Below are positions 1-64,000 of a DNA stretch of 64,000 nucleotides, in pieces. The notes beneath the pieces were generated by a model, which had not been told where the DNA came from, did not search any database, and saw only the letters and a list, made by a program, of their open reading frames with translations. The stretch comes from Lachnospiraceae bacterium NK4A144 (GTDB lineage: Bacteria > Bacillota > Clostridia > Lachnospirales > Lachnospiraceae). The DNA lies in assembly GCA_000424365.1 (NCBI GenBank), contig KE384175.1:1-64000 (forward strand), in the 5' to 3' direction. Every line of letters starts with the position of its first letter. The stretch's first letter is position 1. Made by a program: the position numbers and the translations under genes.

Positions 1-2
1 GG

Positions 3-206
3 AAGGAACCTAAGACTAAGATGAGAAATCTGATTAAGAAGGGAATTCCGGAATACTATGCATATATGGCGGCTAATAGCCGCAAGGGACATTGGTTCTG
101 TTCTAACCTAACAACGGTTAAGCGAGCTATGTCAAAAGAAAGACTGATAAACAGTGGCTTTTATGATTTAGCCACAGCCTATCAGTCTGTGCACGTCAAC
201 TATTGA
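3..206 (+). CDS. Group II intron reverse transcriptase/maturase, C-terminal end (partial)
   Basis: An open frame enters from the left edge and stops at 206. The last ~60 residues match the very conserved C-terminus of bacterial group II intron-encoded proteins: GIPEYYAYMAANSRKGHW, then NLTTVKRAMSKERL and GFYDLATAYQSVHVNY. In this family the region follows the maturase (X) domain and helps splice and mobilise the host intron. The reverse transcriptase domain lies outside the window. The stop is directly followed by an intron domain V/VI structure, which confirms the assignment. The codon chosen for position 3 is only the first readable codon, not a start. Confidence 0.9.
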   Translation, partial: KEPKTKMRNLIKKGIPEYYAYMAANSRKGHWFCSNLTTVKRAMSKERLINSGFYDLATAYQSVHVNY

Positions 207-277
207 AAGCGCCGTATACCGAACGGTTCGTACGGTGCTGTGAGAGGACGGCGGTTAGTCACCGCCTCCTACTCGAT
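207..277 (+). ncRNA. Group II intron 3' end (domains V and VI)
   Basis: Immediately after the maturase stop, AGCGCCGTA (208-216) pairs with TACGGTGCT (231-239) to form a domain V-like hairpin. Next, GGCGGT (250-255) pairs with ACCGCC (261-266) inside a longer helix ending CCTACTCGAT, with an unpaired A of the kind used as the domain VI branch point. The intron should end near 277 (consensus AY). The interrupted target is not identifiable from the bases that follow. Confidence 0.75.
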
Positions 278-394
278 TTTTGAAAAAAGCGATAAATAAA
301 ATTTTGTGCCAAAATCAGTACATAGGAATGTGTACATATATAGATTCATGCTATAATTGATTCGCTATTGTTATAAATGGAGGGTTAATTAGAA
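278..394 (+). promoter_or_regulatory. Intergenic promoter region before the sugar transferase
   Basis: A -10 box TATAAT lies at 352-357; the -35 is weak (TGTGTA at 329-334, 17-bp spacing). GTACA (318-322) and TGTAC (331-335) form a small inverted repeat over the -35 position. The gene start follows a GGAGGG ribosome site near 381. Confidence 0.4.
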
Positions 395-1807
395 ATGCTG
401 CTTCGCTCAAGGCAACTCAGGAGAACGATACTGCTGATAATCGATATTACAACACTTTTGCTGTCTTTTACGATTTCATGGATGTTTAGATTTGGAAATA
501 TACATACATGGACATATCAGGAACTATATCGTACCACGATGGTGGTCATGGTACTTATGTATATACTTGTATTTTTGTTTCATGACAGCAGGCGTCCGCC
601 GGTGATGAGTCAGGGAGTTTTTGACACGATGTTGTCTGTGTTTATGAACCAGGCATTGATGACGGCGTTTCTGTTTGTATATTTCTTTGCCACACAGCAG
701 GGAACGTTGGTATCTCGTTATGTTATCGGTATGACTGTTGCCATTAATCTTGCTGTCAATATCATTTCGAGGTTGATTTATGTGACATTCTTGAGAAATT
801 GCACCGGAAATGAAGATAATATGACTAATGTCATGTTGGTAGCATTGGCTGATGATGCACCAAGGATACTTCATAGGATGAAGGATAATGTGAATTTTAC
901 AAGAGTTTCATGTATCACTATACTTGATGAAGATCTGATAGGGACAAAAATAGATGGTGTGCCTGTAGTCGGTAATAGAAACAATTATCTTGAAACGCAC
1001 AGACATTACGTTTTTGACGAAGTGTTTATTCACCTTCCATATGATTATCATTTTCCGCTAAGAAATCTGATATTGGGCTTTGAACAGATGGGAATAACTG
1101 TAAATCTGAATGTAGAAGTCTTCAATATCGATGCCAGAGAAAAGCAGATTCGTAAGTTTGGCGGTTATCAGGTTATTTCCTTTAGTGCGGTTAATCTGAA
1201 TACAGGTGGACTGGTAATAAAAAGGTTTATAGATATCATTGGAAGTATAATTGGTTTGATGATCTGTGGAATAGCACTATTGATCTTTGGGCCGATAATT
1301 CATTTTACAAGTGAGGGACCGATATTTTTTGCTCAGACCCGAGTAGGAATAAACGGAAGACGTTTTCAGATCTACAAGCTCAGAACCATGTACCAGGATG
1401 CTGAGGAAAGAAAAAAAGAACTGATGGCTAAAAATGAGATGAATGGTCTGATGTTCAAGATGAAGGATGATCCGAGGATCACGCCGATCGGCAAATTTTT
1501 AAGAAAGACTAGCATAGATGAGCTGCCGCAGTTTTGGAACGTTCTGAAGGGAGATATGAGCCTTGTTGGAACCAGACCGCCGACGGTGGATGAATATGAG
1601 CAGTATGGAAGTTATCATATGAGACGTCTGTCCATACGTCCGGGTATCACAGGCATGTGGCAGGTTTCCGGAAGATCAAACATCACTGATTTTGAAGATG
1701 TTGTCCGTCTGGATCTGCAATATATTGATAACTGGTCGGTATTACTTGATTTCAAGCTACTGTGTATGACAGTTTGGACGGTGGTATTTGGAAAAGGTGC
1801 TTCATAA
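395..1807 (+). CDS. Exopolysaccharide polyprenyl-glycosylphosphotransferase
   Basis: This is a 470-residue membrane enzyme of the WbaP/EpsL type that transfers a sugar-1-phosphate from a nucleotide sugar to undecaprenyl phosphate, starting exopolysaccharide or surface-glycan repeat units. It has four or five N-terminal membrane segments (residues ~10-120), a CoA-binding-like Rossmann domain in the middle, another membrane helix (~275-305), and the bacterial sugar-transferase core (KRFIDIIGSIIGL, FFAQTRVGINGRRFQIYKLRTM, LRKTSIDELPQFWNVLKGDMSLVGTRPP). The length is normal. No other glycan gene is adjacent, so the target glycan is unknown. The ATG follows GGAGGG at good spacing. Confidence 0.92.
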   Translation: MLLRSRQLRRTILLIIDITTLLLSFTISWMFRFGNIHTWTYQELYRTTMVVMVLMYILVFLFHDSRRPPVMSQGVFDTMLSVFMNQALMTAFLFVYFFATQQGTLVSRYVIGMTVAINLAVNIISRLIYVTFLRNCTGNEDNMTNVMLVALADDAPRILHRMKDNVNFTRVSCITILDEDLIGTKIDGVPVVGNRNNYLETHRHYVFDEVFIHLPYDYHFPLRNLILGFEQMGITVNLNVEVFNIDAREKQIRKFGGYQVISFSAVNLNTGGLVIKRFIDIIGSIIGLMICGIALLIFGPIIHFTSEGPIFFAQTRVGINGRRFQIYKLRTMYQDAEERKKELMAKNEMNGLMFKMKDDPRITPIGKFLRKTSIDELPQFWNVLKGDMSLVGTRPPTVDEYEQYGSYHMRRLSIRPGITGMWQVSGRSNITDFEDVVRLDLQYIDNWSVLLDFKLLCMTVWTVVFGKGAS

Positions 1808-1829
1808 GAAAAATATGTGGACATAAAGC

Positions 1830-1859
1830 GACCGGACGGTTTGGAGGGGCCGTCCGGTC
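1830..1859 (+). terminator. Perfect 10-bp GC-rich hairpin after the sugar transferase
   Basis: GACCGGACGG (1830-1839) pairs exactly with CCGTCCGGTC (1850-1859) over a 10-nt loop. Only one T follows, so a classical intrinsic terminator is doubtful; it may instead stabilise the 3' end of the mRNA. Confidence 0.45.
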
Positions 1860-2073
1860 TAAAGGAGAGTATTAGTTGTTGGTATTAAACCAACGAAGGG
1901 GGAGAATATCTATATGAATTACTTATCGCCGTAATTCATTCAAATGAAGTTTTCGTCGCTTCACTTGATAGACATAGTATATCGAAGATTTGTGACTAAA
2001 AAGTGTTTGTAAATTAAATGATTTGTAAACCAACGCTAAAATAAATCGAAAATTTCTTAAGAAAAAAGAAATT
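1860..2073. other. Intergenic stretch, convergent gene ends
   Basis: This holds only very short open frames. GTTGG and CCAAC pair locally near 1877-1893. AAAATTTCTT and AAGAAATTTT (about 2050-2075) form an AT-rich hairpin next to the mrp stop that could terminate the minus-strand transcript. Nothing else is seen. Confidence 0.3.
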
Positions 2074-2904
2074 TTATTCAGCTAGTTTTTTAAGCGCGGT
2101 CATTATACCGTCCAGATAATCACCATTGAAACCTTCTATAGTACCCTTATCAGCGCGTTCTGCGATCTCGGGGATCATAGGTATCTGACCAAGTACCGGT
2201 ATCTTATATTTATCTGCAACTTCCTGCACATGACTATTTCCAAAAATATCAATTCTCTTTCCACAGTCAGGACAAATAGCATAGCTCATATTTTCAACAA
2301 GACCGAGGATAGGTATATTCATCTGCTCGGAAAGATTTACGGCCTTTTCAACTATCATGCTGACAAGCTCCTGTGGGCTTGTAACAACGATGATTCCATC
2401 AACCGGAAGTGACTGAAATACAGTGAGCAGAACATCGCCTGTTCCCGGAGGCATATCTACAAACATGTAATCGACATCTCCCCAGACAACTTCAGACCAG
2501 AACTGTTTAACAGCGCTGGCAAGGATAGGTCCGCGCCATGCCACAGGATCTGATTCATTATCAAGGATAAGGTTAATGGACATAAGCTTTATACCTGTTT
2601 CTGTTTCAACAGGAAGGAGACCTTCTTCGGTTCCGTAAGCTTTTTCGTGGGCTCCAAACATGCAGGGGATAGAAGGTCCGGTTATATCTGCGTCGAGAAT
2701 AGCAGAAGTATAACCCATTCTGTTTGCAGAGATTGCAGAAAGAGCAGTTACGAGAGATTTTCCTACACCACCTTTGCCGCTGACGATACCGATCACTTTC
2801 TTGACACGGCTTCCGGGATTGGCAGGTTCTAATAAACTTCTCTGACTGCAGGAAGATCCGCAGTTGCTGCAGTTATGTGTACAATTTTCAGATGACTCGC
2901 TCAT
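2074..2904 (-). CDS. Mrp/NBP35-family Fe-S cluster carrier ATPase
   Basis: This 276-residue ParA/MinD-superfamily ATPase is predicted to carry Fe-S clusters to apoproteins in the cytoplasm. The deviant Walker A SGKGGVGKS is at residues 42-50, with ILDADITGPS and DMPPGTGD motifs after it. The N-terminus is cysteine-rich (CxxxCxxC...C within the first 20 residues), as in NBP35-like proteins. The CPDCGK motif near residue 211 is the CxxC that holds a bridging cluster between two subunits in this family. It is transcribed alone from its own promoter. Confidence 0.93.
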   Translation of the reverse strand: MSESSENCTHNCSNCGSSCSQRSLLEPANPGSRVKKVIGIVSGKGGVGKSLVTALSAISANRMGYTSAILDADITGPSIPCMFGAHEKAYGTEEGLLPVETETGIKLMSINLILDNESDPVAWRGPILASAVKQFWSEVVWGDVDYMFVDMPPGTGDVLLTVFQSLPVDGIIVVTSPQELVSMIVEKAVNLSEQMNIPILGLVENMSYAICPDCGKRIDIFGNSHVQEVADKYKIPVLGQIPMIPEIAERADKGTIEGFNGDYLDGIMTALKKLAE

Positions 2905-2981
2905 TAAAGATTCCTCCTAATTATAAACGTCAGTAAATAGCTGACTAAATGTTGACGGATGCCCTTATACGGACAATTCAC

Positions 2982-3010
2982 ATCATAACTGTGCAAAGAT
3001 TTTGGCACAA
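2982..3010 (-). promoter_or_regulatory. Promoter of the mrp gene
   Basis: Read on the minus strand, TTGTGC (3010-3005) and TATGAT (2987-2982) are separated by exactly 17 bp. The leader then runs ~70 nt and contains a GTCA/TGAC hairpin before a GAGGAA ribosome site. Confidence 0.55.
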
Positions 3011-3070
3011 CTAGGTTACAGTATACCATATTTGAAAATTGTTGGTAATTTTATCCAAAAATATCACTTG

Positions 3071-3099
3071 TTGTGTGAGGCAAGTAATGATAATATAAC
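3071..3099 (+). promoter_or_regulatory. Promoter of the CheC-like gene
   Basis: TTGTGT (3071-3076), a 17-bp spacer and TATAAC (3094-3099) predict a transcript start near 3106. This gives a ~148-nt leader with at least one well-placed short open frame. Confidence 0.5.
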
Positions 3100-3205
3100 A
3101 ATAAACTGAGGTATTCTGTATGGATAGGGGTGAAAATTCATACAGGAGAGGGGTAGGCATATATCTTAATGCTTTACTGAGAAGAGGCGTCACAGGAGGG
3201 CATGT

Positions 3206-3253
3206 ATGAAGGATGTATGCTATTTGTCGGACGCTTCGGAATGGAGAGTATAG
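3206..3253 (+). CDS. 15-codon leader ORF abutting the CheC-like gene
   Basis: ATG at 3206 sits 5 nt after a strong AGGAGGG ribosome site. The frame encodes MKDVCYLSDASEWRV and stops with TAG at 3251-3253. The next base is the A of the downstream ATG (TAG|ATG). The layout suggests translational coupling or a leader peptide. There is no homology to lean on, so it may be chance. Confidence 0.3.
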   Translation: MKDVCYLSDASEWRV

Positions 3254-3874
3254 ATGAGTACCGAAGTATTAACATCAGTACAGGTCGATGTACTTGGCGA
3301 AATTGCAAATATCAGTATGGGTAATTCGGCAACCTCCCTTAGCATGATGCTTAATAGGAAGGTAGATATCACCACGCCGAGTGTAAAGATCATTAAAAGA
3401 TCGGAAGCACTGGATGACTATGAGAAAACGTGTATTTTTGTACAGATTCATTATATTAAGGGTCTCTCAGGTAATAATGTGCTCGTATTGAAGGAACGGG
3501 ACGTTCAGATCATGACAGACCTTATGATGGGTGGAAACGGTACAAACATCGCCGGAGATCTGACAGAACTTCATTTGTCAGCAGTTTCTGAGGCGATGAA
3601 TCAGATGATGGGAACAGCAGCAACATCATTGTCATCTCTTCTCAATATCCCTACCGATATCAGTACACCGGAAGTTAATACGATCGATGTAGAATCGGTA
3701 AAGATATTTGAAAAGATATTTGAAGGTAAGAAGGATAACTTTGTGAAAGTTGCCTTCCGTATAACAGTAGGTGATCTTATCGACTCTACAATGGTTCAGC
3801 TCTATCCGATAGATTTCGCTATTGAAATGATAGAGGAGTTCCAGAAAGTAGAGGAACGTGAAAGAAATAAGTAA
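3254..3874 (+). CDS. CheC/FliY-type CheY-P phosphatase domain protein
   Basis: This 206-residue protein has two CheC-type active-site helices. GEIANISMGNSATSLS (about 15-30) and SEAMNQMMGTAATSLS (about 115-130) both keep the Glu and Asn that position water to dephosphorylate CheY-P. In B. subtilis-type chemotaxis this activity is carried by CheC or by the N-terminal part of the switch protein FliY. Here the C-terminal FliN/SpoA domain of FliY is absent and no cheD follows. It is therefore a stand-alone phosphatase, perhaps part of a distributed chemotaxis set. No flagellar genes are in the window. Confidence 0.85.
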   Translation: MSTEVLTSVQVDVLGEIANISMGNSATSLSMMLNRKVDITTPSVKIIKRSEALDDYEKTCIFVQIHYIKGLSGNNVLVLKERDVQIMTDLMMGGNGTNIAGDLTELHLSAVSEAMNQMMGTAATSLSSLLNIPTDISTPEVNTIDVESVKIFEKIFEGKKDNFVKVAFRITVGDLIDSTMVQLYPIDFAIEMIEEFQKVEERERNK

Positions 3875-3879
3875 AACAG

Positions 3880-4614
3880 TTATTCGCTGATGATCTTTCC
3901 GTCAAGAGAGATAGTTACTACTTGCCATGGAATGAACTTACCGCTGTTTTTCAAGGCGTTGACGGCAGCGTATTCAAGACCTCCGCAGCATGGAACCTCC
4001 ATTCGGACTACTTTCATGCTGCGGATATTATTGTTTTTAAGGATAGCTGTGAGTTTTTCCTGATAGTCTGTATCATCAAGTTTAGGACAACCCACGAGGA
4101 CCACGTGATTACGGATAAAATCTTCGTGGAAACGGGCATAGGCATAGGCTGTACAGTCCGCTGCGATGAGAAGGTTTGCGTTGTCATAAAAAGATGCTTT
4201 ATCAGAAAGCAGGCGTATCTGTACAGGCCACTGTTTGAGTTCACTAATGCCCGCCTGTTTTGCTGTAGATGGAGTTTCGCTCATGCCTGTCGTGTTTTCA
4301 GAAACAGGTTCTCTTTTTAAAATCTGCTCTCTGGTTCCGGGACAGCCGCTGAAATGTGCGTGAGAGACAGTCTTCTGGCTCTGTTTATGGGCTTTAACTG
4401 CATCGTCATCATATTCTGCTGCTTCTCTTTCGATGATCCTTATTGCGCCTGTAGGACACTCAGGAAGACAGTCGCCAAGTCCGTCACAGAAATCATCTTT
4501 AATAAGACGTGCTTTTCCATTTACTATCTCAATGGCGCTTTCGTGACAGGCATTAGCACATAGTCCGCAGCCGTTACATTTCTCTTCGTTAATATCAATA
4601 ATTTTTCTAACCAT
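3880..4614 (-). CDS. 2x[4Fe-4S] ferredoxin-domain protein
   Basis: A 244-residue cytoplasmic electron-transfer protein. Two ferredoxin motifs stand at the N-terminus (CNGCGLCANAC at about 13-23; CDGLGDCLPEC at about 43-53). The C-terminal half keeps conserved segments seen in this clostridial family: LIAADCTAYAY, VLVGCPKLDD and VRMEVPCCGGLEYA, with a Cys-Cys pair that may bind another cofactor. It is divergent from a Crp/Fnr regulator, an arrangement common for nitrosative-stress or redox genes (Hcp-type) in Clostridia, though hcp itself is not here. Its substrate is unknown. Confidence 0.85.
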   Translation of the reverse strand: MVRKIIDINEEKCNGCGLCANACHESAIEIVNGKARLIKDDFCDGLGDCLPECPTGAIRIIEREAAEYDDDAVKAHKQSQKTVSHAHFSGCPGTREQILKREPVSENTTGMSETPSTAKQAGISELKQWPVQIRLLSDKASFYDNANLLIAADCTAYAYARFHEDFIRNHVVLVGCPKLDDTDYQEKLTAILKNNNIRSMKVVRMEVPCCGGLEYAAVNALKNSGKFIPWQVVTISLDGKIISE

Positions 4615-4658
4615 GATTTCTCCTATACAAATGCTATTTATTTATCGTTGCCGTTATT

Positions 4659-4746
4659 ATGACGTTTACATCATTTATCATAATTAAATAATTGTTTTAT
4701 TTATGTAACAAATGATACATTTCTGCGGAAAGGTTTTAGATATGAT
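4659..4746 (+). promoter_or_regulatory. Divergent regulatory region with Crp/Fnr-like operators
   Basis: ATGTA-N8-TACAT (4703-4720) is a perfect 5-bp-arm palindrome of Crp/Fnr size. The -10 box TATGAT at 4741-4746 predicts a start near 4753, putting the palindrome centre (4711.5) at about -41.5, the class II activator position. There is no good -35, as expected for an activated promoter. A second imperfect palindrome, ATGACGTTTACATCAT (4659-4674), lies nearer the ferredoxin gene. Confidence 0.5.
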
Positions 4747-4784
4747 ATAGAAAGCTAATGACCTTGGCATGAAAGGAAATCTGT

Positions 4785-5480
4785 ATGGTGCAGAAATATA
4801 AGCAGGTACTATTGGAAAGCAATCTTTTTAAGGGCCTTACTGAAGAAGATATTAGTGAGCTTATAAAGTGTGGGTTTGGCACACTTCGTACATATGATAA
4901 AAATGAAAATGTTTTCCATGAAACAGATCGACCTGAAAAGATAATGTTTCTTTTGTCCGGAAGTATTGTCATTGCAAAGGATACCTTCAGTGGGAGAAGG
5001 ATGATCATCACGGGGATCGAGCCCGGTGAGATCTTTGGAGAGGTATATGTATTTTCAGGACTTGATAGCTATGATATGTATGCTGAGGCGACAGAAAAGT
5101 CGGAGATACTTTTTTTAGACAGTAAACTGTTTGATGAGGAATCTTTTGAATGTGATCCGAGGATCATGATAAGGATCAGAAATAACCTTATGAGAATATT
5201 TGCTAAGAAGGCGTACATAATGAACCGCAGACTGAAGGTTTTGGGCGGGGCGAGTCTTAGAGGAAAGATTGTGAGATTTATGCTGGAGCGTCAGAAGAAA
5301 GATAAAGGAATAAATGCACCGATAATGCTGCTGCCAAGGGAGGAGATGGCAGATTATCTGAATGTGACCAGACCCTCGTTGTCGCGTGAACTTGGAAATA
5401 TGGTAAGAGATGGACTTATATCCGTAAAAGGAAAAAAAGTCGTAATACTGGATCAGGAAGGGTTAGAGGACTGTCTTTGA
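4785..5480 (+). CDS. Crp/Fnr-family transcriptional regulator
   Basis: A 231-residue regulator with an N-terminal cyclic-nucleotide-binding-type beta barrel (about 10-125; LSGSIVIAKDTFSGRRM, PGEIFGEVYVFSG) and a C-terminal winged helix (about 150-225; PREEMADYLNVTRPSLSRELGNMVRDGLI). There is no N-terminal cysteine cluster, so it is not a classic Fnr oxygen sensor. The domain order and neighbouring Fe-S protein resemble the HcpR-like group that controls nitrosative-stress genes; that role is inference. The palindrome at -41.5 of its own promoter suggests autoactivation. Confidence 0.85.
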   Translation: MVQKYKQVLLESNLFKGLTEEDISELIKCGFGTLRTYDKNENVFHETDRPEKIMFLLSGSIVIAKDTFSGRRMIITGIEPGEIFGEVYVFSGLDSYDMYAEATEKSEILFLDSKLFDEESFECDPRIMIRIRNNLMRIFAKKAYIMNRRLKVLGGASLRGKIVRFMLERQKKDKGINAPIMLLPREEMADYLNVTRPSLSRELGNMVRDGLISVKGKKVVILDQEGLEDCL

Positions 5481-5609
5481 TCAGAATAGTGTTTTTGTTT
5501 AAAAACTTGTTATAGAAACAACAAAACGTCAGACAAGCGTGTTATAATAATAAACAAATCTCGGGTTTGCTAAAAATAGCTGATAAGATCGCGAAATGAT
5601 GAAAGATAA

Positions 5610-5717
5610 TATAATATTGGAGATGCGGAAAGCAGGAGCTTTCCTATCGGTGCCGGATCCCATGATAGCAGAAAACGTTGTTTTTACAGGCTGTCGTGCA
5701 TGCCCGGCACCTTTTTT
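5610..5717 (+). ncRNA. Candidate structured small RNA ending in an intrinsic terminator
   Basis: Downstream of a TATAAT box (5610-5615), about 95 nt fold into two hairpins. The first is GGAAAGC/GCTTTCC (5627-5633 with 5638-5644). The second is a long composite hairpin with base GGTGCCGG/CCGGCACC (5649-5656 with 5704-5711), then CATGATAGC pairing with GCTGTCGTG (5661-5669 with 5690-5698, all nine positions pair including G-U). TTTTTT follows at 5712. No reading frame fits. It does not match the 4.5S, tmRNA or RNase P sequences I know. It could be only an elaborate terminator. Confidence 0.45.
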
Positions 5718-5781
5718 CTTATAGAAAATTCCGATGAAATTCCGCTAATGAAAAAATTTTTGAAAAATAATAAAAAAATGC

Positions 5782-5810
5782 TTGACGTATATATGGGGTT
5801 GAGGTATTAT
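5782..5810 (+). promoter_or_regulatory. Promoter of the tRNA gene
   Basis: TTGACG (5782-5787), a 17-bp spacer and TATTAT (5805-5810). The start would be near 5817. The 5' leader of the precursor contains a very GC-rich hairpin (GCCGCG with CGCGGC) in an AT-rich setting. Confidence 0.65.
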
Positions 5811-5851
5811 AAATATCGCGCCGCGGGAAAGCGCGGCGGACACAACTAAAT

Positions 5852-5926
5852 CGGGGTGTGGCTCAGTTTGGCTAGAGCGCCATCTTAGGGAGGTGGAGGC
5901 CGCAAGTTCGAATCTTGTCACTCCGA
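5852..5926 (+). tRNA. tRNA-Pro (anticodon AGG)
   Basis: The 75-nt cloverleaf is complete. The acceptor stem CGGGGTG pairs with CACTCCG and the D arm is GCTC...GAGC. The anticodon stem CCATC pairs with GGTGG around loop TTAGGGA, and the T arm is GCAAG-TTCGAAT-CTTGT, with discriminator A. The anticodon at 5887-5889 is AGG, reading CCU (proline). The CCA end is not encoded. The A at position 34 would have to be read directly or deaminated to inosine; most bacteria use A34 only in tRNA-Arg(ACG). Confidence 0.9.
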
Positions 5927-5937
5927 TTATTTTTAAG

Positions 5938-5974
5938 AGATGCGAAGACAGAAATGTTTTTCGCATCTTTTTTG
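5938..5974 (+). terminator. Terminator of the tRNA gene
   Basis: AGATGCGAA (5938-5946) pairs with TTCGCATCT (5960-5968) and runs into TTTTTT. Confidence 0.8.
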
Positions 5975-6068
5975 CTATATAAAAAATTCGGATAAGCGCT
6001 GATCATATCGTAAAAAGTGATGTGATAATAATTGTGATAAAAAACTTGATAAAATTTAACACTTTGCA

Positions 6069-6097
6069 TTGACAAAGTGATTGCGCTGAAGTAATAT
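6069..6097 (+). promoter_or_regulatory. Promoter of the T-box/trpXYZ operon
   Basis: Consensus TTGACA (6069-6074), a 17-bp spacer and TAATAT (6092-6097). Transcription should start near 6104, just upstream of the T-box leader. Confidence 0.75.
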
Positions 6098-6134
6098 AAG
6101 ATTCAATTAAATGACGCCGTTGAAATCAAAAAAA

Positions 6135-6450
6135 CGGAGGTTCATTTATAACTTAATAATAAAACCAATGAGAAAGAGGAGTAATTCATAAGAAGCTGAC
6201 TCAGAGAGCCGCAGGTGGTGGGATTGCGGTACAGGGACTGTGAATGAATGGACTTTTGAGGGCGAACTGAAGGGATCATTAAATTGATCCGTATAGGTGA
6301 GACGGCTGTTCCCCGTTATAGGAAAACACATATGTTGGTATGTGGTAATGAGAGGGCATTTTATATGCCAAGCAAGGTGGTACCGCAGGAGTAGACTTTA
6401 TTGCTCTTGTCCTTGCCAGTATGAAAACTGGCTGGGACAGGGGCTTTTTT
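6135..6450 (+). promoter_or_regulatory. T-box riboswitch leader, predicted Trp specifier (UGG)
   Basis: The leader has the classic elements: an AGAGAG motif in stem I (near 6205), a specifier-loop segment GAATGGACTTTTGAG with TGG at 6249-6251, the T-box core AAGGTGGTACCGC (6374-6386), and a long terminator. In the terminator, GCTCTTGTCC pairs with GGGACAGGGGC and an inner stem GCCAGT pairs with ACTGGC (6403-6444), followed by TTTTTT (6445-6450). Uncharged tRNA-Trp should stabilise the antiterminator and switch on trpXYZ. Assigning the codon relies on alignment with known T-boxes and agrees with the transporter type downstream. Confidence 0.88.
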
Positions 6451-6513
6451 GATGCCTCTAATCCCTGCCAAATAAGTGCAAAAGGTGCAAAACACCGGGA
6501 AATGGAGGACGTT

Positions 6514-7605
6514 ATGAAAAACAACATGGTGAAGAAAATTCTTTCTGTAGGACTTGCTGCTGTAATGGCACTTTCTCTTTCTGCATGCGGAAGCAGTTCA
6601 TCTGCAACTACTGCAGCAGGAACAACAGCAGCTGCTGAAACTACTGCTGCAGGATCATCAGAGAGCAGTGCAGCTACAGAAGCTTCTGGAGATATGAAGA
6701 AGATCGGTATGATCCAGTTTACGACAGTACCGTCTCTTGATAATTGCTATACAGGTTTCCTGCAGGGACTTGAGGCTGAGGGATTTGTTGAAGGACAGAA
6801 TATTACGATCGATTTTCAGAATGCCAATGCTGAGCCTTCTACGGCTGATACAGAAGCTCAGACCATGGCACAGAAGAAGTATGATCTGATAGGTGCTATC
6901 GCTACTCCGGCGGCTATGAGCGCATATGGAGCGTGTAAGGCAGATGGAATTCCTGTAGTATTCACCGCAGTATCAGATCCGGTCGCAGCACAGCTTGTAG
7001 AAAGTCTTGATAAGTCAGGAACGATCTGTGCAGGTTCATCAGATCAGCTTCCGATAGAGGCACAGCTTAAGCTCATCAGAGCATTTCTTCCGGATGCAAA
7101 GAAGATCGGTATCCTTTATACAACAAGCGAACCTAATTCCATTACAGATCTGGAGATTATCAAGAAACTCGCACCTAAGTATGATTTTGAGATCGTTGAT
7201 CAGGGCGTGACAAATGCCAGCGAGGTAGTTTCCGGAGCGCAGACCTTGGTTTCTAAGGGTGTTGACTGCTTCACAAACTTCACTGATAACAACGTAGTTA
7301 ATAACCTTCCGAGTGTTCTGCAGGCAGCTGCACAGGCAGGAATCCCGGTATTTGGTTCAGAAGAAGGTCAGGTATATGACGGTTGTCTCGCATCTATCAG
7401 TATTGATTATGTAGCACTTGGAAAAGAGACAGGTATCATCGCAGGAAAGATCCTTAAGGGTGAGCTGAAGCCTGAAGATTCTGCGATCTATACATCAAAT
7501 GAAGGTGCACCGTTTATCAATACAGAAGTAGCTGAGTCACTTAATCTTGAGATTCCGGCAGATTATCAGGACGGAACAATGGTTACGACCGGCAGCAATA
7601 AGTAA
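6514..7605 (+). CDS. trpX: Tryptophan ABC transporter substrate-binding lipoprotein (TrpX-type)
   Basis: A 363-residue secreted lipoprotein of the ABC_sub_bind family. The signal peptide ends in a lipobox (LSLSACGS, Cys near residue 20-25), followed by a long Ala/Thr/Ser linker. The mature domain starts at KKIGMIQFTTVPSLDNCYTGF, with TPAAMSAYGACK, FTAVSDPVAAQLV and the closing half GSEEGQVYDGCLASISIDYVALGK. It is expected to capture substrate outside the membrane and deliver it to the permease encoded 26 bp downstream. The start was chosen at 6514 after GGAGG; an upstream in-frame ATG at 6421 lies inside the T-box terminator. Tryptophan is inferred from the T-box. Confidence 0.88.
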   Translation: MKNNMVKKILSVGLAAVMALSLSACGSSSSATTAAGTTAAAETTAAGSSESSAATEASGDMKKIGMIQFTTVPSLDNCYTGFLQGLEAEGFVEGQNITIDFQNANAEPSTADTEAQTMAQKKYDLIGAIATPAAMSAYGACKADGIPVVFTAVSDPVAAQLVESLDKSGTICAGSSDQLPIEAQLKLIRAFLPDAKKIGILYTTSEPNSITDLEIIKKLAPKYDFEIVDQGVTNASEVVSGAQTLVSKGVDCFTNFTDNNVVNNLPSVLQAAAQAGIPVFGSEEGQVYDGCLASISIDYVALGKETGIIAGKILKGELKPEDSAIYTSNEGAPFINTEVAESLNLEIPADYQDGTMVTTGSNK

Positions 7606-7631
7606 GAAAGTAATGTAAGGAGTATAAGGTA

Positions 7632-8528
7632 ATGCAGATTTTTCTCGGTCTGCTGGAGGTAGTCCTCAGAGAAGGGTTTATCTACGGCATCATGGCCATG
7701 GGTGTATATATCACATATAAGGTGTTGAATTTTCCGGATCTTTCTGTTGATGGAACATTTCCTTTGGGTTGCTGTCTTGCGGCAGAACTTATAACAAAGG
7801 GGATGAATCCGTGGATCGCGTGCCTCATCTGTCTGGCAGCGGGAGGTGCGGCAGGTGCTCTAACAGGAGTACTTCACGTGAAGCTTCGCATCACGGATCT
7901 GATGTCCGGTATCCTTGTTATGACGGCTTTATATAGCGTAAATATGGTCGTGACCGAAAAAAAGGCAATACTTTCAATATTCAATATGCCGACGATCTTT
8001 AATTCCGGTTTTGGCGGAAAACTGTACGCGATACTTGGACAGTGGGGATGGGCTGTTATGGCAGGTATTGTATGTCTGGCAGTCAAGCTTATTTTGGACC
8101 TATATCTGGAAACACGTTCGGGATTGCTTCTCCGGGCAGCCGGAAATAATCCGAAATTTGTCGTTTCTATCGGAAAAGACCCTGGCAATATGAAAATCCT
8201 GGGACTGATGATCGGTAATGCACTTACGGCTCTTTCCGGATGTGTACTTGCGCAGCAGAGAGAAAGTGCTGATGCAGGCAGTGGTACGGGAATGGTAGTT
8301 ATGTCGCTTGCAGCTGTTATCATCGGAAGCGCAGTTCTTGGAAAAGCAAAATATATCCGTTCAACAACCACTGCTGTTATAGGTATGATTGTTTACAGAG
8401 CATGTCTTACCATCGCAATGCAGCTCGGACTTGAAACAATTTATCTGAAGGCTCTTATGTCTATTTTGTTTGTGATCGCATTAATTTCCTCCAGATACAA
8501 TGAAGAAAGGAGGAAGAAAAATGGATAA
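7632..8528 (+). CDS. trpY: ABC transporter permease (TrpY-type)
   Basis: A 298-residue permease of the branched-chain-amino-acid-type BPD_transp_2 family, with about eight membrane segments. The family signature region is visible (GNNPKFVVSIGKDPGNMKILGLMIGNALTALSGCVLAQQRESADAGSGTGM). It sits between the binding protein and the ATPase; its end overlaps the ATPase start by 8 bp, indicating one operon under the T-box. It should form the membrane channel for tryptophan or a related aromatic substrate. Confidence 0.88.
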   Translation: MQIFLGLLEVVLREGFIYGIMAMGVYITYKVLNFPDLSVDGTFPLGCCLAAELITKGMNPWIACLICLAAGGAAGALTGVLHVKLRITDLMSGILVMTALYSVNMVVTEKKAILSIFNMPTIFNSGFGGKLYAILGQWGWAVMAGIVCLAVKLILDLYLETRSGLLLRAAGNNPKFVVSIGKDPGNMKILGLMIGNALTALSGCVLAQQRESADAGSGTGMVVMSLAAVIIGSAVLGKAKYIRSTTTAVIGMIVYRACLTIAMQLGLETIYLKALMSILFVIALISSRYNEERRKKNG

Positions 8529-9303
8529 TTTTGTTTCGTTTGAGCATGTATCAAAGACTTTTAATGCCGGAAGTGTCAATCAAAATGTGATCTTTTCGGA
8601 TTTTAATCTGAGTATCCCAAAGGGCAGCTTTGTAAGCGTGGTAGGTTCAAATGGATCAGGAAAAACAACTATGTTGAATCTGCTCTGCGGCTCATTACCG
8701 GTGGATTCCGGAACTATAAAAGTCGGCGGAACAGATGTGACTAAGCTTAAAGAGCATCAGAGAAGTGCTTTTTTAGGACGTGTGTATCAGGATCCTTCGG
8801 CAGGAACATGCCCGAATCTTACGATACTGGAAAATATGGCACTTGCTGATAATAAAGGTAAGAGCTATTTCCTCCAGCGAGGTGTAAATAGAAAGCGGAT
8901 AAATGATTATAAAGAGAAACTTTCGCTTTTAAGAATGGGGCTAGAAGATAAGCTGGAGCAGAGGGTAAGTACTTTGTCCGGCGGACAGAGGCAGGCATTA
9001 GCGCTTCTCATCGCAGCTGAGACAGATCTGGATCTGCTGATACTTGATGAGCATACGGCAGCACTCGATCCTAATTCTGCGGCTACCGTAATGGAACTTA
9101 CAAAGAGAGTGGTTGAGGAAAAGCATGTGACGACGCTGATGGTCACGCACAATCTGAAATTTGCAGCGGACTATGGTGACAGACTTTTTATGATGCATCG
9201 TGGAAATATCGTATATGATATTTCGGGGGAAACTAAAAATCAGGTTAGTATCCGTGATCTAACGGATAAGTTTGATGAGATATCAATTGAAGACGGAAAT
9301 TAA
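8521..9303 (+). CDS. trpZ: ABC transporter ATP-binding protein (TrpZ-type)
   Basis: A 260-residue ATPase. Walker A is GSNGSGKTT (about 43-51), the signature is LSGGQRQALALL, Walker B is LLILDEHTAALDP, and the H-loop is VTHNLKFA. The Walker B end reads DEHTAALDP, where DEPTAALDP is usual; the catalytic Glu is kept. The start at 8521 follows AGGAGG and overlaps the permease stop. A terminator follows 20 bp after the stop, closing the operon. Confidence 0.9.
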   Translation: MDNFVSFEHVSKTFNAGSVNQNVIFSDFNLSIPKGSFVSVVGSNGSGKTTMLNLLCGSLPVDSGTIKVGGTDVTKLKEHQRSAFLGRVYQDPSAGTCPNLTILENMALADNKGKSYFLQRGVNRKRINDYKEKLSLLRMGLEDKLEQRVSTLSGGQRQALALLIAAETDLDLLILDEHTAALDPNSAATVMELTKRVVEEKHVTTLMVTHNLKFAADYGDRLFMMHRGNIVYDISGETKNQVSIRDLTDKFDEISIEDGN

Positions 9304-9325
9304 GATAGTTACCGTGTTCGAAAAA

Positions 9326-9370
9326 ACAGACAGGAAGTGAGGATAAAAATCTTCGTTTCCTGTCTGTTTT
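9326..9370 (+). terminator. Terminator of trpXYZ
   Basis: ACAGACAGGAA (9326-9336) pairs with TTCCTGTCTGT (9357-9367) and ends in TTTT. Confidence 0.75.
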
Positions 9371-9447
9371 GTGTTAGTATAGATAAATTGTATATTGCGT
9401 GTCTTTTGGAACGTAGAAAAAATCCTTTATTGAAGTTAATGGAATGG

Positions 9448-11238
9448 ATGGATATGAGAAACGAAAAGAAGAATAAATCTGAATTTGGTAGAGATAATAG
9501 GGAAAACAAGAGCGGAGTACGCAAAAAATCCGGTAGTAATAGATTTAATGAAAATAAAGCTCCTGTAAAGAAAAAGAGAACAGGCGGCAGAAATTCATCC
9601 TTTGGAAAGTTTGATGACAGAAAGAAACATCACGGAAAACGTGCATTTGCTATGTTTGACACAAGTTTCATAGAAGTTCCGGAAGATGATCTTCTCTTTG
9701 ATGGAGGGGATGATTTTGAAGAATTTGACGCGTTTGAGGATTTTGACAAAAAAGAAAAGAAAGAAAAACGTAAAAAATCCCAATCACGCTGCCCTGTTTT
9801 TTCTCTTTGCGGAGCATGTAAGCATATTGATGTGCCGTATGAGGAGCAGCTGGAAGAGAAGCATAAGAAGCTCAAGAGACTACTTGGAAAATACGGAAAG
9901 ATCGATCCTGTTGTGGGAATGAAGGATCCTCATCATTATCGCTGTAAGGTGACAGCGACTTTTAAGCAGAAATATGATGGTACAGTAGAAGCCGGAAACT
10001 TCTCAGAAGGTTCACGTAAAGTCGTGCCTGTTAAAAAGTGTTATCTGGAAGATCCCGTTGCAGACAGAATCATCCAGAGTGTCGCAGATCTCATAAAGAG
10101 CTTTAAGATGAAAGTCTATAACGAGAAAAATGGTTATGGACTGATCCGTTACTGTATGGTTCGTGTCGGAAAGAATACAGGAGAGATCATGGTGATAATC
10201 GTCACACGTTCACCTGTTTTTCCGTCAAAGAATAACTTTGTAAAGGCTCTTAGGGAAAAGCATCCGGAGATCACGACTATCGTACAGAATGTGAATGACC
10301 GTACGGATTCGATGATATTGGGACCGAGAGATAATGTTCTTTATGGAAAGGGATATATCACAGACAAGCTTTGCGGAAAGACTTTCAGGCTGTCTCCCAG
10401 ATCGTTCTATCAGGTAAATCCGGTTCAGACAGAGTTTCTTTACAAAAAAGCTGTGTCACTTGCAGGACTTACAGGAAAGGAAACTGTTCTTGATGCCTAT
10501 TGCGGTACGGGGACTATCGGAATAATAGCCGCCGATAATGCCGGCAAGGTAATAGGTGTAGAGCTTTCGCCCGATGCAGTGAAGGACGCGCATATCAATA
10601 TAAAGCAGAATGATGTTCCAAACCTCACAAACGGGAAGAGACCCGCAAAGGTTGAAGTGTATCAGGGTGATGCCGGTGAATTCCTTGAGGAATATTACAG
10701 AGAAGGCGGCAGAGTGGATACGGTTATCATGGATCCGCCGAGAGCCGGCTCATCCGATGAATTTATCGGTACTCTTCGAGAACTTCTCCCGGACAAAATT
10801 GTGTACGTGTCATGCAATCCTGTAACACTCGCCCGTGATCTCGAGAAGCTCACAGAATATCAGCCCGGAAAGGCGGGATACTTCGTAAAAACGATTGCTC
10901 CGTTTGATATGTTTCCGTTTACGGATCATGTCGAGACTGTTGTTCTTCTGTCCCAACAAAAGTCTGATGATCATATCGAGATAGAAATTAATCTTGATGA
11001 GATTGATGCTACAAGTGCAGAGACAAAGGCCACATACAAGGAAATCGAAGAATGGGTGCATAAACACTATGGATTTCATGTGACAAATCTGAACATTGCG
11101 CAGGTGAAGCAGAAACATGGGATTATAGAAAGAGAGAATTACAATAAGCCTAAATCAGAAAACAGCAAGCAACCGGGATGCCCGGAAGAAAAGGTTAAAG
11201 CGATTGAAGAAGCTCTAAAACATTTTCAGATGATATAA
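9448..11238 (+). CDS. rlmD: 23S rRNA (uracil-C5)-methyltransferase, RlmD/RumA family
   Basis: This SAM-dependent enzyme makes 5-methyluridine in 23S rRNA. A ~110-residue Lys/Arg- then Asp/Glu-rich N-terminal extension replaces the usual short TRAM domain. The core has the Fe-S cysteines (CPVFSLCGACKH), a QVNPVQTEFLY motif, the SAM site LDAYCGTGTIGI, MDPPRAGS, and the catalytic VYVSCNPVTLARDL. After HVETVVLLSQQK comes an extra ~85-residue domain (TYKEIEEWVHKHYGFHVTNL...ENYNKPKSE) often fused to this enzyme in gut Firmicutes. The start among 9439/9448/9454 is uncertain; earlier GTG 9337 lies inside the trp terminator. The VETVVLLS segment resembles the recombinase tails further on. Confidence 0.88.
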   Translation: MDMRNEKKNKSEFGRDNRENKSGVRKKSGSNRFNENKAPVKKKRTGGRNSSFGKFDDRKKHHGKRAFAMFDTSFIEVPEDDLLFDGGDDFEEFDAFEDFDKKEKKEKRKKSQSRCPVFSLCGACKHIDVPYEEQLEEKHKKLKRLLGKYGKIDPVVGMKDPHHYRCKVTATFKQKYDGTVEAGNFSEGSRKVVPVKKCYLEDPVADRIIQSVADLIKSFKMKVYNEKNGYGLIRYCMVRVGKNTGEIMVIIVTRSPVFPSKNNFVKALREKHPEITTIVQNVNDRTDSMILGPRDNVLYGKGYITDKLCGKTFRLSPRSFYQVNPVQTEFLYKKAVSLAGLTGKETVLDAYCGTGTIGIIAADNAGKVIGVELSPDAVKDAHINIKQNDVPNLTNGKRPAKVEVYQGDAGEFLEEYYREGGRVDTVIMDPPRAGSSDEFIGTLRELLPDKIVYVSCNPVTLARDLEKLTEYQPGKAGYFVKTIAPFDMFPFTDHVETVVLLSQQKSDDHIEIEINLDEIDATSAETKATYKEIEEWVHKHYGFHVTNLNIAQVKQKHGIIERENYNKPKSENSKQPGCPEEKVKAIEEALKHFQMI

Positions 11239-11244
11239 ATAAAA

Positions 11245-11284
11245 ACTCGTGACTATCGGTATTTGGTGGCCACGAGTTTTTTTA
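11245..11284 (+). terminator. Terminator of rlmD
   Basis: ACTCGTG (11245-11251) pairs with CACGAGT (11271-11277) and is followed by a T run. The end of the T run also starts the first TTTTAC Pho repeat. Confidence 0.75.
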
Positions 11285-11334
11285 CGTACATTTTACCAAT
11301 GTTGATAATGGATTTTACATGTATCTGCTAGCAT
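11280..11334 (+). promoter_or_regulatory. Predicted PhoP-activated promoter 1
   Basis: TTTTAC occurs at 11280, 11291 and 11313, on an exact 11-bp lattice (11302 is degenerate). A -10-like TAGCAT lies at 11329, 16 bp after the start of the last repeat. The same geometry recurs before pstS and nptA. It drives the small membrane-protein gene. Pho assignment follows from the downstream genes and from the direct-repeat Pho boxes known in Bacillus. Confidence 0.6.
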
Positions 11335-11354
11335 TGCGCTAGGAGGTGAAGAGT

Positions 11355-11591
11355 ATGTCTAAAATATGGAGTTTTGTAAATGACTTGAAGGTCAAGAAGA
11401 ATCATAAAATCACAATGTTTATGTGGCTTACAACAATACTATATGGATTAACTGGCGGTTTGATATGGGGATTGATTGGAAGATTGATATTACCTGAAAT
11501 AACTTGGCTATTTTGCTTTATAGGGTACCCGGCGGTGTTCATGGGACTGCTTGGCGGGGCAATCTATCTATACAATCATGAGTTCATATGA
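11355..11591 (+). CDS. Small two-helix membrane protein, predicted Pho regulon member
   Basis: A 78-residue protein, unrecognised. Two hydrophobic segments are clear (residues ~20-42 and ~48-70) with a basic N-terminus (NDLKVKKNHK), suggesting a small inner-membrane protein with Gly-rich helices (GGLIWGLIGRLI, GLLGGAIYL). The ATG at 11355 follows AGGAGG; GTG 11346 overlaps the ribosome site. It has its own Pho-type promoter and is followed by a second one before pstS. This suggests a role under phosphate starvation, but no function can be assigned. Confidence 0.7.
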   Translation: MSKIWSFVNDLKVKKNHKITMFMWLTTILYGLTGGLIWGLIGRLILPEITWLFCFIGYPAVFMGLLGGAIYLYNHEFI

Positions 11592-11658
11592 TTTTTCAAG
11601 ACTTTTACTGAACTTTTACATAAAGATGGCTATGGATTTTACATTAGGCGAATAATAT
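11592..11658 (+). promoter_or_regulatory. Predicted PhoP-activated promoter 2 (pst operon)
   Basis: TTTTTC at 11592, TTTTAC at 11603 and 11614, and TTTTAC at 11637 follow an 11-bp phase (the last is offset by 1 bp). The -10 TAATAT at 11653 is again 16 bp after the start of the last repeat. Confidence 0.7.
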
Positions 11659-11717
11659 TGTCATTGTAAAAAATACGGCGCCAAATAATGTAAGTTTAGA
11701 AAGGAATGAAAAATATT

Positions 11718-12584
11718 ATGAAGAGAAGGATAATTGCTATTATGGCAGCAGTAAGCATGATGACATTTGGGCTAGTAGGATGTGGAAGCAATAGTCCCCA
11801 AAGTGCTGATGCTGCAGAGCAGGGAAAAAATGTGGAATCTGTAGAATTAAATGGAACTATTAAACTTGCAGGCTCAACTTCTATGGAAAAACTTTGCGAG
11901 GCTATGGCTGAGAGTTTCATGGAGAGAAACCCAGGAGTGACAGTTACCGTTGAATATACTGGCTCAGGTGCAGGTTTGGAATCTCTTGCAGCCGGTTCTG
12001 TAGATATCGGAAATGCTTCCAGAGGCCTGAAGGATGAGGAAAAGGCAAGTGGTGCAGTAGAAAATATTGTGGCAATTGACGGTATTGCAGTGATTACTAA
12101 TAAGTCTTGTAGTATCAAGGATGTGACATCAAAGAATCTTGCTAAAATCTATTCGGGCGAAATTACAGACTGGGCTGAGCTTGGTGGTAAGGAGCAGCCA
12201 ATCATTGTAATTGGTAGAGAGGCAGGTTCAGGCACAAGAGATGCATTTGAAGAGTTACTTGAAGTAAAGGATGGTTGCGTGTATGCACAGGAGTTGGATT
12301 CAACAGGAGCAGTTCTTGCAAAAGTAGCAACTACACCAGGAGCAATCGGTTACGTCTCGCTTGATGTGGTTGATGACACCGTGTCAGGATTAAAGATTGA
12401 TGGAGTGGAGCCAACAGAAGAAGAGATCCTAGCAGGAAATTACATGCTTCAGAGACCGTTTGTAATGGCTACAAAGGGCGAAATGTCAGGGCAGAATGAA
12501 TTGGTTCAGGCTTGGTTTAACTATATCAATTCTGATGATGGTAAGGAAGTTATCAAACAAGTTGGACTTATTATTCCACAATAA
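11718..12584 (+). CDS. pstS: Phosphate ABC transporter substrate-binding lipoprotein
   Basis: A 288-residue secreted lipoprotein that binds phosphate outside the membrane. The lipobox is FGLVGCGS (Cys near 22). PstS hallmarks follow: IKLAGSTSMEKL, VTVEYTGSGAGLESLAAGSVDIGNASR, AIDGIAVITN, IYSGEITDWAELGG, IIVIGREAGSGTRDAFEE and TPGAIGYVSLDVV. It leads the pstSCAB-phoU set. ATG 11718 was preferred over 11706 because the AAGGA ribosome site directly abuts 11706. Confidence 0.95.
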   Translation: MKRRIIAIMAAVSMMTFGLVGCGSNSPQSADAAEQGKNVESVELNGTIKLAGSTSMEKLCEAMAESFMERNPGVTVTVEYTGSGAGLESLAAGSVDIGNASRGLKDEEKASGAVENIVAIDGIAVITNKSCSIKDVTSKNLAKIYSGEITDWAELGGKEQPIIVIGREAGSGTRDAFEELLEVKDGCVYAQELDSTGAVLAKVATTPGAIGYVSLDVVDDTVSGLKIDGVEPTEEEILAGNYMLQRPFVMATKGEMSGQNELVQAWFNYINSDDGKEVIKQVGLIIPQ

Positions 12585-12593
12585 GGGGTATAC

Positions 12594-13496
12594 ATGAAGA
12601 GAAAAGCATTTATAGAAAAAACTGCCAAAACATTATTTGAGCTTTGTGCAGTAGTGGCTATATTTGCAGTTTGTGCAATTACTATCTATATGTTCATGAA
12701 AGGTGCCCCGGCTTTAAAGGAAGTCGGGGTTTTTGATTTACTTTTTAAAACCATATGGAAGCCAACTGCAAGTGAACCATCTTATGGTATTGGATTTATT
12801 ATTTTGGCTTCGGTAGTAGGAACTACCACTGCACTTTTTCTTGGAGTTCCGATAGGATTGTTAGCTGCAGTATATATATCAGAAATGGCAGGAAAAACAA
12901 CAGGAAACATTGTACGAACTGCAATAGAATTATTGGCTGCCATTCCATCAGTAATATATGGATTAATTGGAATGATGGTACTTAATCCGATTATGTTTAG
13001 ATTTGAGCAAATAATATTTGAAGACGATAGTTCTCATCAGTTTACTGGAGGAGCAAACATGCTTTCTGCAATTATTGTACTGACAATCATGATTTTGCCA
13101 ACGGTAATAAGCGTAAGCACATCGTCGTTAAAAGCTGTATCTGACACTCTTAGAGCAGCGTCGTTAGCACTTGGTGCAACAAAAGAACAGACAATATTCA
13201 AAGCAGTTATTCCAGCGGCGAAATCAGGAATACTTACAGGTGTAGTGTTAGGTACAGGTAGGGCACTTGGTGAGGCAATGGCTATAAATATGGTTGCAGG
13301 GGGAGCAGTTAATATTCCGTTACCATTTAATTCTGTTCGTACTCTTACCACTCAAATTGTAAGTGAAATGGGTTATGCCCAAGGTACGCATAGACAAGTA
13401 TTATTCACAGTGGGATTAGTCTTATATATTTTTATCATGATTGTGAACTATGCATTGCTAAGAGCAAGGAAAGCGGGGATTGATGATGTCGATTAG
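12594..13496 (+). CDS. pstC: Phosphate ABC transporter permease PstC
   Basis: A 300-residue membrane protein with six predicted helices and the BPD_transp_1 EAA-like loop (AASLALGATKEQTIFKAVIPAAKSGI, followed by GTGRALGEAMAINMVAGG). It pairs with PstA to form the phosphate channel. It starts 9 bp after pstS and overlaps pstA by about 14 bp, so translation is probably coupled. Confidence 0.95.
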   Translation: MKRKAFIEKTAKTLFELCAVVAIFAVCAITIYMFMKGAPALKEVGVFDLLFKTIWKPTASEPSYGIGFIILASVVGTTTALFLGVPIGLLAAVYISEMAGKTTGNIVRTAIELLAAIPSVIYGLIGMMVLNPIMFRFEQIIFEDDSSHQFTGGANMLSAIIVLTIMILPTVISVSTSSLKAVSDTLRAASLALGATKEQTIFKAVIPAAKSGILTGVVLGTGRALGEAMAINMVAGGAVNIPLPFNSVRTLTTQIVSEMGYAQGTHRQVLFTVGLVLYIFIMIVNYALLRARKAGIDDVD

Positions 13497-14349
13497 TAGA
13501 AGAAAGTTTATTGATTGTATCCTGCGCTTTTTAATATATATCTGCTCGATATTTTCAGTACTTTTGTTACTTGGAATTATTGGATATGTGTTAATAAGAG
13601 GTATTTCTGCGGTTAACATAACATTTCTTACTTCAGTAACAAGCGTATTGAAAGGAACTGTGGGGATTGCAGGTAATATTGTAAATACATTACTGATTAT
13701 TCTTATCACCATGATAATTGCAACTCCAATCGGTGTAGGTAGTGCAATATATCTTAATGAATATGCAAGGCCTGGGAGAGTTGTAACAGCAATAGAATAT
13801 GCAACAGAAACCTTGAGCGGTATTCCATCCATTATCTTCGGCCTATTTGGAATGATGTTTTTTGGAGAAAAGCTCGGATTAGGTTATTCACTTTTGACAG
13901 GATCTTTAACATTGATTCTCATGGTGCTCCCTTTGATAACACGAAATACGCAGGAAGCATTAAAAACTGTACCAAGTTCGTATCGGAATGGTGCAATCGG
14001 ACTTGGAAGTGGCAAATGGCACATGATACGAACAATACTTCTTCCAAGTGCTATGCCGGGAATAATCACAGGAGCAATACTTGCCATAGGAAGAATTGTG
14101 GGAGAATCAGCGGCACTTTTATTTACAGCCGGAAGTGCCAAGTTATTACCCCAAGGGATTAGCGGACTTTTAGCTAAACCATTTCAGTCTGGAGGAACCC
14201 TTACTATTCAGATGTATCTATCTGCCACAAGTGAAGGTGATTTCGAAACAGCATTTGGAATAGCTGTAGTGCTTTTGATTATCGTATTGGCTATAAACCT
14301 TGCAACAAAAGCATTAACAAAACGATTTGATGTGACAAGAAAGGAATAG
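13483..14349 (+). CDS. pstA: Phosphate ABC transporter permease PstA
   Basis: A 288-residue permease with six helices. Family motifs are [57 protein letters not shown] and [16 protein letters not shown]. It forms the membrane heterodimer with PstC. Starts at 13483 or 13486 are both possible after a GGGG ribosome site inside the pstC end. Confidence 0.94.
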
Positions 14350-14351
14350 TA

Positions 14352-15110
14352 ATGGGAGAAACAAAAATCAGTGTTAATGATTTGAATTTATATTATGGAC
14401 AAAATCATGCATTAAAAAATGTAAGCATGGAAATAAAGGAGAAGGCTATTACGGCATTTATTGGACCATCAGGTTGCGGTAAATCTACCTTTTTGAAAAC
14501 TCTAAACAGGATGAATGATTTAGTTGAGGGAGTAAGGATTGATGGGACGGTAAAAATCGATGGAGAGGATATTTATGGTAGAGATATAGACACTACGCTG
14601 CTTAGAAAAAAAGTAGGCATGGTATTTCAGCAGCCAAATCCATTTCCAATGAGTATATATGATAATGTGGCTTATGGTCCAAGAGTCCATGGCATTAAGG
14701 ATAAGAAAAAGCTTGATAAAATTGTAGAAGATAGCCTGAGAGGAGCTGCGATTTGGGAAGAGGTGAAAGACAGATTAAAGAAATCCGCTTTATCACTTTC
14801 CGGGGGACAGCAGCAAAGAATATGTATAGCCAGAGCTCTGGCCGTAGAACCTGAGATTCTGCTGATGGATGAACCTACATCGGCTCTTGATCCTATCTCT
14901 ACCACAAAGATTGAAGACCTTATGGAGGAATTAAAAAAGAACTATACAGTAGCTGTGGTCACACATAATATGCAGCAGGCCGTGAGAGTATCGGACTATA
15001 CTGCATTTTTTCTTGTAGGTGAGATGGTGGAATTTGGCACAACCAAGCAGATTTTCTCTTACCCAAATGATAAAAGAACTGAGGATTATATCACCGGAAG
15101 GTTTGGCTAA
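14352..15110 (+). CDS. pstB: Phosphate ABC transporter ATPase PstB
   Basis: A 252-residue ATPase, normal length. Walker A is [10 protein letters not shown] (about 36-45), the signature [16 protein letters not shown], Walker [13 protein letters not shown], and the H-loop [10 protein letters not shown]. The PstB-specific segments [18 protein letters not shown] and [17 protein letters not shown] are present. Two bases separate it from pstA. It energises phosphate import. Confidence 0.96.
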
Positions 15111-15153
15111 TATGCTTAGTGAATTAGTAAGAATTATAGAAGGGAATATTCGA

Positions 15154-15807
15154 ATGAGAAGTAAATTTGATGAACAGCTTTTAGAACTTAATCATAAGAT
15201 GATTGAGATGGGAAATAATATAATATCCTCGATTCAGAAGGCTATAGAAGCGTTGGTAGCCCGAGATATTGATCAGGCAAAGCTGATTATGGATGGTGAC
15301 GCAGAAATTGATCATCTCCAGAAAGTAATCGAAAGTATATGCTTTAATCTTTTGATACAACAGCAGCCAGTTGCAAGAGATCTTCGAACAGTGACAGCAG
15401 CAATGAAAATGGTTACTGACATGGAGCGAATAGGTGATCATGCAGCAGATATTTCGGAAATGACTATACTTATGGGGCAGAATAGTCAAATAGATAAGTT
15501 TAATCATATTTCAGAGATGGCAAGCGAGACAATGATAATGCTCAATCATAGTATTGAAGCTTATGTAGAAAAGGATGTTGTAAAAGCTAGGGAAGTTATT
15601 GAACATGATGATATTGTTGATGAGTTGTTTGTAAAGGCAAAAAAGGATGTTATCCAACTTATCTTAAATAATCCTGAAGAAGGTGAGGAGGCAGCCGATA
15701 TTTTGATGATAGCAAAGTACTTTGAACGAATAGGGGATCATGCAACAAATATAGCAGAGTGGGTAATTTATTCACTAAAGCAGAAGGAGAATGAAGATGA
15801 AGTATAA
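15154..15807 (+). CDS. phoU: Phosphate transport regulator PhoU
   Basis: A 217-residue all-helical protein with two PhoU repeats. Each carries the metal-binding E(R)xGDHAxx motif: DMERIGDHAADISE near residue 90 and YFERIGDHATNIAEW near 195. PhoU links PstSCAB to the sensor PhoR and holds the regulon off when phosphate is plentiful. The start at 15154 follows AGAAGGGA; an upstream frame overlapping pstB has no good ribosome site. It overlaps the HD gene by 11 bp. Confidence 0.93.
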   Translation: MRSKFDEQLLELNHKMIEMGNNIISSIQKAIEALVARDIDQAKLIMDGDAEIDHLQKVIESICFNLLIQQQPVARDLRTVTAAMKMVTDMERIGDHAADISEMTILMGQNSQIDKFNHISEMASETMIMLNHSIEAYVEKDVVKAREVIEHDDIVDELFVKAKKDVIQLILNNPEEGEEAADILMIAKYFERIGDHATNIAEWVIYSLKQKENEDEV

Positions 15808-16453
15808 AGATATTAAAGAGAATGAAGAGGTACTGGCATTAATAGCAAAGGGAAATGAAAACCTTGGAATATTGGGGTATACAGACCATTCAGAAGTACA
15901 TGCAGCTTTGGTAGCCGAGCGTGCTACCAATATTCTTGAGATTCTTGGATACAGTAAGAAACAGATTGAACTTGTTAAGGTGGCTGCATTTATGCATGAC
16001 ATTGGGAATGCCATCAATCGTAGTAGGCATGCAGAGTATGGTTCATTACTTGCAAATGACATATTAAAGAAAACAGGCATGGATAGGCAGGAGAGACTTA
16101 CAGTGGTTTCTGCAATCGCCCATCATGACGAGTCAACAGGTGGAGCTACAGATGTAATATCAGCTGCACTCATTATAGCAGACAAAACAGATGTTAGAAG
16201 AAACAGGGTGCGTCAGAAACCAAAAGCCAACTTTGATGTTCATGATAGAGTGAATTATGCTGTTACCAAAACAGATCTTATTATTGATAAGGATAAAAAG
16301 CAAATTTCATTAAATCTCGAAATTGATGAGAAAATCTGTACCATGTATGAATATTTTGATATTTTTCTCGGTAGAATGCTGATGTGTAGAAAAGCTTCAG
16401 AACTATTGGGAGTAACGTTTAGATTAATGGTTAATGGAAATAAAGCATTGTAA
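15797..16453 (+). CDS. HD-domain phosphohydrolase-like protein in the pst operon
   Basis: A 218-residue cytoplasmic protein with an HD-type metal site: HSEVHAALVAERA (about 28-40), FMHDIGNAINRSRHAEYG (about 55-72), IAHHDE (about 98) and ALIIADKTDVRR (about 118). The C-terminal ~80 residues look like a separate domain (KTDLIIDKDKKQISLNLEID). Members of this superfamily hydrolyse nucleotides or phosphodiesters; the substrate here is unknown. Tight coupling to phoU suggests that starvation adjusts a nucleotide or signal pool. Start 15797 has the better ribosome spacing (AAGGAG, 7 nt) compared with 15791. Confidence 0.75.
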   Translation: MKYKDIKENEEVLALIAKGNENLGILGYTDHSEVHAALVAERATNILEILGYSKKQIELVKVAAFMHDIGNAINRSRHAEYGSLLANDILKKTGMDRQERLTVVSAIAHHDESTGGATDVISAALIIADKTDVRRNRVRQKPKANFDVHDRVNYAVTKTDLIIDKDKKQISLNLEIDEKICTMYEYFDIFLGRMLMCRKASELLGVTFRLMVNGNKAL

Positions 16454-16472
16454 TAGTAAGCAAAGTTTATAA

Positions 16473-16527
16473 TTTTACATAGATTTTACATAGGACATTC
16501 ATACATTTTACTTTCATTCAGTATGCT
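16473..16527 (+). promoter_or_regulatory. Predicted PhoP-activated promoter 3 (nptA-phoPR)
   Basis: TTTTAC at 16473, 16484 and 16506 lie exactly on an 11-bp lattice (16495 degenerate, ACATTC). TATGCT at 16522 is 16 bp after the start of the last repeat, identical to the other two promoters. It would let PhoP activate the transporter and its own two-component genes. Confidence 0.7.
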
Positions 16528-16570
16528 AATAATTGGCGTATTTTTTTAGCATACCCAGAAAGGAATTTGT

Positions 16571-18367
16571 ATGGATATTTTTAATGTTCTAAATATGATA
16601 GGTGGGCTATCCCTGTTTCTATATGGAATGAGCATGATGGGGAATGAACTGTCAAAGATGGCAGGCGGAAAGTTGGAAATAATTCTTGAGAAGCTTACTT
16701 CAAAGAGGATATTTGCGGTGTTGCTTGGCGCAGGAGTTACGGCAGTTATTCAATCATCATCTGCAACTACTGTCATGGTAGTTGGATTTGTAAATTCAGG
16801 CATTATGAAGCTAAATCAGGCTGTAGGTATTATTATGGGGGCAAATGTGGGTACAACTATTACATCCTGGATGCTTTCACTTACAGGAATCGAGGGAAGT
16901 ACCATTTGGCTTAAGATGCTAAAGCCTTCATCATTTTCGCCTATATTAGCGGCAATAGGTATTATTTTAGTTATGTCAAACAAAGAAGAATCTAAGAAAA
17001 AGGATGTTGGTGGAATCTTACTTGGATTTGCGATTCTCATGTTTGGAATGGAAACAATGAGTGGAGCTGTGTCTGGGCTAGCAGACAATACTTCTTTTAC
17101 AAGAATGATGACAGCTTTTAGGAATCCTATACTTGGAATGGCTGTTGGTGCAATTCTAACGGCAGTAATTCAAAGTTCATCTGCATCTGTTGGTATTTTG
17201 CAGGCACTTTGTTCTACCGGAGCTGTACATTATGCAGTAGCGCTTCCGATTATTATGGGGCAGAATATCGGAACCTGTGTAACCTCAATTATTTCATCTG
17301 TTGGGGCAAACAGAAACGCACGTCGCTCAGCGATGATTCATTTATATTTTAATCTTATAGGAACAATTATTTTTATGGTTGTATTCTATTCTTTGAATAC
17401 AGTTATAGATTTTGTTTTTTTAGATAAGGCTGCTAATGCAGCAGGTATAGCTGTGATTCATAGTTTATTTAATATTGGTGCGACAATACTTCTTTTCCCA
17501 TTTGCGGATAAGCTTGTAAAGCTGGCTGAAATAACCATACCAGATGGAGCAGAAGAGCCGGAGGCTAAAAAGGATTCTATCATTATTGACGAGAGATTCT
17601 TGGACAGGCCGGCATTTGCAATGGAATTATGCCGTGGAAAAGTAAGAGAAATGGCAGAGTATTGCCAGAAATCTATCACCTTATCACTGGAAGCCCTATT
17701 AGAATATGATAAGAAAAAGGTTAAGGAAGTTAAAAGACTTGAAGCTGTAGTCGATAAGTACGAGGATGCAATTGGCTCATATTTGGTAAAAGTATCAAGT
17801 AAGAATATTTCAAAATCAGATAGCCAAAGTATGTCCATTATTTTGCATAGTATCAGTGATCTTGAAAGGATTTCAGATCATGCCTTAGAGATTGTTAAAT
17901 CAGCAGAAGAAATAAAAGATAAGGGCTTAGAGTTCAAGAAGGGGCAGCTCAGAGAAATGAAAGCTCTTTGTGGAGCTGTTAATGATATATGTGCACTAAC
18001 AGTTGATAGCTTTTGTAAAAATGATGTAGAGCAAGCTACTCATGTTGAGCCTCTTGAAGAAGTTATTGATACACTATGCAAGACCATTAAGGAGAATCAT
18101 ATTAATAGATTGAAGAAGGGAAAGTCTACTATTGAGATGGGATTTATTTTGGATGATGTATTGACCGGTCTGGAGCGAGTATCTGATCATTGTTCAAATA
18201 TAGCTGTTGAAATGATAACTATTTTAGATGATGATTATAATACGCATGAGTATTTTGAAAGCTTATCTAGTGAAGACAGAAAGAGCTTCAACAAGGAGTA
18301 TGAAGAACTGATTAAGCAGTACCCCATCAGTAAGAAAGAGATAGAACAGTCTAAGGACGCACAATAG
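16571..18367 (+). CDS. Na+/phosphate cotransporter with C-terminal PhoU domain
   Basis: A 598-residue NptA/YjbB-type protein. Two inverted Na/Pi-cotransport repeats carry the paired signature QSSSATTVMVVGFV (about 62) and QSSSASVGILQALC (about 203), within about ten helices. A C-terminal PhoU-like helical domain (about 350-580) includes LERISDHALEIV and LERVSDHCSNIAVE. The family moves phosphate with sodium, in either direction depending on member; the Pho promoter favours uptake here. It begins a second transcription unit with phoP and phoR. Confidence 0.92.
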   Translation: MDIFNVLNMIGGLSLFLYGMSMMGNELSKMAGGKLEIILEKLTSKRIFAVLLGAGVTAVIQSSSATTVMVVGFVNSGIMKLNQAVGIIMGANVGTTITSWMLSLTGIEGSTIWLKMLKPSSFSPILAAIGIILVMSNKEESKKKDVGGILLGFAILMFGMETMSGAVSGLADNTSFTRMMTAFRNPILGMAVGAILTAVIQSSSASVGILQALCSTGAVHYAVALPIIMGQNIGTCVTSIISSVGANRNARRSAMIHLYFNLIGTIIFMVVFYSLNTVIDFVFLDKAANAAGIAVIHSLFNIGATILLFPFADKLVKLAEITIPDGAEEPEAKKDSIIIDERFLDRPAFAMELCRGKVREMAEYCQKSITLSLEALLEYDKKKVKEVKRLEAVVDKYEDAIGSYLVKVSSKNISKSDSQSMSIILHSISDLERISDHALEIVKSAEEIKDKGLEFKKGQLREMKALCGAVNDICALTVDSFCKNDVEQATHVEPLEEVIDTLCKTIKENHINRLKKGKSTIEMGFILDDVLTGLERVSDHCSNIAVEMITILDDDYNTHEYFESLSSEDRKSFNKEYEELIKQYPISKKEIEQSKDAQ

Positions 18368-18376
18368 GAGAGAAGA

Positions 18377-19045
18377 ATGGCGCTTATTTATATAATTGAA
18401 GATGATGACAGCATAAGGGAAATCGAAGAGCTGGCCCTCATAAATGCGGGGCATAAGGTATTAGGATTTTCATGTGCAAAAGATTTTTATGACAAGATGA
18501 ATGATGTGATTCCGGATTTATGCTTAGTGGATATTATGCTTCCGGATGAGAGTGGCAATGAAATAGTAAAGAAGCTTAGAAAAAATCCTGAGACAAAGAA
18601 GCTTCCTGTGATTATGGTTACAGCTAAAACAACAGAGCTTGATTTAGTTAGAGGAATTGAGGATGGTGCTGATGATTATATCAAGAAGCCATTTTCGGTT
18701 ATGGAACTAATCTCAAGGGTGAAAGCCCTGCTTCGTAGAACTCAGGCTGAGGATATAAAAGAACTTAGGCTGGACGAACTAGTTATAAATAATGAAAAGC
18801 ATGAGGTTACTATCAGTGCAAATCATGTTGAGCTAACCTATAAGGAGTATGAGTTTTTGTCTTTTCTTGTATTAAACAAAGGAATCGTACTGAACCGTGA
18901 CACTATCATGGAGCAGGTATGGGGAGCTGATTACGAGGGGGAATCAAGAACTATAGACATGCATGTAAAAACTCTTCGTCAAAAATTAGGGGATTATGGT
19001 AGTAGAATCAAGACCGTGAGAAATGTAGGATATGTAATCGAATGA
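18377..19045 (+). CDS. phoP: OmpR-family response regulator (PhoP/PhoB type)
   Basis: A 222-residue regulator. The receiver domain has IIEDDDSIRE and the phosphoacceptor Asp near residue 52 (CLVDIMLPDESG), then VTAKT and DYIKKPF. The winged helix contains LTYKEYEFLSFLVLNKGIVLNRDTIMEQVWG and RTIDMHVKTLRQKLG. Context makes it the phosphate-starvation regulator that binds the 11-bp direct repeats. It overlaps phoR by 4 bp and follows nptA by 9 bp. Confidence 0.92.
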   Translation: MALIYIIEDDDSIREIEELALINAGHKVLGFSCAKDFYDKMNDVIPDLCLVDIMLPDESGNEIVKKLRKNPETKKLPVIMVTAKTTELDLVRGIEDGADDYIKKPFSVMELISRVKALLRRTQAEDIKELRLDELVINNEKHEVTISANHVELTYKEYEFLSFLVLNKGIVLNRDTIMEQVWGADYEGESRTIDMHVKTLRQKLGDYGSRIKTVRNVGYVIE

Positions 19046-20367
19046 AAATAAGAATAAATATAAGACTGGTTGGAATTGCGATATTAGCAATTATCGCAAC
19101 AGTTATTGGAATTACAATTATATATTACAATCTCTTTGAGGGTCAGGTGCGATCAGATCTATCTGTCAGTGCGAAACTTCTAAAGGATACCAAATATTTT
19201 GAAACAGTAGATATTGATGTAGATCAGATAGATTTATCTACTGATTTAGATGAGCTGCGTGTAACTTGGATTGATAAAGATGGAACTGTTTTATATGACA
19301 ATGATGCCTCAGCGGAGCTATTGCAAAATCATTTTGACAGACCAGAGATACAGGCGGCTTTTGAACAGGGTGAAGGGGAAGCAGTTAGAAGATCTGACAC
19401 TATGAATGAGGATACTTTCTATTATGCGTTGCGTTTAGATAATGGAACGGTTCTTCGTGTTGCTACCAATGCACAGAGCATTTGGGCGGTATTCATATCA
19501 GCGATACCAATTATTTTATTAATTATTCTCCTTATCATTTCAATTTGCATAGCGATTTCTCATCTGCTTACAAAACAGTTTTTAAAACCAATAGAGATTA
19601 TGGCGGAAAATTTGGAGAATGCTGATTATGAATCACCGTACAGGGAATTGGATCCTTTGGCAGAAATGCTTCGCACCCAGCATACAGATATTTTATCTGC
19701 TGCAAAAGCCAGGCAGGATTTTACGGCTAATGTTTCACACGAGCTGAAGACACCGCTGACCGCTATTTCTGGTTATGCTGAATTGTTAGAGGGAGGAATG
19801 GTAGGCGCTGAGAAGCAGAATCATTTTTATCAGGAAATCAGAAAGAATGCCGACAGATTACTTGCATTGATAAATGATATTTTGAGACTCTCGGATTTGG
19901 ATAGAAAAGATTCTGAGTTACATTTTACCGAGGTTGACTTATATGAGACTGTCTCAGAATGTATGGAAGTCTTATCAGTTAATGCGAAACAAAGAAACGT
20001 GACAATAGAGCTTGAGGGGAAAACGAGTATTGTTTGCGGAAACAAAGATATGCTCAAAGAGTTGGTTGAAAATCTGGGGCAGAATGCAATCAGATACAAT
20101 AATCCTAATGGCAAGGTAAAGATTTCTGTGGGAACAATTGATGGTCAGGTTGCGCTTATAGTTAAGGACAATGGAATAGGAATACCTGCTTCAGAGCAGC
20201 AGCGAATTTTTGAACGATTTTATCGTGTTGATAAAAGCAGATCAAAAGCTACAGGTGGAACAGGGCTTGGTCTTGCGATTGTAAAACACATAGTTGAGAT
20301 TCATGATGCCAAAATTGAGTTAGATAGTGCACCTGGGGTAGGAACGACTATATCTGTGTTGTTTTAG
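19042..20367 (+). CDS. phoR: Phosphate sensor histidine kinase (PhoR type)
   Basis: A 441-residue kinase with a membrane helix at about 8-28, an extracytoplasmic ~120-residue sensor region, a second helix at ~150-175, and a HAMP-like linker. HisKA has His near 233 (SHELKTPLTAISGY), and the ATPase has N-box ELVENLGQNAIRYN and G-boxes DNGIGIP and GGTGLGLAIVKHI. The kinase order and coupling to phoP make it the partner. Its stop lies 2 bp from the end of the convergent XRE gene, the likely left boundary of the accessory island. Confidence 0.92.
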   Translation: MKIRINIRLVGIAILAIIATVIGITIIYYNLFEGQVRSDLSVSAKLLKDTKYFETVDIDVDQIDLSTDLDELRVTWIDKDGTVLYDNDASAELLQNHFDRPEIQAAFEQGEGEAVRRSDTMNEDTFYYALRLDNGTVLRVATNAQSIWAVFISAIPIILLIILLIISICIAISHLLTKQFLKPIEIMAENLENADYESPYRELDPLAEMLRTQHTDILSAAKARQDFTANVSHELKTPLTAISGYAELLEGGMVGAEKQNHFYQEIRKNADRLLALINDILRLSDLDRKDSELHFTEVDLYETVSECMEVLSVNAKQRNVTIELEGKTSIVCGNKDMLKELVENLGQNAIRYNNPNGKVKISVGTIDGQVALIVKDNGIGIPASEQQRIFERFYRVDKSRSKATGGTGLGLAIVKHIVEIHDAKIELDSAPGVGTTISVLF

Positions 20368-20369
20368 GA

Positions 20370-21182
20370 TTATTTTTTCTTCTTCCCGCGTCCATTTCCT
20401 TTAACCGGTTTGCAGAGATTAGAGTAGCGCTGCAAAATGTCGGTAAAGGTCTTGAACTCGTATGGATCCATCTTAGTAAAATTGATTTTGAAGAGTTTGC
20501 TATACATGACCATCTGAGCCTGAGTGACATTGTCGGCGGTCTTTAATTCCTCAAATGAGTCAAGGATATCGTCAACCGGTGTGGTTGCATCACCGGTTTC
20601 TGCATCTTTGCCATGGGCATCTCGTATAGCTTTTGCTATTTTGACAATGTCGTTTCCAAGAAGATTGTTGAAGTAGTTGTCTTCAGATATGGTTGCTGTT
20701 TCTAAGGTTTTCATGTAATGATCTTCATCGGAAATGCCTTTATTTTGAAGCCGAACTCTTGTCTGTTCAATCATTTTGTTGATGTTTCGAAATTGCATTC
20801 CGGCAAGATTATCAACGTAGATTTCCATGTCCGAAAGAAAATTTATAAAATCCGGGTGCTTAATCATTTCACAAATCAATCTGACATTAAGCTTCCCACT
20901 TTTTAGTAAATCTACAGTTTCATCATCCAGTCCAAGTTCATCTATAGGAAATAGATGTTGTTCTCTATTTTCAGTAAGTCCCAGAAGATAGTCTGATGTT
21001 ACTCCATAAAAATCCGCAAGTGTGATGATGGCCTTGTGAGAGATTTCTTTGTAATCATCTGTTTCATAATTTCCCAGTGATGCTCTGGATATTCCGGTCT
21101 GCTCTGACAATTCTTGCAGAGACAGGCCTTTTTCTATTCTTAAATCTTTTAGTTTTTCCTGAATTGATAATTTACACTTCAA
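20370..21182 (-). CDS. XRE-family regulator of a mobile element
   Basis: A 270-residue regulator with an N-terminal helix-turn-helix (residues ~8-65: LRIEKGLSLQELSEQTGISRASLGNYE). A long acidic helical region follows, ending in a lysine-rich tail (GNGRGKKKK). This architecture is typical of regulators beside mobilisation genes in Lachnospiraceae elements. It is divergent from mobC. The start is a TTG at 21182 with AGGGGG upstream; no ATG exists before the HTH. Confidence 0.8.
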   Translation of the reverse strand: MKCKLSIQEKLKDLRIEKGLSLQELSEQTGISRASLGNYETDDYKEISHKAIITLADFYGVTSDYLLGLTENREQHLFPIDELGLDDETVDLLKSGKLNVRLICEMIKHPDFINFLSDMEIYVDNLAGMQFRNINKMIEQTRVRLQNKGISDEDHYMKTLETATISEDNYFNNLLGNDIVKIAKAIRDAHGKDAETGDATTPVDDILDSFEELKTADNVTQAQMVMYSKLFKINFTKMDPYEFKTFTDILQRYSNLCKPVKGNGRGKKKK

Positions 21183-21388
21183 TGCTTTATTCCCCCAGTG
21201 CTTTTCCTAAAGTCCTTGTATATGTAAATCATAACAGAATGTAAGTTTGCTATAAATGATGAATTCCAATATCGTGGAAAAATTTGAGTAGAGCATCTAT
21301 TTCCTACCTCTTGGATATACGGAGTTGGGCTTCTAAATCTTGGATAATTAGTCCATGAACAACGATAACGAGAGGAGGTGAAAAGCAA

Positions 21389-21739
21389 ATGTTGTTAAAT
21401 CAGGGATACGTTCCATGTAACAAACAGATTCATATCAAGATTCCCGAAAATGAATTACAAATGATTCACGACAGGATGGAGCAGATAGGAATCAAAAACA
21501 TGAGCGCCTACATTAGGAAGATGGCAATCGATGGATATTACATCCACATTGATTTCAGTGAGTTATTAGAAATCATCAAACTTCTGAAAATTGACAGCAA
21601 CAATATCAACCAGATTGCAAAAGTTGCCAATTCATGTGGCACTGTAGATAGCAAAACAATTTCTGATATGAAGGAGAATCATGAGCGAGTTTTGAAAAAG
21701 GTAGAAAAGACTTTCAACAAATACTTAGACATTTATTGA
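21389..21739 (+). CDS. MobC-like mobilisation accessory protein
   Basis: A 116-residue protein of the relaxosome type. The N-terminal ribbon-helix-helix-like part is KQIHIKIPENELQMIHDRMEQIGIKNMSAYIRKMAIDGY, followed by the family segment LLKIDSNNINQIAKVANSCG. MobC proteins bind near oriT and help the relaxase nick. The usual relaxase gene should follow, but instead hairpin-rich noncoding DNA and unrelated small genes appear. A strong AGGAGG precedes the ATG. Confidence 0.82.
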   Translation: MLLNQGYVPCNKQIHIKIPENELQMIHDRMEQIGIKNMSAYIRKMAIDGYYIHIDFSELLEIIKLLKIDSNNINQIAKVANSCGTVDSKTISDMKENHERVLKKVEKTFNKYLDIY

Positions 21740-21749
21740 CTTCGTTTTT

Positions 21750-21858
21750 AGCCTGCTTTGCAGGCGTAGCTTGTCGATGAAAATCGGCAATCAGGGGGAT
21801 TGGGGCACACTCCCCAACAAGCAAAATCGCATCAGGTGTACACCGATGCACTGCTTGC
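21750..21858 (+). other. oriT-like cluster of hairpins after mobC
   Basis: Four inverted repeats lie in ~110 bp. GCCTGC/GCAGGC is at 21751-21765 and TTGGGG/CCCCAA is at 21800-21817. GCATC-GGTGTACACC-GATGC (one bulged A) is at 21829-21849, and CAAGCA with TGCTTG encloses the last. No reading frame is convincing. Position next to mobC and the dense symmetry suggest a transfer origin or relaxosome site; the nick site cannot be named. Confidence 0.45.
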
Positions 21859-21902
21859 CAATTTGTGAAAGACTATAAAACTATGATGAAAGGGAGGAAA
21901 AT

Positions 21903-22175
21903 ATGGGAAGGAATTACTTTGAAAATCCATCTTGTAATGTAGCTTTTGAAAGATGCATCGATGTACTTGCTGAGCTAATTGAAAAGTATGCCGGTAAGTT
22001 TGCTATGGATGATATAGGCTATGACTATTGCGTATATATTGGCAATACGCCGGTCACACTTGTTTATTCATACAAAAATTTGGGTGATCGACTCAAAGAT
22101 TATTATAGGCAATGTTATCACAATCAAGACTCAGGGATGAAATCAGAAAAGAGCATGTGCCAAAAAGCAAGTTGA
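21903..22175 (+). CDS. Small conserved-looking hypothetical protein of the mobile element
   Basis: A 90-residue protein, unrecognised. The ATG at 21903 follows GGGAGG at good spacing. The sequence alternates charged and aromatic residues (LIEKYAGKFAMDDIGYDYCVYIGNT) and has no membrane segment or clear motif. It occupies the place where a relaxase would be expected. Confidence 0.6.
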   Translation: MGRNYFENPSCNVAFERCIDVLAELIEKYAGKFAMDDIGYDYCVYIGNTPVTLVYSYKNLGDRLKDYYRQCYHNQDSGMKSEKSMCQKAS

Positions 22176-22226
22176 CAGTGACACAGTGCGGAATTACAAT
22201 GGTGTCAGAAAGCGAGGTGGCACAAG

Positions 22227-22523
22227 ATGAAGATTACAACTCTTGATGAAGCCCTTGAAAGAATAAAGGAATTAGAAAAAGAGGTTGCAGAGCTAAAGGC
22301 GGAAAATGAAACGCTCCGTAACCGTAACTTCGGTGGTCGCAAAAAACATGATGAAGCTTGGATGGCAGCATACAATGATTTCATGTTGAAGTATGAGAGT
22401 GGCATGACTCTTATGGAGATTGTGGCAGAGGGGGATGTCAGCAGAAGAACAGCCTATCGCTATCTGGCATATTATAAAGAACTGCAGAAAATTGCAGGGA
22501 CTTCAAAAAGTGTTCAGAAGTGA
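22227..22523 (+). CDS. Small coiled-coil/HTH protein
   Basis: A 98-residue protein. A leucine-heptad coiled coil at residues ~5-35 (LEKEVAELKAENETLRNR) is followed by a resolvase-like helix-turn-helix (KYESGMTLMEIVAEGDVSRRTAYRYL, ~55-80). It probably acts as a small DNA-binding accessory protein for the recombinase downstream. GAGGTGG precedes the start. Confidence 0.7.
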   Translation: MKITTLDEALERIKELEKEVAELKAENETLRNRNFGGRKKHDEAWMAAYNDFMLKYESGMTLMEIVAEGDVSRRTAYRYLAYYKELQKIAGTSKSVQK

Positions 22524-22553
22524 ACACTTTAAATATTAAGGTTAAGACATAGA

Positions 22554-22584
22554 ATCTTGAGGTCAAAAAATTTGACCTCAAGAT
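22554..22584 (+). repeat. Perfect 14-bp-arm palindrome in the ORF6N gene leader
   Basis: ATCTTGAGGTCAAA (22554-22567) and TTTGACCTCAAGAT (22571-22584) flank a 3-nt AAA loop. The central 27 bp recur exactly inside the coding region of the same gene (22835-22861). It ends 14 nt before the ORF6N start codon, just ahead of its ribosome site. Confidence 0.85.
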
Positions 22585-22598
22585 TTGGAAAGGAAAAT

Positions 22599-23651
22599 AT
22601 GGACGGTAAAAATAAGAAAGCGGTTGAGAATACTGAAATAGTTCCAGTAGAAATCACGGAAGAACTTTTGAAAGAAAAACTATATGAGGTACGTGGCGTA
22701 AAGGTGATGCTTGATTCAGATTTGGCAGAAATATACGGATATACTACAAAAGCTTTGAATCAGCAGGTGAAAAATAATCAAGATCGCTTTGATAATGAGT
22801 TTACTTTCAAATTGACTCGAGATGAATGGAAGGACTTGAGGTCAAAAAATTTGACCTCAAGTTGGGGCGGCTCAAGATACCTTCCTAATGTTTTTACGGA
22901 ACAGGGCGTTTATATGCTAATGACTATTCTGAAGGGAGAGCTTGCGGCAAAACAGAGTAAGGACTTAGTTAAAACTTTTAAGAAAATGAAAGATTATATT
23001 CTTGGAAATCAGAGCCTTATCGGTCAGCGCGAGGTTATGCAGATTTCGATACAGACTATGGAAAACACTTCAGAGATTTCAAACTTGCGTATGGATATAG
23101 GATCCGTTGAAAGGCAGATGTCCGATGTAATGGAACAGCTGGGGGAGGTAGTTACTAAATCAGAATTGGCAGATATGATGAATGGTTTTGTTAATAATGA
23201 AGATAATGGATGGCTTATGTTTAATACTAAGTATTGCAGTGCCGCTGTTGCTTATTCTTCCATATACAGCCAAGCGAAAAAGTCAATATACTTAGTCGAT
23301 AACTATATAGGTCTTAGAACGCTGGTGTTACTGAAAAATGCGCCTGCAGGAACTGATATTAGAATATTCAGCGATAATATAGGGAGTGGTAAACTTCACA
23401 ATGTTGAGTATACGGATTTCTGCAAAGAATATCCTAATATTAAACTCACCATGCAGCACACCGGTGGAATATTTCATGACAGATTTATTGTTCTTGATTA
23501 CGGAACAAAAGAAGAACGTGTATTCTTATGCGGCGCATCGTCAAAAGATGCGGGTGGTCGAATCACAAGTATTGTAGAAGATTTTGGAATAGATAAGTAT
23601 AAACCGATGATAAAGAAATTATTGCAAAATGGATTATTGCAACTTCCATAG
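22599..23651 (+). CDS. ORF6N-domain protein with C-terminal phospholipase D-like region
   Basis: A 350-residue protein. The N-terminal ORF6N DNA-binding domain (about 20-130) reads LYEVRGVKVMLDSDLAEIYGYTTKALNQQV, NEFTFKLTRDEWKDL and YLPNVFTEQGVYML. The C-terminal region (about 225-345) resembles a phospholipase D/nuclease fold: AKKSIYLVDNYIGLRTLVLL and a single H-x-R-F-I-V-L-D motif (FHDRFIVLD). Such proteins occur in phages and mobile islands, often as regulators or nucleases. The ATG at 22599 follows GGAAAGGA. The coding sequence contains a perfect palindrome at 22834-22862, encoding LRSKNLTSS. Confidence 0.82.
   Translation: MDGKNKKAVENTEIVPVEITEELLKEKLYEVRGVKVMLDSDLAEIYGYTTKALNQQVKNNQDRFDNEFTFKLTRDEWKDLRSKNLTSSWGGSRYLPNVFTEQGVYMLMTILKGELAAKQSKDLVKTFKKMKDYILGNQSLIGQREVMQISIQTMENTSEISNLRMDIGSVERQMSDVMEQLGEVVTKSELADMMNGFVNNEDNGWLMFNTKYCSAAVAYSSIYSQAKKSIYLVDNYIGLRTLVLLKNAPAGTDIRIFSDNIGSGKLHNVEYTDFCKEYPNIKLTMQHTGGIFHDRFIVLDYGTKEERVFLCGASSKDAGGRITSIVEDFGIDKYKPMIKKLLQNGLLQLP
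22834..22862 (+). repeat. Palindrome inside ORF6N coding sequence, copy of the leader palindrome
   Basis: ACTTGAGGTCAAA (22834-22846), loop AAA, TTTGACCTCAAGT (22850-22862): 13-bp perfect arms. It lies ~80 codons into the gene. A degenerate ORF6N fragment at 38248 has a different but equally paired palindrome at the homologous codons. Confidence 0.85.
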
Positions 23652-23664
23652 GAGGATGTTCTAA

Positions 23665-25371
23665 ATGAAGAAACAAACAAAATGCTATATCTACACCCGT
23701 GTTTCTACAGCAATTCAGGTTGACGGTTATAGCTTGGACGCCCAACGAGATAAGCTAACCAAATATGCTGAATATCAGGATATGGAAGTTGTAAAAGAGT
23801 TTTCTGATGCAGGCCACTCCGGCAAGAATATAAATGGTAGACCGGAGTTCTCAAGGATGCTTGAAGAAATCGCAAGTGGTGCGGATGGAATAAGCTACGT
23901 TCTCGTTTTTAAGTTGTCAAGATTTGGAAGAAATGCAGCTGATGTTCTCAGTTCATTACAGCTAATGCAGGATTATGGTGTTAATCTGATCTGTGTAGAA
24001 GATGGAATAGATAGTTCTAAGGAAGCAGGAAAGCTTATGATTTCAGTTCTATCGGCTGTCGCTGAAATTGAGCGAGAAAATATTCTTGTTCAAACAATGG
24101 AAGGACGAAGGCAGAAAGCAAGAGAAGGTCGCTGGAATGGTGGTTTTGCTCCCTACGGATATACGCTTGTTAACGGGGAACTCATAATTGCAGAAGATGA
24201 AGCTGAAATCATTCGTATTATTTTTGACAAGTATATTCATACCAATATGGGTGTCAATGGTGTGGCAGATTACCTAAACACGCATGGATATAAGAAGAAA
24301 AAGCGTCAGAATAATACACTTGATGCATTTGCAAGTTCTTTCATAAAGGGGGTGCTTGATAATCCTATTTATATGGGAAAGATGCCTTATGGCAGGCGCT
24401 CTAATGAGAAAATTCAAGGAACGCGAAATGAATATCATGTTGTAAAACAAGACGAATATGATTTATATGATGGAATTCATGAGGCTATTATTTCAGAGGA
24501 TGACTTCAGACTTGCAGCTCAAAAACGTAAAGAAACTGGAGTAAAAAGAGAAAAGACGCATAGCCTTGAGCATGAACATATTTTATCGGGAATATTACGG
24601 TGCCCTGTTTGTCATGGCGCTATGTATTCTAATGTTAATCGTAAAAAGAAAGTTGACGGCACATACTATAAGGATTTCTTCTATTATGCATGTAAGCATA
24701 GGCTTAAAGTCGATGGTCATAACTGTAGCTACCATCATCAATGGGGGCAGGATAAAGTAAATGCTGCCGTAGAAGAGGTTATATATAAGCTCGTCAATAA
24801 CCCAAAGTTTCAAGATGCTCTCAAAACTAAAGTGGGAGCAAAAACAGATACAGAAGAGTTGGAAAAAGAAAGAGAAATCTGTCGGACCAGACTTCGACAG
24901 ACAATCGGTGCTAAGAATAAACTGGCTGAGCAGATGGACGCTCTTGATGTTAGTGACAGGTTCTATGACAGAAAATATGATGATATGCAGGAGCGCATGA
25001 ATAAGCTATATGAGGAAATTGGTGCAATAGAAGATGAGATTGATACCATCTCCCTGAGAATCGAAAACATAAACAAGAAGCAGCTTTCCAAAGACTCTAT
25101 CTATCGCATCCTTAAGAGCTTTGATAAAATATACGGTGAATTCACAGATGCAGAAAAGAAGCGCTTTATTAACTCTTTTGTAGAGCGTGTTGAAATCTTT
25201 GAAGAGGAACAGGAGGATGGTCGCTTCTTGAAGAGTATCAAATTTCGGTTCCCGGTATACTACAATGGGGCCGAGACACAGGAAGTGGATCTTTCTGATT
25301 CTGGTTGGGACTATCAAAGAAGCCTCGAGACGGTAGTATTGTTGTCCAAGAAGAACACATATAAGAGATAA
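23665..25371 (+). CDS. Large serine recombinase
   Basis: A 568-residue integrase of the large serine recombinase family. The catalytic domain has nucleophile Ser near residue 14 (YTRVSTAIQVDGYSL), then FKLSRFGRNAADVL and AVAEIERENI. The recombinase domain contains GFAPYGYTLV and IKGVLDNPIYMGK. The zinc-ribbon domain has CPVCHG and a distal CKH...C pair. A long coiled coil (about 390-510) precedes the tail. It integrates and excises the element at short att sites. The last residues (LETVVLLSKKN) echo rlmD and are repeated twice more downstream. Confidence 0.93.
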   Translation: MKKQTKCYIYTRVSTAIQVDGYSLDAQRDKLTKYAEYQDMEVVKEFSDAGHSGKNINGRPEFSRMLEEIASGADGISYVLVFKLSRFGRNAADVLSSLQLMQDYGVNLICVEDGIDSSKEAGKLMISVLSAVAEIERENILVQTMEGRRQKAREGRWNGGFAPYGYTLVNGELIIAEDEAEIIRIIFDKYIHTNMGVNGVADYLNTHGYKKKKRQNNTLDAFASSFIKGVLDNPIYMGKMPYGRRSNEKIQGTRNEYHVVKQDEYDLYDGIHEAIISEDDFRLAAQKRKETGVKREKTHSLEHEHILSGILRCPVCHGAMYSNVNRKKKVDGTYYKDFFYYACKHRLKVDGHNCSYHHQWGQDKVNAAVEEVIYKLVNNPKFQDALKTKVGAKTDTEELEKEREICRTRLRQTIGAKNKLAEQMDALDVSDRFYDRKYDDMQERMNKLYEEIGAIEDEIDTISLRIENINKKQLSKDSIYRILKSFDKIYGEFTDAEKKRFINSFVERVEIFEEEQEDGRFLKSIKFRFPVYYNGAETQEVDLSDSGWDYQRSLETVVLLSKKNTYKR

Positions 25372-25445
25372 GAATATTGATTTTAAAGGCTTGCCCGGAA
25401 AGCACCGTTAAATGGTGCTTTCAGCCCTGGGCGGGCCTTTTATTT
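25325..25445 (+). repeat. Recombinase tail and terminator, repeat copy A
   Basis: The tail coding ETVVLLSKKN runs into a terminator-like structure. AAAGGCTTGCCC (25385-25396) pairs with GGGCGGGCCTTT (25429-25440), and the inner hairpin GAAAGCACC/GGTGCTTTC spans 25398-25422. The same arrangement, with compensatory base changes, is at 34633-34750 (copy C). A shorter tail is at 33503-33548 (copy B). Confidence 0.75.
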
Positions 25446-25570
25446 TTAACCGGAAATAGGACTTATGGGAACTGATCAATAGCGAAAAAGTTGACACGGC
25501 ACTATGGATATTGGGAGATTGCATACAGTTCAACGATAGGTTTGTGTGGAAAAATAATAAAAATTATGCA
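25446..25570. other. Noncoding spacer before the AIPR promoter
   Basis: No reading frame with a ribosome site and no strong hairpin is seen; it is AT-rich DNA between the recombinase terminator and the promoter. Confidence 0.4.
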
Positions 25571-25599
25571 TTGACATAATAACGCTATTGCGTTATTAT
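25571..25599 (+). promoter_or_regulatory. Promoter with a palindromic operator filling the spacer
   Basis: TTGACA (25571-25576), 17-bp spacer, TATTAT (25594-25599). A perfect palindrome ATAATAACGC (25576-25585) / GCGTTATTAT (25590-25599) fills the whole spacer and the -10. A further half-like GCAATAACGG follows near 25608. A bound repressor would block RNA polymerase directly. The XRE protein two genes down is the likely repressor. Confidence 0.7.
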
Positions 25600-25674
25600 C
25601 AAATTGCGCAATAACGGTGCTGCGAATAAAAATTGTTCTGTTAGCTCTATGGGGCTAAGTAGAAAGGAGTCATT

Positions 25675-26832
25675 ATGATTACAAAGACATTCAAAGTTAA
25701 GGCAAGCACATTTAGAAAGCTGGATGATCCGTTTGAAAATGGACCGTCTAAGAAGTATGTTTTTTATTGTAAGGTAGGTGATGTGCCGGAGGGAATTCCA
25801 ATGGCTACTAATCCTCGTGAACAGAAACTTTCATCCGCTGTGGCGAAAGCCATTGAGACTTCACTTTGCAGCAATGATGGATATTTTCATCTGAAAAATC
25901 GTGGTATTGTTATTTCTGCAAGTAAGGTTGTGTTCAATAACCAGAAGGAAGAGGTGACAATTGAATTTGATGATAATGCACTTCATGGTAATATTGATGG
26001 TGGTCACACATACAAGATTGTTTGTGAACACAAAGATGATAATCTTGATCAGTATGTGCAGTTCGAAGTAATGACAGGTGTTGAAGATATCATTGAGGAT
26101 CTCGCACGTGCACGTAATACATCTGTACAGGTTGATGAGAAATCTATGGCTGAATTGGCAAATAAGTTTGATCCGATCAAGGAAGGTCTTGAGGGAATGC
26201 CTTTCTACCAGAGAATTGCATTTAAGCAGAATCAGATTGAGACCGACGATGAAACGGGAAAGAATCTGAAGATGATTGATGCAAGAGAGGTTGTTGCAAT
26301 CATCAACATGTTTGATATAGAAAAATATGACGCTAAAACACAGCCGACACAGGCTTATTCATCTAAGGCAAAGATGCTTACAATGTATCTGGATGATCCA
26401 GAGCATTATCGTAAGTTCGTAAACATTGCCCCTGACATCTTCGATCTGTACGATGCAATTGAGACAGAATTTGCAGAAGCTTATAATAGTACTGGTGGTC
26501 GTTATGGTCGTAAGAAATATGCTGGATATAAGGATGGAGCAGTGGTTGGAAAGAGCAAGTTCGGTCAGAATGAACTTACTTATAAGGTTCCGGATGGTTT
26601 AATGTATCCTGTTCTTGCAGCATTTAGAACTCTCGTGGTAGACAATTCTTCAACCGGAAAGTACGAGTGGTACAATGGAGAGGAACCTATCAAGGTTTGG
26701 GAGAAGTGCAAATGCGAGTTAACAGGCAAGATTATGAGTTTTGCTGCATCCATTGGCGATAATCCAAATGCAGTTGGTAAGGATACAAATATATGGGATT
26801 TAGCTTATATGACAGTTATGCTTCAGAAGTAA
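25675..26832 (+). CDS. AIPR-family (abortive phage infection) protein
   Basis: A 385-residue protein resembling the AIPR family (PF10592), linked to phage abortive infection and to DNA-modification islands. Family-type segments are visible: FHLKNRGIVISASKVVF (about 75), NALHGNIDGGHTYKIV (about 105) and ARARNTSVQVDEKSMAEL (about 145). No membrane segment or signal peptide is present. The biochemical activity is unknown. It forms an operon with the small XRE gene 12 bp downstream, controlled by a palindromic operator promoter. Confidence 0.78.
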   Translation: MITKTFKVKASTFRKLDDPFENGPSKKYVFYCKVGDVPEGIPMATNPREQKLSSAVAKAIETSLCSNDGYFHLKNRGIVISASKVVFNNQKEEVTIEFDDNALHGNIDGGHTYKIVCEHKDDNLDQYVQFEVMTGVEDIIEDLARARNTSVQVDEKSMAELANKFDPIKEGLEGMPFYQRIAFKQNQIETDDETGKNLKMIDAREVVAIINMFDIEKYDAKTQPTQAYSSKAKMLTMYLDDPEHYRKFVNIAPDIFDLYDAIETEFAEAYNSTGGRYGRKKYAGYKDGAVVGKSKFGQNELTYKVPDGLMYPVLAAFRTLVVDNSSTGKYEWYNGEEPIKVWEKCKCELTGKIMSFAASIGDNPNAVGKDTNIWDLAYMTVMLQK

Positions 26833-26844
26833 GGAGGTGGTCGT

Positions 26845-27057
26845 ATGAGTTACTCTATCAGGATTCGCTTGAAAGATATATTAGAAGAACGGGGAATTAA
26901 GCAGAAAGAGCTTGCAGAAATGACTGGCATCCGAGAATCTACTATCAGCGATATTTGTCGAGGCTCTCGTACCGTTATGAATTTTGAGCACGTTGCAAAA
27001 ATAGCAGAGGCATTGGAAATTTCAGATATTAGAGATCTAATAGAACTGGAATCATAA
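26845..27057 (+). CDS. Small XRE-family repressor
   Basis: A 70-residue Cro/CI-type helix-turn-helix protein (LKDILEERGIKQKELAEMTGIRESTISDICRGSRTVMNFEHVAKIAEALEI) consisting of the DNA-binding domain alone. It is preceded by AAGGAGGTGG and is co-transcribed with the AIPR gene. It is the natural candidate to bind the palindrome at 25576-25599 and keep the defence gene low. Confidence 0.88.
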   Translation: MSYSIRIRLKDILEERGIKQKELAEMTGIRESTISDICRGSRTVMNFEHVAKIAEALEISDIRDLIELES

Positions 27058-27063
27058 ATTAAT

Positions 27064-27101
27064 GAGGCTGTCACACTAATTGGTGTGGCAGTCTTTCTAT
27101 A
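27064..27101 (+). terminator. Terminator of the AIPR-XRE operon
   Basis: GGCTGTCACAC pairs with GTGTGGCAGTC and is followed by TTTCT. Confidence 0.6.
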
Positions 27102-27131
27102 AGACTGAAATATAAAAGTTAGCTTATAGAG

Positions 27132-27458
27132 ATGGATGAGGTACTTGTTCAGATGGAAAATGACTATGCTATCAAGGAAAAATGGTAGAGCTATGCAAAG
27201 AATAATGACCGTGCCACTTTTATGTTATTGTTTGAGAAAGGCATTCTAACTATGGCTGCTGAGCGTTATGAGCAGAATGATGAGTTTTTTAAAAAACTAT
27301 TTTCAGATCCGGATATGATGCAGCAGGTTATGGATACAGTCGGGTCTGTTCTTTATGAGAGACTTCGTAGTCCTAAGATTTATGATCCTAATTCGGGAGT
27401 TATTGAAGAGGCAACGCCGGAGACGTATGTAGAGGATGTTTACGCAAAAAATATATAG
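27132..27458 (+). pseudogene. Remnant of a larger gene, interrupted by an in-frame stop
   Basis: A frame reading MDEVLVQMENDYAIKEKW, a TAG near 27187, then SYAKNNDRATFMLLFEKG...DEFFKKLFSDPDMMQQVMDTVGSVLYERL continues to 27458. The two halves read as one protein broken by a stop. The tail has the flavour of helicase/restriction-subunit C-termini, but this is not certain. It probably marks a deleted restriction or defence gene. Confidence 0.4.
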
Positions 27459-27492
27459 AGGATAGAGACTAAAGTTAAGGGAGAGTTTGAGC

Positions 27493-28533
27493 ATGAAGCT
27501 GATAAGCGTGGTATGTCCTAAGTGTGGAGCATCGATTCAAGTCGATGCAGACAACAGAAATCTTAGTTGTAGCTATTGTGGAAATACGTTGATTTTGGAT
27601 GACGAAGTAAAACATTTTCAATTTGATAATGCAGAAAAAGCAGGATATGAATTTGAAAAGGGAAGGCAACGTGCTCAGAGGGAACGATATGAAAACGTTA
27701 ATTATAATATCAAGGATAACGCAAAAACTTCCAAGAAGAGTAGAACATGGTTGTGGATACTAGGTTGGATTTGTATTTTTCCGGTTCCTCTGGCAATTAT
27801 TATGTGGCGGAATAATAAAATAAAGATGCCGGTAAAAATCGCAATCATATTTGCAGCATGTCTTTTGTATCTGGGAATTGGTCTCTTGAGTAATATTTCG
27901 GATTCCGGCAACAATGCTGTGAAGGCAAAAGATAATGATATAGTTGAAGAAAATGGATTAAATGAAGACGTTGTACAGAATGAAGAATCAATAAACGAAA
28001 GTAAAAAAACACAAACAGATTTGGAGTCAAAAGAAGCTAAAAAAGAAAAGAAAAAAAAGATAATTACATCGGACGATCTTTACGATCTTGCTGATGAATT
28101 TATTGAAAAGTATAATGCGGTAGCGGAAAATAAGGCAGTGAATGTTACAAAATATGACATTCATGAAGAGCATACTCGAGTAGAATATCGTTTACAGGGA
28201 TTTGATGATTCGGTGGGATCATATGTTGAGCTTTCTGATGGTTATCTTGAGGTCATAACTTCAATGCCGGGATTTTTATCAGATGGATTGAGCATGAAAG
28301 ACATCAGGATATACGGTAGTTTTAAGGAATTTGAAACAGCCAAGGACGCTCTAGAAAAAATAGCACCAGTGCTTGATCCTTCTATAACAGTGGAAATGAT
28401 TCAGGACAGTTGTACGGAATATCCGGAAAACGAAATTAATGGGGTGATAAGAGGTGATGATGGTGCTAAATCGGTGTATATAGTCCGAGAAGCAACTCAA
28501 TCAGAATATAAATATGAGCTGTTTATAGAATAA
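27493..28533 (+). CDS. Zinc-ribbon membrane protein of unknown function
   Basis: A 346-residue protein. The N-terminal zinc ribbon has CPKCGA...CSYCGN (residues ~8-34). Two membrane helices follow at ~80-98 and ~105-125 (WLWILGWICIFPVPLAIIMW; AIIFAACLLYLGIGLL). After a Lys/Glu-rich linker comes a soluble C-terminal domain (~190-346) that should lie outside the membrane if the ribbon is cytoplasmic. The ATG at 27493 follows AGGGAGAG. It is 25 bp upstream of the DUF4236 gene, probably the same operon. Function is unknown. Confidence 0.7.
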   Translation: MKLISVVCPKCGASIQVDADNRNLSCSYCGNTLILDDEVKHFQFDNAEKAGYEFEKGRQRAQRERYENVNYNIKDNAKTSKKSRTWLWILGWICIFPVPLAIIMWRNNKIKMPVKIAIIFAACLLYLGIGLLSNISDSGNNAVKAKDNDIVEENGLNEDVVQNEESINESKKTQTDLESKEAKKEKKKKIITSDDLYDLADEFIEKYNAVAENKAVNVTKYDIHEEHTRVEYRLQGFDDSVGSYVELSDGYLEVITSMPGFLSDGLSMKDIRIYGSFKEFETAKDALEKIAPVLDPSITVEMIQDSCTEYPENEINGVIRGDDGAKSVYIVREATQSEYKYELFIE

Positions 28534-28558
28534 AAATATATTGGAGGATGGTATAGAA

Positions 28559-29923
28559 ATGGGGTTGCGATTTAGAAAATCTGTAAAAATCTGTAAAGGT
28601 GTTAAAGTTAATTTTTCTAAGTCAGGAGCTAGTTTGTCTCTTGGAGGACGCGGTCATGCTATGAATTTTGGACGGCGTGGAGTGAAAGCGACTTTAGGAA
28701 TACCGGGAACAGGGTTATCGTATGGGACTACGATTATAGGTGGTCATAAGAAATCTGGTTCACATCATAAAAGTAAAACGAAAACAACGAGGAGCACATC
28801 AAGATCCACAAGCTCGTCAAGACAGACCTACACTACTCCGTTACCTAAAAACATTCAGATAAAGATGGACCCAAATGGAAAGGTAGAAGTGCTAAATGAA
28901 TGGGGAGGAGCGATTACTGATCAGTCCGTATTAAGGAAGATTAAACAAACTGATGCATATAAGAATCAAGTGCAAATTCTTGAACAACAAAGACAGCAAA
29001 TGCTTGATAATGCCTTCAACGATGCAAAAGAGGAAAATGATAAATTTATTGATATCTATAAGCTGTCACCAGATGTTGATAAACTTGAAAAATACCAAGA
29101 GATTCTAGCAAATCTTAAACCGTCTGTATATGTTTGTAATGATTACACTGTTCCTTGTCCTACGGAGGAACAGATCAGGACGGCGCTTATGAATGAAGCG
29201 AAGGAAAATGTCAGCGGTAATTTTTTCACAGTTGGAAAACTGCGTAAGAGTTATGTAGAAGATAATCTTCAGACTCGATTAACTCAGGAGATGGCACGAT
29301 GGAAAAGTGAAAAAGAGGCATTTGATAGTTCTGAAAAGGATAGAGAACGTAGCGAGAATGAACGTTTTCTTCAGGAATTCGAAAATAATAAAACTTATAT
29401 GCAGGACATAATCGCAGGTGAGAATGAAGTTGTCTCTGAGATGGTCGAAGCCTGGATAGCTTCTTGCGAGCTTCCGGTCGAGATTAATGTTGATTATGAG
29501 TGGGATAAAGAAAAAAGGAGCATGTACCTCGACGTTGATTTGCCGGAAATTGAGGATATTCCTGAAAATGAAGTGGTGCGATTAGCGAGCGGTAATCTTA
29601 AAGAAAAAAAGAAGACGCAGGCAACGTTGAAAGAAGAGTATATGAGGCTTGTGTTTGGTCTGGCGATATTTATTTCTGCAAATATTTATAACTGTAGCCC
29701 GGCAATTCATAATCTGATTATATCTGGCTATACGCAGCGTCGGGACAAATCTGGAGAGCTGAATGACGAATACGTATACTCGATAAAATTTACTAGAGAT
29801 ATTTTTGAAAATAGTTTTGTCTCCCGCGTTGATCCTTATAAGTTTTGCATGCGCTTTGAGAATAGGTGCAATGTGACAAGTACAATGTTAATGAAAAAGA
29901 TAGAGCCTTTCGAGGCAGAATAG
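28559..29923 (+). CDS. DUF4236-domain protein
   Basis: A 454-residue protein. The first ~60 residues form the DUF4236 domain (MGLRFRKSVKICKGVKVNFSK, GASLSLGGRGHAMNFG, KATLGIPGTGLSYGT), a compact beta motif of unknown role. A Ser/Lys/Thr linker follows, then a mainly helical, charged region (~110-290) and a mixed C-terminal domain with no motif I recognise. The start follows GGAGG with an 11-nt spacing. It is in line with the zinc-ribbon gene upstream and a metallopeptidase-HTH gene downstream. Confidence 0.75.
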   Translation: MGLRFRKSVKICKGVKVNFSKSGASLSLGGRGHAMNFGRRGVKATLGIPGTGLSYGTTIIGGHKKSGSHHKSKTKTTRSTSRSTSSSRQTYTTPLPKNIQIKMDPNGKVEVLNEWGGAITDQSVLRKIKQTDAYKNQVQILEQQRQQMLDNAFNDAKEENDKFIDIYKLSPDVDKLEKYQEILANLKPSVYVCNDYTVPCPTEEQIRTALMNEAKENVSGNFFTVGKLRKSYVEDNLQTRLTQEMARWKSEKEAFDSSEKDRERSENERFLQEFENNKTYMQDIIAGENEVVSEMVEAWIASCELPVEINVDYEWDKEKRSMYLDVDLPEIEDIPENEVVRLASGNLKEKKKTQATLKEEYMRLVFGLAIFISANIYNCSPAIHNLIISGYTQRRDKSGELNDEYVYSIKFTRDIFENSFVSRVDPYKFCMRFENRCNVTSTMLMKKIEPFEAE

Positions 29924-30056
29924 AAAAGTAAGCTGGTTGATAGGAATAATTAACGTAATGATGAATGTATTATTATTCATTCGATAGAGGTATATAACAT
30001 CATTTCTGAGGATAACAGATCAGAGAGGTAAATCAAAATATGGAAGGAATCGATCG

Positions 30057-31967
30057 TTGAGCAAGTATAGTAGCTTTAAGAATTATCTAGAAAATAAATA
30101 CTACAATGAGATGTATAACGCGATTAAGATTTATATGTTGAATCATAAGAATTTATTGGGAACATATTCGCGCATTGTTATTGATACGTCTTATATTGAC
30201 TTGGATGATATTCATGTTATGGGGGTATCCTTTCATAAGAAAGATGGAGATTTACTAAGATTTTGTGCATCGGTACAGGCAGATGTAATTTTAAGAGGTA
30301 TAGGAAAACGTGACTATGAAGCTGATGAGCAGCAATTATGGTTTTCGGTTTGTTTTTCGGGGCGTCTACATAATGGTCTTAATAGGGTTACTATCACAAA
30401 AGTTGATCTATATAGTAAAGATAAATTTAATTCAGAAGACTCTTTGAGTAGATTTTTTGTCCCATATTTGTATGCGAAGGATTTGGATAAAGAAGCGGAA
30501 AAGTTTCTGAAGAAGTATTATGGCAAGGCTCTGAAATCGCCTATGCCCATTAAGATTGATGAACTTCTTCAGAACATGGGCCTTGAAATGCATTATGCAC
30601 CTCTTCAGGACAATATTTTTGGAATGACATACTTTTCAGAAGCGGATGTTGAAGTATGTGATTTCTTCAAAAAGAATATTGAAACAAGGCATATCGAAGC
30701 TGGTACAATTCTCATTAATCCTAAGGTTTTCTTTATGAGAAATGTAGGGTCAAAAAATAATACAATCGTGCATGAATGTGTACACTGGGATAGACACAGA
30801 GATTTCTTTGAACTACAGAAGTTACTAAGTTATGATGTTAGCCATATTTCATGTGAAGTTGTTGAGGAATATAGTACCAAGACAAAAGACATTGATAAAG
30901 CCTTAAAGTGGATGGAATGGCAGGCTAATGCTTTGACACCGCACATTTTAATGCCGGCTGAGACGACAAAGCAGAAATTCCAGGAACTGCTATCAGATTT
31001 AAGAAAAGTCTATCCTAATAGGCGTAATGCTATTATTGTTGAGTTTGCGGTTGCATCTTTGGCTGATTTCTTTGACGTTTCTGTAACATCTGCAAAGATA
31101 AGGTTAACAGAGTTAGGGTTTGACTTTGTGCAAGGAACGAATGTTTTTGTAGATGGTAGGAGCTATCCGCCGTATAGTTTTAGGGAAGATACATTATCAA
31201 AGGATCAGACTTTTGTTATTGACGCTAAAAGTGCAATTATTGAGTCAAATGTGAACCCCAAGCTTATAGGCCTTGTTCAGTCAGGGGCTTTGATTTACGC
31301 AAATGCAATGTTCTGTTGCAATGACGATAAGTATGTTACGCGAAATAATAATGGGACACCAATTCTGACAGATTATGCGTTGGAGCATGTTGATGAATGC
31401 TGCGTAGTATTTGATCGTAAGACACGAATAAGCGAAAAATATGATGATTCATATTATCGTAGGTGCTTTTTGTGTAGAGATATTGATTCTGGTTCAGTTG
31501 TGGAAGCAACTTACAATCCTGATTATAAGAATAACCAGGATGTGAGTAAAAGAGCTGAGGAGATTCAAAAGACAAAAGCTATACTGGAAGAAACTCTGAA
31601 GGTTCAAAAAGAAACCGCAGGTATGGAGTTTCACGAGTTACTTGCATACCATATAAAACGTCGTGGATTAACAGAAGAAGAACTTGCATTCAGATCTGGT
31701 CTGAGTTCACGAATGGTAGGAGAATATCATAGAAAGAGCTATAATATTCAGCTTCCTACGGTACTTGCGTTATGTATAGGTTTGAATTTGAAACCGGAGT
31801 ATTGTTATTCTCTGATAGAGCGCGCCGGCTATCAGTTTAAGAATACTAATGAACACATGGTTTACAAATATTTGATTAATAACCATACGGATGAGAATTT
31901 GGAATCTTGGAATCGGATTCTAGCAGAATTTGATATTTCACAGAGATTGCCAAACAACAGAGCATAA
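30057..31967 (+). CDS. ImmA/IrrE-type metallopeptidase with C-terminal HTH
   Basis: A 636-residue cytoplasmic protein. The zinc-protease motif HECVH is near residue 240 (NTIVHECVHWDRHRDFF) with a conserved downstream Glu-rich helix (MEWQANALTPHILMP), as in ImmA/IrrE proteases that cleave repressors. The extreme C-terminus is an XRE-like helix-turn-helix (LLAYHIKRRGLTEEELAFRSGLSSRMVGEYHRKS, ~520-560). The usual order is HTH first, so the domains are reversed and a ~230-residue N-terminal domain is added. The start is TTG 30057 behind GGAAGGA. Confidence 0.78.
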   Translation: MSKYSSFKNYLENKYYNEMYNAIKIYMLNHKNLLGTYSRIVIDTSYIDLDDIHVMGVSFHKKDGDLLRFCASVQADVILRGIGKRDYEADEQQLWFSVCFSGRLHNGLNRVTITKVDLYSKDKFNSEDSLSRFFVPYLYAKDLDKEAEKFLKKYYGKALKSPMPIKIDELLQNMGLEMHYAPLQDNIFGMTYFSEADVEVCDFFKKNIETRHIEAGTILINPKVFFMRNVGSKNNTIVHECVHWDRHRDFFELQKLLSYDVSHISCEVVEEYSTKTKDIDKALKWMEWQANALTPHILMPAETTKQKFQELLSDLRKVYPNRRNAIIVEFAVASLADFFDVSVTSAKIRLTELGFDFVQGTNVFVDGRSYPPYSFREDTLSKDQTFVIDAKSAIIESNVNPKLIGLVQSGALIYANAMFCCNDDKYVTRNNNGTPILTDYALEHVDECCVVFDRKTRISEKYDDSYYRRCFLCRDIDSGSVVEATYNPDYKNNQDVSKRAEEIQKTKAILEETLKVQKETAGMEFHELLAYHIKRRGLTEEELAFRSGLSSRMVGEYHRKSYNIQLPTVLALCIGLNLKPEYCYSLIERAGYQFKNTNEHMVYKYLINNHTDENLESWNRILAEFDISQRLPNNRA

Positions 31968-31985
31968 AAAAATTTTGAAAAATCC

Positions 31986-32107
31986 GGAAGTCCGACTTCC
32001 TGGTCATAGATAGCTAATTATAGAGCTTTACGTTGAACTAATAAAAAATGTTCAAGTAAGGCTCTTTTTTTGCGCCTTTTTCGGGTTTGATCGGAAGTCC
32101 GGCTTCC
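31986..32107. repeat. Two copies of a GGAAGTC inverted repeat around a terminator
   Basis: GGAAGTC-C-GACTTCC (31986-32000) and GGAAGTCCGGCTTCC (32093-32107) bracket a terminator (32022-32070) in which AGAGCTTTACGTTGAAC pairs with GTTCAAGTAAGGCTCT and runs into TTTTTTT. The terminator ends the metallopeptidase transcript. The repeated palindromes may be operators or extragenic repeats. Confidence 0.6.
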
Positions 32108-32387
32108 TGTTGGGATATGAAAATAAGACATATCATACAAATAATGAAGCTCAAAAAACTTCATGAAATAAAGGTGGTGCGGCCTTTTTTGCACTGATAG
32201 GAAGCTGCCATGTCGAACGTTTTCATGGGTCTCAACGGTTGACTATCAAACAATTAAATACTGAGTCGGTTTATTGAGACGAACTGACCACGAAGCGAGA
32301 TGGGGGATTCTTATCTTGGTGGTCAATTATAGTCTTTTTATTTACCCATGTGGATTCCTCCACGCAAATCAACGGAGGAAAAATACT
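32108..32387. other. Leader region of the toxin gene
   Basis: About 280 bp without a supported gene. AAAGG and CCTTTTTT form a small terminator-like hairpin near 32169-32190. An upstream in-frame start at 32274 exists but lacks a ribosome site, so the toxin is started at 32388. Confidence 0.4.
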
Positions 32388-32984
32388 ATGGTAGAGTCAA
32401 AGAAAACGATGACTCAGAATCTTGAAGAAATGAAGAATAGAGTCGACGTTAATTTAGAACAAGAAGGAAAAGATTTTGATGAAAAGGTTGAAGACGGACT
32501 GACCGAGGAGCAGAAAGCTAAAATAAAAGAGGAGACTGGCTGGTCTGATGAAGTCATAGACGTTATGATAACATGGGTTGAGTATCAAATATATAAAAAA
32601 GCAGGTTTACAAGAAGTAGAAATTGGTGGCAAGAAGTGTCTTATTAGAGATGACATTGACTTGGATAAGAAGTGGGAAAATGGTAAATTTGATGAAAACG
32701 GGAATCCTAAATTTGAAAAAAATCGAGAACGTATGGAAAAAGGCAGGGCACCTCTTGATGAGAGCGGTAAGCCTATTCAGCTTCACCATATTGGACAACA
32801 TGCAGATTCACCTCTTGCCGAATTGAAATTTGTGGAGCATAGATGTAATGGTAATGACACAATTCTTCATCAAAAGACTAAGGAAACTGAAATTCATGGC
32901 GCGGGAAATAGGTGGGACAAAGAACGTCAGGAATATTGGAAGAATCGTGCAGCATATAGTAAGGGAGAGAGTGGCAATGGCTAA
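32388..32984 (+). CDS. LHH-type HNH/Endo VII nuclease toxin
   Basis: A 198-residue protein. The C-terminal nuclease domain has the conserved LHH motif (GKPIQLHHIGQHADSPLAEL, ~130-150), then HRCNGNDTILH and an E/H-rich end, as in toxin domains of the HNH/Endonuclease VII superfamily. The N-terminal part (ETGWSDEVIDVMITWVEYQIYKKAGLQE) is the pretoxin segment often linked to LXG or Wap-type proteins, but no secretion or delivery domain is present. It is followed, with 8 bp overlap, by an SMI1-like immunity gene. Start 32388 follows GGAGGAAA. Confidence 0.85.
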   Translation: MVESKKTMTQNLEEMKNRVDVNLEQEGKDFDEKVEDGLTEEQKAKIKEETGWSDEVIDVMITWVEYQIYKKAGLQEVEIGGKKCLIRDDIDLDKKWENGKFDENGNPKFEKNRERMEKGRAPLDESGKPIQLHHIGQHADSPLAELKFVEHRCNGNDTILHQKTKETEIHGAGNRWDKERQEYWKNRAAYSKGESGNG

Positions 32985-33381
32985 TATAGTGGAGAAATTA
33001 AAAATGATACCTGATTTGGGAAGAGCAAAGGGATGTTCTCTTAAACAGATAAAAGATGCACAAGAGCAATTGGATATGGTTTTCCCTGATGAGTATATTG
33101 ATTATGTAAAAGAATTTGGTTGCATTGATTTTGGAGCGACAGAATGGACAGGCCTAAATATTAAAGGTTATTTGAATACAGTTACAGCTACGCAGCAGGA
33201 AAAAAATGTAAATTCCAGTTTTCCACATAAGCATTTTGTGTTAGAAGATTTAAGTATTGATGCCAAAAAGGTTATTGTGAATGAAGATGGGAAGGTTTAT
33301 ATGCTTCAGTACGAGAGAATAACACCTTCGTGTAATTCAATTTCTGAATACTTAGATATGTGCATCCAAAAGAATCGTTAA
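32977..33381 (+). CDS. SMI1/KNR4-family immunity protein
   Basis: A 134-residue cytoplasmic protein with the SMI1/KNR4 pattern (GCSLKQIKDAQEQLDMVFPDEYIDYVKEFGCIDF, then WTGL and FVLEDLSIDAKKVIVNEDGKVYML). This superfamily supplies many immunity proteins of polymorphic toxins. Its overlap with the LHH nuclease gene argues that it neutralises that toxin. Confidence 0.82.
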   Translation: MANIVEKLKMIPDLGRAKGCSLKQIKDAQEQLDMVFPDEYIDYVKEFGCIDFGATEWTGLNIKGYLNTVTATQQEKNVNSSFPHKHFVLEDLSIDAKKVIVNEDGKVYMLQYERITPSCNSISEYLDMCIQKNR

Positions 33382-33808
33382 AGTTTTTGAACATAGTTTA
33401 TGTTGAAGGTGGTTTCAAAATCTGAGAAATTGTTAAAGTTTTCATTTTCATGAGCTCTTTAATATACTACCAGTGAAACGTACCTAACCTTGCTTTTGGC
33501 AACGTCGAGACGATAGTATTGTCGTTCAAGAAGAATACACATAAGTGATAAAAATGGAACTGGATCCCATGTCTATCAAAATACCTTATGTAATAAAAGT
33601 AGCTGCCTAAACAGCAGTATTGGTGTTATGGACGCACCCTGAACCTACGTTGAAGTTTTCAACACGCATCAGATGCTCGGCAATTCAATTGCCGAGTAGT
33701 TCACTGGAGTTGATATAAGGCGATGTACAAAATGTGATTCATAATATATTAGGTTGAATTATAGCTATAATCTATAGTAAAATGTGATTAAGAAATGGAG
33801 GTGTTCAC
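33382..33808. repeat. Recombinase-tail repeat copy B and a hairpin
   Basis: At 33503-33548 the frame VETIVLSFKKNTHK, followed by a stop, matches the end of the serine recombinase at 25325-25371. Further on, CTCGGCAAT (33676-33684) pairs with ATTGCCGAG (33688-33696). No gene is supported. The segment may be an old att site left by an element insertion. Confidence 0.55.
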
Positions 33809-34051
33809 ATGAAAATTGATACCAATACTATGATTTCAATCACAGAAGCAAACCAGAACTTTTCCAAGGTTACCAGATTAGTTGATGAGAAGGGATCTGC
33901 GCTTATTCTGAAAAATAATGTTCCACGATATCTTGTAATTGATTTTAGTAAAGCAGATGAAAATTCTGTTGCCTCAAATGAAGATGTTCTTGCCATATCC
34001 AAAAGACTTCTTGACCAAAATAAGGAAGCTTATCAGGAGCTTGCGAAATGA
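33809..34051 (+). CDS. Phd-family antitoxin
   Basis: An 80-residue antitoxin. The N-terminal Phd/YefM-like fold (NTMISITEANQNFSKVTRLVDEKGSALILKNNVPRYLVIDF) binds its own promoter in this family, and the C-terminal helix (EDVLAISKRLLDQNKEAYQELAK) wraps the toxin. It overlaps doc by 4 bp. AATGGAGGTG precedes the ATG. Confidence 0.85.
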   Translation: MKIDTNTMISITEANQNFSKVTRLVDEKGSALILKNNVPRYLVIDFSKADENSVASNEDVLAISKRLLDQNKEAYQELAK

Positions 34052-34425
34052 AAAGATTAAGCAAAGAGCAGATTTTGATGCTTCATTCTCAGTTGATTGA
34101 AGTGTCAGGTGGAAGTGATGGAGTAAGAGATTATAATTTGCTGGATTCAGCGTTAGAAAGTCCATTCCAGTCATTTGGAGGAGAAGATTTTTATCAGACC
34201 GTTCAGGCTAAGGGTGCAAGACTTGGATACGGTCTGATAAAAAATCATTGCATGGTTGATGGTAAAAAAAGAATCGGGACTCATGCAATGCTGGTATTTC
34301 TTGCTTTGAATGGCATAGAACTCAAATATACTCAAAAAGAGCTGTATGAAACAATTCTAAAGGTTGCAGATGGAAGTATGGAATATGACGATTTACTGCA
34401 ATGGGTTTTAGAACATGAGGTGTGA
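34048..34425 (+). CDS. doc: Doc-family toxin (Fic fold)
   Basis: A 125-residue Doc protein. In the family, the Fic-type motif HxFx(D)GN(K)R phosphorylates EF-Tu. Here it reads NHCMVDGKKRIGTHAMLVFLALNG (~70-93): His, Asp, Gly and the KR pair are kept, but the usual Asn of GN is Lys. Other Doc features are LMLHSQLIEVSGGSDGVRDYNLLDSALESPFQSFGG. The variant motif may weaken or alter catalysis. Paired with the Phd antitoxin upstream. Confidence 0.85.
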   Translation: MKRLSKEQILMLHSQLIEVSGGSDGVRDYNLLDSALESPFQSFGGEDFYQTVQAKGARLGYGLIKNHCMVDGKKRIGTHAMLVFLALNGIELKYTQKELYETILKVADGSMEYDDLLQWVLEHEV

Positions 34426-34557
34426 TTCCTCGAATACCAATTCGAAATAGTAATAAACACGAGCGGTGAGGCGATTGTCTTGTCGCTTTTTTGTTTGGGC
34501 AGCTGTGGGAGTTTTGATTGACAAGTAACAAGTTTGATTGCATTATTTGATTGAAAT

Positions 34558-34756
34558 AGCGAATCAGATATAAATTCCGTGTAGATTATGGTACTGAAGG
34601 CGATGGCAAGGTGTCGTTTAACGAGAACGATGTCGAGATGCTAGTATAGCTGTCAGAGAAGAACATATATAAGAGATAAGAATATTGATTTTAAAGGCTT
34701 GCCTGGAAACTACCGTTAAATTGCGGTTTCAGCCCTGGGCAAGCCTTTGTTTTTAT
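34558..34756 (+). pseudogene. Serine recombinase 3' remnant with terminator (repeat copy C)
   Basis: From ~34571 the frame KFRVDYGTEGDGKVSFNENDVEMLV, then an in-frame TAG, then LSEKNIYKR matches the end of the intact recombinase (KFRFPVYYNG...LETVVLLSKKNTYKR). The following structure repeats copy A: AAAGGCTTGCC (34693-34703) with GGGCAAGCCTTT (34737-34748). This is the tail of a second, lost recombinase and marks an element boundary. Confidence 0.65.
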
Positions 34757-34895
34757 TTCTCAAGAAGGCTTTCCATGCTACAACCGAGCACTTTTGAGAT
34801 TCGGTAGAGAGCATCGGTACTCACTTTGTTGATATCTGCTTCGTGAAGCGTATAGTACATGTTTGTCAGGTCTTCGCAGGAGAGTTGTAAACGGT
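34755..34895 (-). pseudogene. XRE-type regulator remnant
   Basis: On the minus strand the frame RLQLSCEDLTNMYYTLHEADINKVSTDALYRISKVLGCSMESLLEK then stop is the C-terminal half of a small helix-turn-helix repressor. Its N-terminus is missing. It is a fragment left by rearrangement next to repeat copy C. Confidence 0.55.
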
Positions 34896-34986
34896 AACTG
34901 GACATGAATATAGTACATAGTTACAATGATTAATGAAAAAAATGGCTCATTCATCTCGTGAAAGGGCAGGGAAAGTTGGGATATAA

Positions 34987-35826
34987 ATGAAAAATATTTT
35001 CGGAGCAGATATTACAGATAAGAATGATTCGCATGTTAATTATGAAAAGTTTATAGACAGAAGAATCAGTGATGAGACAAAGAAAATCGCGGAAGACTAT
35101 GACAAAAAAGTGTCGGATATTATGGCAAGAGCAACTATTCCGGATCTGTTGATAACGATTTATAGAAGCAGTACTTATGTGATGATAGCAGCGGTGCTGC
35201 TGTACTTGTCAAGTCATATAAAATACAAGTTAGTGATCTTCGGAGCGCTCTTTTTGATCGCAGGAGTCGCAAAGATCGTCATCAGGAAGTATGCTGAGAA
35301 ACGGAAGAAAAGCGTAATGACTGAAGAGGCCAAAGATGAACTTGACAGTGAATATAAAAAAGTTCAGGTGCTTATCAGTAATGAACTGAGGATTCCCGAT
35401 GAAACTGAGAAAGTCGATGTATTAATGGAGCGATATATCGAGAAGAACGGAAAGGTAAAGAGTAAGGGATATATTATCACCGATTGTAAAAACCTTCCGG
35501 TGAAAATATTTGAAGAGGATATGTATTTTTGCATCACGGATAATGTCGAAGTAGAAAGAATCCCATTTTCGTCCATAAAAGGTATTTCTTACACAAAGTG
35601 GAAAAAGAGCTTCTTAGAATGGAATAAGGAGGAAAAATACAATTCAAAGACTTTCAAAAAATATAAGGTTGTACAGAACGGAATGGAAATATATTTCGTG
35701 AAGTGTCTTAAAGTTGAATTTACATGTGATGGTGAAGATTATTACCTAATGTTCCCCATTTATGAAAAAGACAAGGTTTTAAAGATTGCACATTTAACGA
35801 CACTGAATAATGCTTATGCTATGTAA
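34987..35826 (+). CDS. Two-helix membrane protein of unknown function
   Basis: A 279-residue protein, unrecognised. Two adjacent membrane helices occur at ~58-78 and ~83-100 (YVMIAAVLLYLSSHI; LVIFGALFLIAGVAKIVI). Before them is a charged N-terminal region, and after them a ~175-residue cytoplasmic domain with alternating strands (GYIITDCKNLPVKIFEEDMYFCITDNVEVERIPFSSI), suggestive of a PH-like fold. It is a single gene between island fragments, followed by terminators. Confidence 0.6.
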   Translation: MKNIFGADITDKNDSHVNYEKFIDRRISDETKKIAEDYDKKVSDIMARATIPDLLITIYRSSTYVMIAAVLLYLSSHIKYKLVIFGALFLIAGVAKIVIRKYAEKRKKSVMTEEAKDELDSEYKKVQVLISNELRIPDETEKVDVLMERYIEKNGKVKSKGYIITDCKNLPVKIFEEDMYFCITDNVEVERIPFSSIKGISYTKWKKSFLEWNKEEKYNSKTFKKYKVVQNGMEIYFVKCLKVEFTCDGEDYYLMFPIYEKDKVLKIAHLTTLNNAYAM

Positions 35827-35887
35827 ACAATGACTGTAACTAAATTTCGATGGATTACAAGATAGAACTAAACTAATGAAAGTCAGA

Positions 35888-36140
35888 GGATAACCTCGTA
35901 GTCAATGAATGAGGTTATCCTTGCCGCTTTCTTAAATTGACTTTATTCAAGACTATAGAAGAACCCACAGGAGTGTTCTTGTGGGTTAGTAAAAAGTGTA
36001 AGTAAAACAGGCTTTTTTTCAGTGTGGAGAAGAGTCTGTTTTCTTTTCGTGATATGATGATAATGGAGTTGAGTATTTAGTAATGGGCTAACAGAATAGA
36101 AATTGATAACGACAGGGTGTGGAAATTATCTGCACCCTGT
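35888..36140. terminator. Three successive hairpins
   Basis: GGATAACCTC/GAGGTTATCC (35888-35920), AACCCACA/TGTGGGTT (35962-35987) and ACAGGGTG/CACCCTGT (36112-36140, followed by TTTTGTTT). The first and last look like intrinsic terminators. No gene lies between them. Confidence 0.55.
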
Positions 36141-36178
36141 TTTGTTTACAATATGTACTTGACAAAAGCGATTGTTAC

Positions 36179-36227
36179 GTAAGCGAAATGTATTACACCG
36201 GTATAATACCTAAAGTACATTTCGCTT
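36179..36227. repeat. IS66-type element end with a 12-bp hairpin
   Basis: The sequence begins GTAAGCG, the usual start of IS66 terminal repeats. AAGCGAAATGTA (36181-36192) pairs perfectly with TACATTTCGCTT (36216-36227) and is followed by TTTTATTTTT. A near copy stands at 38132 in the same orientation. Confidence 0.65.
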
Positions 36228-36950
36228 TTATTTTTCAGTTTCGTTTTTCTGATCAGTAGAACAAGACCTTCTCATTTTATCTGTCCATGGCATCAATTCA
36301 TCTATGTTTTCGGACTCATCATTGTAGCCCATCATTTCAATCAATACCTTTTCCAAATATTTCATGACATTTAGCTTGTTACGTTTTGCACTTTCGACCA
36401 GGCTATATATGATCGCACTGGTTTCAGCGCCGTCTGTAGAGTTATGGAACATGAAGTTCTTTCTTCCGACAGCGTAAGGACGAGCACTGTTTTTCGCGAA
36501 ATTATTAGAAATCGGGATACGTTCATCCAGCAAATAATTCTTTGGCATGTTCTCCATGCCGTGAGGGCTGATATTCATACATCGCGATGGGAGGAAATCC
36601 ATCGTTTCCGGTGCAGTACAGCCACATATAGGATTTTGACTGTGGTGTCTTTCCATTCTCTTTAAGGACTTGACACGGAGTCTCATCCATACAGATCAAT
36701 ATCCTGTCTATCAAGTAATGATGCAACCGTTCATACACAGGTCGAAAATACTTTTCAGCACAGGTTATGCTCCATTTCACCATTGCAGTTAGGACAGATC
36801 CGATCTTCTGGATCTACTGGAATGACACGCTTTTCCGATGGAAGATTTTTATAGATTTCTTCGTTTGTAGACTTCTTTTTTCGAGACTCTTTTCTTTTAT
36901 AAGATGAAATCTCTTTTTCGCAATTAAACAACTTGAAATACTTACGCAGA
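36228..36950 (-). pseudogene. IS66-family transposase with internal deletions
   Basis: On the minus strand the N-terminal linker (EEIYKNLPSEKRVIPVDPEDRICPNC) jumps straight to SITCAEKYFRPVYERLHHYL and DETPCQVLKENGKTPQSKSYMWLY. After YEYQPSRHGEHAKELF the frame changes near 36540 to LLDERIPISNNFAKNSARPYAVGRKNFMF and the C-terminus. Two central blocks of the normal ~500-residue transposase are missing, so it cannot be active. Confidence 0.8.
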
Positions 36951-37037
36951 TATAATCATATTCTGGATTTAAAAGTGATTTCACTTGTGCTATTTTATAA
37001 ATCAAAGTAGAACAGATACACCAAGGATTGAATTGCT

Positions 37038-37982
37038 ATGGATAACCTAAAACCAATACTTTCTGTTGATGAACAGATTCAACATTTAAAGGATAAGGGT
37101 GTTAGATTTGAAATAATGGATGAAGAAAGTGCTAGGCATTATTTGACCGAGCATAATAATTATTTTAAGCTTACATCTTATAGAAAAAATTATGCGAAGC
37201 ATCCGGATGGCGAGAATAGGGGTAAATACATAGATCTTGATTTTGCATATTTAGTGGATATTGCTGTCATAGATATGCAGTTAAGATACATGATAGTTCC
37301 GATGGCGCTGGATATCGAACACCATACTAAGTTGCAGTTGCTAAGGAAGGTAGAGAACCATTCAGAGGATGGCTATCAAATAGTTCAGGATTATATAGAT
37401 TCTCTAAGTGCAAATCAAAAGGCAATTTATGATGGCGAAATAGATCGCAACAGAGGGAATGTATATTGTGGAGATATAATCGATAAGTATGATGGAGCGT
37501 ATCCAATCTGGGCTTTTCTTGAGGTTATACCATTTGGACGCCTTGTTTCGTTCTATAGTTTTTGTGCAGACAGATTTGCTGATAAAAATATGAAGAACAA
37601 CTTTTACAGGTTGTTGACCTGTAAAGAAATACGGAATGCTTCTGCTCATAGTAACTGTATTCTTAATGACTTGAAGGCAAGGACAGCAAGCCATGATACC
37701 AATGCTGGTGTAACTAAGGCATTGATGAACATTAAGGGAATGAATACAAACTTTAGAAAGAACCGCATGAGCAATGCTAGAATCCAGCAAATTGTGACCC
37801 TTCTTTACATGCACAAAGAGATTGTTACAAGTGAAGGGGTGCATGAGAATGAGGGTAAGGGGCTCCATGATGTGATCACTAGCGCATTCAAGAATAAGGA
37901 CTATTATAAGAATAATCCGATGCTTAAGGGTACCTTTGATTTTTTGAAATTGGTGGTTGACAGTTGGTATACTCATGAGTAA
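37038..37982 (+). CDS. Abi_2-family abortive infection protein (HEPN-like)
   Basis: A 314-residue protein of the AbiD/AbiF group (Abi_2), which aborts phage infection in lactococci. Family features are LSVDEQIQHLKDKGVRFE, YLTEHNNYFKLTSYRKNY, DLDFAYLVDIAVIDMQLRYMIVPMALDIEHHTKLQLL and the HEPN-type RNase motif R-N-A-S-A-H (EIRNASAHSNCIL, ~210). The fold suggests toxin-like RNA cleavage on infection. It stands alone between two IS66 ends, with a terminator after it. Confidence 0.88.
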   Translation: MDNLKPILSVDEQIQHLKDKGVRFEIMDEESARHYLTEHNNYFKLTSYRKNYAKHPDGENRGKYIDLDFAYLVDIAVIDMQLRYMIVPMALDIEHHTKLQLLRKVENHSEDGYQIVQDYIDSLSANQKAIYDGEIDRNRGNVYCGDIIDKYDGAYPIWAFLEVIPFGRLVSFYSFCADRFADKNMKNNFYRLLTCKEIRNASAHSNCILNDLKARTASHDTNAGVTKALMNIKGMNTNFRKNRMSNARIQQIVTLLYMHKEIVTSEGVHENEGKGLHDVITSAFKNKDYYKNNPMLKGTFDFLKLVVDSWYTHE

Positions 37983-38074
37983 AATATAAAGCACAAAGAA
38001 AAAGTTTAACTTTTGCAGAGCGGCATTGCACATAGTGTGATGTTAGCTCTGTTTTTCGTTGTATAGATATTCTT

Positions 38075-38098
38075 GCCTCCTGCAGGAGGCTTTTTTTT
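38075..38098 (+). terminator. Terminator after the Abi gene
   Basis: The perfect palindrome GCCTCCTGCAGGAGGC (38075-38090) is followed by eight T. Confidence 0.7.
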
Positions 38099-38131
38099 AG
38101 TTTCCATTATGCAAACTAGGTTTTCATATTG

Positions 38132-38247
38132 GTAAGCGAAATGTATTATGCCGGGTAGAAATTCTCGGAAATGCATTTTGCTTTTATTTTTCAGCTTCGT
38201 TTTTCTGATCTGTAGAACAAGATCTTCTCATTTTATCTGTCCATAGT
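38132..38247. mobile_element. Second IS66 end, truncated
   Basis: GTAAGCGAAATG starts at 38132 and the next ~115 bp follow the 36179-36290 sequence closely, including the transposase C-terminal codons on the minus strand. The match ends abruptly at ~38247, where an ORF6N fragment begins. It is a direct-repeat copy, so the Abi gene is bracketed by IS66 ends. Confidence 0.7.
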
Positions 38248-38451
38248 CGGAAGTTTCAAGGTGATGATTTTATGTTTGAACTTACGGATGAAGAGACAGA
38301 GAAACTTTCAAGGTGCAAAAATTTCACCTTGAAGATTGATGATAGAATAATTTATAGCATACGTGATAAGACAGCATTTATACAAATGTCTTGGATAAAA
38401 TTACTTAATGACAGAAAGAATATAGGTCAGTGGAGAACAAAACTCTGCTGA
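38248..38451 (+). pseudogene. ORF6N-domain gene fragment containing a covarying palindrome
   Basis: The frame RKFQGDDFMFELTDEETEKLSRCKNFTLK matches the middle of ORF6N domains (compare EFTFKLTRDEWKDLRSKNLTS in the intact gene), then diverges and stops at 38451. Start and 5' half are lost at the IS66 junction. TTCAAGGTG (38307-38315) pairs with CACCTTGAA (38325-38333) at the same codons where the intact gene has its palindrome, though the arm bases differ. Confidence 0.6.
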
Positions 38452-38463
38452 CCTTATTTTTGA

Positions 38464-38511
38464 TTGACAAGCTAATAAATATTAGCTAAACTATGGCTAA
38501 CAGTTATTAGC
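38464..38511 (+). promoter_or_regulatory. tetR promoter with two palindromic operators
   Basis: TTGACA (38464-38469), 17-bp spacer, TAAACT (38487-38492). Operator 1, AGCTAATA-AA-TATTAGCT (38470-38487), fills the spacer. Operator 2, GCTAACAGTTATTAGC (38496-38511), covers the start region. Both share GCTAA...TTAGC ends and lie 25 bp apart. Confidence 0.7.
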
Positions 38512-38526
38512 GGATTGGAGGAAGCC

Positions 38527-39123
38527 ATGTCTACCAAAGAGAAAATACTGGATGCAGCATTAACATTATTTGCAGAGAATGGATATGATGGGACAAGTGT
38601 AGAGCAGATTGCAAATATTGTCGGAATTAAGGCTCCGTCCCTCTACAAGCACTACAAGGGAAAAGAGGATATCTTAAATTCGTTGATTGATTCTGCGGAA
38701 GCACGGTACGATGAAATGTTTGGGTCTGAAAACCATATCGGCAGGATTCCTGAGAGCCGGGAGGGATTTATTAAAGTGACTATGGGAAGAGTCTCATTCA
38801 CAATGAGAGATCCGATGATTCGCAAGATAAGGATGCTTCTTGTTCAGGAACAGTTCAGAAACGAGAGGATATCTGAGGTTACGACAAAGCATCAACTGGA
38901 TGGGATACAGGGGATGTTTGCTAAAATCATCAAAGGAATGATGGATGCAGGGATAGTCGTAAAGGATGATCCGAATCTGCTTGCTGTAGAGCTTACGGCT
39001 CCGGCGGTTTTGCAGATTGCAAGGTCAGACAGACAGCCACAGTATGAGGATGAATGTTTGGAGTGCATCGAAAGACATCTTCAGCATTTCTGCGATTCAT
39101 ACATGAGACATCCCATGGGATAA
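38527..39123 (+). CDS. TetR/AcrR-family regulator
   Basis: A 198-residue repressor. The N-terminal HTH is KEKILDAALTLFAENGYDGTSVEQIANIVGIKAPSLYKHYKGKEDILNSLI (~3-52), followed by a helical ligand domain without a recognisable specificity. Two palindromes in its own promoter imply autorepression. The next genes (DUF3795 protein, CPBP protease) run the same way and could be its targets. Start 38527 follows GGAGGAAG. Confidence 0.9.
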   Translation: MSTKEKILDAALTLFAENGYDGTSVEQIANIVGIKAPSLYKHYKGKEDILNSLIDSAEARYDEMFGSENHIGRIPESREGFIKVTMGRVSFTMRDPMIRKIRMLLVQEQFRNERISEVTTKHQLDGIQGMFAKIIKGMMDAGIVVKDDPNLLAVELTAPAVLQIARSDRQPQYEDECLECIERHLQHFCDSYMRHPMG

Positions 39124-39263
39124 AAAACAACTTACCGTTTGTGGTGTTGGCTTATAAGGGCAAGATAGATTGACAGATAAAAGCGTATGTGGAACGAAAC
39201 AAATCAAAGACGGTCAATGGAATACGCTTTACGCCAATGAAATATAGGCAGGAGGCTTTGGTT

Positions 39264-39608
39264 ATGAATGATTATATTGCATATTGCGGGCTGGACTGTG
39301 AGGTCTGTGAAGCTCGTCTGGCGACGGTTAATAATGACAATGAACTGCGGATAAAGGTGTCGAAAGAATGGTCAGAGCTTAATGGAGTGGAGATCACGCC
39401 GGAGATGATCAACTGCTCAGGCTGTCGGATTCCGGGAGTTAAGACACCGTATTGCGATATGCTATGTCTGATCAGGCAGTGCGCAAGAGAAAAACAGATG
39501 GAAACCTGCGGCGGCTGTCCGGAAATGAAGTATTGCGAAAAGGTTGGAGCAATTATCGAAAACAATCCTGATGCACGTGACAGGCTCGAAATAGCTGGGA
39601 GTGAATGA
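39264..39608 (+). CDS. DUF3795 cysteine-rich protein
   Basis: A 114-residue cytoplasmic protein with a DUF3795 pattern: YCGLDCEVCEA (~7), INCSGCR (~52), CDMLCLIRQCA (~66) and CGGCPEMKYCEK (~86). The many CxxC-like pairs suggest zinc or Fe-S binding; function is unknown. The start at 39264 follows AGGAGG. Confidence 0.85.
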   Translation: MNDYIAYCGLDCEVCEARLATVNNDNELRIKVSKEWSELNGVEITPEMINCSGCRIPGVKTPYCDMLCLIRQCAREKQMETCGGCPEMKYCEKVGAIIENNPDARDRLEIAGSE

Positions 39609-39647
39609 TAGATAGAATATGTAAGGTATCGTGTGAGGAAGGCAAAA

Positions 39648-40439
39648 ATGGAAACGAAGATAAAGAAGTATGTAGTTTTAAGTTATCTTGTGTTCTGGTT
39701 TATGGTTTTGGGGATCTGTGGGACGGCAAGTATGGTATTTCACTGTCCGCCCGTTGTGATGCGTATTTTATCAAATGTATGCGCATGGGCACCGACAATC
39801 GTTCTCCTTGTCGGATTTAAGTTTTTCTGCCCGAAAGAGACCGTTAAGGATTTCTATAAAAGAGCTTTTGGAGGAAGAATTTCAGCATTGCCCCTGGTAA
39901 TGGCAGCTTTTATTACGATGTCAGCGACAATGATAACCGTTTTTGCATTATCTCAAATTCAGGGAAGAGAATTTGGTTCATATTGGAGTCTTGGTGCATA
40001 TCCATTTTGGGCATCGCTTTTATATTCTGTTACAAGCGGTCCGACTGGAGAAGAATCCGGGTGGCGCGGCTATTTAAGACCGTATCTAAACGGTAAATAC
40101 AGCTTTTTTAAGGCAACGGTGATACAGGGAGTAATATGGGCATTCTGGCACACGGTACTTTGGCTTGTTGATTCGGATTTTATGGGAATTCAGATGATCC
40201 CATATGTCGTATCTAATGTTGTTGTCATGACGGGACTTTGTTTTATCATGAACTTTTTTATGGAGAAGCATGACAATCTGATCTACGGCATCGTCATACA
40301 TTTTTGCTTTAATTTCTTGTATTGTTTTTTACAAGTGGATATATGGTTCTATGTAATCCTGTCAGCAGTATATGTGATGATAATTGCTATGCTATGTCTG
40401 GCAAGAAAGATGATGGGAAGCAGCGTATTTGACAGGTGA
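39648..40439 (+). CDS. CPBP-family intramembrane metalloprotease
   Basis: A 263-residue membrane protein with about eight helices. The CPBP (Abi/CAAX-protease) motifs are present: motif 1 TGEESGWRGYLRPYL (~133), motif 2 FWHTVLW (~165) and motif 3 IHFCFNFLY (~225). Members cleave membrane substrates such as prenylated peptides or provide bacteriocin self-immunity. The start at 39648 follows GAGGAAGG. Confidence 0.88.
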   Translation: METKIKKYVVLSYLVFWFMVLGICGTASMVFHCPPVVMRILSNVCAWAPTIVLLVGFKFFCPKETVKDFYKRAFGGRISALPLVMAAFITMSATMITVFALSQIQGREFGSYWSLGAYPFWASLLYSVTSGPTGEESGWRGYLRPYLNGKYSFFKATVIQGVIWAFWHTVLWLVDSDFMGIQMIPYVVSNVVVMTGLCFIMNFFMEKHDNLIYGIVIHFCFNFLYCFLQVDIWFYVILSAVYVMIIAMLCLARKMMGSSVFDR

Positions 40440-40565
40440 TTTTTGCTTATTACTTGTAGTTAATATTTTTATTTTTTGGAAGATTGTTCTTCCAAACTAC
40501 AAAGTATCATTTGATGAAAAAAATAAGGATGATAACGGATTATCATATAGGGGAATGAGGTGTTT

Positions 40566-41225
40566 ATGAAAGAACTGGTACTATACATCCACGGCAAGGG
40601 CGGCTGCTCCGGAGAGAGTGATCATTATAGGCCTATGTTTCCTGAATGTGAAGTTGTTGGATTGGATTATCAGACCTTTACACCATGGGAAACTGGGAAG
40701 GAAATACGAGAGGCTGTCAAAAAGCTGGATGCAGAATATGACAGCATTACTCTGATCGCCAACAGCATTGGTGCGTTTTTTAGCATGAATGCCGGAATTG
40801 ATGCGATGATTCGCTGCGCATACTTCATCTCTCCTGTAGTTGATATGGAGCAGTTGATCCTTGATATGATGTCCTTGGCTGGTGTCACAGAGGTGGAATT
40901 GAAAGAGAAAGGCATGATTCCCACTTCATTCGGTGAGGATCTGTCGTGGGAATACCTGTGTTATGTCCGCGAGCATCCTGTTTGTTGGACCGTACCGACA
41001 AGGATTCTGTACGGCAGCCGGGATAATCTGACATCCTATGAGACGGCTTTAGCATTTGCAGAGTCTCATAACGCTGAATTAACAGTGATGGAGGAAGGAG
41101 AGCACTGGTTTCATACAGATGAACAAATGCGATTTCTGGATAACTGGATCACAAAAGGAAGGAGTCAGAGATGGAAAGCTGTCCGCTGCGAAGGCGACAT
41201 TTGGCGCAGAGCCGAAGGATTATGA
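40566..41225 (+). CDS. Alpha/beta hydrolase, C-terminus altered
   Basis: A 219-residue hydrolase: LYIHGKGGCSGE near the N-terminus, the nucleophile elbow NSIGAF (~67), TRILYGSRDNLTSYE with the acid residue, and HWFHTDEQ with the catalytic His (~180). After FLDNWI the frame continues for ~25 residues that are an out-of-frame reading of a truncated yjdF gene, so the natural C-terminus has probably been lost by deletion. The substrate is unknown. Confidence 0.8.
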   Translation: MKELVLYIHGKGGCSGESDHYRPMFPECEVVGLDYQTFTPWETGKEIREAVKKLDAEYDSITLIANSIGAFFSMNAGIDAMIRCAYFISPVVDMEQLILDMMSLAGVTEVELKEKGMIPTSFGEDLSWEYLCYVREHPVCWTVPTRILYGSRDNLTSYETALAFAESHNAELTVMEEGEHWFHTDEQMRFLDNWITKGRSQRWKAVRCEGDIWRRAEGL

Positions 41226-41415
41226 GGTTTTGGAGTTTATCAACAGGAATTATTATAACCTGCAGTTCAGCCCTGAAATTGAAACAGTTGTTAAGGATAC
41301 CAGAAAAAATCCAAAGAGGGCACAGCGTGATGCAAAAAAACAGACTTTGGAAACCGGGATAGGAACTAAATCACAGCAGGCACTCAAAGTAAAGCAGGAA
41401 CAGAATAAGCAGTAA
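41155..41415 (+). pseudogene. yjdF: YjdF (DUF2992) gene lacking its 5' end
   Basis: The frame DGKLSAAKATFGAEPKDYEVLEFINRNYYNLQFSPEIETVVKDTRKNPKRAQRDAKKQ...GTKSQQALK is the typical C-terminal three quarters of YjdF. The usual start (KLTVFF...FWVGVFE) is missing, replaced by the end of the hydrolase gene. No ribosome site fits this frame. The family is often controlled by an azaaromatic-sensing riboswitch, which is also gone. Confidence 0.7.
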
Positions 41416-41486
41416 CGAAATGGCATCCACCATAAAGGTAGATCCTCTGCTTATTAAAAGTAGTTTCTTATCCATTCTGATTCACC

Positions 41487-44400
41487 TCATCCAAGTATAC
41501 TGATTATCTGATCCCAATCTGCATTTCTGATCGCACTCTTTAGGTCCTCAAATCTCTCTTTTTCATCATCCGGCATTTTGTATTTTTCTATAGAATCAAG
41601 CACCATGAGAATACTGTCATAGTCAAACATCTGGGCAATTTCCTTCATGGCAGTGTAGGCCTCCTTTAGCTTGTTGGGAGTGATTACTTCCTTTTTGGAA
41701 TCGTCTTCAGCCTTTTCAAATATCTTTGCCAAAAGAGCTGTCGCTTCCCTGTACATTACAAGAAGCTTATCGGTACTTTTCTTAATGAAGCTTAAATCGC
41801 CTTCATTTCCAGCTTTTTCAAGGCTTTCTGCAAGATTTCCAAGCTCCATAAGACCTACAATTCTGGAAGAACTCTTAAGTGCATGAACCTTGGTTGTATA
41901 ATTGCCGAAACTCTCAGAATCATAGTAATCCTTTATCTGCCTTGAATTATCCTGATATGAATCATAGTAGGATCGCAGGGCATCCATTAGTCCCTGAGAC
42001 GATCCGCAATTTGCTATTGCCTTTTTTATATCAAAGAGAGAAGAGTGTCTGATAATCTCCGGTATGATTTCTAAACTGTCATTTCCAACATCATCCTGCT
42101 CAGATATTGTGGCCTTTTTTACCTTGTCCGCCGGAAGAAACTTGCAAATAATACCCTCAAGGATATCTGTTTGGATTGGCTTAGACAGATAATCTGTAAA
42201 GCCTGCATTTATATAGATGTCCCTTGATCCCGATACTGCATTGGCAGTAAGGGCAATTATCGGAAGGTCTCCATCGATGGTCTTATCCTTCTTAATCTCT
42301 GAAAGAGTCTCTATACCGTCCTTTCCCGGCATTCTGTGATCAAGGAAGACCATGTCATATTTCTTTTGCCTCATCATCATAAGACATTCATCACCGCTTT
42401 GAGCTGTATCGATCTTAACGAGAGTTTTTTTAAGTAGGTTCTTAATAACAGTGAGATTTATCTCAGTGTCGTCAACTACCAGAATCTCAGCATCAGGCGC
42501 TGTAAAGCTCTCCTTATATTCTTTTCTGACGGATATGGATCTCTTGAGGGCGGTATCGTAGTCTCCAAGCGGTTCTGCGTCAATTATCTTCTGGGTAATA
42601 TCAAAGTAAAAATCAGACCCTTCGCCGTAAACGCTGTCTACTTTAAGTTCACTTCCCATCATCTTAAGAAGGTGCTGAGTTATGGACATGCCAAGTCCTG
42701 TTCCTTCAATCGACCTGTTTCTCTTTTCCTCAATTCTCTCAAAAGCTGAAAAGAGCTTAGGAAGATCCTCTTCTTTGATGCCTATTCCAGTGTCTTTAAC
42801 AGAATAGCGCAAAATGATATCATCACCATCTATTCTTGTTATATCAACAGATAGGGTTATGCTGCCTTTTTCCGTGTATTTAACTGCGTTGGTGAGAATG
42901 TTTGTTGCTACCTGCTTGAGCCTTATTTCATCCCCATATAAAAGGTGCGGAATCTTAGAATCCACCTTTACTACAAGCTCCAGGTTTTTATCATCAGCCC
43001 GTTTCTTGATCATGTTGACAAGATCATTAAGAATAGACGCCACATCATATTCAACCGGAACAATCTCCATCTTTCCGGCTTCAATCTTGGAAAAATCAAG
43101 GATATCGTTAATAATGCCCAGTAGAGAATTGCCGGCGCTTCTGATGGCTTCGGCATATTCTAAAATACTATTCTCTGTACTTTCCCTAAGGATCATTTCA
43201 TCCATTCCCAGCACTGCATTTATCGGTGTTCTGATTTCGTGGGACATATTGGATAAAAAAGCGCTCTTTGCTTCATTGGCAGCCTGGGCATCCTCAGCTG
43301 CCTCAACGAGCTCGCCTGTCACGGCTTTTAAGAAGTGCGAGAGTCTCTCGGAAAGAGGGATGAAATCATTATGATGATGAGTAACAGTCTGCTTTATTAA
43401 TATGTGGGACTTTTCTGTTCCCAGTCCTTCTCTCATTCCTGTGGCAACAAGCGCACTGTTCAATATGCCGCCCTGTCCTTTGTATCTGTAAATTTCACCC
43501 ATGCCAAGAATGGGAAGAGGCTCCTCGTCTCTTCCTTCACTATAAAAATCAAACTCCAGATGATAATCGCTCTGAAGAAAAATAATTCGGTTGCCACAAA
43601 TAACTAAAGAGAGTGATTCAGGGCCAAAACCAGCCATTCGCATGGCAGCATTTTTTGTCCCATTTAAAATGTCATCATACTCTCCATAGGAAAACCTTAC
43701 CTTCTCACCGGGCAGTATATCTCCTTCAAGGTAAACCTCTCCATTTTCGCCAAAACCTGATGGAGTCCTTCCAATGAACACACCGTTTCTTTTGACAATA
43801 ATGGGGAATTCACAGATATTATGGACAAACATTTTGTCCGGCTTAACTCCAAGATATTTTTCATAAATATCTGTAGATTTCATGTCGTCTATTGTAAATA
43901 CAGTAGTTCTGCCTTCATTGGTTATATCGCAGGCGCATACGTCCATCTCTTTGCCAACAGGCTCCCAGCCAAAGAGATAATCACAATAAACATACAAATC
44001 TTTACCTGAGTAGACTATTACCGAAACTCCCGGCCCCACATTCCCCTGACCTATAACTACGGTGTCATTATTAGTTCCTACAAAATCGTTTATATTTTCA
44101 ACTGAGTTGGCATTGGCGATTGCCCCATATATTGGGACATCCTCAAGACCTTTAGAGAGCTCATCAATAAATAATGATGCAGAAGCTTTTATCCAGGCAA
44201 AATAAATCTCGACTGCCTTTACATTTGGAATCTGTAAAATATTCTCTCTAAGCTTTCTGGAATAAAATAAGACATCGTCAATCAGAGTATCCGAATTTCT
44301 GTCAAAGCCTTTGTAAAAAGAGGTAATATTTGCCTCCCTAACAAATGTAAAGCTGATGATAATAAGACTTTCAACCTGATAAAAGGGCAGAATGCCTCCT

Positions 44401-44603
44401 GCAGACATTCCTATGGTTTCCAAATTACTAAAACTGGTATTAAGTATTCTTTGAAGCTCGGCTACATCTTCTTCCGGATTATTGGCAAACATGATTTCAG
44501 CCACAACTTTTTTATATTCGATGTCAGAAGTTGCTTTTACAAACCCCGTGAGCTCTTTCTTGAATTCCTCCAAGTTCTTTACAATCAGCTTTTTTTGAAC
44601 CAT
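41487..44603 (-). CDS. FIST-domain hybrid histidine kinase with receiver and HPt
   Basis: A ~1038-residue soluble phosphorelay kinase. The FIST sensor domains (~30-400) are recognisable from TSFSNLETIGMSAGGILPFYQVES and FGWEPVGKEMDV. HisKA has His ~455 (SHEIRTPINAVLG), the ATPase domain has ETGLGM-type G-boxes and N-box VATNILTNAVKYT, the receiver has Asp ~753 (MVFLDHRMPGKDG), and HPt has His ~906 (KVHALKSSSRIVG). A ~60-residue end (FDYDSILMVLDSIEKYKMP) also ends the kinase at 46107. FIST domains bind small ligands such as amino acids. Start ATG 44603 is favoured over GTG 44615, which abuts the ribosome site. Confidence 0.9.
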   Translation of the reverse strand: MVQKKLIVKNLEEFKKELTGFVKATSDIEYKKVVAEIMFANNPEEDVAELQRILNTSFSNLETIGMSAGGILPFYQVESLIIISFTFVREANITSFYKGFDRNSDTLIDDVLFYSRKLRENILQIPNVKAVEIYFAWIKASASLFIDELSKGLEDVPIYGAIANANSVENINDFVGTNNDTVVIGQGNVGPGVSVIVYSGKDLYVYCDYLFGWEPVGKEMDVCACDITNEGRTTVFTIDDMKSTDIYEKYLGVKPDKMFVHNICEFPIIVKRNGVFIGRTPSGFGENGEVYLEGDILPGEKVRFSYGEYDDILNGTKNAAMRMAGFGPESLSLVICGNRIIFLQSDYHLEFDFYSEGRDEEPLPILGMGEIYRYKGQGGILNSALVATGMREGLGTEKSHILIKQTVTHHHNDFIPLSERLSHFLKAVTGELVEAAEDAQAANEAKSAFLSNMSHEIRTPINAVLGMDEMILRESTENSILEYAEAIRSAGNSLLGIINDILDFSKIEAGKMEIVPVEYDVASILNDLVNMIKKRADDKNLELVVKVDSKIPHLLYGDEIRLKQVATNILTNAVKYTEKGSITLSVDITRIDGDDIILRYSVKDTGIGIKEEDLPKLFSAFERIEEKRNRSIEGTGLGMSITQHLLKMMGSELKVDSVYGEGSDFYFDITQKIIDAEPLGDYDTALKRSISVRKEYKESFTAPDAEILVVDDTEINLTVIKNLLKKTLVKIDTAQSGDECLMMMRQKKYDMVFLDHRMPGKDGIETLSEIKKDKTIDGDLPIIALTANAVSGSRDIYINAGFTDYLSKPIQTDILEGIICKFLPADKVKKATISEQDDVGNDSLEIIPEIIRHSSLFDIKKAIANCGSSQGLMDALRSYYDSYQDNSRQIKDYYDSESFGNYTTKVHALKSSSRIVGLMELGNLAESLEKAGNEGDLSFIKKSTDKLLVMYREATALLAKIFEKAEDDSKKEVITPNKLKEAYTAMKEIAQMFDYDSILMVLDSIEKYKMPDDEKERFEDLKSAIRNADWDQIISILG

Positions 44604-44615
44604 AGACCACTTCAC

Positions 44616-44993
44616 CCTTTATTTTTCAAAAAAACACAGTGTTGATATATCATATCGTATAACTGATAAGTGTTCATGACTCATTATAACATTATAAGGT
44701 AGTTCCTGCCGACCGTTTTATTCTGATACAAAGTCGTGCCAAAAATGAAATTTTAAAACGCTTATTGCTTTCGAGGGTTTTGTAATCTAAACTATGCATA
44801 TAAAGTCTCTTTTTTGTTAAATGTTTGGATTCGACACCTAAATTTTAACAGAATTGAGACTTTTTAAATACCCTCAATATTTTCACCTGCTGGGTGAAAT
44901 TAATATGAGTTCTCAAGGCAGTAACTATGCGGATAATCCGAAAGAACGTGAATTATTCAGGTTTAGATAAGTAGTTGAAGGGAAAACTATCAC
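44616..44993. other. Divergent intergenic region
   Basis: About 380 bp without a gene. TTTCACC and GGGTGAAA (~44881-44899) form a hairpin that overlaps the likely promoter of the MGMT-type gene. A GACAC-containing AT-rich tract precedes it. No ribosome-site-backed frame is present. Confidence 0.4.
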
Positions 44994-45626
44994 ATGAAAA
45001 CACGAAATGAAGCCTTGGAATACGGATTGTCTTTTGCGGATACATATCAGGATGCGCCTTTTCATGATCCGAATTGGCAATTGGTTAGATATAAATTAAA
45101 TAATAAAGCATTTCTTTGGACGTATGAAAGAGATGGATATATCAATCTTAATGTAAAAGTTGATCCGGATAAGGCTTTCTTTTGGCGTAGAATTCATAAG
45201 TCGGTTATCCCAGGATATCATCAAAATAAGGATCACTGGAATACGATCATTCTTGATGGCAGCATTCCTGATGAGGATATCCGGCTTATGATCGAAGAGA
45301 GCTATGATCTGATAAGTGATTGTCCTTCAAAGAGGATATATGAAGCGGTAAAAAAGATTCCTTATGGTCATGTTGCTACTTATGCGCAGGTCGCAGAGAT
45401 CGCAGGTGACAGAAAGATGGCTCGTGCCGTTGGAAATGCGCTTCACAAAAATCCCGATCCTGACAATATCCCCTGTTTTCGCGTAGTGAATTCTAAGGGA
45501 GAACTGGCAGGAGAGTTTGCTTTCGGTGGCGCGGGAGCGCAGGCAAAACTGCTGGAAGCAGAAGGCATAGTTGTCAAAGACGGAAAAGTTGACCTGAGTC
45601 TATATCAGTGGATGACAAAAAAATGA
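44994..45626 (+). CDS. MmcQ/YjbR-MGMT fusion, alkyltransferase-like protein
   Basis: A 210-residue two-domain protein. The N-terminal MmcQ/YjbR-like domain (~1-105: FADTYQDAPFHDPNWQLVRY...WNTIILDG) is a small DNA-binding-like fold. The C-terminal MGMT domain (~115-195) reads YEAVKKIPYGHVATYAQVAEIAGDRKMARAVGNAL and IPCFRVVNSKGELAGEFAFGG. The active motif is PCFRVV, where MGMT has PCHRVV: the acceptor Cys is kept but the activating His is Phe. It may bind alkylated DNA rather than repair it efficiently. Confidence 0.82.
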   Translation: MKTRNEALEYGLSFADTYQDAPFHDPNWQLVRYKLNNKAFLWTYERDGYINLNVKVDPDKAFFWRRIHKSVIPGYHQNKDHWNTIILDGSIPDEDIRLMIEESYDLISDCPSKRIYEAVKKIPYGHVATYAQVAEIAGDRKMARAVGNALHKNPDPDNIPCFRVVNSKGELAGEFAFGGAGAQAKLLEAEGIVVKDGKVDLSLYQWMTKK

Positions 45627-46080
45627 CAGTCCTTTTACGGGTGGAGCAGATGATTATCTGAAAAAACTTGTACATAAGATCATTCCTGCAATAAAAGATG
45701 AGCTAAAGTATGAACCGAAAGGAATCGTGATCGCAGGATATTCTCTGGCAGGATTATTTGCTATTTACAGTTTGTATAAGACGGATGTCTTCAGTGCGGC
45801 AGTAAGCGCATCGGGATCTATGTGGTTTTCAAATTTTAATGAATATACAGAAAAAAATGAATTATGCAAAAAGCCCGTAAAAGTGTATTTTTCCCTTGGA
45901 GATAAAGAGGAAAAAACCAAAAATTTGCTTTTAGCAAAGGTTGAGAAGAATACATCCGATATATTTAATAGGTTCTGCAATTTGGGCATAGATACGGTAT
46001 TTGAAATGAATCCCGGAAATCATTTCAAAGATGACGAAGTGCGTCTTGCCAAAGGTATCGCATGGATACTAAGCTACTGA
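45625..46080 (+). pseudogene. Esterase-like hydrolase gene lacking its 5' end
   Basis: Directly after the MGMT stop, the frame DSPFTGGADDYLKKLVHKIIPAIKDELKYEPKGIVIAGYSLAGLFAIYSLYK...ASGSMWFSNF...VYFSLGDKEEKTKN continues to 46080. This is the C-terminal two thirds of a putative alpha/beta esterase with its nucleophile elbow GYSLAG. The N-terminal third and a start are missing, indicating a deletion that joined the two genes. Translation from GTG 45727 would lack the oxyanion region. Confidence 0.65.
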
Positions 46081-46106
46081 AAAACTGTTAACCCGGAGGT
46101 GAAGGT

Positions 46107-48923
46107 GTGAAGAAAACAGTGATCATAATTATCGACCTTGTAATAATGATGTTGATACTATTCTTCATAATTCAGTATACCAATGCAAAAATGCGCGAAA
46201 GCAATGAGAACGTTACTGCGGCTTTCGAGAAAATGACTGTCACTGCAGAGCAGATCATCACGAATTACCTTGAGGATGAGCAGCATCTTTGTGATATCTG
46301 GGCCAATTTTATCAATCGTTCCGCTGAAGCAGGATCGCCCATGACTGCAGAGGAAGCAATCTCTTTTATCAGAAAGGCAAAAATCTCTCCAAGTATCTAT
46401 GGACATCTGATATTCCCTGAAGAATCATCTAAAAGCGGCATATCTACTCACTCAAGTTCGAAGGACCCGGATGATTATTCGGTTTCATATCGAAATATAA
46501 ATCTTTTTGAAAATCTTGATAATATCAGCAGAGAAGACGGAGTTGTCAGCCTGACAAGGGCATATACGAATCCTCAGAATGGGGTGCAGTCAATTGCGTT
46601 TATGAATTTCGTAACTATACGGGATGATACAACCGGAGAACTTAAAGAAGAGCTTCTGATGCGTGTGGAACCGGTAAGTGTGCTTGAGGATAAGCTTGTT
46701 TTTTTGAGAGGAGAATATGACAATGTGGAGATCGCGCTCATTAACAAGAATGGAGAATATCTGGTTCACGGTAAATCGCTGAATAATTCCAATTTTTTTG
46801 AATATTATAAATCTTATAACGATGCAGAAATTGCAGATTATAACAAAATGACAGACAAAGTCACGTCTGAAACAGGAACTATGACGATGATCAACTCAAA
46901 AGGAGAGGAATGTGTAATAGCATATACTCCTTTGAAATCAATGGATACGTGGTTCCTTCTGGCATATATACCGACAGTAGAACTTGAGTCGACCAATACG
47001 GTAGTGGACTGGATGCTGCTCGGAATGGTGACCTTGGGATTGATGCTGCTTCTTGTATTCAATTATCTGGTACTTATGGTATATAACAGGAAGCTGGCAG
47101 AAGCCGCAGTGGTGGCAAATCAGGCAAATGAGGCAAAATCACATTTCCTGTCAATAATGTCCCATGACATTCGTACGCCTATGAACGCAATTCTCGGTCT
47201 TAATGAAATGGTACTTCGGAACAGTCAGGATGAAGAAATCGTGGCATATTCCGAAAGCATCAGGACAGCGGGAAAGACTCTTCAGGGATTGATAAATGAC
47301 ATTCTGGATTTCTCAAAAATAGAAGCCGGAAAAATGGATATTATCAATGTAGACTACAGTTTTGTATCTATGCTCAATGACCTGGTAAATATGGTTCAGG
47401 GAAAAGCAAAGGACAAGGGACTTGTATTTAATCTTGATGTTGATAAGAATATCCCGTCTATATTGAATGGAGACGAGATCCGTATCAAACAGGTCATAAC
47501 CAATATCCTTTCAAATGCTGTTAAATACACAAAAGAAGGATCAATTACTTTCAAGGTTGGGTTTGAAAAAGAAAATTATGAATTCATCAGTCTCTCTATA
47601 AGCATCAGTGATACAGGTGTGGGTATCAAACCCGAAGATATGAAGCGGCTGTTTCAGGCTTTTGAACGTATCGAAGAAAATAAAAATAGGAACATAGAAG
47701 GAACCGGACTTGGAATGAGCATCGCACAGAGCTTTCTTAGAATGATGGGAAGTCATATAGAGGTGGAAAGCGAATATGGAAAAGGTTCGACTTTTTCCTT
47801 CAAGCTTAAGCAGGGGGTAAAGGACTGGAATCCAATAGGCGAATATGAAGAGAGTTTCAAACGTTCTATTTCTGAAAGAATGAAATATCATGAGAGCTTT
47901 ACTGCACCTGAGGCAAGACTTCTGGTGGTTGATGATACTCCGGTGAATCTTTCTGTATTCGAAAGTCTTTTAGAACGTACTATGATTCAGATAGATACGG
48001 CGATAAGCGGAGATGAAGGCATAGCATTGTACAAAAAAAGGCACTATGATGTTGTTTTTCTCGATCATATGATGCCTGATAAGGATGGTATCGAGACTCT
48101 TAAAGAGATGAAGATGATCACCGATACAACGAATACGGGAACGCCTATAGTATGTCTTACTGCCAATGCTATTTCGGGCATGCGTGAAATGTATATAGGA
48201 GCAGGTTTTGATGATTATATGACTAAGCCTATCGATCCGGAACGGCTTGAGGCTATGATACTTTCTTATCTTCCAAAAGAGAAGGTTGCATCGTCCTTGG
48301 ACGATGATGAGGATGATGATACAAGCATTCCGAAATTTATATGGGATATTGAGGCGATCAATGTAAATGAAGGCATAATACACTGCGGAAGCCATAAAGC
48401 CTATATGACAACGCTTAAAACATATCTCGATTCTGCCGCAAAGAATGTTGAAGAAATAGAAAAATACTGGGGAGAAAGAGATATAAAAAATACAACGGTC
48501 AAAGTTCATGCGTTAAAAAGTACTTCCCGTGTGATCGGAGCAAATGAACTTGGTGATCTTGCTGCACATCTTGAAAATGCAGGGGGATCAGGTGACGCAG
48601 GTACTCTTGAAAGGGAGCTCATAACCCTTTTAACACAGTATAAGGAATTGGTCAGAAAACTAGAGCCTTTACGTGACATAAAGGGGGATGCAGTTGAGGA
48701 TAATAGACCGGTCATTTCTGAAAAGGATATGGAAGCGGCGTATAATGATCTTACAGAAGCCTGCTCATCGTTTGATTATGACAGTGTGGTAAGTATAGTT
48801 GAATCTCTAAAAGAATACAGATTTCCGGAGGGGGAGGAAGTTCGCTTTGAAGCCTTAAAAAATGCTGTTGATAATTTTGATTATGACCTGATACCGGAGA
48901 TACTAACAGGTGCAGAAAGATAA
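46107..48923 (+). CDS. Membrane hybrid histidine kinase with Cache-like sensor
   Basis: A 938-residue phosphorelay kinase. Membrane helices at ~5-25 and ~298-322 bracket a ~270-residue extracellular Cache-like domain (YTPLKSMDTWFLLAYIP ends it). Then come HisKA (His ~353, SHDIRTPMNAILG), ATPase (ITNILSNAVKYT; DTGVGI; GTGLGM), receiver (Asp ~652, VVFLDHMMPDKDG), HPt (His ~801, KVHALKSTSRVIG) and a C-terminal ~60-residue segment shared with the FIST kinase. The start is GTG 46107 behind CGGAGG. An HD-GYP response regulator follows 80 bp later. Confidence 0.92.
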   Translation: MKKTVIIIIDLVIMMLILFFIIQYTNAKMRESNENVTAAFEKMTVTAEQIITNYLEDEQHLCDIWANFINRSAEAGSPMTAEEAISFIRKAKISPSIYGHLIFPEESSKSGISTHSSSKDPDDYSVSYRNINLFENLDNISREDGVVSLTRAYTNPQNGVQSIAFMNFVTIRDDTTGELKEELLMRVEPVSVLEDKLVFLRGEYDNVEIALINKNGEYLVHGKSLNNSNFFEYYKSYNDAEIADYNKMTDKVTSETGTMTMINSKGEECVIAYTPLKSMDTWFLLAYIPTVELESTNTVVDWMLLGMVTLGLMLLLVFNYLVLMVYNRKLAEAAVVANQANEAKSHFLSIMSHDIRTPMNAILGLNEMVLRNSQDEEIVAYSESIRTAGKTLQGLINDILDFSKIEAGKMDIINVDYSFVSMLNDLVNMVQGKAKDKGLVFNLDVDKNIPSILNGDEIRIKQVITNILSNAVKYTKEGSITFKVGFEKENYEFISLSISISDTGVGIKPEDMKRLFQAFERIEENKNRNIEGTGLGMSIAQSFLRMMGSHIEVESEYGKGSTFSFKLKQGVKDWNPIGEYEESFKRSISERMKYHESFTAPEARLLVVDDTPVNLSVFESLLERTMIQIDTAISGDEGIALYKKRHYDVVFLDHMMPDKDGIETLKEMKMITDTTNTGTPIVCLTANAISGMREMYIGAGFDDYMTKPIDPERLEAMILSYLPKEKVASSLDDDEDDDTSIPKFIWDIEAINVNEGIIHCGSHKAYMTTLKTYLDSAAKNVEEIEKYWGERDIKNTTVKVHALKSTSRVIGANELGDLAAHLENAGGSGDAGTLERELITLLTQYKELVRKLEPLRDIKGDAVEDNRPVISEKDMEAAYNDLTEACSSFDYDSVVSIVESLKEYRFPEGEEVRFEALKNAVDNFDYDLIPEILTGAER

Positions 48924-49003
48924 AAGTTTCTTCAGACACAGATGAGGCGGTAAAAACCTACGGCAGTTTGTGGGATGAGTAATTTCCGCAGAAAGGATGC
49001 TTA

Positions 49004-50020
49004 ATGGAAGAGCGCGTAGTCGTTGTAGATGATGATGCGATCATATTAAAGAATGCCAACACGGTTCTTTCGGAAGCCGGATTTAAGGTTACATGCCTTA
49101 AAAGCGGTCGGCTTCTACTGGAATATGTCGTAAGGAACAAGATCGACATGCTGCTTTTGGACATAAAAATGCCGGATCTCGATGGCTTTGAGACTATGAA
49201 GCTTTTAAGAAAGTGGGAAAAAGAAAACGGGATGAAAGAGATACCTGTGATCTTTTTTACCGCCAATGACGACTGTGAATCGGAGATGAGCGGGCTGTCT
49301 TTAGGAGCTATGGATTTCATAAGAAAACCTTTTGTCGCAGAGGTTTTGATCCTTCGCGTCAGACATTTGCTGGATCTTATCAGGCTTCAGCGTGATCTTC
49401 ATGCGGAGGTTGAACGAAAGACTAAAGAGATTGAGGGATTATCGCTTCATGTAGTACACACTCTGGCTGATGCCATCGATGCAAAGGATGCGTATACCAA
49501 GGGTCATTCGGGAAGAGTCGCTGAGTACGCGCGTGAAATAGCTAAAAGAGCCGGTTATTCTATCGAAAAACAGGAAGAAATATACATGATGGGGCTGCTT
49601 CATGATGTTGGAAAGATTGGAGTGCCCGATGCTGTGATCAACAAACCCGGAAGACTTACGGATGAAGAGTTTGAAAAAATAAAAGCGCATCCCGGAAGGG
49701 GAGCGAAGATCCTTCAAAATATAGAGGAAATGCCCCAATTGGCTATAGGAGCAAGGTGGCATCATGAGCGCTTTGACGGAAGGGGATATCCTGATGGATT
49801 ATCGGGAGAGGATATTCCGGAAGAAGCAAGGATCATCGCTGTAGCAGATGCCTATGATGCCATGACCAGTAATAGGAGCTACAGAGACATCATCCCACAG
49901 GAAGTGGTAAAGGGCGAGCTGGAGAAAGGTTCGGGAACACAGTTTGATCCACAGTTTGCGTCAATAATGCTTGAAATAATAAAAGAAGACGTCGAATATA
50001 AACTTGTGGGTCACAAATAA
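49004..50020 (+). CDS. Response regulator with HD-GYP c-di-GMP phosphodiesterase
   Basis: A 338-residue protein. The receiver domain (1-120; VVVDDDAI, Asp ~52 in LLLDIKMPDLDG, Lys in FIRKPF) is joined by a helix to an HD-GYP domain (~150-330): DAYTKGHSGRVAEYA, LLHDVGKIGVPD and HHERFDGRGYPDGLSGEDIP. The HD pair and the GYP signature are intact, so c-di-GMP hydrolysis is expected. It follows a hybrid kinase and probably receives its phosphate, coupling that sensor to motile/sessile control. Confidence 0.92.
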   Translation: MEERVVVVDDDAIILKNANTVLSEAGFKVTCLKSGRLLLEYVVRNKIDMLLLDIKMPDLDGFETMKLLRKWEKENGMKEIPVIFFTANDDCESEMSGLSLGAMDFIRKPFVAEVLILRVRHLLDLIRLQRDLHAEVERKTKEIEGLSLHVVHTLADAIDAKDAYTKGHSGRVAEYAREIAKRAGYSIEKQEEIYMMGLLHDVGKIGVPDAVINKPGRLTDEEFEKIKAHPGRGAKILQNIEEMPQLAIGARWHHERFDGRGYPDGLSGEDIPEEARIIAVADAYDAMTSNRSYRDIIPQEVVKGELEKGSGTQFDPQFASIMLEIIKEDVEYKLVGHK

Positions 50021-50038
50021 AAATCCACATCAGTGTAA

Positions 50039-50078
50039 AACAGCTCTAAACCCGTGTGGGAACAGGAGCTGTTTTTTT
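50039..50078 (+). terminator. Terminator of the kinase/HD-GYP unit
   Basis: AACAGCTC (50039-50046) pairs with GAGCTGTT (50066-50072) followed by TTTTTTT. Confidence 0.75.
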
Positions 50079-50131
50079 ACTATGGTAATTTATAATTGCG
50101 CGAGATGGTTTAGCAATGAAGTAATTCATGT

Positions 50132-50152
50132 TACCATGATCGATGGTACAAT
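50132..50152 (+). promoter_or_regulatory. Promoter/operator of the LytTR gene
   Basis: The palindrome TACCAT-GATCG-ATGGTA (50132-50148) sits immediately before, and overlaps, a TACAAT -10 box (50147-50152); the -35 is weak. The leader then carries AGGGGG ahead of ATG 50177. Confidence 0.45.
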
Positions 50153-50176
50153 TTTTTGTGTTTTTTAGGGGGACTT

Positions 50177-50911
50177 ATGGATAGTAATGAACTGCGGATA
50201 GCCATCTGTGACGATGATAAATCGGATCGTGAGAAGATCAGTAGTCTTGTACAGGAATATTTAGACGAAAAAAAACAGAGAGCCGATGTGAAAATTTTTG
50301 ATCATCCGGATTCGCTCATAGAGGTATGCGAGAAATTCAGGCCTCATATATATGTACTGGATATAGTTATGCCGATGGTCACGGGGATTCAGGCGGCAAG
50401 GGAACTTAGATGGAATCAGCCTGATGCACAGATAATTTTTGCGACTTCAGAGAGCTCCTATGCGCTGGAGTCATTTGATGTAAATCCGATAAATTACATT
50501 CTGAAACCGATCGAAAAAGATAAACTTTTTTCAACACTCGATATGGCAATTTCCCGTGTGGATATTTCGAATGAAAAGAGTGTATCAATAAAGATCAAAG
50601 GCGGAATGCAGACACTTCGACTGGAGGAGATCCGTTACATAGAGTATAGAAACCATGTTGTTTCGTATCATATGAGCAATGGAGATATCATTTCAACGCC
50701 GACACTCAGGATCGGATTTGCGGAGTATATGGAAAATACTCATCCGGGGAAAGAATTTGTGAGATGCCATGAATCGATCGCTGCCAATATTTCGGCTATA
50801 GATAAGCTGACAAAAACAGATATCACGCTGCGCGGCGGTGAACAGATACCGGTTTCTAAAAGCAGATATGCTGAGGTTATGGATAGCTATATGGATTACA
50901 GGTTTTTATAA
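50177..50911 (+). CDS. LytTR-family response regulator
   Basis: A 244-residue regulator. The receiver domain (1-120) has AICDDDKSDR and Asp ~61 (YVLDIVMPMVTG); the LytTR DNA-binding domain (~140-240) has EIRYIEYRNHVVSYHMSNGD, FVRCHESIAANISAI and PVSKSRYAEVMDSY. Such regulators bind pairs of ~9-bp direct repeats 21 bp apart. The GHKL kinase at 52626 is the probable partner although two genes lie between. Start 50177 follows AGGGGG. Confidence 0.88.
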   Translation: MDSNELRIAICDDDKSDREKISSLVQEYLDEKKQRADVKIFDHPDSLIEVCEKFRPHIYVLDIVMPMVTGIQAARELRWNQPDAQIIFATSESSYALESFDVNPINYILKPIEKDKLFSTLDMAISRVDISNEKSVSIKIKGGMQTLRLEEIRYIEYRNHVVSYHMSNGDIISTPTLRIGFAEYMENTHPGKEFVRCHESIAANISAIDKLTKTDITLRGGEQIPVSKSRYAEVMDSYMDYRFL

Positions 50912-50929
50912 ATCTCCGGAGGATATGAT

Positions 50930-51136
50930 ATGGATGAAAAAAGAAGTACCTACGATATACCAAAACGGGACGGAAGTGTGTGGCCGGAAGACATATGTCC
51001 CGCATATACCCCCAGAGAAGATGCTATTCCCAGCCTGAAAGGCTGTTGGTACTGTAAATATGCAGATTTTCATCTCAAGGAAGAAAGAGCTCTGGAAGTG
51101 GGGATCTGCAAATGGCCAAAGAAGGTCATTGATTAG
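50930..51136 (+). CDS. Small cysteine-containing hypothetical protein
   Basis: A 68-residue protein, unrecognised. Four cysteines (ICPAY; GCWYCKYADFH; GICKWPKK) suggest a small zinc-binding protein. GGAGG precedes the ATG, it is 18 bp after the LytTR gene and 12 bp before the MATE gene, so it is probably translated within the operon. Confidence 0.6.
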   Translation: MDEKRSTYDIPKRDGSVWPEDICPAYTPREDAIPSLKGCWYCKYADFHLKEERALEVGICKWPKKVID

Positions 51137-51148
51137 GAGATGGTTCAA

Positions 51149-52558
51149 ATGAAGAATAAAATAATAGGAAATGGTGCTTTTTATAAGAGCACGTTAGCGA
51201 TAGCTGTGCCTATAATGCTGCAGCAGCTTATACAGAGCATGGTATCGCTGATAGATAATTTTATGGTATCGGGACTTGGAGATGTCTCGATGTCGGGAGT
51301 TAATATAGCGGGTCAGATACTTTTTGTATTTTTGATATTTACAAACACGATCTGTATGGCGGGCGGAATATTTTTAACCCAGTTCTTTGGAGCAAAAGAT
51401 AAGGGCGGAATGCAGCAGGCATTTATGTTTAAGCTGCTCATGGGTTTTGCGGCACTGATACCATTCCTTTTGGTATGTCTTGTTTTTCCGAGACAAATAT
51501 TGTCTCTAATGGTTATCGGAAATACAGAGGCTCCGCTCATTTTGGATGAAGCCGTGAAATATATACGGATAATGTCTCTCATCGGACTCCCGATGACAGT
51601 ATCGGTATGTATTGCAAGTTCGCTAAGGGACATGGGAAAAGTAAGGATCCCATTGATGGTAACTATAGTAGCAACTCTTACAAATACTATGTTTAACTAT
51701 CTTTTGATCTACGGTAATTTTGGATTTCCGGCGCTCGGAGTCAGAGGCGCGGCATATGCTACTGTTATCGCAAGGACAGTGGAGTTTGTGATATTTGCTG
51801 TCATATACTTTAAAACAAAGCCGGCATTTGCAGTACGGCCGAGCCGGGAATTTGTCCTGGACAAAAAATTGACTCGGGAAATACTTAAAAAAGGTGCACT
51901 CATGCTGTTTTGTGAGATGACATGGGTTCTTTCCGAAACAATAACCACAGCGATCTATAACGGAAGAGGCGGAGCAGATGTTGTTTCGGGAATGGCTTCC
52001 AGCTTTGCTATAGCAAATCTTTTCTTTGTAGCGTTTACAGGTATCTATTCCTCAACCAGTGTCATCCTTGGAAAGACGCTTGGAGAAGGTGAACTTGAAA
52101 AGGCACGCAGAGAAAAAACATGGCTTTTGACAGGGGCAGCTATATTTGGACTTTTGATGATGTTTGTTGGGTTTGCAACAACACTTATTGTCCCGATCGT
52201 ATTTGGAAAGCTTAGTCCAAACGCGATTGCTATTTCCAGAAATATGGTCATCCTGATGTCATTTTTCATGCCGGTATGGGTATTCTTCAACGCGCAGCAG
52301 GCTGTCGCAAGAGCCGGCGGTGATACAAAGATGGGAGCCTATGCAGATGCGGGGATGACGATAGTAGTAATGCTGCCGATGTTATTTGTACTTGGCAGAT
52401 ATACTGATATCGGGCCGGTACAGATGTATCTTTGTGTTAAGTTACTAGATGTCATAAAAATCGGGATTTTTCATTTCTGGCTGAAAAAAGAGCACTGGCT
52501 TAAGAATCTGACAAAAGAACAAAGTAGTGCTATGCTTGGAAATGGGGAGCTTACGTAA
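51149..52558 (+). CDS. MATE-family efflux transporter
   Basis: A 469-residue inner-membrane protein with twelve helices in two MatE repeats (PIMLQQLIQSMVSLIDNFMVSGLGDVSMSGVNIAGQ; second repeat from ALMLFCEMTWVLSETITTAIYNGRGGADVVSGMA). It is expected to export organic cations or drugs in exchange for Na+ or H+. ATG 51149 is preferred over 51140, because the AGGAG site touches 51140. Confidence 0.92.
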   Translation: MKNKIIGNGAFYKSTLAIAVPIMLQQLIQSMVSLIDNFMVSGLGDVSMSGVNIAGQILFVFLIFTNTICMAGGIFLTQFFGAKDKGGMQQAFMFKLLMGFAALIPFLLVCLVFPRQILSLMVIGNTEAPLILDEAVKYIRIMSLIGLPMTVSVCIASSLRDMGKVRIPLMVTIVATLTNTMFNYLLIYGNFGFPALGVRGAAYATVIARTVEFVIFAVIYFKTKPAFAVRPSREFVLDKKLTREILKKGALMLFCEMTWVLSETITTAIYNGRGGADVVSGMASSFAIANLFFVAFTGIYSSTSVILGKTLGEGELEKARREKTWLLTGAAIFGLLMMFVGFATTLIVPIVFGKLSPNAIAISRNMVILMSFFMPVWVFFNAQQAVARAGGDTKMGAYADAGMTIVVMLPMLFVLGRYTDIGPVQMYLCVKLLDVIKIGIFHFWLKKEHWLKNLTKEQSSAMLGNGELT

Positions 52559-52625
52559 CAATTAAGAACAGTTACGAATTTGCAAAATAAGAAGATTATG
52601 TCATGACTTTTAGGGGGACAGATTT

Positions 52626-54245
52626 ATGCGTGACTTTCTTTTGGCGGCAATAATCATTAGCTTATTTGCCATGCTTTTTGAAGGTTTTATAGTTTTTAGA
52701 AATCTAAAAAATAAACTACACGCATATCTGTTCCTTAACTGTATCGTGATGCTTGCGAGTAATACAGGATATCTTTTAGAGCTGTTATCGAAGACGGAGG
52801 ATGCTTATATTTCAGCGCTCAAGTTTTCATATGCAGGAAGAGTCTGGATAGTATTCTCGCTTTTTATGTTTACGGCAGAACTATGCCATATCAAAATTCC
52901 TAAAGTTGTCGTAGGGGCATTTATACTGATAGATGCAGCAGTATATTCACTGATATTTACGCTGCAGAACCATGTACTTTATTATTCAAAGATCTGGTTT
53001 GATAAGAGCGGTATGTTTCCGGTTCTACTGCATAGAAATGGTATTGTTCATAAAGTGTTTATGCAATACCAGGCTGTTGCGATCGTCATAATCCTTTCGT
53101 GTCTTATCAGATCCATAAAAAACTGCAAAGGGAAGATCGCAAAAAAGCGTTCTCTGATCATAATCTGCGGCTTTTTTGTGGCTTCAGCTCTTTATATAAT
53201 GCAGATCTCGCATGCTTTCTTTGTCACGTATTATTTTGATATTTCGTTTTTGGGAAATGTTGCGATCACTATTTCAATGTTTATTGCCATTTTCAAGTAT
53301 AACCTGTTGGGGATCATTGATCTTGCAAGAGAGTATATCATCGACAGATTATCGGAAGGAGTCATTGCGGTAGACCCTGACGGAAGAGCGGAGTATTACA
53401 ATGAACATGCAAAAGTGCTTTATCCTGAAATAACGAAAAATCCACAAAATATAGTAAACGGGCTCCGTGAAGCTGTTATTAGGGGTGACACTATAACTAT
53501 CGGTGACAGATATTACACACCGGAGGAAAAGGAGCTTTCCGCAGACGGAGAGGTTATCGGAAAACTATATGCCCTCGTTGACGCAACGGTTCTTAAGCAG
53601 CGGGAATATAAGTTAAAATCTGACGCGGCTATTCTGGAAATGGCAGCGAACAGCATGAGAGACCGCCTGTGCGCTACGGAAGAAATACTTAGCCGTGACA
53701 GAACAATGCGTCATGACAGGAGGCATTTTGAAGCGCTTTTATTATCGTTGATAAGTGAGGGAAAAACAGATGAGGCAAGAAAGTGCCTTGAAGAGAGATT
53801 ATCGCAGGAGCCTCACGCTTTTAAGCGTTATTGTGAGAATGCTACGGTTAATGCCGCTATCATGCATTATGTAACAATGGCAGAGCGAAAGGATATAAAG
53901 GTAACGGTATCTGCTAATATCCCGTATGAAGTGGGAGTTGATGAGATGCAGCTTGCAATAGCTATCAGTAACCTTCTGGAAAATGCCATTCATGCATGCG
54001 AGAAAGTTTCTGAAAATGAGCGTTTTATCGAGGTTACAGCCAAGTATAAGGAGCAGCTTCTTTTGGAAATAGCGAATTCCTGTGATGGCAAACCGGAGTT
54101 TGATGAAGATGGGCATCCGGTAGCGAAAAAAGAAGGGCATGGGATCGGAACCAGAAGTGTTCTTGATTTTGTTTCGAAAACAAATAGTGAGATCAGATAT
54201 ATCGCTGAAGATGGCGAATTTAAGGTACGCATGATAGTAGGCTAA
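52626..54245 (+). CDS. GHKL sensor histidine kinase with 7TM-type N-terminus
   Basis: A 539-residue kinase. About seven membrane helices fill residues 1-235, followed by a degenerate PAS-like region (RLSEGVIAVDPDGRAEYYNEHAKVLYPEI). The phosphoacceptor region is RTMRHDRRHFEALLLSL (His ~361) and the GHKL ATPase is AIAISNLLENAIHACEK and GHGIGTRSVLDF. This class pairs with LytTR regulators; the one at 50177 is closest. Twelve bp downstream begins a sugar-binding lipoprotein gene, suggesting that the kinase reports on an extracellular carbohydrate. Confidence 0.85.
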   Translation: MRDFLLAAIIISLFAMLFEGFIVFRNLKNKLHAYLFLNCIVMLASNTGYLLELLSKTEDAYISALKFSYAGRVWIVFSLFMFTAELCHIKIPKVVVGAFILIDAAVYSLIFTLQNHVLYYSKIWFDKSGMFPVLLHRNGIVHKVFMQYQAVAIVIILSCLIRSIKNCKGKIAKKRSLIIICGFFVASALYIMQISHAFFVTYYFDISFLGNVAITISMFIAIFKYNLLGIIDLAREYIIDRLSEGVIAVDPDGRAEYYNEHAKVLYPEITKNPQNIVNGLREAVIRGDTITIGDRYYTPEEKELSADGEVIGKLYALVDATVLKQREYKLKSDAAILEMAANSMRDRLCATEEILSRDRTMRHDRRHFEALLLSLISEGKTDEARKCLEERLSQEPHAFKRYCENATVNAAIMHYVTMAERKDIKVTVSANIPYEVGVDEMQLAIAISNLLENAIHACEKVSENERFIEVTAKYKEQLLLEIANSCDGKPEFDEDGHPVAKKEGHGIGTRSVLDFVSKTNSEIRYIAEDGEFKVRMIVG

Positions 54246-54257
54246 GGGGAGTGATTT

Positions 54258-55568
54258 ATGGGGAAAGGTGCATGTTTTCTTTTATCTATGGTCATGTGCA
54301 TGAGTCTGCTTTCGGGCTGTGAGCAGAAAGCGACGGAAGGGAAAACAACTATAACTTTTAAGACCTGGAATCCGGCGGATTCCGGACCGGATAGTCCGAT
54401 CTACAGGATCATAGATTCTTTTGAAAAAGAAAATCCCGATGTTCATGTTAAGTATAAGTTTGTGAGGTCTGATGCATATCAGGAGCACATGCGTGTAGAA
54501 CTGATAGGAGAGAATGGCCCTGATGTATATGGTATAAGCGCCGGATCAGCTTTTGATTCATTTCGTATTTTTGAGGAAGATCTGACACCTTACTGCGAAA
54601 GAACCTGGGGAGATGAGCTGCAGGACAAGTTTTTGGGGCAATGCATGGATTATGTAAGTGATGCAGATGGAAAGATCTATGGATTGCCACTGGGACTTAC
54701 TTATGCGGGATACATGTGGGCAGATGTAAATATGCTGAGTAAATATGGATGCGAAGTACCGTCTAACTATGAGAATCTTCAGGCGACATGCCTGAAACTT
54801 CGTGAAAATGGGCAATATCCATTGGCTATCGGTGCAAAGGATTCATGGGTAGATCTTGATCTGTGGATGTCGATCGCAGCGGATATCGACAGAAATGCTC
54901 TATACGATGCGATTGATGGAAAGGCATCATTTGAGTCAGAACCGATCATAGAATCCTTCAGGATATGGCAGGACTGTTTTAATAACGGAGTTTTTCAGGA
55001 TAATGCCGTTAAAATGCCTATTTACGATAAAGTTAATGACATGTTTCAACGTGAGGGAAGTATTCCCATGTTTGTAAATGGATCATGGGCAATGAATATG
55101 TACACGGTAGGTGATGAAAAAACGCGTTCAGTTTTTGACAGAGAAGGAGCAGAACATAGGGCTTTTTTGATCGACTGGAATAATGATGGGAAAGTATCGC
55201 CTGTAACTGCAAATGCAGATGTGATACTTTGTCTAAATCCTGAATCCCGTCAGAAAGAGGCGGCATTTCGGTTTATGGCATATCTGGTAAATGAAGGACA
55301 GGAAGTCTTGGTAAATCAGTATCTTGAATACATGCCATCCAGAGCTGATATGGAGCTTAATGTTCAGGGATTGAGTGAAGACGGGGAAAAGAATCTTGAA
55401 TTTATCATAGAAAATGGAAAAACAAATGTTGCCGGCCCCAGAGGAATTAAGTATGAAGACCTGAGTCTTTCAGTGTGTGATGCTCTTAAAAAAATGGCGC
55501 TTGGGAAGATCACTCCGAAAGAAGCGGCCGGCAAGGTTCAGCAGGTATCAAACGAATTACATCGTTGA
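54258..55568 (+). CDS. Sugar ABC transporter-type solute-binding lipoprotein
   Basis: A 436-residue family-1 extracellular solute-binding protein. The lipobox is SLLSGCEQ (Cys ~21). The mature part has ITFKTWNPADSGPDSPIYRIIDSFEKENPDVHVKYKFV and, later, MFQREGSIPMFVNGSWAMNMY. No permease or ATPase genes are adjacent; instead it is translationally linked to a sensor kinase. It may serve as a ligand receptor for the kinase. Its 3' end overlaps the convergent LacI gene by 12 bp. Confidence 0.88.
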   Translation: MGKGACFLLSMVMCMSLLSGCEQKATEGKTTITFKTWNPADSGPDSPIYRIIDSFEKENPDVHVKYKFVRSDAYQEHMRVELIGENGPDVYGISAGSAFDSFRIFEEDLTPYCERTWGDELQDKFLGQCMDYVSDADGKIYGLPLGLTYAGYMWADVNMLSKYGCEVPSNYENLQATCLKLRENGQYPLAIGAKDSWVDLDLWMSIAADIDRNALYDAIDGKASFESEPIIESFRIWQDCFNNGVFQDNAVKMPIYDKVNDMFQREGSIPMFVNGSWAMNMYTVGDEKTRSVFDREGAEHRAFLIDWNNDGKVSPVTANADVILCLNPESRQKEAAFRFMAYLVNEGQEVLVNQYLEYMPSRADMELNVQGLSEDGEKNLEFIIENGKTNVAGPRGIKYEDLSLSVCDALKKMALGKITPKEAAGKVQQVSNELHR

Positions 55569-56552
55569 TTCTCGTTCAAATAATGTGGCGGATAATGTCA
55601 GGTGCTGAGTATGTGGCTTTGAGCCTTCCTGTGTCTCTACTGCACGGATGAGCATGGAAGCAGCTTCAGCACCTATTTCTTCGCCAGGAAGCTCAAAGGA
55701 TGTAAGAGATGTTTCCAGCATATTTCCGATCTGAACACCTGTCATACTGAGGACTTTTACCTCATCAGGAACTTTGATACCACGGTCTTTAAGTGCACGC
55801 ATGGAGCCCATTCCCTGAGAATCATTGGCAACCATGATGGCGTCGATGTCAGTATAAGCATCTAATAGATTAAGAGTGCAGTCGTATCCGTATTCGGCAC
55901 CCTGCAGAAGAGCCTCGCCTGAAGTCTGTATCTCATCAAGCTCCAGTTCTGATATGGCACGTTTATATCCTTTATAACGATCAGCATAGGGTGATAGAGA
56001 CATGGAAGCATTTATCAGACCGATTCTCCGGCAGCCTTTTTCGTATAAATGATGAACGGCCTGGTAGCCTATATCTTCGTAGTCAACGACCACACTGCTG
56101 AGGCTGTGGTCGAACTGTCTGATCACCTGTATAACAGGCATTTCTGTATTTATATCACGTATGAGCCTCTTATTATTACCTGTTGCGGCGATGATTATCC
56201 CATCGATGAAACCGTTTCTCAGTTTGTTGAGACTGACTTTTTCTATATTTCCGTCATTTCCGGTATTGATCATGATGGTCGCATAGCCATCTTTACTAGC
56301 CTCTTTTTCGATGCCGCAGGCAATCTCAGAAAAGATGGAAAATGTTACTTTAGGTATAACTACAGCAAGGGTTTTAAGCTTTCCCTGCCTGAGTCCACGG
56401 GCAAGTATATTTGGTTTGTAACTCAATTCTTTAACCGCAGCCATGATCCGGGCTTTGGTGTCAGGATGTACATATGAAGTATTATTTAATGCTCTGGAAA
56501 CCGTAGATACATCAACATGAGCCAGAGCAGCCACGTCTTTTAAAGTCGCCAT
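55557..56552 (-). CDS. LacI-family transcriptional regulator
   Basis: A 331-residue repressor with N-terminal HTH (TLKDVAALAHVDVSTVSRALNNTSYVHPDTKARI, ~3-36), hinge helix (ELSYKPNILARGLRQG) and periplasmic-binding-protein-like sensor domain (LAVVIPKVTFSIFSEIACGIEKEA; MVANDSQGMGSMRALKDRGIKVPDEV). It is divergent from the dapA-like gene. Two identical 17-bp operators lie between them, one overlapping its own -35 and one at the start site of the other gene. Confidence 0.92.
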   Translation of the reverse strand: MATLKDVAALAHVDVSTVSRALNNTSYVHPDTKARIMAAVKELSYKPNILARGLRQGKLKTLAVVIPKVTFSIFSEIACGIEKEASKDGYATIMINTGNDGNIEKVSLNKLRNGFIDGIIIAATGNNKRLIRDINTEMPVIQVIRQFDHSLSSVVVDYEDIGYQAVHHLYEKGCRRIGLINASMSLSPYADRYKGYKRAISELELDEIQTSGEALLQGAEYGYDCTLNLLDAYTDIDAIMVANDSQGMGSMRALKDRGIKVPDEVKVLSMTGVQIGNMLETSLTSFELPGEEIGAEAASMLIRAVETQEGSKPHTQHLTLSATLFERESTM

Positions 56553-56660
56553 TTCGTATTCCCCTCACAGATCATCTATGTTTTGGAATTATTAATGCCG
56601 ATTATCTGTTCATTTTTTCTATAAGAATGGTAAATGAGTATGATAAAGCACTATATAAGT

Positions 56661-56905
56661 ATAATAACAGCTATTTAGCTGTAATACAAACGATTGCACA
56701 GAAACTGTTCATAACACGTTGAAGTGATCATATATAAATATTGACTTTAAAACTGCACAATTTCAAAATGGTTAAATAGTCAAAAACATACAATTTGTGC
56801 AAAAATATGCAGAGGTTGTGCAAAATGTTGCAGAAGGATTGCATTTTATTGCCTTGGTTTTTGTGAAGTGTTATAACTAGACCATAGTTAATACAAACGA
56901 TTGCA
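56661..56905. promoter_or_regulatory. Divergent lacI / lyase control region with twin operators
   Basis: The 17-bp sequence TAATACAAACGATTGCA occurs at 56682-56698 and 56889-56905; its core AAACGATT fits the LacI-type AAnCGnTT. On the minus strand TTGTAT (56689-56684), 17 bp, TATTAT (56666-56661) forms the lacI promoter, its spacer holding ACAGCTA-TT-TAGCTGT. On the plus strand TTGCCT (56849-56854), 17 bp, TATAAC (56872-56877) is the lyase promoter. TTGTGCAAAA appears twice at 56795 and 56816, 21 bp apart, upstream of it. Confidence 0.7.
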
Positions 56906-56977
56906 TAAAGACAAGGCGCCGTGTCTTTGTAGATCAGAAATCAAAAAAGACTAATATCCAAAAGGAGAATATACATT

Positions 56978-57949
56978 ATGGCAAAGACAAAGAACTTCAA
57001 GACAATCTTCCCTGCAGTTTCAGTACCTCTCAATGATGACTACTCCATTAACGAGCCGGAGTTCAGAGCATATCTTCGCTGGATCAAGAGCTTTTATGAT
57101 CAGGGCATTCAGGGTCTTGTCTGCAACGGACATACAGGTGAGATCACAGGACTTTCAAGAGCAGAGAGAAAGAGAGTTATCGAGATCTGTGCTGAAGAGT
57201 GCGGAGACAAGATGACTATCGTATCCGGTGTTAACTGTGAGAATACGATCGAATCTATCGAGATGGCAGCTGAGGCAAAGGCAGCCGGAGCAGATGCGAT
57301 CCTCCTCATGCCTCCTCATATGTGGCTGAGATTTGGAATGAATCCGGATGCACCGTTTGAGTACATCAAGGATGTTGCAGAGGGAGCAGACATCGATATC
57401 ATCATCCATCTTTATCCTGCTACATCAAAGGCATTCTATCCGGTTGAGACACTTATCAAGATGTGCAAAGAGATCGATCATGTAAAGTGCATCAAGATGG
57501 GAACCCGTGTAACTTCTATCTATGAGCATGATGTAAGACTTCTTCGTAAGGAGTGCCCGGATATCAGCCTTATCACATGTCATGATGAGACACTTTGCGT
57601 ATCATGGTTCCCGGGAATGGACGGAGCACTTATCGGATTCGCAGGCTGCGTACCGGAGCTTATCTGCCCGGCAAGAGAAGTATTTGCAAATCCTGATAAG
57701 CACACACTGAAGGAAGCTCAGGAGTGGAGCGATCGTATCTATCACATCAGCCAGGCAATCTACGGTGGTGGACAGCCTTCCGGAGAAGCTCATGCAAGAC
57801 TGAAGGAAACTCTTGTACAGAGAGGAATCTTCACAAGCGGCCTTATGAGAAAGCCGGTTCTTCCTCTTAATCAGGAAGAAAAAGACTGGATCGCACAGGG
57901 AATCAAGAACAGCGGTCTTGAAAAAGTTGATATGAGTAAGTTTGCATAA
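56978..57949 (+). CDS. Dihydrodipicolinate synthase/N-acetylneuraminate lyase family protein
   Basis: A 323-residue class I aldolase-fold enzyme. The Schiff-base lysine is in VKCIKMGT (~170), the family Tyr in IIHLYPATS (~145), and the substrate loop NGHTGEITGLSRAERKRVIEI (~50). The LacI-type control and coupling to a transporter point to a catabolic sugar-acid or keto-acid lyase rather than lysine synthesis. Codon use is strongly biased (frequent ATC, GCA, CTT), suggesting high expression. The substrate is unknown. Confidence 0.88.
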   Translation: MAKTKNFKTIFPAVSVPLNDDYSINEPEFRAYLRWIKSFYDQGIQGLVCNGHTGEITGLSRAERKRVIEICAEECGDKMTIVSGVNCENTIESIEMAAEAKAAGADAILLMPPHMWLRFGMNPDAPFEYIKDVAEGADIDIIIHLYPATSKAFYPVETLIKMCKEIDHVKCIKMGTRVTSIYEHDVRLLRKECPDISLITCHDETLCVSWFPGMDGALIGFAGCVPELICPAREVFANPDKHTLKEAQEWSDRIYHISQAIYGGGQPSGEAHARLKETLVQRGIFTSGLMRKPVLPLNQEEKDWIAQGIKNSGLEKVDMSKFA

Positions 57950-57979
57950 GACTCGACACAAGGGGTATAGAGGTGGTAT

Positions 57980-59287
57980 ATGGAAGTACTTACTAATGGG
58001 GAAGTATCAGCAAAGGACAGACTTGGTTTTGATCCTGCTGAGGTAAAGAAGCTTACTTTCAAAGAGATACTTAGGAAAGTCGGACCCGGTATCATACTTA
58101 CGGGAATAGTTATAGGACCGGGAAATATCACAACATCTGCCATGATGGGGGCAAACTATGGATACCAGATGATGTGGCTTTTGATCCCGATAATCATCAT
58201 GGGAATCACGTTTACGATGACTTCCTACAGGATCTCGATTATGACCGGCATGCCGATATTGCATGCTATCCGGCATTACTATGGAGGCGCGGCATCCGCT
58301 TTCTGCGGTATAGCACTGTTTCTGTCTTGTTTCTTCTTTACTTTGGGAAACATCACGGGTACAGGTGCCGGCATGAACCTGATATTTGGATTTGACTGGC
58401 GTATAGGTTCGCTGATAATGCTTGGAGTATTAGCATTTTGCTACCTTACAAAGGGTGTTTATTCCAAAGTCGAAAAGGGAATCACCATATGTATCATAGG
58501 TATGATAGTTGCATTTTTTGCAACCTTGATATCTACAGGCGGTCCTTCATGGGGACTGATGGCAAAGGGACTCGTAACACCGGCATTTCCGGAAGGCTCA
58601 TTTACGACTGCGCTTGCTTACATTAGTACGAACGCGGCTGTAACCGCCGGAATCTACGGTACTTACCTCGGTCTTGAGAAAAAGTGGAAGAAAGAAGACC
58701 TTTTCAATGGTGCAATGAGAGCTGATGCTATAACACATATCGTAACGGTAGTCCTTATCTCAGGTGCTATTGTTCTCGTGGGAGCGATCGTTCTGAATCC
58801 TACCGGTACAGCGATCAAAGCTCCGGCACAGCTTGGTGATCTGCTCCGTCCGTTCCTCGGAAGCGCAGCTCCGATCGTTATGGGTATTGCGATCATTGGT
58901 GCAGGTTTCTCATCACTTCTCGGAAATACTCAGCGTGGAGTTGTTCTTCTGAACGCAGGTCTTGACAGAGAGACAGGACTTGAGTCAAAGCCGGTAAAGA
59001 TCATCTGCATCATATGCCTTGCAGTTGCTACAGTAATCTGCTTTACATATGGCGGATCTCCGACACAGCTCATATTTATCGCAAATGTTGCAACATCCAT
59101 AGCAACACCTGTAGCAGGACTTTTCATGGTTCTGATCCTTTGGAAAGATGAGCTTTTCGCAGGAGTACAGACACCGAGAGTGTTACAGATCCTCATGACG
59201 ATTTGCTATGTATTTGCAGTATTCATGACAGTAAATGCACTTCGTACACAGATACCGAATCTCATCAATTCTTTTATTGGTGGATGA
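57980..59287 (+). CDS. Nramp-fold transporter lacking canonical metal motifs
   Basis: A 435-residue membrane protein with about eleven helices of the Nramp (LeuT-fold) superfamily. In classic Nramp metal transporters TM1 has DPGN and TM6 has a metal-binding MPH. Here TM1 reads IVIGPGNITTSA (~45) and the TM6 region reads YISTNAAVTAGIYGTYLG (~215), so the coordinating Asp, Met and His are absent. It lies 30 bp after the lyase gene under LacI control. A non-metal substrate, possibly an organic acid for the lyase, is inferred. Confidence 0.85.
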   Translation: MEVLTNGEVSAKDRLGFDPAEVKKLTFKEILRKVGPGIILTGIVIGPGNITTSAMMGANYGYQMMWLLIPIIIMGITFTMTSYRISIMTGMPILHAIRHYYGGAASAFCGIALFLSCFFFTLGNITGTGAGMNLIFGFDWRIGSLIMLGVLAFCYLTKGVYSKVEKGITICIIGMIVAFFATLISTGGPSWGLMAKGLVTPAFPEGSFTTALAYISTNAAVTAGIYGTYLGLEKKWKKEDLFNGAMRADAITHIVTVVLISGAIVLVGAIVLNPTGTAIKAPAQLGDLLRPFLGSAAPIVMGIAIIGAGFSSLLGNTQRGVVLLNAGLDRETGLESKPVKIICIICLAVATVICFTYGGSPTQLIFIANVATSIATPVAGLFMVLILWKDELFAGVQTPRVLQILMTICYVFAVFMTVNALRTQIPNLINSFIGG

Positions 59288-59312
59288 TATTTAATTAACA
59301 TAGCAATAAAAA

Positions 59313-59357
59313 ACTCTCAATGTAAGGCAATTAAATACCTTACATTGAGAGTTTTTT
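59313..59357 (+). terminator. Terminator of the lyase-transporter operon
   Basis: ACTCTCAATGTAAGG (59313-59327) pairs with CCTTACATTGAGAGT (59338-59352) followed by TTTTTT. The same stem is reused at 62903-62946. Confidence 0.85.
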
Positions 59358-59452
59358 ATTTCCAATGTACAAGCCTTCATTTTTCACCGATAAATACATC
59401 GGAGATTCTTGATTACAGTTATAAAAACAAACTTATGAAGGAGAGTTGGGGA

Positions 59453-60871
59453 ATGTATAAAAAGGGTGTTATGACATTTTTAATCTGCCTGATGAGCGCC
59501 GTGCTTTTTTCAGGGTGCGGCAGAAGTGATAATGATGATACTTCCGATAAGCTCAAAAACAATGTGGATACGGTATCTGAACAGGAAGAAACATCTGAAG
59601 ATGCAGCGACGGAAACAGGGGTAACATCAGTCGGATCAACTGAGGATGAAGTTGATACGGACGAAACCGAAACTCCAAAGGGTGTGCCAAATCTTCTGCT
59701 GTTCCGTGATAATGCTTTTGAATGGAGAGAGGATAATACTCCCGCGATCAGTCAGCACTACAGCTATCTTTTACTCGATGGAGAAAGTGCCGCTTCAAAC
59801 CCAAAACTCGCCGCATCCCTTGAAGACGCAAAGGCTGAGATGTTTTACAAACGGAAAGAAACATGGAATCAAGACCTGAAAAGTATCAAAGAAAGTGAGC
59901 TCATATCATTCAATGATAGCTGGATGGCATATCTGCGAAGAGCTGATGATGATTACTTAAGCTTTGTTTTCGAATACAGCTCGGAAGGACTATATGACGA
60001 TGGTGCATATACGGAATATTTTGCACATTCCTACTATGTTAACGATGGTAAAGAGATAGTTTTTTCCGATGTTGTTGTAAACGAAGATGCTTTTTTTGAT
60101 CTGATCACAGACAAGATGTACGAAAGTATAGATGATAAACTGAATCAGTATTACTCTTTTGGATTAGAAACAGATAAAGAGGCATTCAAGAAAGATCTAA
60201 AAGGTTATCTGAACTCCGGCGAGCTTGCCTGGACGTTGGATCCATTCGGAGTTACATGCTATCTTCAGGCATATACGGCTGCCCCTTTTGCAGAATCTGC
60301 AACAATACTGTTTTCAGAAGACAGTGACAAGACGATTTTTAACGACGAATTCAGAGAAAGCGCGAGAGATGAGTATGTTATACAGGTACCGGGATACGTC
60401 GGATCGTATATCGATATAAATGACAGCGGTGTACCGGCATATGTGAAAGCATCTGAACAATATGATTACAGCGCAGAAGATGATGAGTTTTATCTTTCAG
60501 GATTATATATAAGCAGCACGGGAGATTGGAAAAATATCCAGACCACAATGCCCGGCGGAACTGATTATTACAACATATTTCTGCTGCATAAGGACGGTAC
60601 AACGGTTCTTTTTGAAAATCATGACGAATACGATCAATCCTTCATTAACACATATATTCTGGCGAGACATGAGGTGACGGAAGCCGACAATATTAGAGGA
60701 TGCCTTGAGTGGGCCAGCGAAAATGATTATGACATAAACGGAGCAGGATATACACCTGTGTATGTTCCTACTGATCCTTCGAGTATAAGAGTTCTTACCG
60801 GCGATGGACAATTTGCAGGTGACTGGAGTCCCGCTGTACTTGATATTGATGCAAAAGGAAAGATTAAATAA
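59453..60871 (+). CDS. Large lipoprotein of unknown function
   Basis: A 472-residue secreted lipoprotein: signal peptide with lipobox VLFSGCGR (Cys ~21), then an acidic Thr/Glu/Asp linker of ~60 residues. The globular part (from ~85) has WREDNTPAISQHYSYLLLDGE and, mid-protein, YFAHSYYVNDGKEIVFSDVVVNEDAFFDLITDKMYESI. This resembles DUF3298/RsiV-like domains that follow a Ser/Tyr-rich beta module. No enzyme motif is seen. The start at 59453 was chosen after AAGGAGAG; upstream in-frame codons lie within the previous terminator. Confidence 0.75.
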   Translation: MYKKGVMTFLICLMSAVLFSGCGRSDNDDTSDKLKNNVDTVSEQEETSEDAATETGVTSVGSTEDEVDTDETETPKGVPNLLLFRDNAFEWREDNTPAISQHYSYLLLDGESAASNPKLAASLEDAKAEMFYKRKETWNQDLKSIKESELISFNDSWMAYLRRADDDYLSFVFEYSSEGLYDDGAYTEYFAHSYYVNDGKEIVFSDVVVNEDAFFDLITDKMYESIDDKLNQYYSFGLETDKEAFKKDLKGYLNSGELAWTLDPFGVTCYLQAYTAAPFAESATILFSEDSDKTIFNDEFRESARDEYVIQVPGYVGSYIDINDSGVPAYVKASEQYDYSAEDDEFYLSGLYISSTGDWKNIQTTMPGGTDYYNIFLLHKDGTTVLFENHDEYDQSFINTYILARHEVTEADNIRGCLEWASENDYDINGAGYTPVYVPTDPSSIRVLTGDGQFAGDWSPAVLDIDAKGKIK

Positions 60872-60924
60872 AGTGTTTAAGCCTTTCTTTTATGCTATCA
60901 TGTATATGTAATGGAGGTGATGAT

Positions 60925-61458
60925 ATGCCCTTATTAAATGAAGAAATGAAAACTATTGATTATATATATTCTCTTCCTGACGGAGAACGTGCTGAATTGA
61001 TCGATGGAATCATTTATGACATGGCTCCGCCACGAGTTGAACACCAAAGAATATCATCAAATTTGATAGCTGATATTATCAATTACATTCGCAAAAATCG
61101 TGGTGACTGCTCTGCTTTTCATTCTCCCTTCGCCGTATTTCTCAATAACGACGAGTACAACTACGTTGAGCCGGATATCGCAGTGATCTGCGATAAAAAT
61201 AAGCTTGATGACAAGGGCTGTCATGGTGCACCTGATTTCATAATTGAGATAGTAAGTCCATCAAGTGTAAAAATGGATTATATGATAAAGATGTTTAAAT
61301 ACCAGCGTGCAGGCGTCCGCGAATATTGGATCGTAGATCCCGATAAACAAATGGTTAGAACCTATAATTTTATCGAGAATGAAACTGCAGATTATCCATT
61401 CACAGCCAGTATCCCGGTCGGAATATATCCGGGGCTGGAACTAAAAATTACACAATAG
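60925..61458 (+). CDS. Uma2-family PD-(D/E)XK nuclease-like protein
   Basis: A 177-residue DUF820/Uma2 protein. Typical segments are AELIDGIIYDMAPPRVEHQRISSNL, YVEPDIAVICDKNKL (the metal-binding Asp), APDFIIEIVSPSS (Glu-x-Val) and YQRAGVREYWIVDPDKQMVRTYNF. The fold is that of a restriction-type endonuclease, but cellular function is unclear. The ATG follows GGAGGTGATG. A strong terminator closes the gene. Confidence 0.88.
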   Translation: MPLLNEEMKTIDYIYSLPDGERAELIDGIIYDMAPPRVEHQRISSNLIADIINYIRKNRGDCSAFHSPFAVFLNNDEYNYVEPDIAVICDKNKLDDKGCHGAPDFIIEIVSPSSVKMDYMIKMFKYQRAGVREYWIVDPDKQMVRTYNFIENETADYPFTASIPVGIYPGLELKITQ

Positions 61459-61464
61459 CAAAAA

Positions 61465-61498
61465 CGACTTCCGACAAAACGTCGGAAGTCGTTTTTGT
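61465..61498 (+). terminator. Terminator of the Uma2 gene
   Basis: AACGACTTCCGAC pairs perfectly with GTCGGAAGTCGTT around AAAAC, followed by TTTGT. Confidence 0.85.
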
Positions 61499-61803
61499 CT
61501 AGAGGTTTAGGTCGTGTGAAAGCCTAGGCATTGAGATGAGATTCTGATCAAGAATGGAAAATTAGTAACAACCTAAGAACTTAATAAAAGCTGATTATTT
61601 ACGAAAAATGAGCACTTTACATCAGAACCTATACGAGGTATCATGAGTAAGCATTTTTAATCATGTCTGGATTCTGGCGTTCGCCGAAAAATCCCATGTA
61701 AAATTTATAGTTATATTGAATCTAAAGCCCCATAGATATTTTATTTTTAATTCTTTGTCCAGACATATTAAATTGCAATACTTGTCATAAAGGAGAAAGA
61801 TAT
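61499..61803. other. Intergenic region before the Rpn-type gene
   Basis: About 300 bp of AT-rich DNA. No convincing frame or strong hairpin is seen apart from the AAAGGAG ribosome site near 61791 of the next gene. Confidence 0.4.
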
Positions 61804-62847
61804 TTGAAAGAAAAACAAAAAGACAATCCGTTATATTCGGATACTGCGTATGATGATGCATTTAGAACAATGGAGTCAAGATGTGATGATCTTGTGATAC
61901 CGTTTGTTAATCATATGTTTGGAGAAAACTATGATTCGAAGGCAGTTATCAAGCGCTTAAGAAATGAACACTACATTGAGCATGAGAATAAATCTTCCGA
62001 AAAGCGGATAACAGATTCTAGTTTCGAGATCATATCAAAAGGAAAAGCGAAAAGATATCACCTTGAATGCGAGAGCAAGAAGTATACCGGTGAAATATTA
62101 GTCAGAATCTTCGAATATGGAACTCAGATAGCAAAGGATGAGTCATTTGGTGATAAATATAGGATGATTTTTCAATTCCCAAATTCAGGATTACTGCTTT
62201 TAAGAAAAACTAAGGAAGCCCCCGACTTTGCTACTATAGGGATTATCTTACCGGATTCAAGAGAGGTAACATATCAGGTACCGCTGGTTAAGATGTCTGA
62301 TTATGATATAGAGGATATCTTTTCAAAAAAGTTATACATGCTTTTGCCATTCTATATATTCAATTTTGAGAGTGAATTGACCGAAATAAATAACAGCGAA
62401 GAAAAGCTTGAGAAGATGTTTTCTGTATATGATGAAATATATGGTAGGCTTGATAAAGAGCTGGAAAACGGCAACTTGTCCGAGATATCGTTCCATGCTA
62501 TCATAAGATTGATTCACAGAGTTGCATATAAGCTCACAATGAAATGCGAAAATGTTCAAAAAAAGGTGGGTGATATCATGGGTGGCAAGGTGTTGAATTT
62601 GCCGGAATTTGTGGCATATGATCAGGCGAGGACTGAAGGTAAGATGTCTGTATTGGTATCTCAGGTTTGTCGAAAACTTCAGAAGGGAAAAAATGTTTTG
62701 CAGATTGCAGAAGACCTTGATGAAGACGTAGACGAAATAGAGTTTATTTTTAATATTGCAGCTAAATATGCTCCGGATTATGATGCAGGCAGAGTTTTGA
62801 AAGCAGTGCTTGAAAAAAAGAAAAATAGTCCACTACAGAAGTTTTAA
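61804..62847 (+). CDS. Rpn-family recombination-promoting nuclease/transposase-like protein
   Basis: A 347-residue protein of the PD-(D/E)XK Rpn/YhgA-like group, whose E. coli members nick DNA and promote RecA-independent recombination. The catalytic region reads ITDSSFEIISKGKAKRYHLECESKKY (Asp ~62, Glu-x-Glu/Ser-Lys ~80). C-terminally there is GKVLNLPEF and an HTH-like end (NVLQIAEDLDEDVDEIEFIF). The TTG start at 61804 follows AAGGAG. It is often present in many copies per genome in Lachnospiraceae. Confidence 0.82.
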   Translation: MKEKQKDNPLYSDTAYDDAFRTMESRCDDLVIPFVNHMFGENYDSKAVIKRLRNEHYIEHENKSSEKRITDSSFEIISKGKAKRYHLECESKKYTGEILVRIFEYGTQIAKDESFGDKYRMIFQFPNSGLLLLRKTKEAPDFATIGIILPDSREVTYQVPLVKMSDYDIEDIFSKKLYMLLPFYIFNFESELTEINNSEEKLEKMFSVYDEIYGRLDKELENGNLSEISFHAIIRLIHRVAYKLTMKCENVQKKVGDIMGGKVLNLPEFVAYDQARTEGKMSVLVSQVCRKLQKGKNVLQIAEDLDEDVDEIEFIFNIAAKYAPDYDAGRVLKAVLEKKKNSPLQKF

Positions 62848-62902
62848 TTAGTTTGTTTGAAGAAAAATCATGATATGTAACTAAATAAAGTCGAAATTGG
62901 GA

Positions 62903-62946
62903 ACTCTCAATGTAAGGTATTAAACTGGCTTACATTGAGAGTTTTT
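62903..62946 (+). terminator. Terminator, same stem as at 59313
   Basis: ACTCTCAATGTAAG (62903-62916) pairs with CTTACATTGAGAGT (62929-62942), followed by TTTTT; only the loop differs from the copy 3.6 kb upstream. Confidence 0.8.
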
Positions 62947-63155
62947 GCATACGCATTTTAGAGAAATCCGGATCCTGAATATACTAGAAAATCCCCGTAA
63001 GATAGTACACGATTTTTCAAAGAAAATGGAAGAAAAAACATGGCAAAAGTTTGATACTGAATGTATAGAAGTTCCGATAAAAAGGGACTTGAAAGGGATA
63101 TACAATACTAATTAGTCAGATATAATCTGGCGTTTATAAAGGAGAAAAGTATCAA
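62947..63155 (+). other. Leader of the last gene
   Basis: A 56-codon frame (TTG 62945 to TAG 63115; NPRKIVHDFSKKMEEKTWQKF) has no ribosome site and may be a gene fragment. A TATAAT box at 63121-63126 without a clear -35 precedes the AAAGGAG ribosome site of the next gene. Confidence 0.35.
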
Positions 63156-64000
63156 ATGAAAAAACTTGCCATGGACGAAAAATTGGTCATGAGACCGATA
63201 GTAGGATGCCTTGTACACTCTCATTTTTGGGAGGGACCCTGCAGAGCCGGACACAAAGAAGACATGACCCATGAAGCAGAAGATAAGGCAGCGACCGCTT
63301 ACGTGGAGAAGATGAAGAAAGAACTGGAAAACATCAATCCCGAAGCAGAACTTCTTCCTGTTATCGATGCCAGATACGAAGAAAAATTCGTAGTATCAGA
63401 AGATGTCTATGCGGAAATAGAAAAAGACATGGACAAAATAGACTGCTTCCTTTGTATGGGCTGGCGTATACCGAAGCTTGAGAGATATAAAAAGCCGGTA
63501 GTGATCATGCAGAACGGAAACGAAGGAATCGACTTCGCTGCATACTGCAGGAATATCGGTGTCGAAGCCTATGTAGCAATGGATATGCAGGATCTGAATG
63601 AGATAGTACATTATCTCTGGGTCAGAAAAGCAGTAGCATCAACAAGAGTTCTTTGTCTCTCAGCCGCATCACAGCCCACTTTTGGAATACAGTCGGTGAT
63701 AAGAGATCCGGAAGTGATCCGTCAGAAATACGGACTCGAAGTGATCAAGCTTCCTTTCTATGAGATCGTAAAATACATGGATCAGATCACAGACGAAGAG
63801 GCTCGTCCGCTGGCAGATAAATATCTTGCAGGTTCCACTGATACTAAGGTAAATAAAGAATGGTTTATAAACGACATCAAATATTACCTTGCTGCAAGAA
63901 AAATGATGGACGTATACCAGTGTAATGCGTTCACTACCGCATGTCATGAATTATGTACATCCGAAATTCCACAGAACCGGAAGTTCACGCCGTGTATGTG
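63156..64000 (+). CDS. Sugar isomerase-like protein (fucose/arabinose isomerase type), partial
   Basis: At least 281 residues, open to the right edge. The start ATG 63156 follows AAAGGAG. The protein begins KLAMDEKLVMRPIVGCLVHSHFWEGPCRAGH and continues with DCFLCMGWRIPKLERYKKPVVIMQNGNEGIDFAAY, RVLCLSAASQPTFGIQSVIRDPEVI and NAFTTACHELCTSEIPQNRKFTPCM. The Rossmann-like pattern and the late CHELC-type segment recall the L-fucose/L-arabinose isomerase fold, but the match is loose. Codon use resembles the lyase operon, hinting at a shared sugar pathway. Confidence 0.4.
   Translation, partial: MKKLAMDEKLVMRPIVGCLVHSHFWEGPCRAGHKEDMTHEAEDKAATAYVEKMKKELENINPEAELLPVIDARYEEKFVVSEDVYAEIEKDMDKIDCFLCMGWRIPKLERYKKPVVIMQNGNEGIDFAAYCRNIGVEAYVAMDMQDLNEIVHYLWVRKAVASTRVLCLSAASQPTFGIQSVIRDPEVIRQKYGLEVIKLPFYEIVKYMDQITDEEARPLADKYLAGSTDTKVNKEWFINDIKYYLAARKMMDVYQCNAFTTACHELCTSEIPQNRKFTPCM

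Follow-up and report, generated by a model that had tools for sequence, protein, structure and literature searches.

Palindromes within ORF6N genes as probable binding sites of the proteins they encode

Why does a gene for a DNA-binding domain carry, within the codons of that domain, a palindrome whose arms differ from copy to copy and still pair? This question is raised by a stretch of 64,000 nucleotides from Lachnospiraceae bacterium NK4A144 (contig KE384175.1; the whole stretch is called the window below), which holds one intact ORF6N gene and the remnant of another. An initial annotation, made from the letters alone, proposed that compensatory changes preserve an inverted repeat in ORF6N coding DNA and that this repeat is recognized by the protein, serves as a recombination or diversification site, or acts as an mRNA switch.

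Palindromes of ORF6N genes in the window and beyond

The features of the window that bear on this question are listed here.

22553..22585, no strand: leader palindrome, 15-bp arms, 3-nt centre, 13 nt from palindrome end to ATG
22599..23651, + strand: ORF6N gene, 350 aa counted from ATG; ORF6N DNA-binding domain, then PLD-fold C-terminal domain
22746..22775, + strand: predicted recognition helix, codons of residues 50-59 (residue 51, 22749-22751; residue 55, 22761-22763; residue 59, 22773-22775)
22834..22862, no strand: in-gene palindrome, 13-bp arms, codons 79-88; putative binding site of the encoded protein
22869..22880, + strand: probable wing, codons of residues 91-94, of which 91, 93, and 94 track bases
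23475..23498, + strand: HDRFIVLD, HKD-like motif of the PLD-fold domain, residues 293-300
38245..38334, + strand: ORF6N remnant, profile 34-61, E 0.00037; the match stops at its palindrome
38307..38333, no strand: palindrome of the ORF6N remnant, 12-nt arms, 92% complementarity

The encoded protein matches the Pfam ORF6N profile (PF10543) over profile positions 2-86 with an E value of 8.6e-34 and 116.1 bits, the curated cut-off being 27.8 bits. Its AlphaFold2 model (mean pLDDT 80) contains a helix-turn-helix and places residues 51, 55, and 59 inside a predicted helix at 50-59; residues 85-89 have pLDDT values <50. By Foldseek with the predicted model, the C-terminal domain has a PLD fold (6ehi (NucT), E 1.1e-04; also PLD3 and Zucchini), and HDRFIVLD is a candidate for its HKD-like, or HxK(x)4D, catalytic motif, with Arg where Lys is expected. 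A Foldseek search with the ORF6N domain model returned no significant structural homologue (best E 0.15), and a search for a solved structure of an ORF6N-domain relative found none.

Both palindromes of the intact gene were located where they had been described, and they share an identical 27-mer (22556-22582 in the leader, 22835-22861 in the gene). The facing arms reported for the second ORF6N fragment (38307-38315 and 38325-38333) fall within the palindrome of the remnant, but the fragment itself, given as 38248-38451, is recognizable as ORF6N only for about 38245-38334. At these codons the three further ORF6N matches of this genome also carry palindromes, whose arms differ; that of L001 is imperfect.

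The same feature was then scored in 287 distinct ORF6N genes, from which duplicates, domains of <60 residues, and positions near contig ends had been excluded, with 55 positions near the motif tried per gene. In 275 of the 287, a palindrome scoring 8 pairs or more out of 10 is found within the coding sequence at about the same codons; the best score was 10/10 in 125 genes, 9 in 114, 8 in 36, 7 in 9, and 6 in 3. In the distant Bacillota ORF6N genes L137-L140 and L142, the motif lacks a clear palindrome (5-7 of 9 at best). The pattern RRTCRCAANTTGYGAYY occurs in 39 of 50 genomes with an ORF6N match and in 0 of 30 without one (the reversed pattern, in 1 of 80), and 62 of its 71 sites coincide by position with ORF6N matches.

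The codons of some peptides, LRSQIATS among them, can form a palindrome, and the feature could be a chance by-product of a conserved peptide. Synonymous-codon resampling refutes this explanation: palindromes of at least 9/10 pairs are present in 80.8% of 281 ORF6N genes compared with 0.30% after resampling, far above what the codons of the peptide would give. The amino acids at the palindrome codons also covary (Gln with Val, Ala, or Gly; Lys or Asn with Ser, Phe, Leu, or Cys), and in 20 genes the palindrome lies in another reading frame, over another peptide. We therefore give chance essentially no weight.

Nor do the two arms vary independently. When arms were swapped among 166 distinct arm pairs, pairing fell from a mean of 9.20 to one of 6.03, and none of 500 swaps exceeded 6.46. 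In a separate count on 61 ORF6N sequences (60 distinct; one window sequence and 60 chosen among 110 listed of 138 plus-strand references), 96.1% of the cells were paired and 154 cells had changed on both sides, compared with 34.8 after shuffling (0/500) and no more than 30 in slid controls. The proposal of compensatory changes in coding DNA is borne out by these data. Its corollary that pairing, not sequence, is conserved tells only part of the story: half-site positions d2 and d6 are nearly fixed (d2 = A in 373/394, d6 = T in 382/394), bases follow specificity residues of the protein, and pairing as such is not what is kept. Across the sequences compared, the presence of the palindrome, its match to the protein, and its occurrence in several phyla are strongly supported.

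Residues that predict palindrome bases

The match between protein and palindrome was counted in 252 genes of the 287-gene set (score at least 8, offset 0 or -2), with half-sites counted singly. At residue 59, Arg occurs with d3 C in 331/332 half-sites and Asn with d3 A in 153/156; at residue 55, Gln occurs with d4 A (208/214), Glu with d4 G (132/136), and Arg with d5 G (87/104); Lys at residue 51 occurs with d7 G (314/318). Farther along the domain, Arg at residue 93 occurs with d10 G (310/316) and Lys with d10 A (89/96), Tyr at residue 94 occurs with d8 G (243/248), and residue 91 tracks base d9. Within each of five source groups, every rule holds at 89% or more. The specificity residues lie outside the palindrome codons, and bases are predicted from 20-30 codons away.

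This coupling does not arise at the protein level, because synonymous third bases and a second reading frame obey it. Where d4 is the third base of a serine codon, Gln55 occurs with TCA in 97/97 cases and Glu55 with TCG in 55/56, and in the second reading frame the rule for residue 59 fits 40/40 half-sites. Residue 55 fits less well in that frame (Arg, d4 A 3 and C 3; Lys, d4 G 4).

Shared ancestry was taken into account with a FastTree phylogeny of 78 columns, from which the trait columns were omitted and rows with gaps >30% removed (232 kept); few of its branches are well supported, and the pair counts take all branches. Mean independent pairs with the same, opposite, or no base change were 33.8/0/1.2 for 55-d4, 21/0/0 for 94-d8, 28/0/1 for 93-d10, 6/0/0 for 59-d3, and 17.3/0/9.7 for 51-d7; starred branches gave 1 to 3 pairs among the tests listed. 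When 51 other residues were compared with d4 only, most gave pairs both ways, although residues 52, 56, 58, and 53 of the recognition helix and, less strongly, 40 and 47 tended to one side versus d4 too.

One might still ask whether structure alone is selected, either as a hairpin in mRNA or single-stranded DNA or as a quasi-palindrome that template-switch mutation keeps perfect, with no recognition by a protein. Near-perfect pairing despite varied arms, even among the copies of one array, is what such a process would leave, and leader copies are found in both orientations (L066 and L100, whose leader copies resemble their own gene's palindrome better once inverted). However, G.U mismatches do not exceed A.C mismatches in coding copies (G.U 19, A.C 40, other 67) or leader copies (17, 15, and 20, respectively), which rules against the hairpin or mRNA switch that had been suggested; distant residues predict the bases; and the core sites tested are mostly at ORF6N matches. 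We regard structure alone as highly improbable. Since the bases track specificity residues and G.U is not above A.C, the data are more in keeping with a double-stranded site for a dimer than with a hairpin.

From the residue-base coupling and the helix-turn-helix of the model, the ORF6N protein appears to bind DNA sequence-specifically, and the contacts implied (Arg-Gua, Asn/Gln-Ade, Glu-Cyt) are chemically ordinary. The predictive power of residues 51, 55, 59, 91, 93, and 94 gives strong comparative support to the earlier idea that the protein recognizes the palindrome. The in-gene palindrome is thus very probably the cognate site at which the gene's own protein binds DNA. A symmetric dimer would read one half-site twice, with residues of the recognition helix (51 reading d7, 55 reading d4/d5, and 59 reading d3) and of the probable wing (91 reading d9, 93 reading d10, and 94 reading d8). 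With both arms read alike, each change of specificity would require matched changes in both arms, and the site would consequently resemble a covarying hairpin. The site codons are predicted to cover a helix end and a loop of low model confidence, probably flexible, where many peptides would be tolerated.

Leader copies, broken loci, and possible functions

Leader palindromes of at least 9/10 were found in 54 of 252 ORF6N genes with enough upstream sequence, compared with 14 of 239 in a control stretch. They agree with the protein of their own gene in 255/330 cases (0.773; permuted mean 0.619, maximum 0.715 in 2000 permutations) and with residue 59 in 101/108, whereas residue 55 is poorly followed (Gln-A 27/54, Glu-G 7/26), and adherence to the code is stricter at in-gene sites than at leader sites. 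Because residue 55 is so poorly followed, leader sites are not necessarily equivalent to in-gene sites as operators. The spacing from leader to in-gene palindrome has no clear helical phase: a period of 10.5 bp gives R 0.17 and p about 0.25, and a period of 10.0 bp gives p about 0.02 for all 48 distances and 0.18 for the 28 distinct ones. DNA looping between the two sites is without support from helical phase.

The use of the site is most likely autorepression: the bound protein would block transcription of its own gene at the in-gene site and also, in genes that have one, at a leader site, which precedes the ribosome-binding site. An operator within the gene would move along with it into whatever operon it enters. 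We consider this an evenly balanced proposition; leader palindromes are present in only 54/252 genes, which weakens a promoter-proximal model of autorepression.

Alternatively, cutting, joining, or copying of ORF6N genes could take place at the palindrome, from which extra copies would spread. Among 26 partial or broken loci, 5 start or stop a few residues from the palindrome (L004, L329, L333, L334, and the window remnant), and among 12 hand-picked loci L093, L097, L125, L133, and L135 also break there (L329 and L125 are one sequence). L097 and L125 resemble leader-to-in-gene deletions, and L133 retains the two palindromes next to each other. Additional copies within the gene are spaced 36 to 72 bp apart and keep the reading frame in the cases listed (L239 has one with a stop), and arrays lie after the stop codon, their copies differing but each still paired. 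Against this, most of the 26 loci break elsewhere or by frameshift, and in L131 and L132 the break is upstream of the palindrome. Direct repeats at palindromes commonly undergo deletion between them, and recombination gives no reason to expect coupling to residues of the recognition helix. Intact genes also have few partial ORF6N copies beside them (20 listings around 275 genes, 7 upstream and 13 downstream, several of them whole second genes), which likewise speaks against the idea that leader palindromes are what is left of older ORF6N copies; one locus, L241/L389, is a clear case of such a fossil. Some breakpoints do fall at palindromes, but a recombination or diversification site is not needed to explain the data, and we consider it improbable.

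Comparison with known systems and other gene families

Operators in coding DNA are known from O_I in galE and O2 in lacZ, in some cases with a partner operator close to the promoter. These belong to an enzyme gene under control rather than to the gene of the regulator, and, unlike the ORF6N site, they are not known as a feature of a whole family. Also comparable is parS, a palindromic site within spo0J/parB, the gene for the protein that binds it, with changes of specificity between relatives; parS is a partition site with further sites elsewhere, and it is not known to be family-wide in such a position. By PHROG matches, phage anti-repressors of the ORF6N/KilA-N/Bro class share the domain family, and the part of the literature covered yielded no description of an in-gene site in them.

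The palindrome might also be a replication origin within an initiator gene. In phage lambda, ori sits within the O gene and has four 19-bp repeats to which the O protein binds (PMC4488673). The likeness lies in a protein's binding sites within its own coding sequence. One ORF6N gene (L109) has four in-gene palindromes at 45 bp, and two Segatella plasmids (4.1 and 3.0 kb) carry an ORF6N gene. Both plasmids, however, have a separate replication-initiation gene, extra in-gene sites are scarce, and many ORF6N genes are on long, apparently chromosomal contigs. In place of the four iterons of lambda, there is usually one palindrome in the DNA-binding domain, mostly with no sign of a part in replication. 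An origin is very unlikely.

After autorepression, self-immunity is the second candidate for the purpose of binding: the ORF6N protein would be a defense or abortive-infection factor, and the site would mark or protect the carrier element allele by allele, with identical binding. In the BstA/aba abortive-infection system of prophages, BstA has a predicted KilA-N-like DNA-binding domain, and cognate, allele-specific self-immunity comes from a short DNA element of its own locus (PMC8585504). An element matched allele by allele to the protein of its locus is seen for ORF6N also, on comparative rather than functional grounds. Proteins of all five families compared here match PADLOC single-gene phage-defense candidates: three ORF6N proteins and one RhuM protein (PDC-S05; E 9e-104 for the window protein, a candidate label and no proof of defense), and one protein each of DUF1016 (PDC-S02), Bro-N (PDC-S13), and KilA-N (PDC-S22). 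The L388 ORF6N gene has a DNA methylase gene on one side and a type I specificity gene on the other, and the PLD-fold domain of the window protein and the stricter code at in-gene sites also point this way. On the other side, aba is an experimentally shown 63-bp element with CCCGCC direct repeats over the bstA start codon, with no palindrome in domain codons (PMC8585504). That layout is absent from the window gene, where the palindrome is at codons 79-88; ORF6N genes without room for a PLD domain still have the site (e.g. L147, 187 aa), and leader copies ahead of the start codon look regulatory. The ORF6N case, known by sequence comparison, differs further in its readable residue-base code and its extension to other families. 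Self-immunity is a possible but doubtful purpose.

If the cognate-site reading is true, genome sequence alone gives a large domain family that has been little studied both its binding site and a recognition code, residue by residue, and the target of an orphan protein can be read out of its own gene. Selection at the DNA level would then override protein sequence within conserved domains, including a palindrome in two reading frames. How BstA-like proteins recognize their own element would become testable across many families.

Analogous in-gene palindromes are present in RhuM, KilA-N, and DUF1016 genes and, less fully, in Bro-N genes, and no description of them or of those in ORF6N was found in the part of the literature covered. 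Their presence suggests that genes moving singly between operons regulate or recognize themselves by a common logic. We tentatively propose, at somewhat less than even confidence, that self-addressed genes are a general class: in at least five families of short, mobile, defense-associated DNA-binding genes (ORF6N, RhuM, KilA-N, DUF1016, and Bro-N), each gene would carry its own protein's address within its codons, address and protein would co-diversify by a readable code, and the address would be an allele-specific self/non-self tag by which the gene, at any new location, spares or controls only its own copy. Homology between ORF6N and RhuM is not claimed (profile comparison probability 4%). 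The residue-base code is found in RhuM and, with fewer changes, in KilA-N; in DUF1016 the coupling is weaker (best r 0.69, n = 47), and the synonymous null covers only the 22 of 62 genes with enough columns. In Bro-N the site is at the modal place in 9 of 22 genes, and palindromes of at least 9/10 off the modal place number 20 in DUF1016, 10 in RhuM, 5 in Bro-N, and 1 in KilA-N.

Palindromes of the window gene and its relatives

The three palindromes described in the initial annotation, in an ORF6N gene, its leader and a degenerate ORF6N copy, are all present in the window:

22553-22585, leader palindrome
22599-23651, ORF6N gene of 350 aa, from ATG (Pfam E 8.6e-34)
22834-22862, in-gene palindrome
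38307-38333, palindrome of the ORF6N remnant

The remnant does match ORF6N, but over a shorter stretch than the 38248-38451 first described: the match covers 38245-38334 only and ends at its palindrome. An Abi_2/AbiD-like gene (37038-37982) lies directly upstream of it. At 61459-61497 there is an inverted repeat whose 17-bp arms, perfectly matched, flank a 5-nt centre. The genome of the window has four ORF6N matches; two (L003 and L004) carry perfect palindromes in the corresponding codons, with arms that differ from those of the window gene, and in a third (L001) the palindrome at this place is imperfect and the one in the leader is perfect. The exact GAGGTCAAANNNTTTGACCTC core is confined to the window gene (twice) and the gene of L004. 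Two records (L061, L062), named Oribacterium and Pseudobutyrivibrio, hold the window protein in almost the same form (99% identity), which suggests a recent transfer.

ORF6N genes were collected from several sources. A survey of the family was positive in 48 of 200 genomes and one of Bacteroidota in 74 of 247; a scan of genome contigs gave 77 loci, and viral contigs gave 1 and 61. The peptide patterns for the contig scans were positioned outside the palindrome. Of 72,556 plasmid records 21 matched, and 8 of these were taken; 12 genomes or records from which loci derived were also used. Surveying Bacillota more widely yielded little (6 of 348 genomes positive), and the window protein had matches in only 4 of 50,697 phage records. 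In the resulting set of 287 distinct genes, the highest-scoring palindrome close to the motif matched at no fewer than 8 of 10 scored arm pairs in 275 and at no fewer than 9 in 239. These 239 comprise 212 in the register of the window gene, 16 that are two bases off, in another frame, and 11 elsewhere, some of them in inserted copies; when the cut-off was lowered to at least 7 for the two main offsets only, the registers held 242 and 20. The second-register DNA codes for other peptides, such as ELVANCDRF in place of LRSQIATS. Two Segatella copri plasmids (L143 and L144, 4,140 and 2,955 bp) have two listed genes each, for a replication-initiation protein and an ORF6N protein, the latter gene with a second-frame palindrome.

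The proposal that pairing is kept beyond what the codons require, by paired changes in the arms, held in both respects. Scores of at least 9/10 occurred in 80.8% of 281 real genes and 0.30% of synonymous resamples, and a gene's own arms paired at 9.20/10 compared with 6.03/10 for swapped arms. Amino acids on the two sides of the centre codon covaried as well: where Gln preceded it, the residue that followed was Val, Ala or Gly in 148/150 cases, and where Lys or Asn did, it was Ser, Phe, Leu or Cys in 77/79. A separate pair counter agreed on 60 distinct sequences, with 11 of 12 pairs altered on both sides and a covariation score of 0.596, versus 0.167 after shuffling and no more than 0.099 in slid controls.

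Protein residues that track half-site bases

All columns were compared for residues, encoded outside the palindrome, whose identity would predict the bases of the half-site (d1, d2 and so on). The strongest couplings joined residue 59 to d3 (r 0.986), 55 to d4 (0.916) and 51 to d7 (0.713), with 93-d10, 94-d8 and 91-d9 also at the top. Arg59 goes with C (331/332) and Asn59 with A (153/156); Gln55 with A (208/214) and Glu55 with G (132/136); Lys51 with G (314/318), Arg51 being looser (A 79, G 41); Arg93 with G (310/316); and Tyr94 with G (243/248). Five rules each hold at 89% or more within each of five source groups. Even where the half-site base is a third codon position that can vary synonymously, residue 55 tracks it (Gln: TCA in 97/97; Glu: TCG in 55/56), which disfavours a protein-level cause.

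On a tree made without the trait columns, with few well-supported branches among the results listed, residue 55 and d4 underwent 35 changes each, giving means of 33.8 independent pairs in the same direction, 0 opposite and 1.2 without a base change. In the same order, the pairs were 21/0/0 for 94/d8, 28/0/1 for 93/d10, 16.7/0/0.3 for 55/d5, 6/0/0 for 59/d3, 17.3/0/9.7 for 51/d7 and a weak 1.5/0/14.5 for Gly/His at 91 and d9. Most of 51 other residues, compared against d4 only, had pairs in both directions; the one-way exceptions were 52 (20.9), 56 (8.5), 58 and 53, all in the helix that holds residue 55, and two weaker ones, 40 and 47.

The predicted structure has a helix-turn-helix (39-46 and 50-59) with residues 51, 55 and 59 in its second helix, and codons 79-88, where the palindrome lies, correspond to the last part of helix 74-82 plus a loop, 85-89, of lowest model confidence. 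A domain-only model gave the same elements, and the C-terminal domain has a predicted PLD fold. For the ORF6N domain, structure searches, including Foldseek with the domain model, gave no relative of solved structure.

Of 50 ORF6N-bearing genomes, 39 contain the RRTCRCAANTTGYGAYY pattern, and of 30 genomes that lack a match none does; 62 of its 71 sites lie at ORF6N matches by coordinates. All nine others were inspected. By eye, L380 and L385 are remnants of ORF6N; L381 and L382 resemble a terminator or chance match; L384 is imperfect and sits inside a different coding region; and L379, L383, L386 and L387 are palindromes that stand alone. L379:1995-2023, in the genome of the window, is a perfect family palindrome between SLFN_AlbA_2 and AAA_21 genes, remote from the ORF6N matches of that genome.

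The in-gene palindrome is very probably a site bound by the protein of the same gene. In-gene mismatches (d3-11, 197 distinct sites) comprised 19 GU, 40 AC and 67 other, and those of leader copies (d3-12, 48 copies) 17, 15 and 20. At d1, a gene's own arms pair no better than swapped ones (0.512 vs 0.529), and the leader copies of two loci (L066, L100) fit their own gene best if inverted. Judged from its sequence, the palindrome very probably acts as DNA, not RNA.

Leader copies and possible roles of the probable binding

Family-like palindromes elsewhere near 284 genes cluster upstream: 89 of the 136 listed lie 201-400 bases before the in-gene centre. Under a strict criterion, 54 of the 252 genes whose available sequence sufficed have a leader palindrome, versus 14 of 239 for a control stretch. 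Leader copies are closer to their own gene than to others (the mean was attained in none of 2000 permutations), with the own copy best or tied in only 15/52. They fit residue 59 (101/108) but fit residue 55 poorly (Gln-A 27/54, Glu-G 7/26), which argues that the in-gene site, not the leader, would be the one strictly kept.

We rank autorepression first among roles for this binding and give it an even chance. Self-immunity like that of BstA/aba ranks second, as a possible but less probable role. Recombination comes below it and is unlikely: some broken ORF6N genes begin or stop at the palindrome, but most of 26 partial loci do not, and among loci picked by hand L131 and L132 break upstream of it. 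Two loci (L097, L125) have apparent deletions between leader and in-gene palindromes, and another (L133) retains both, side by side. Replication is ranked last, as very improbable. These three readings share or allow the same binding claim as autorepression, and all four functions are mutually compatible.

Tandem copies also occur. One ORF6N gene (L109:2627-2926) holds four in-frame palindromes in 45-bp steps, each paired, with arms that vary from copy to copy, and three Bacteroidota loci (L183, L195, L213) have arrays directly after the stop codon. An ORF6N gene with two tandem leader palindromes is flanked by N6 DNA methylase and type I specificity genes (L388:1-2854).

Similar palindromes in other gene families

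Four other families of mobile, defence-associated genes were examined, counting palindromes of at least 8/10 no more than 12 columns from one modal place.

Modal palindromes in four families (distinct genes with the palindrome; fraction at 9/10 or above around the modal place; synonymous null)
RhuM (L391-L420, L500-L579): 95/99; 0.908 (n=98); 0.021
KilA-N (L445-L469, L580-L659): 65/68; 0.779 (n=68); 0.012
DUF1016 (L470-L499, L660-L695): 49/62; 0.818 (n=22); 0.009
Bro-N (L421-L444): 9/22; 0.364 (n=22); 0.018

At RhuM column 49, Glu, Arg and Lys go with G, C and C at d4, and Glu and Arg with C and G at d5, a pattern much like that of ORF6N residue 55. Tree pairs were 10/0/0, 11/0/0 (Glu vs Leu) and 18/0/1 (column 79) in RhuM, and 4/0/0, 5/0/0, 8/0/1 and 3.8/0/0.2 in KilA-N. 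Control columns, pooled by each column's larger direction, gave 308 vs 91 in RhuM (208 columns) and 80 vs 12 in KilA-N (117 columns); the KilA-N coupling taken alone is therefore suggestive. Coupling in DUF1016 was weaker. Tested members of all five families (three ORF6N proteins, one per other family) matched PADLOC candidate-defence models.

Palindromes resembling KilA-N/Bro-N sites adjoin ORF6N genes at L095 (+811 and +967 from the in-gene centre), L085 (-303) and L133 (-90 and -867), as if sites of these families shared regulatory regions.
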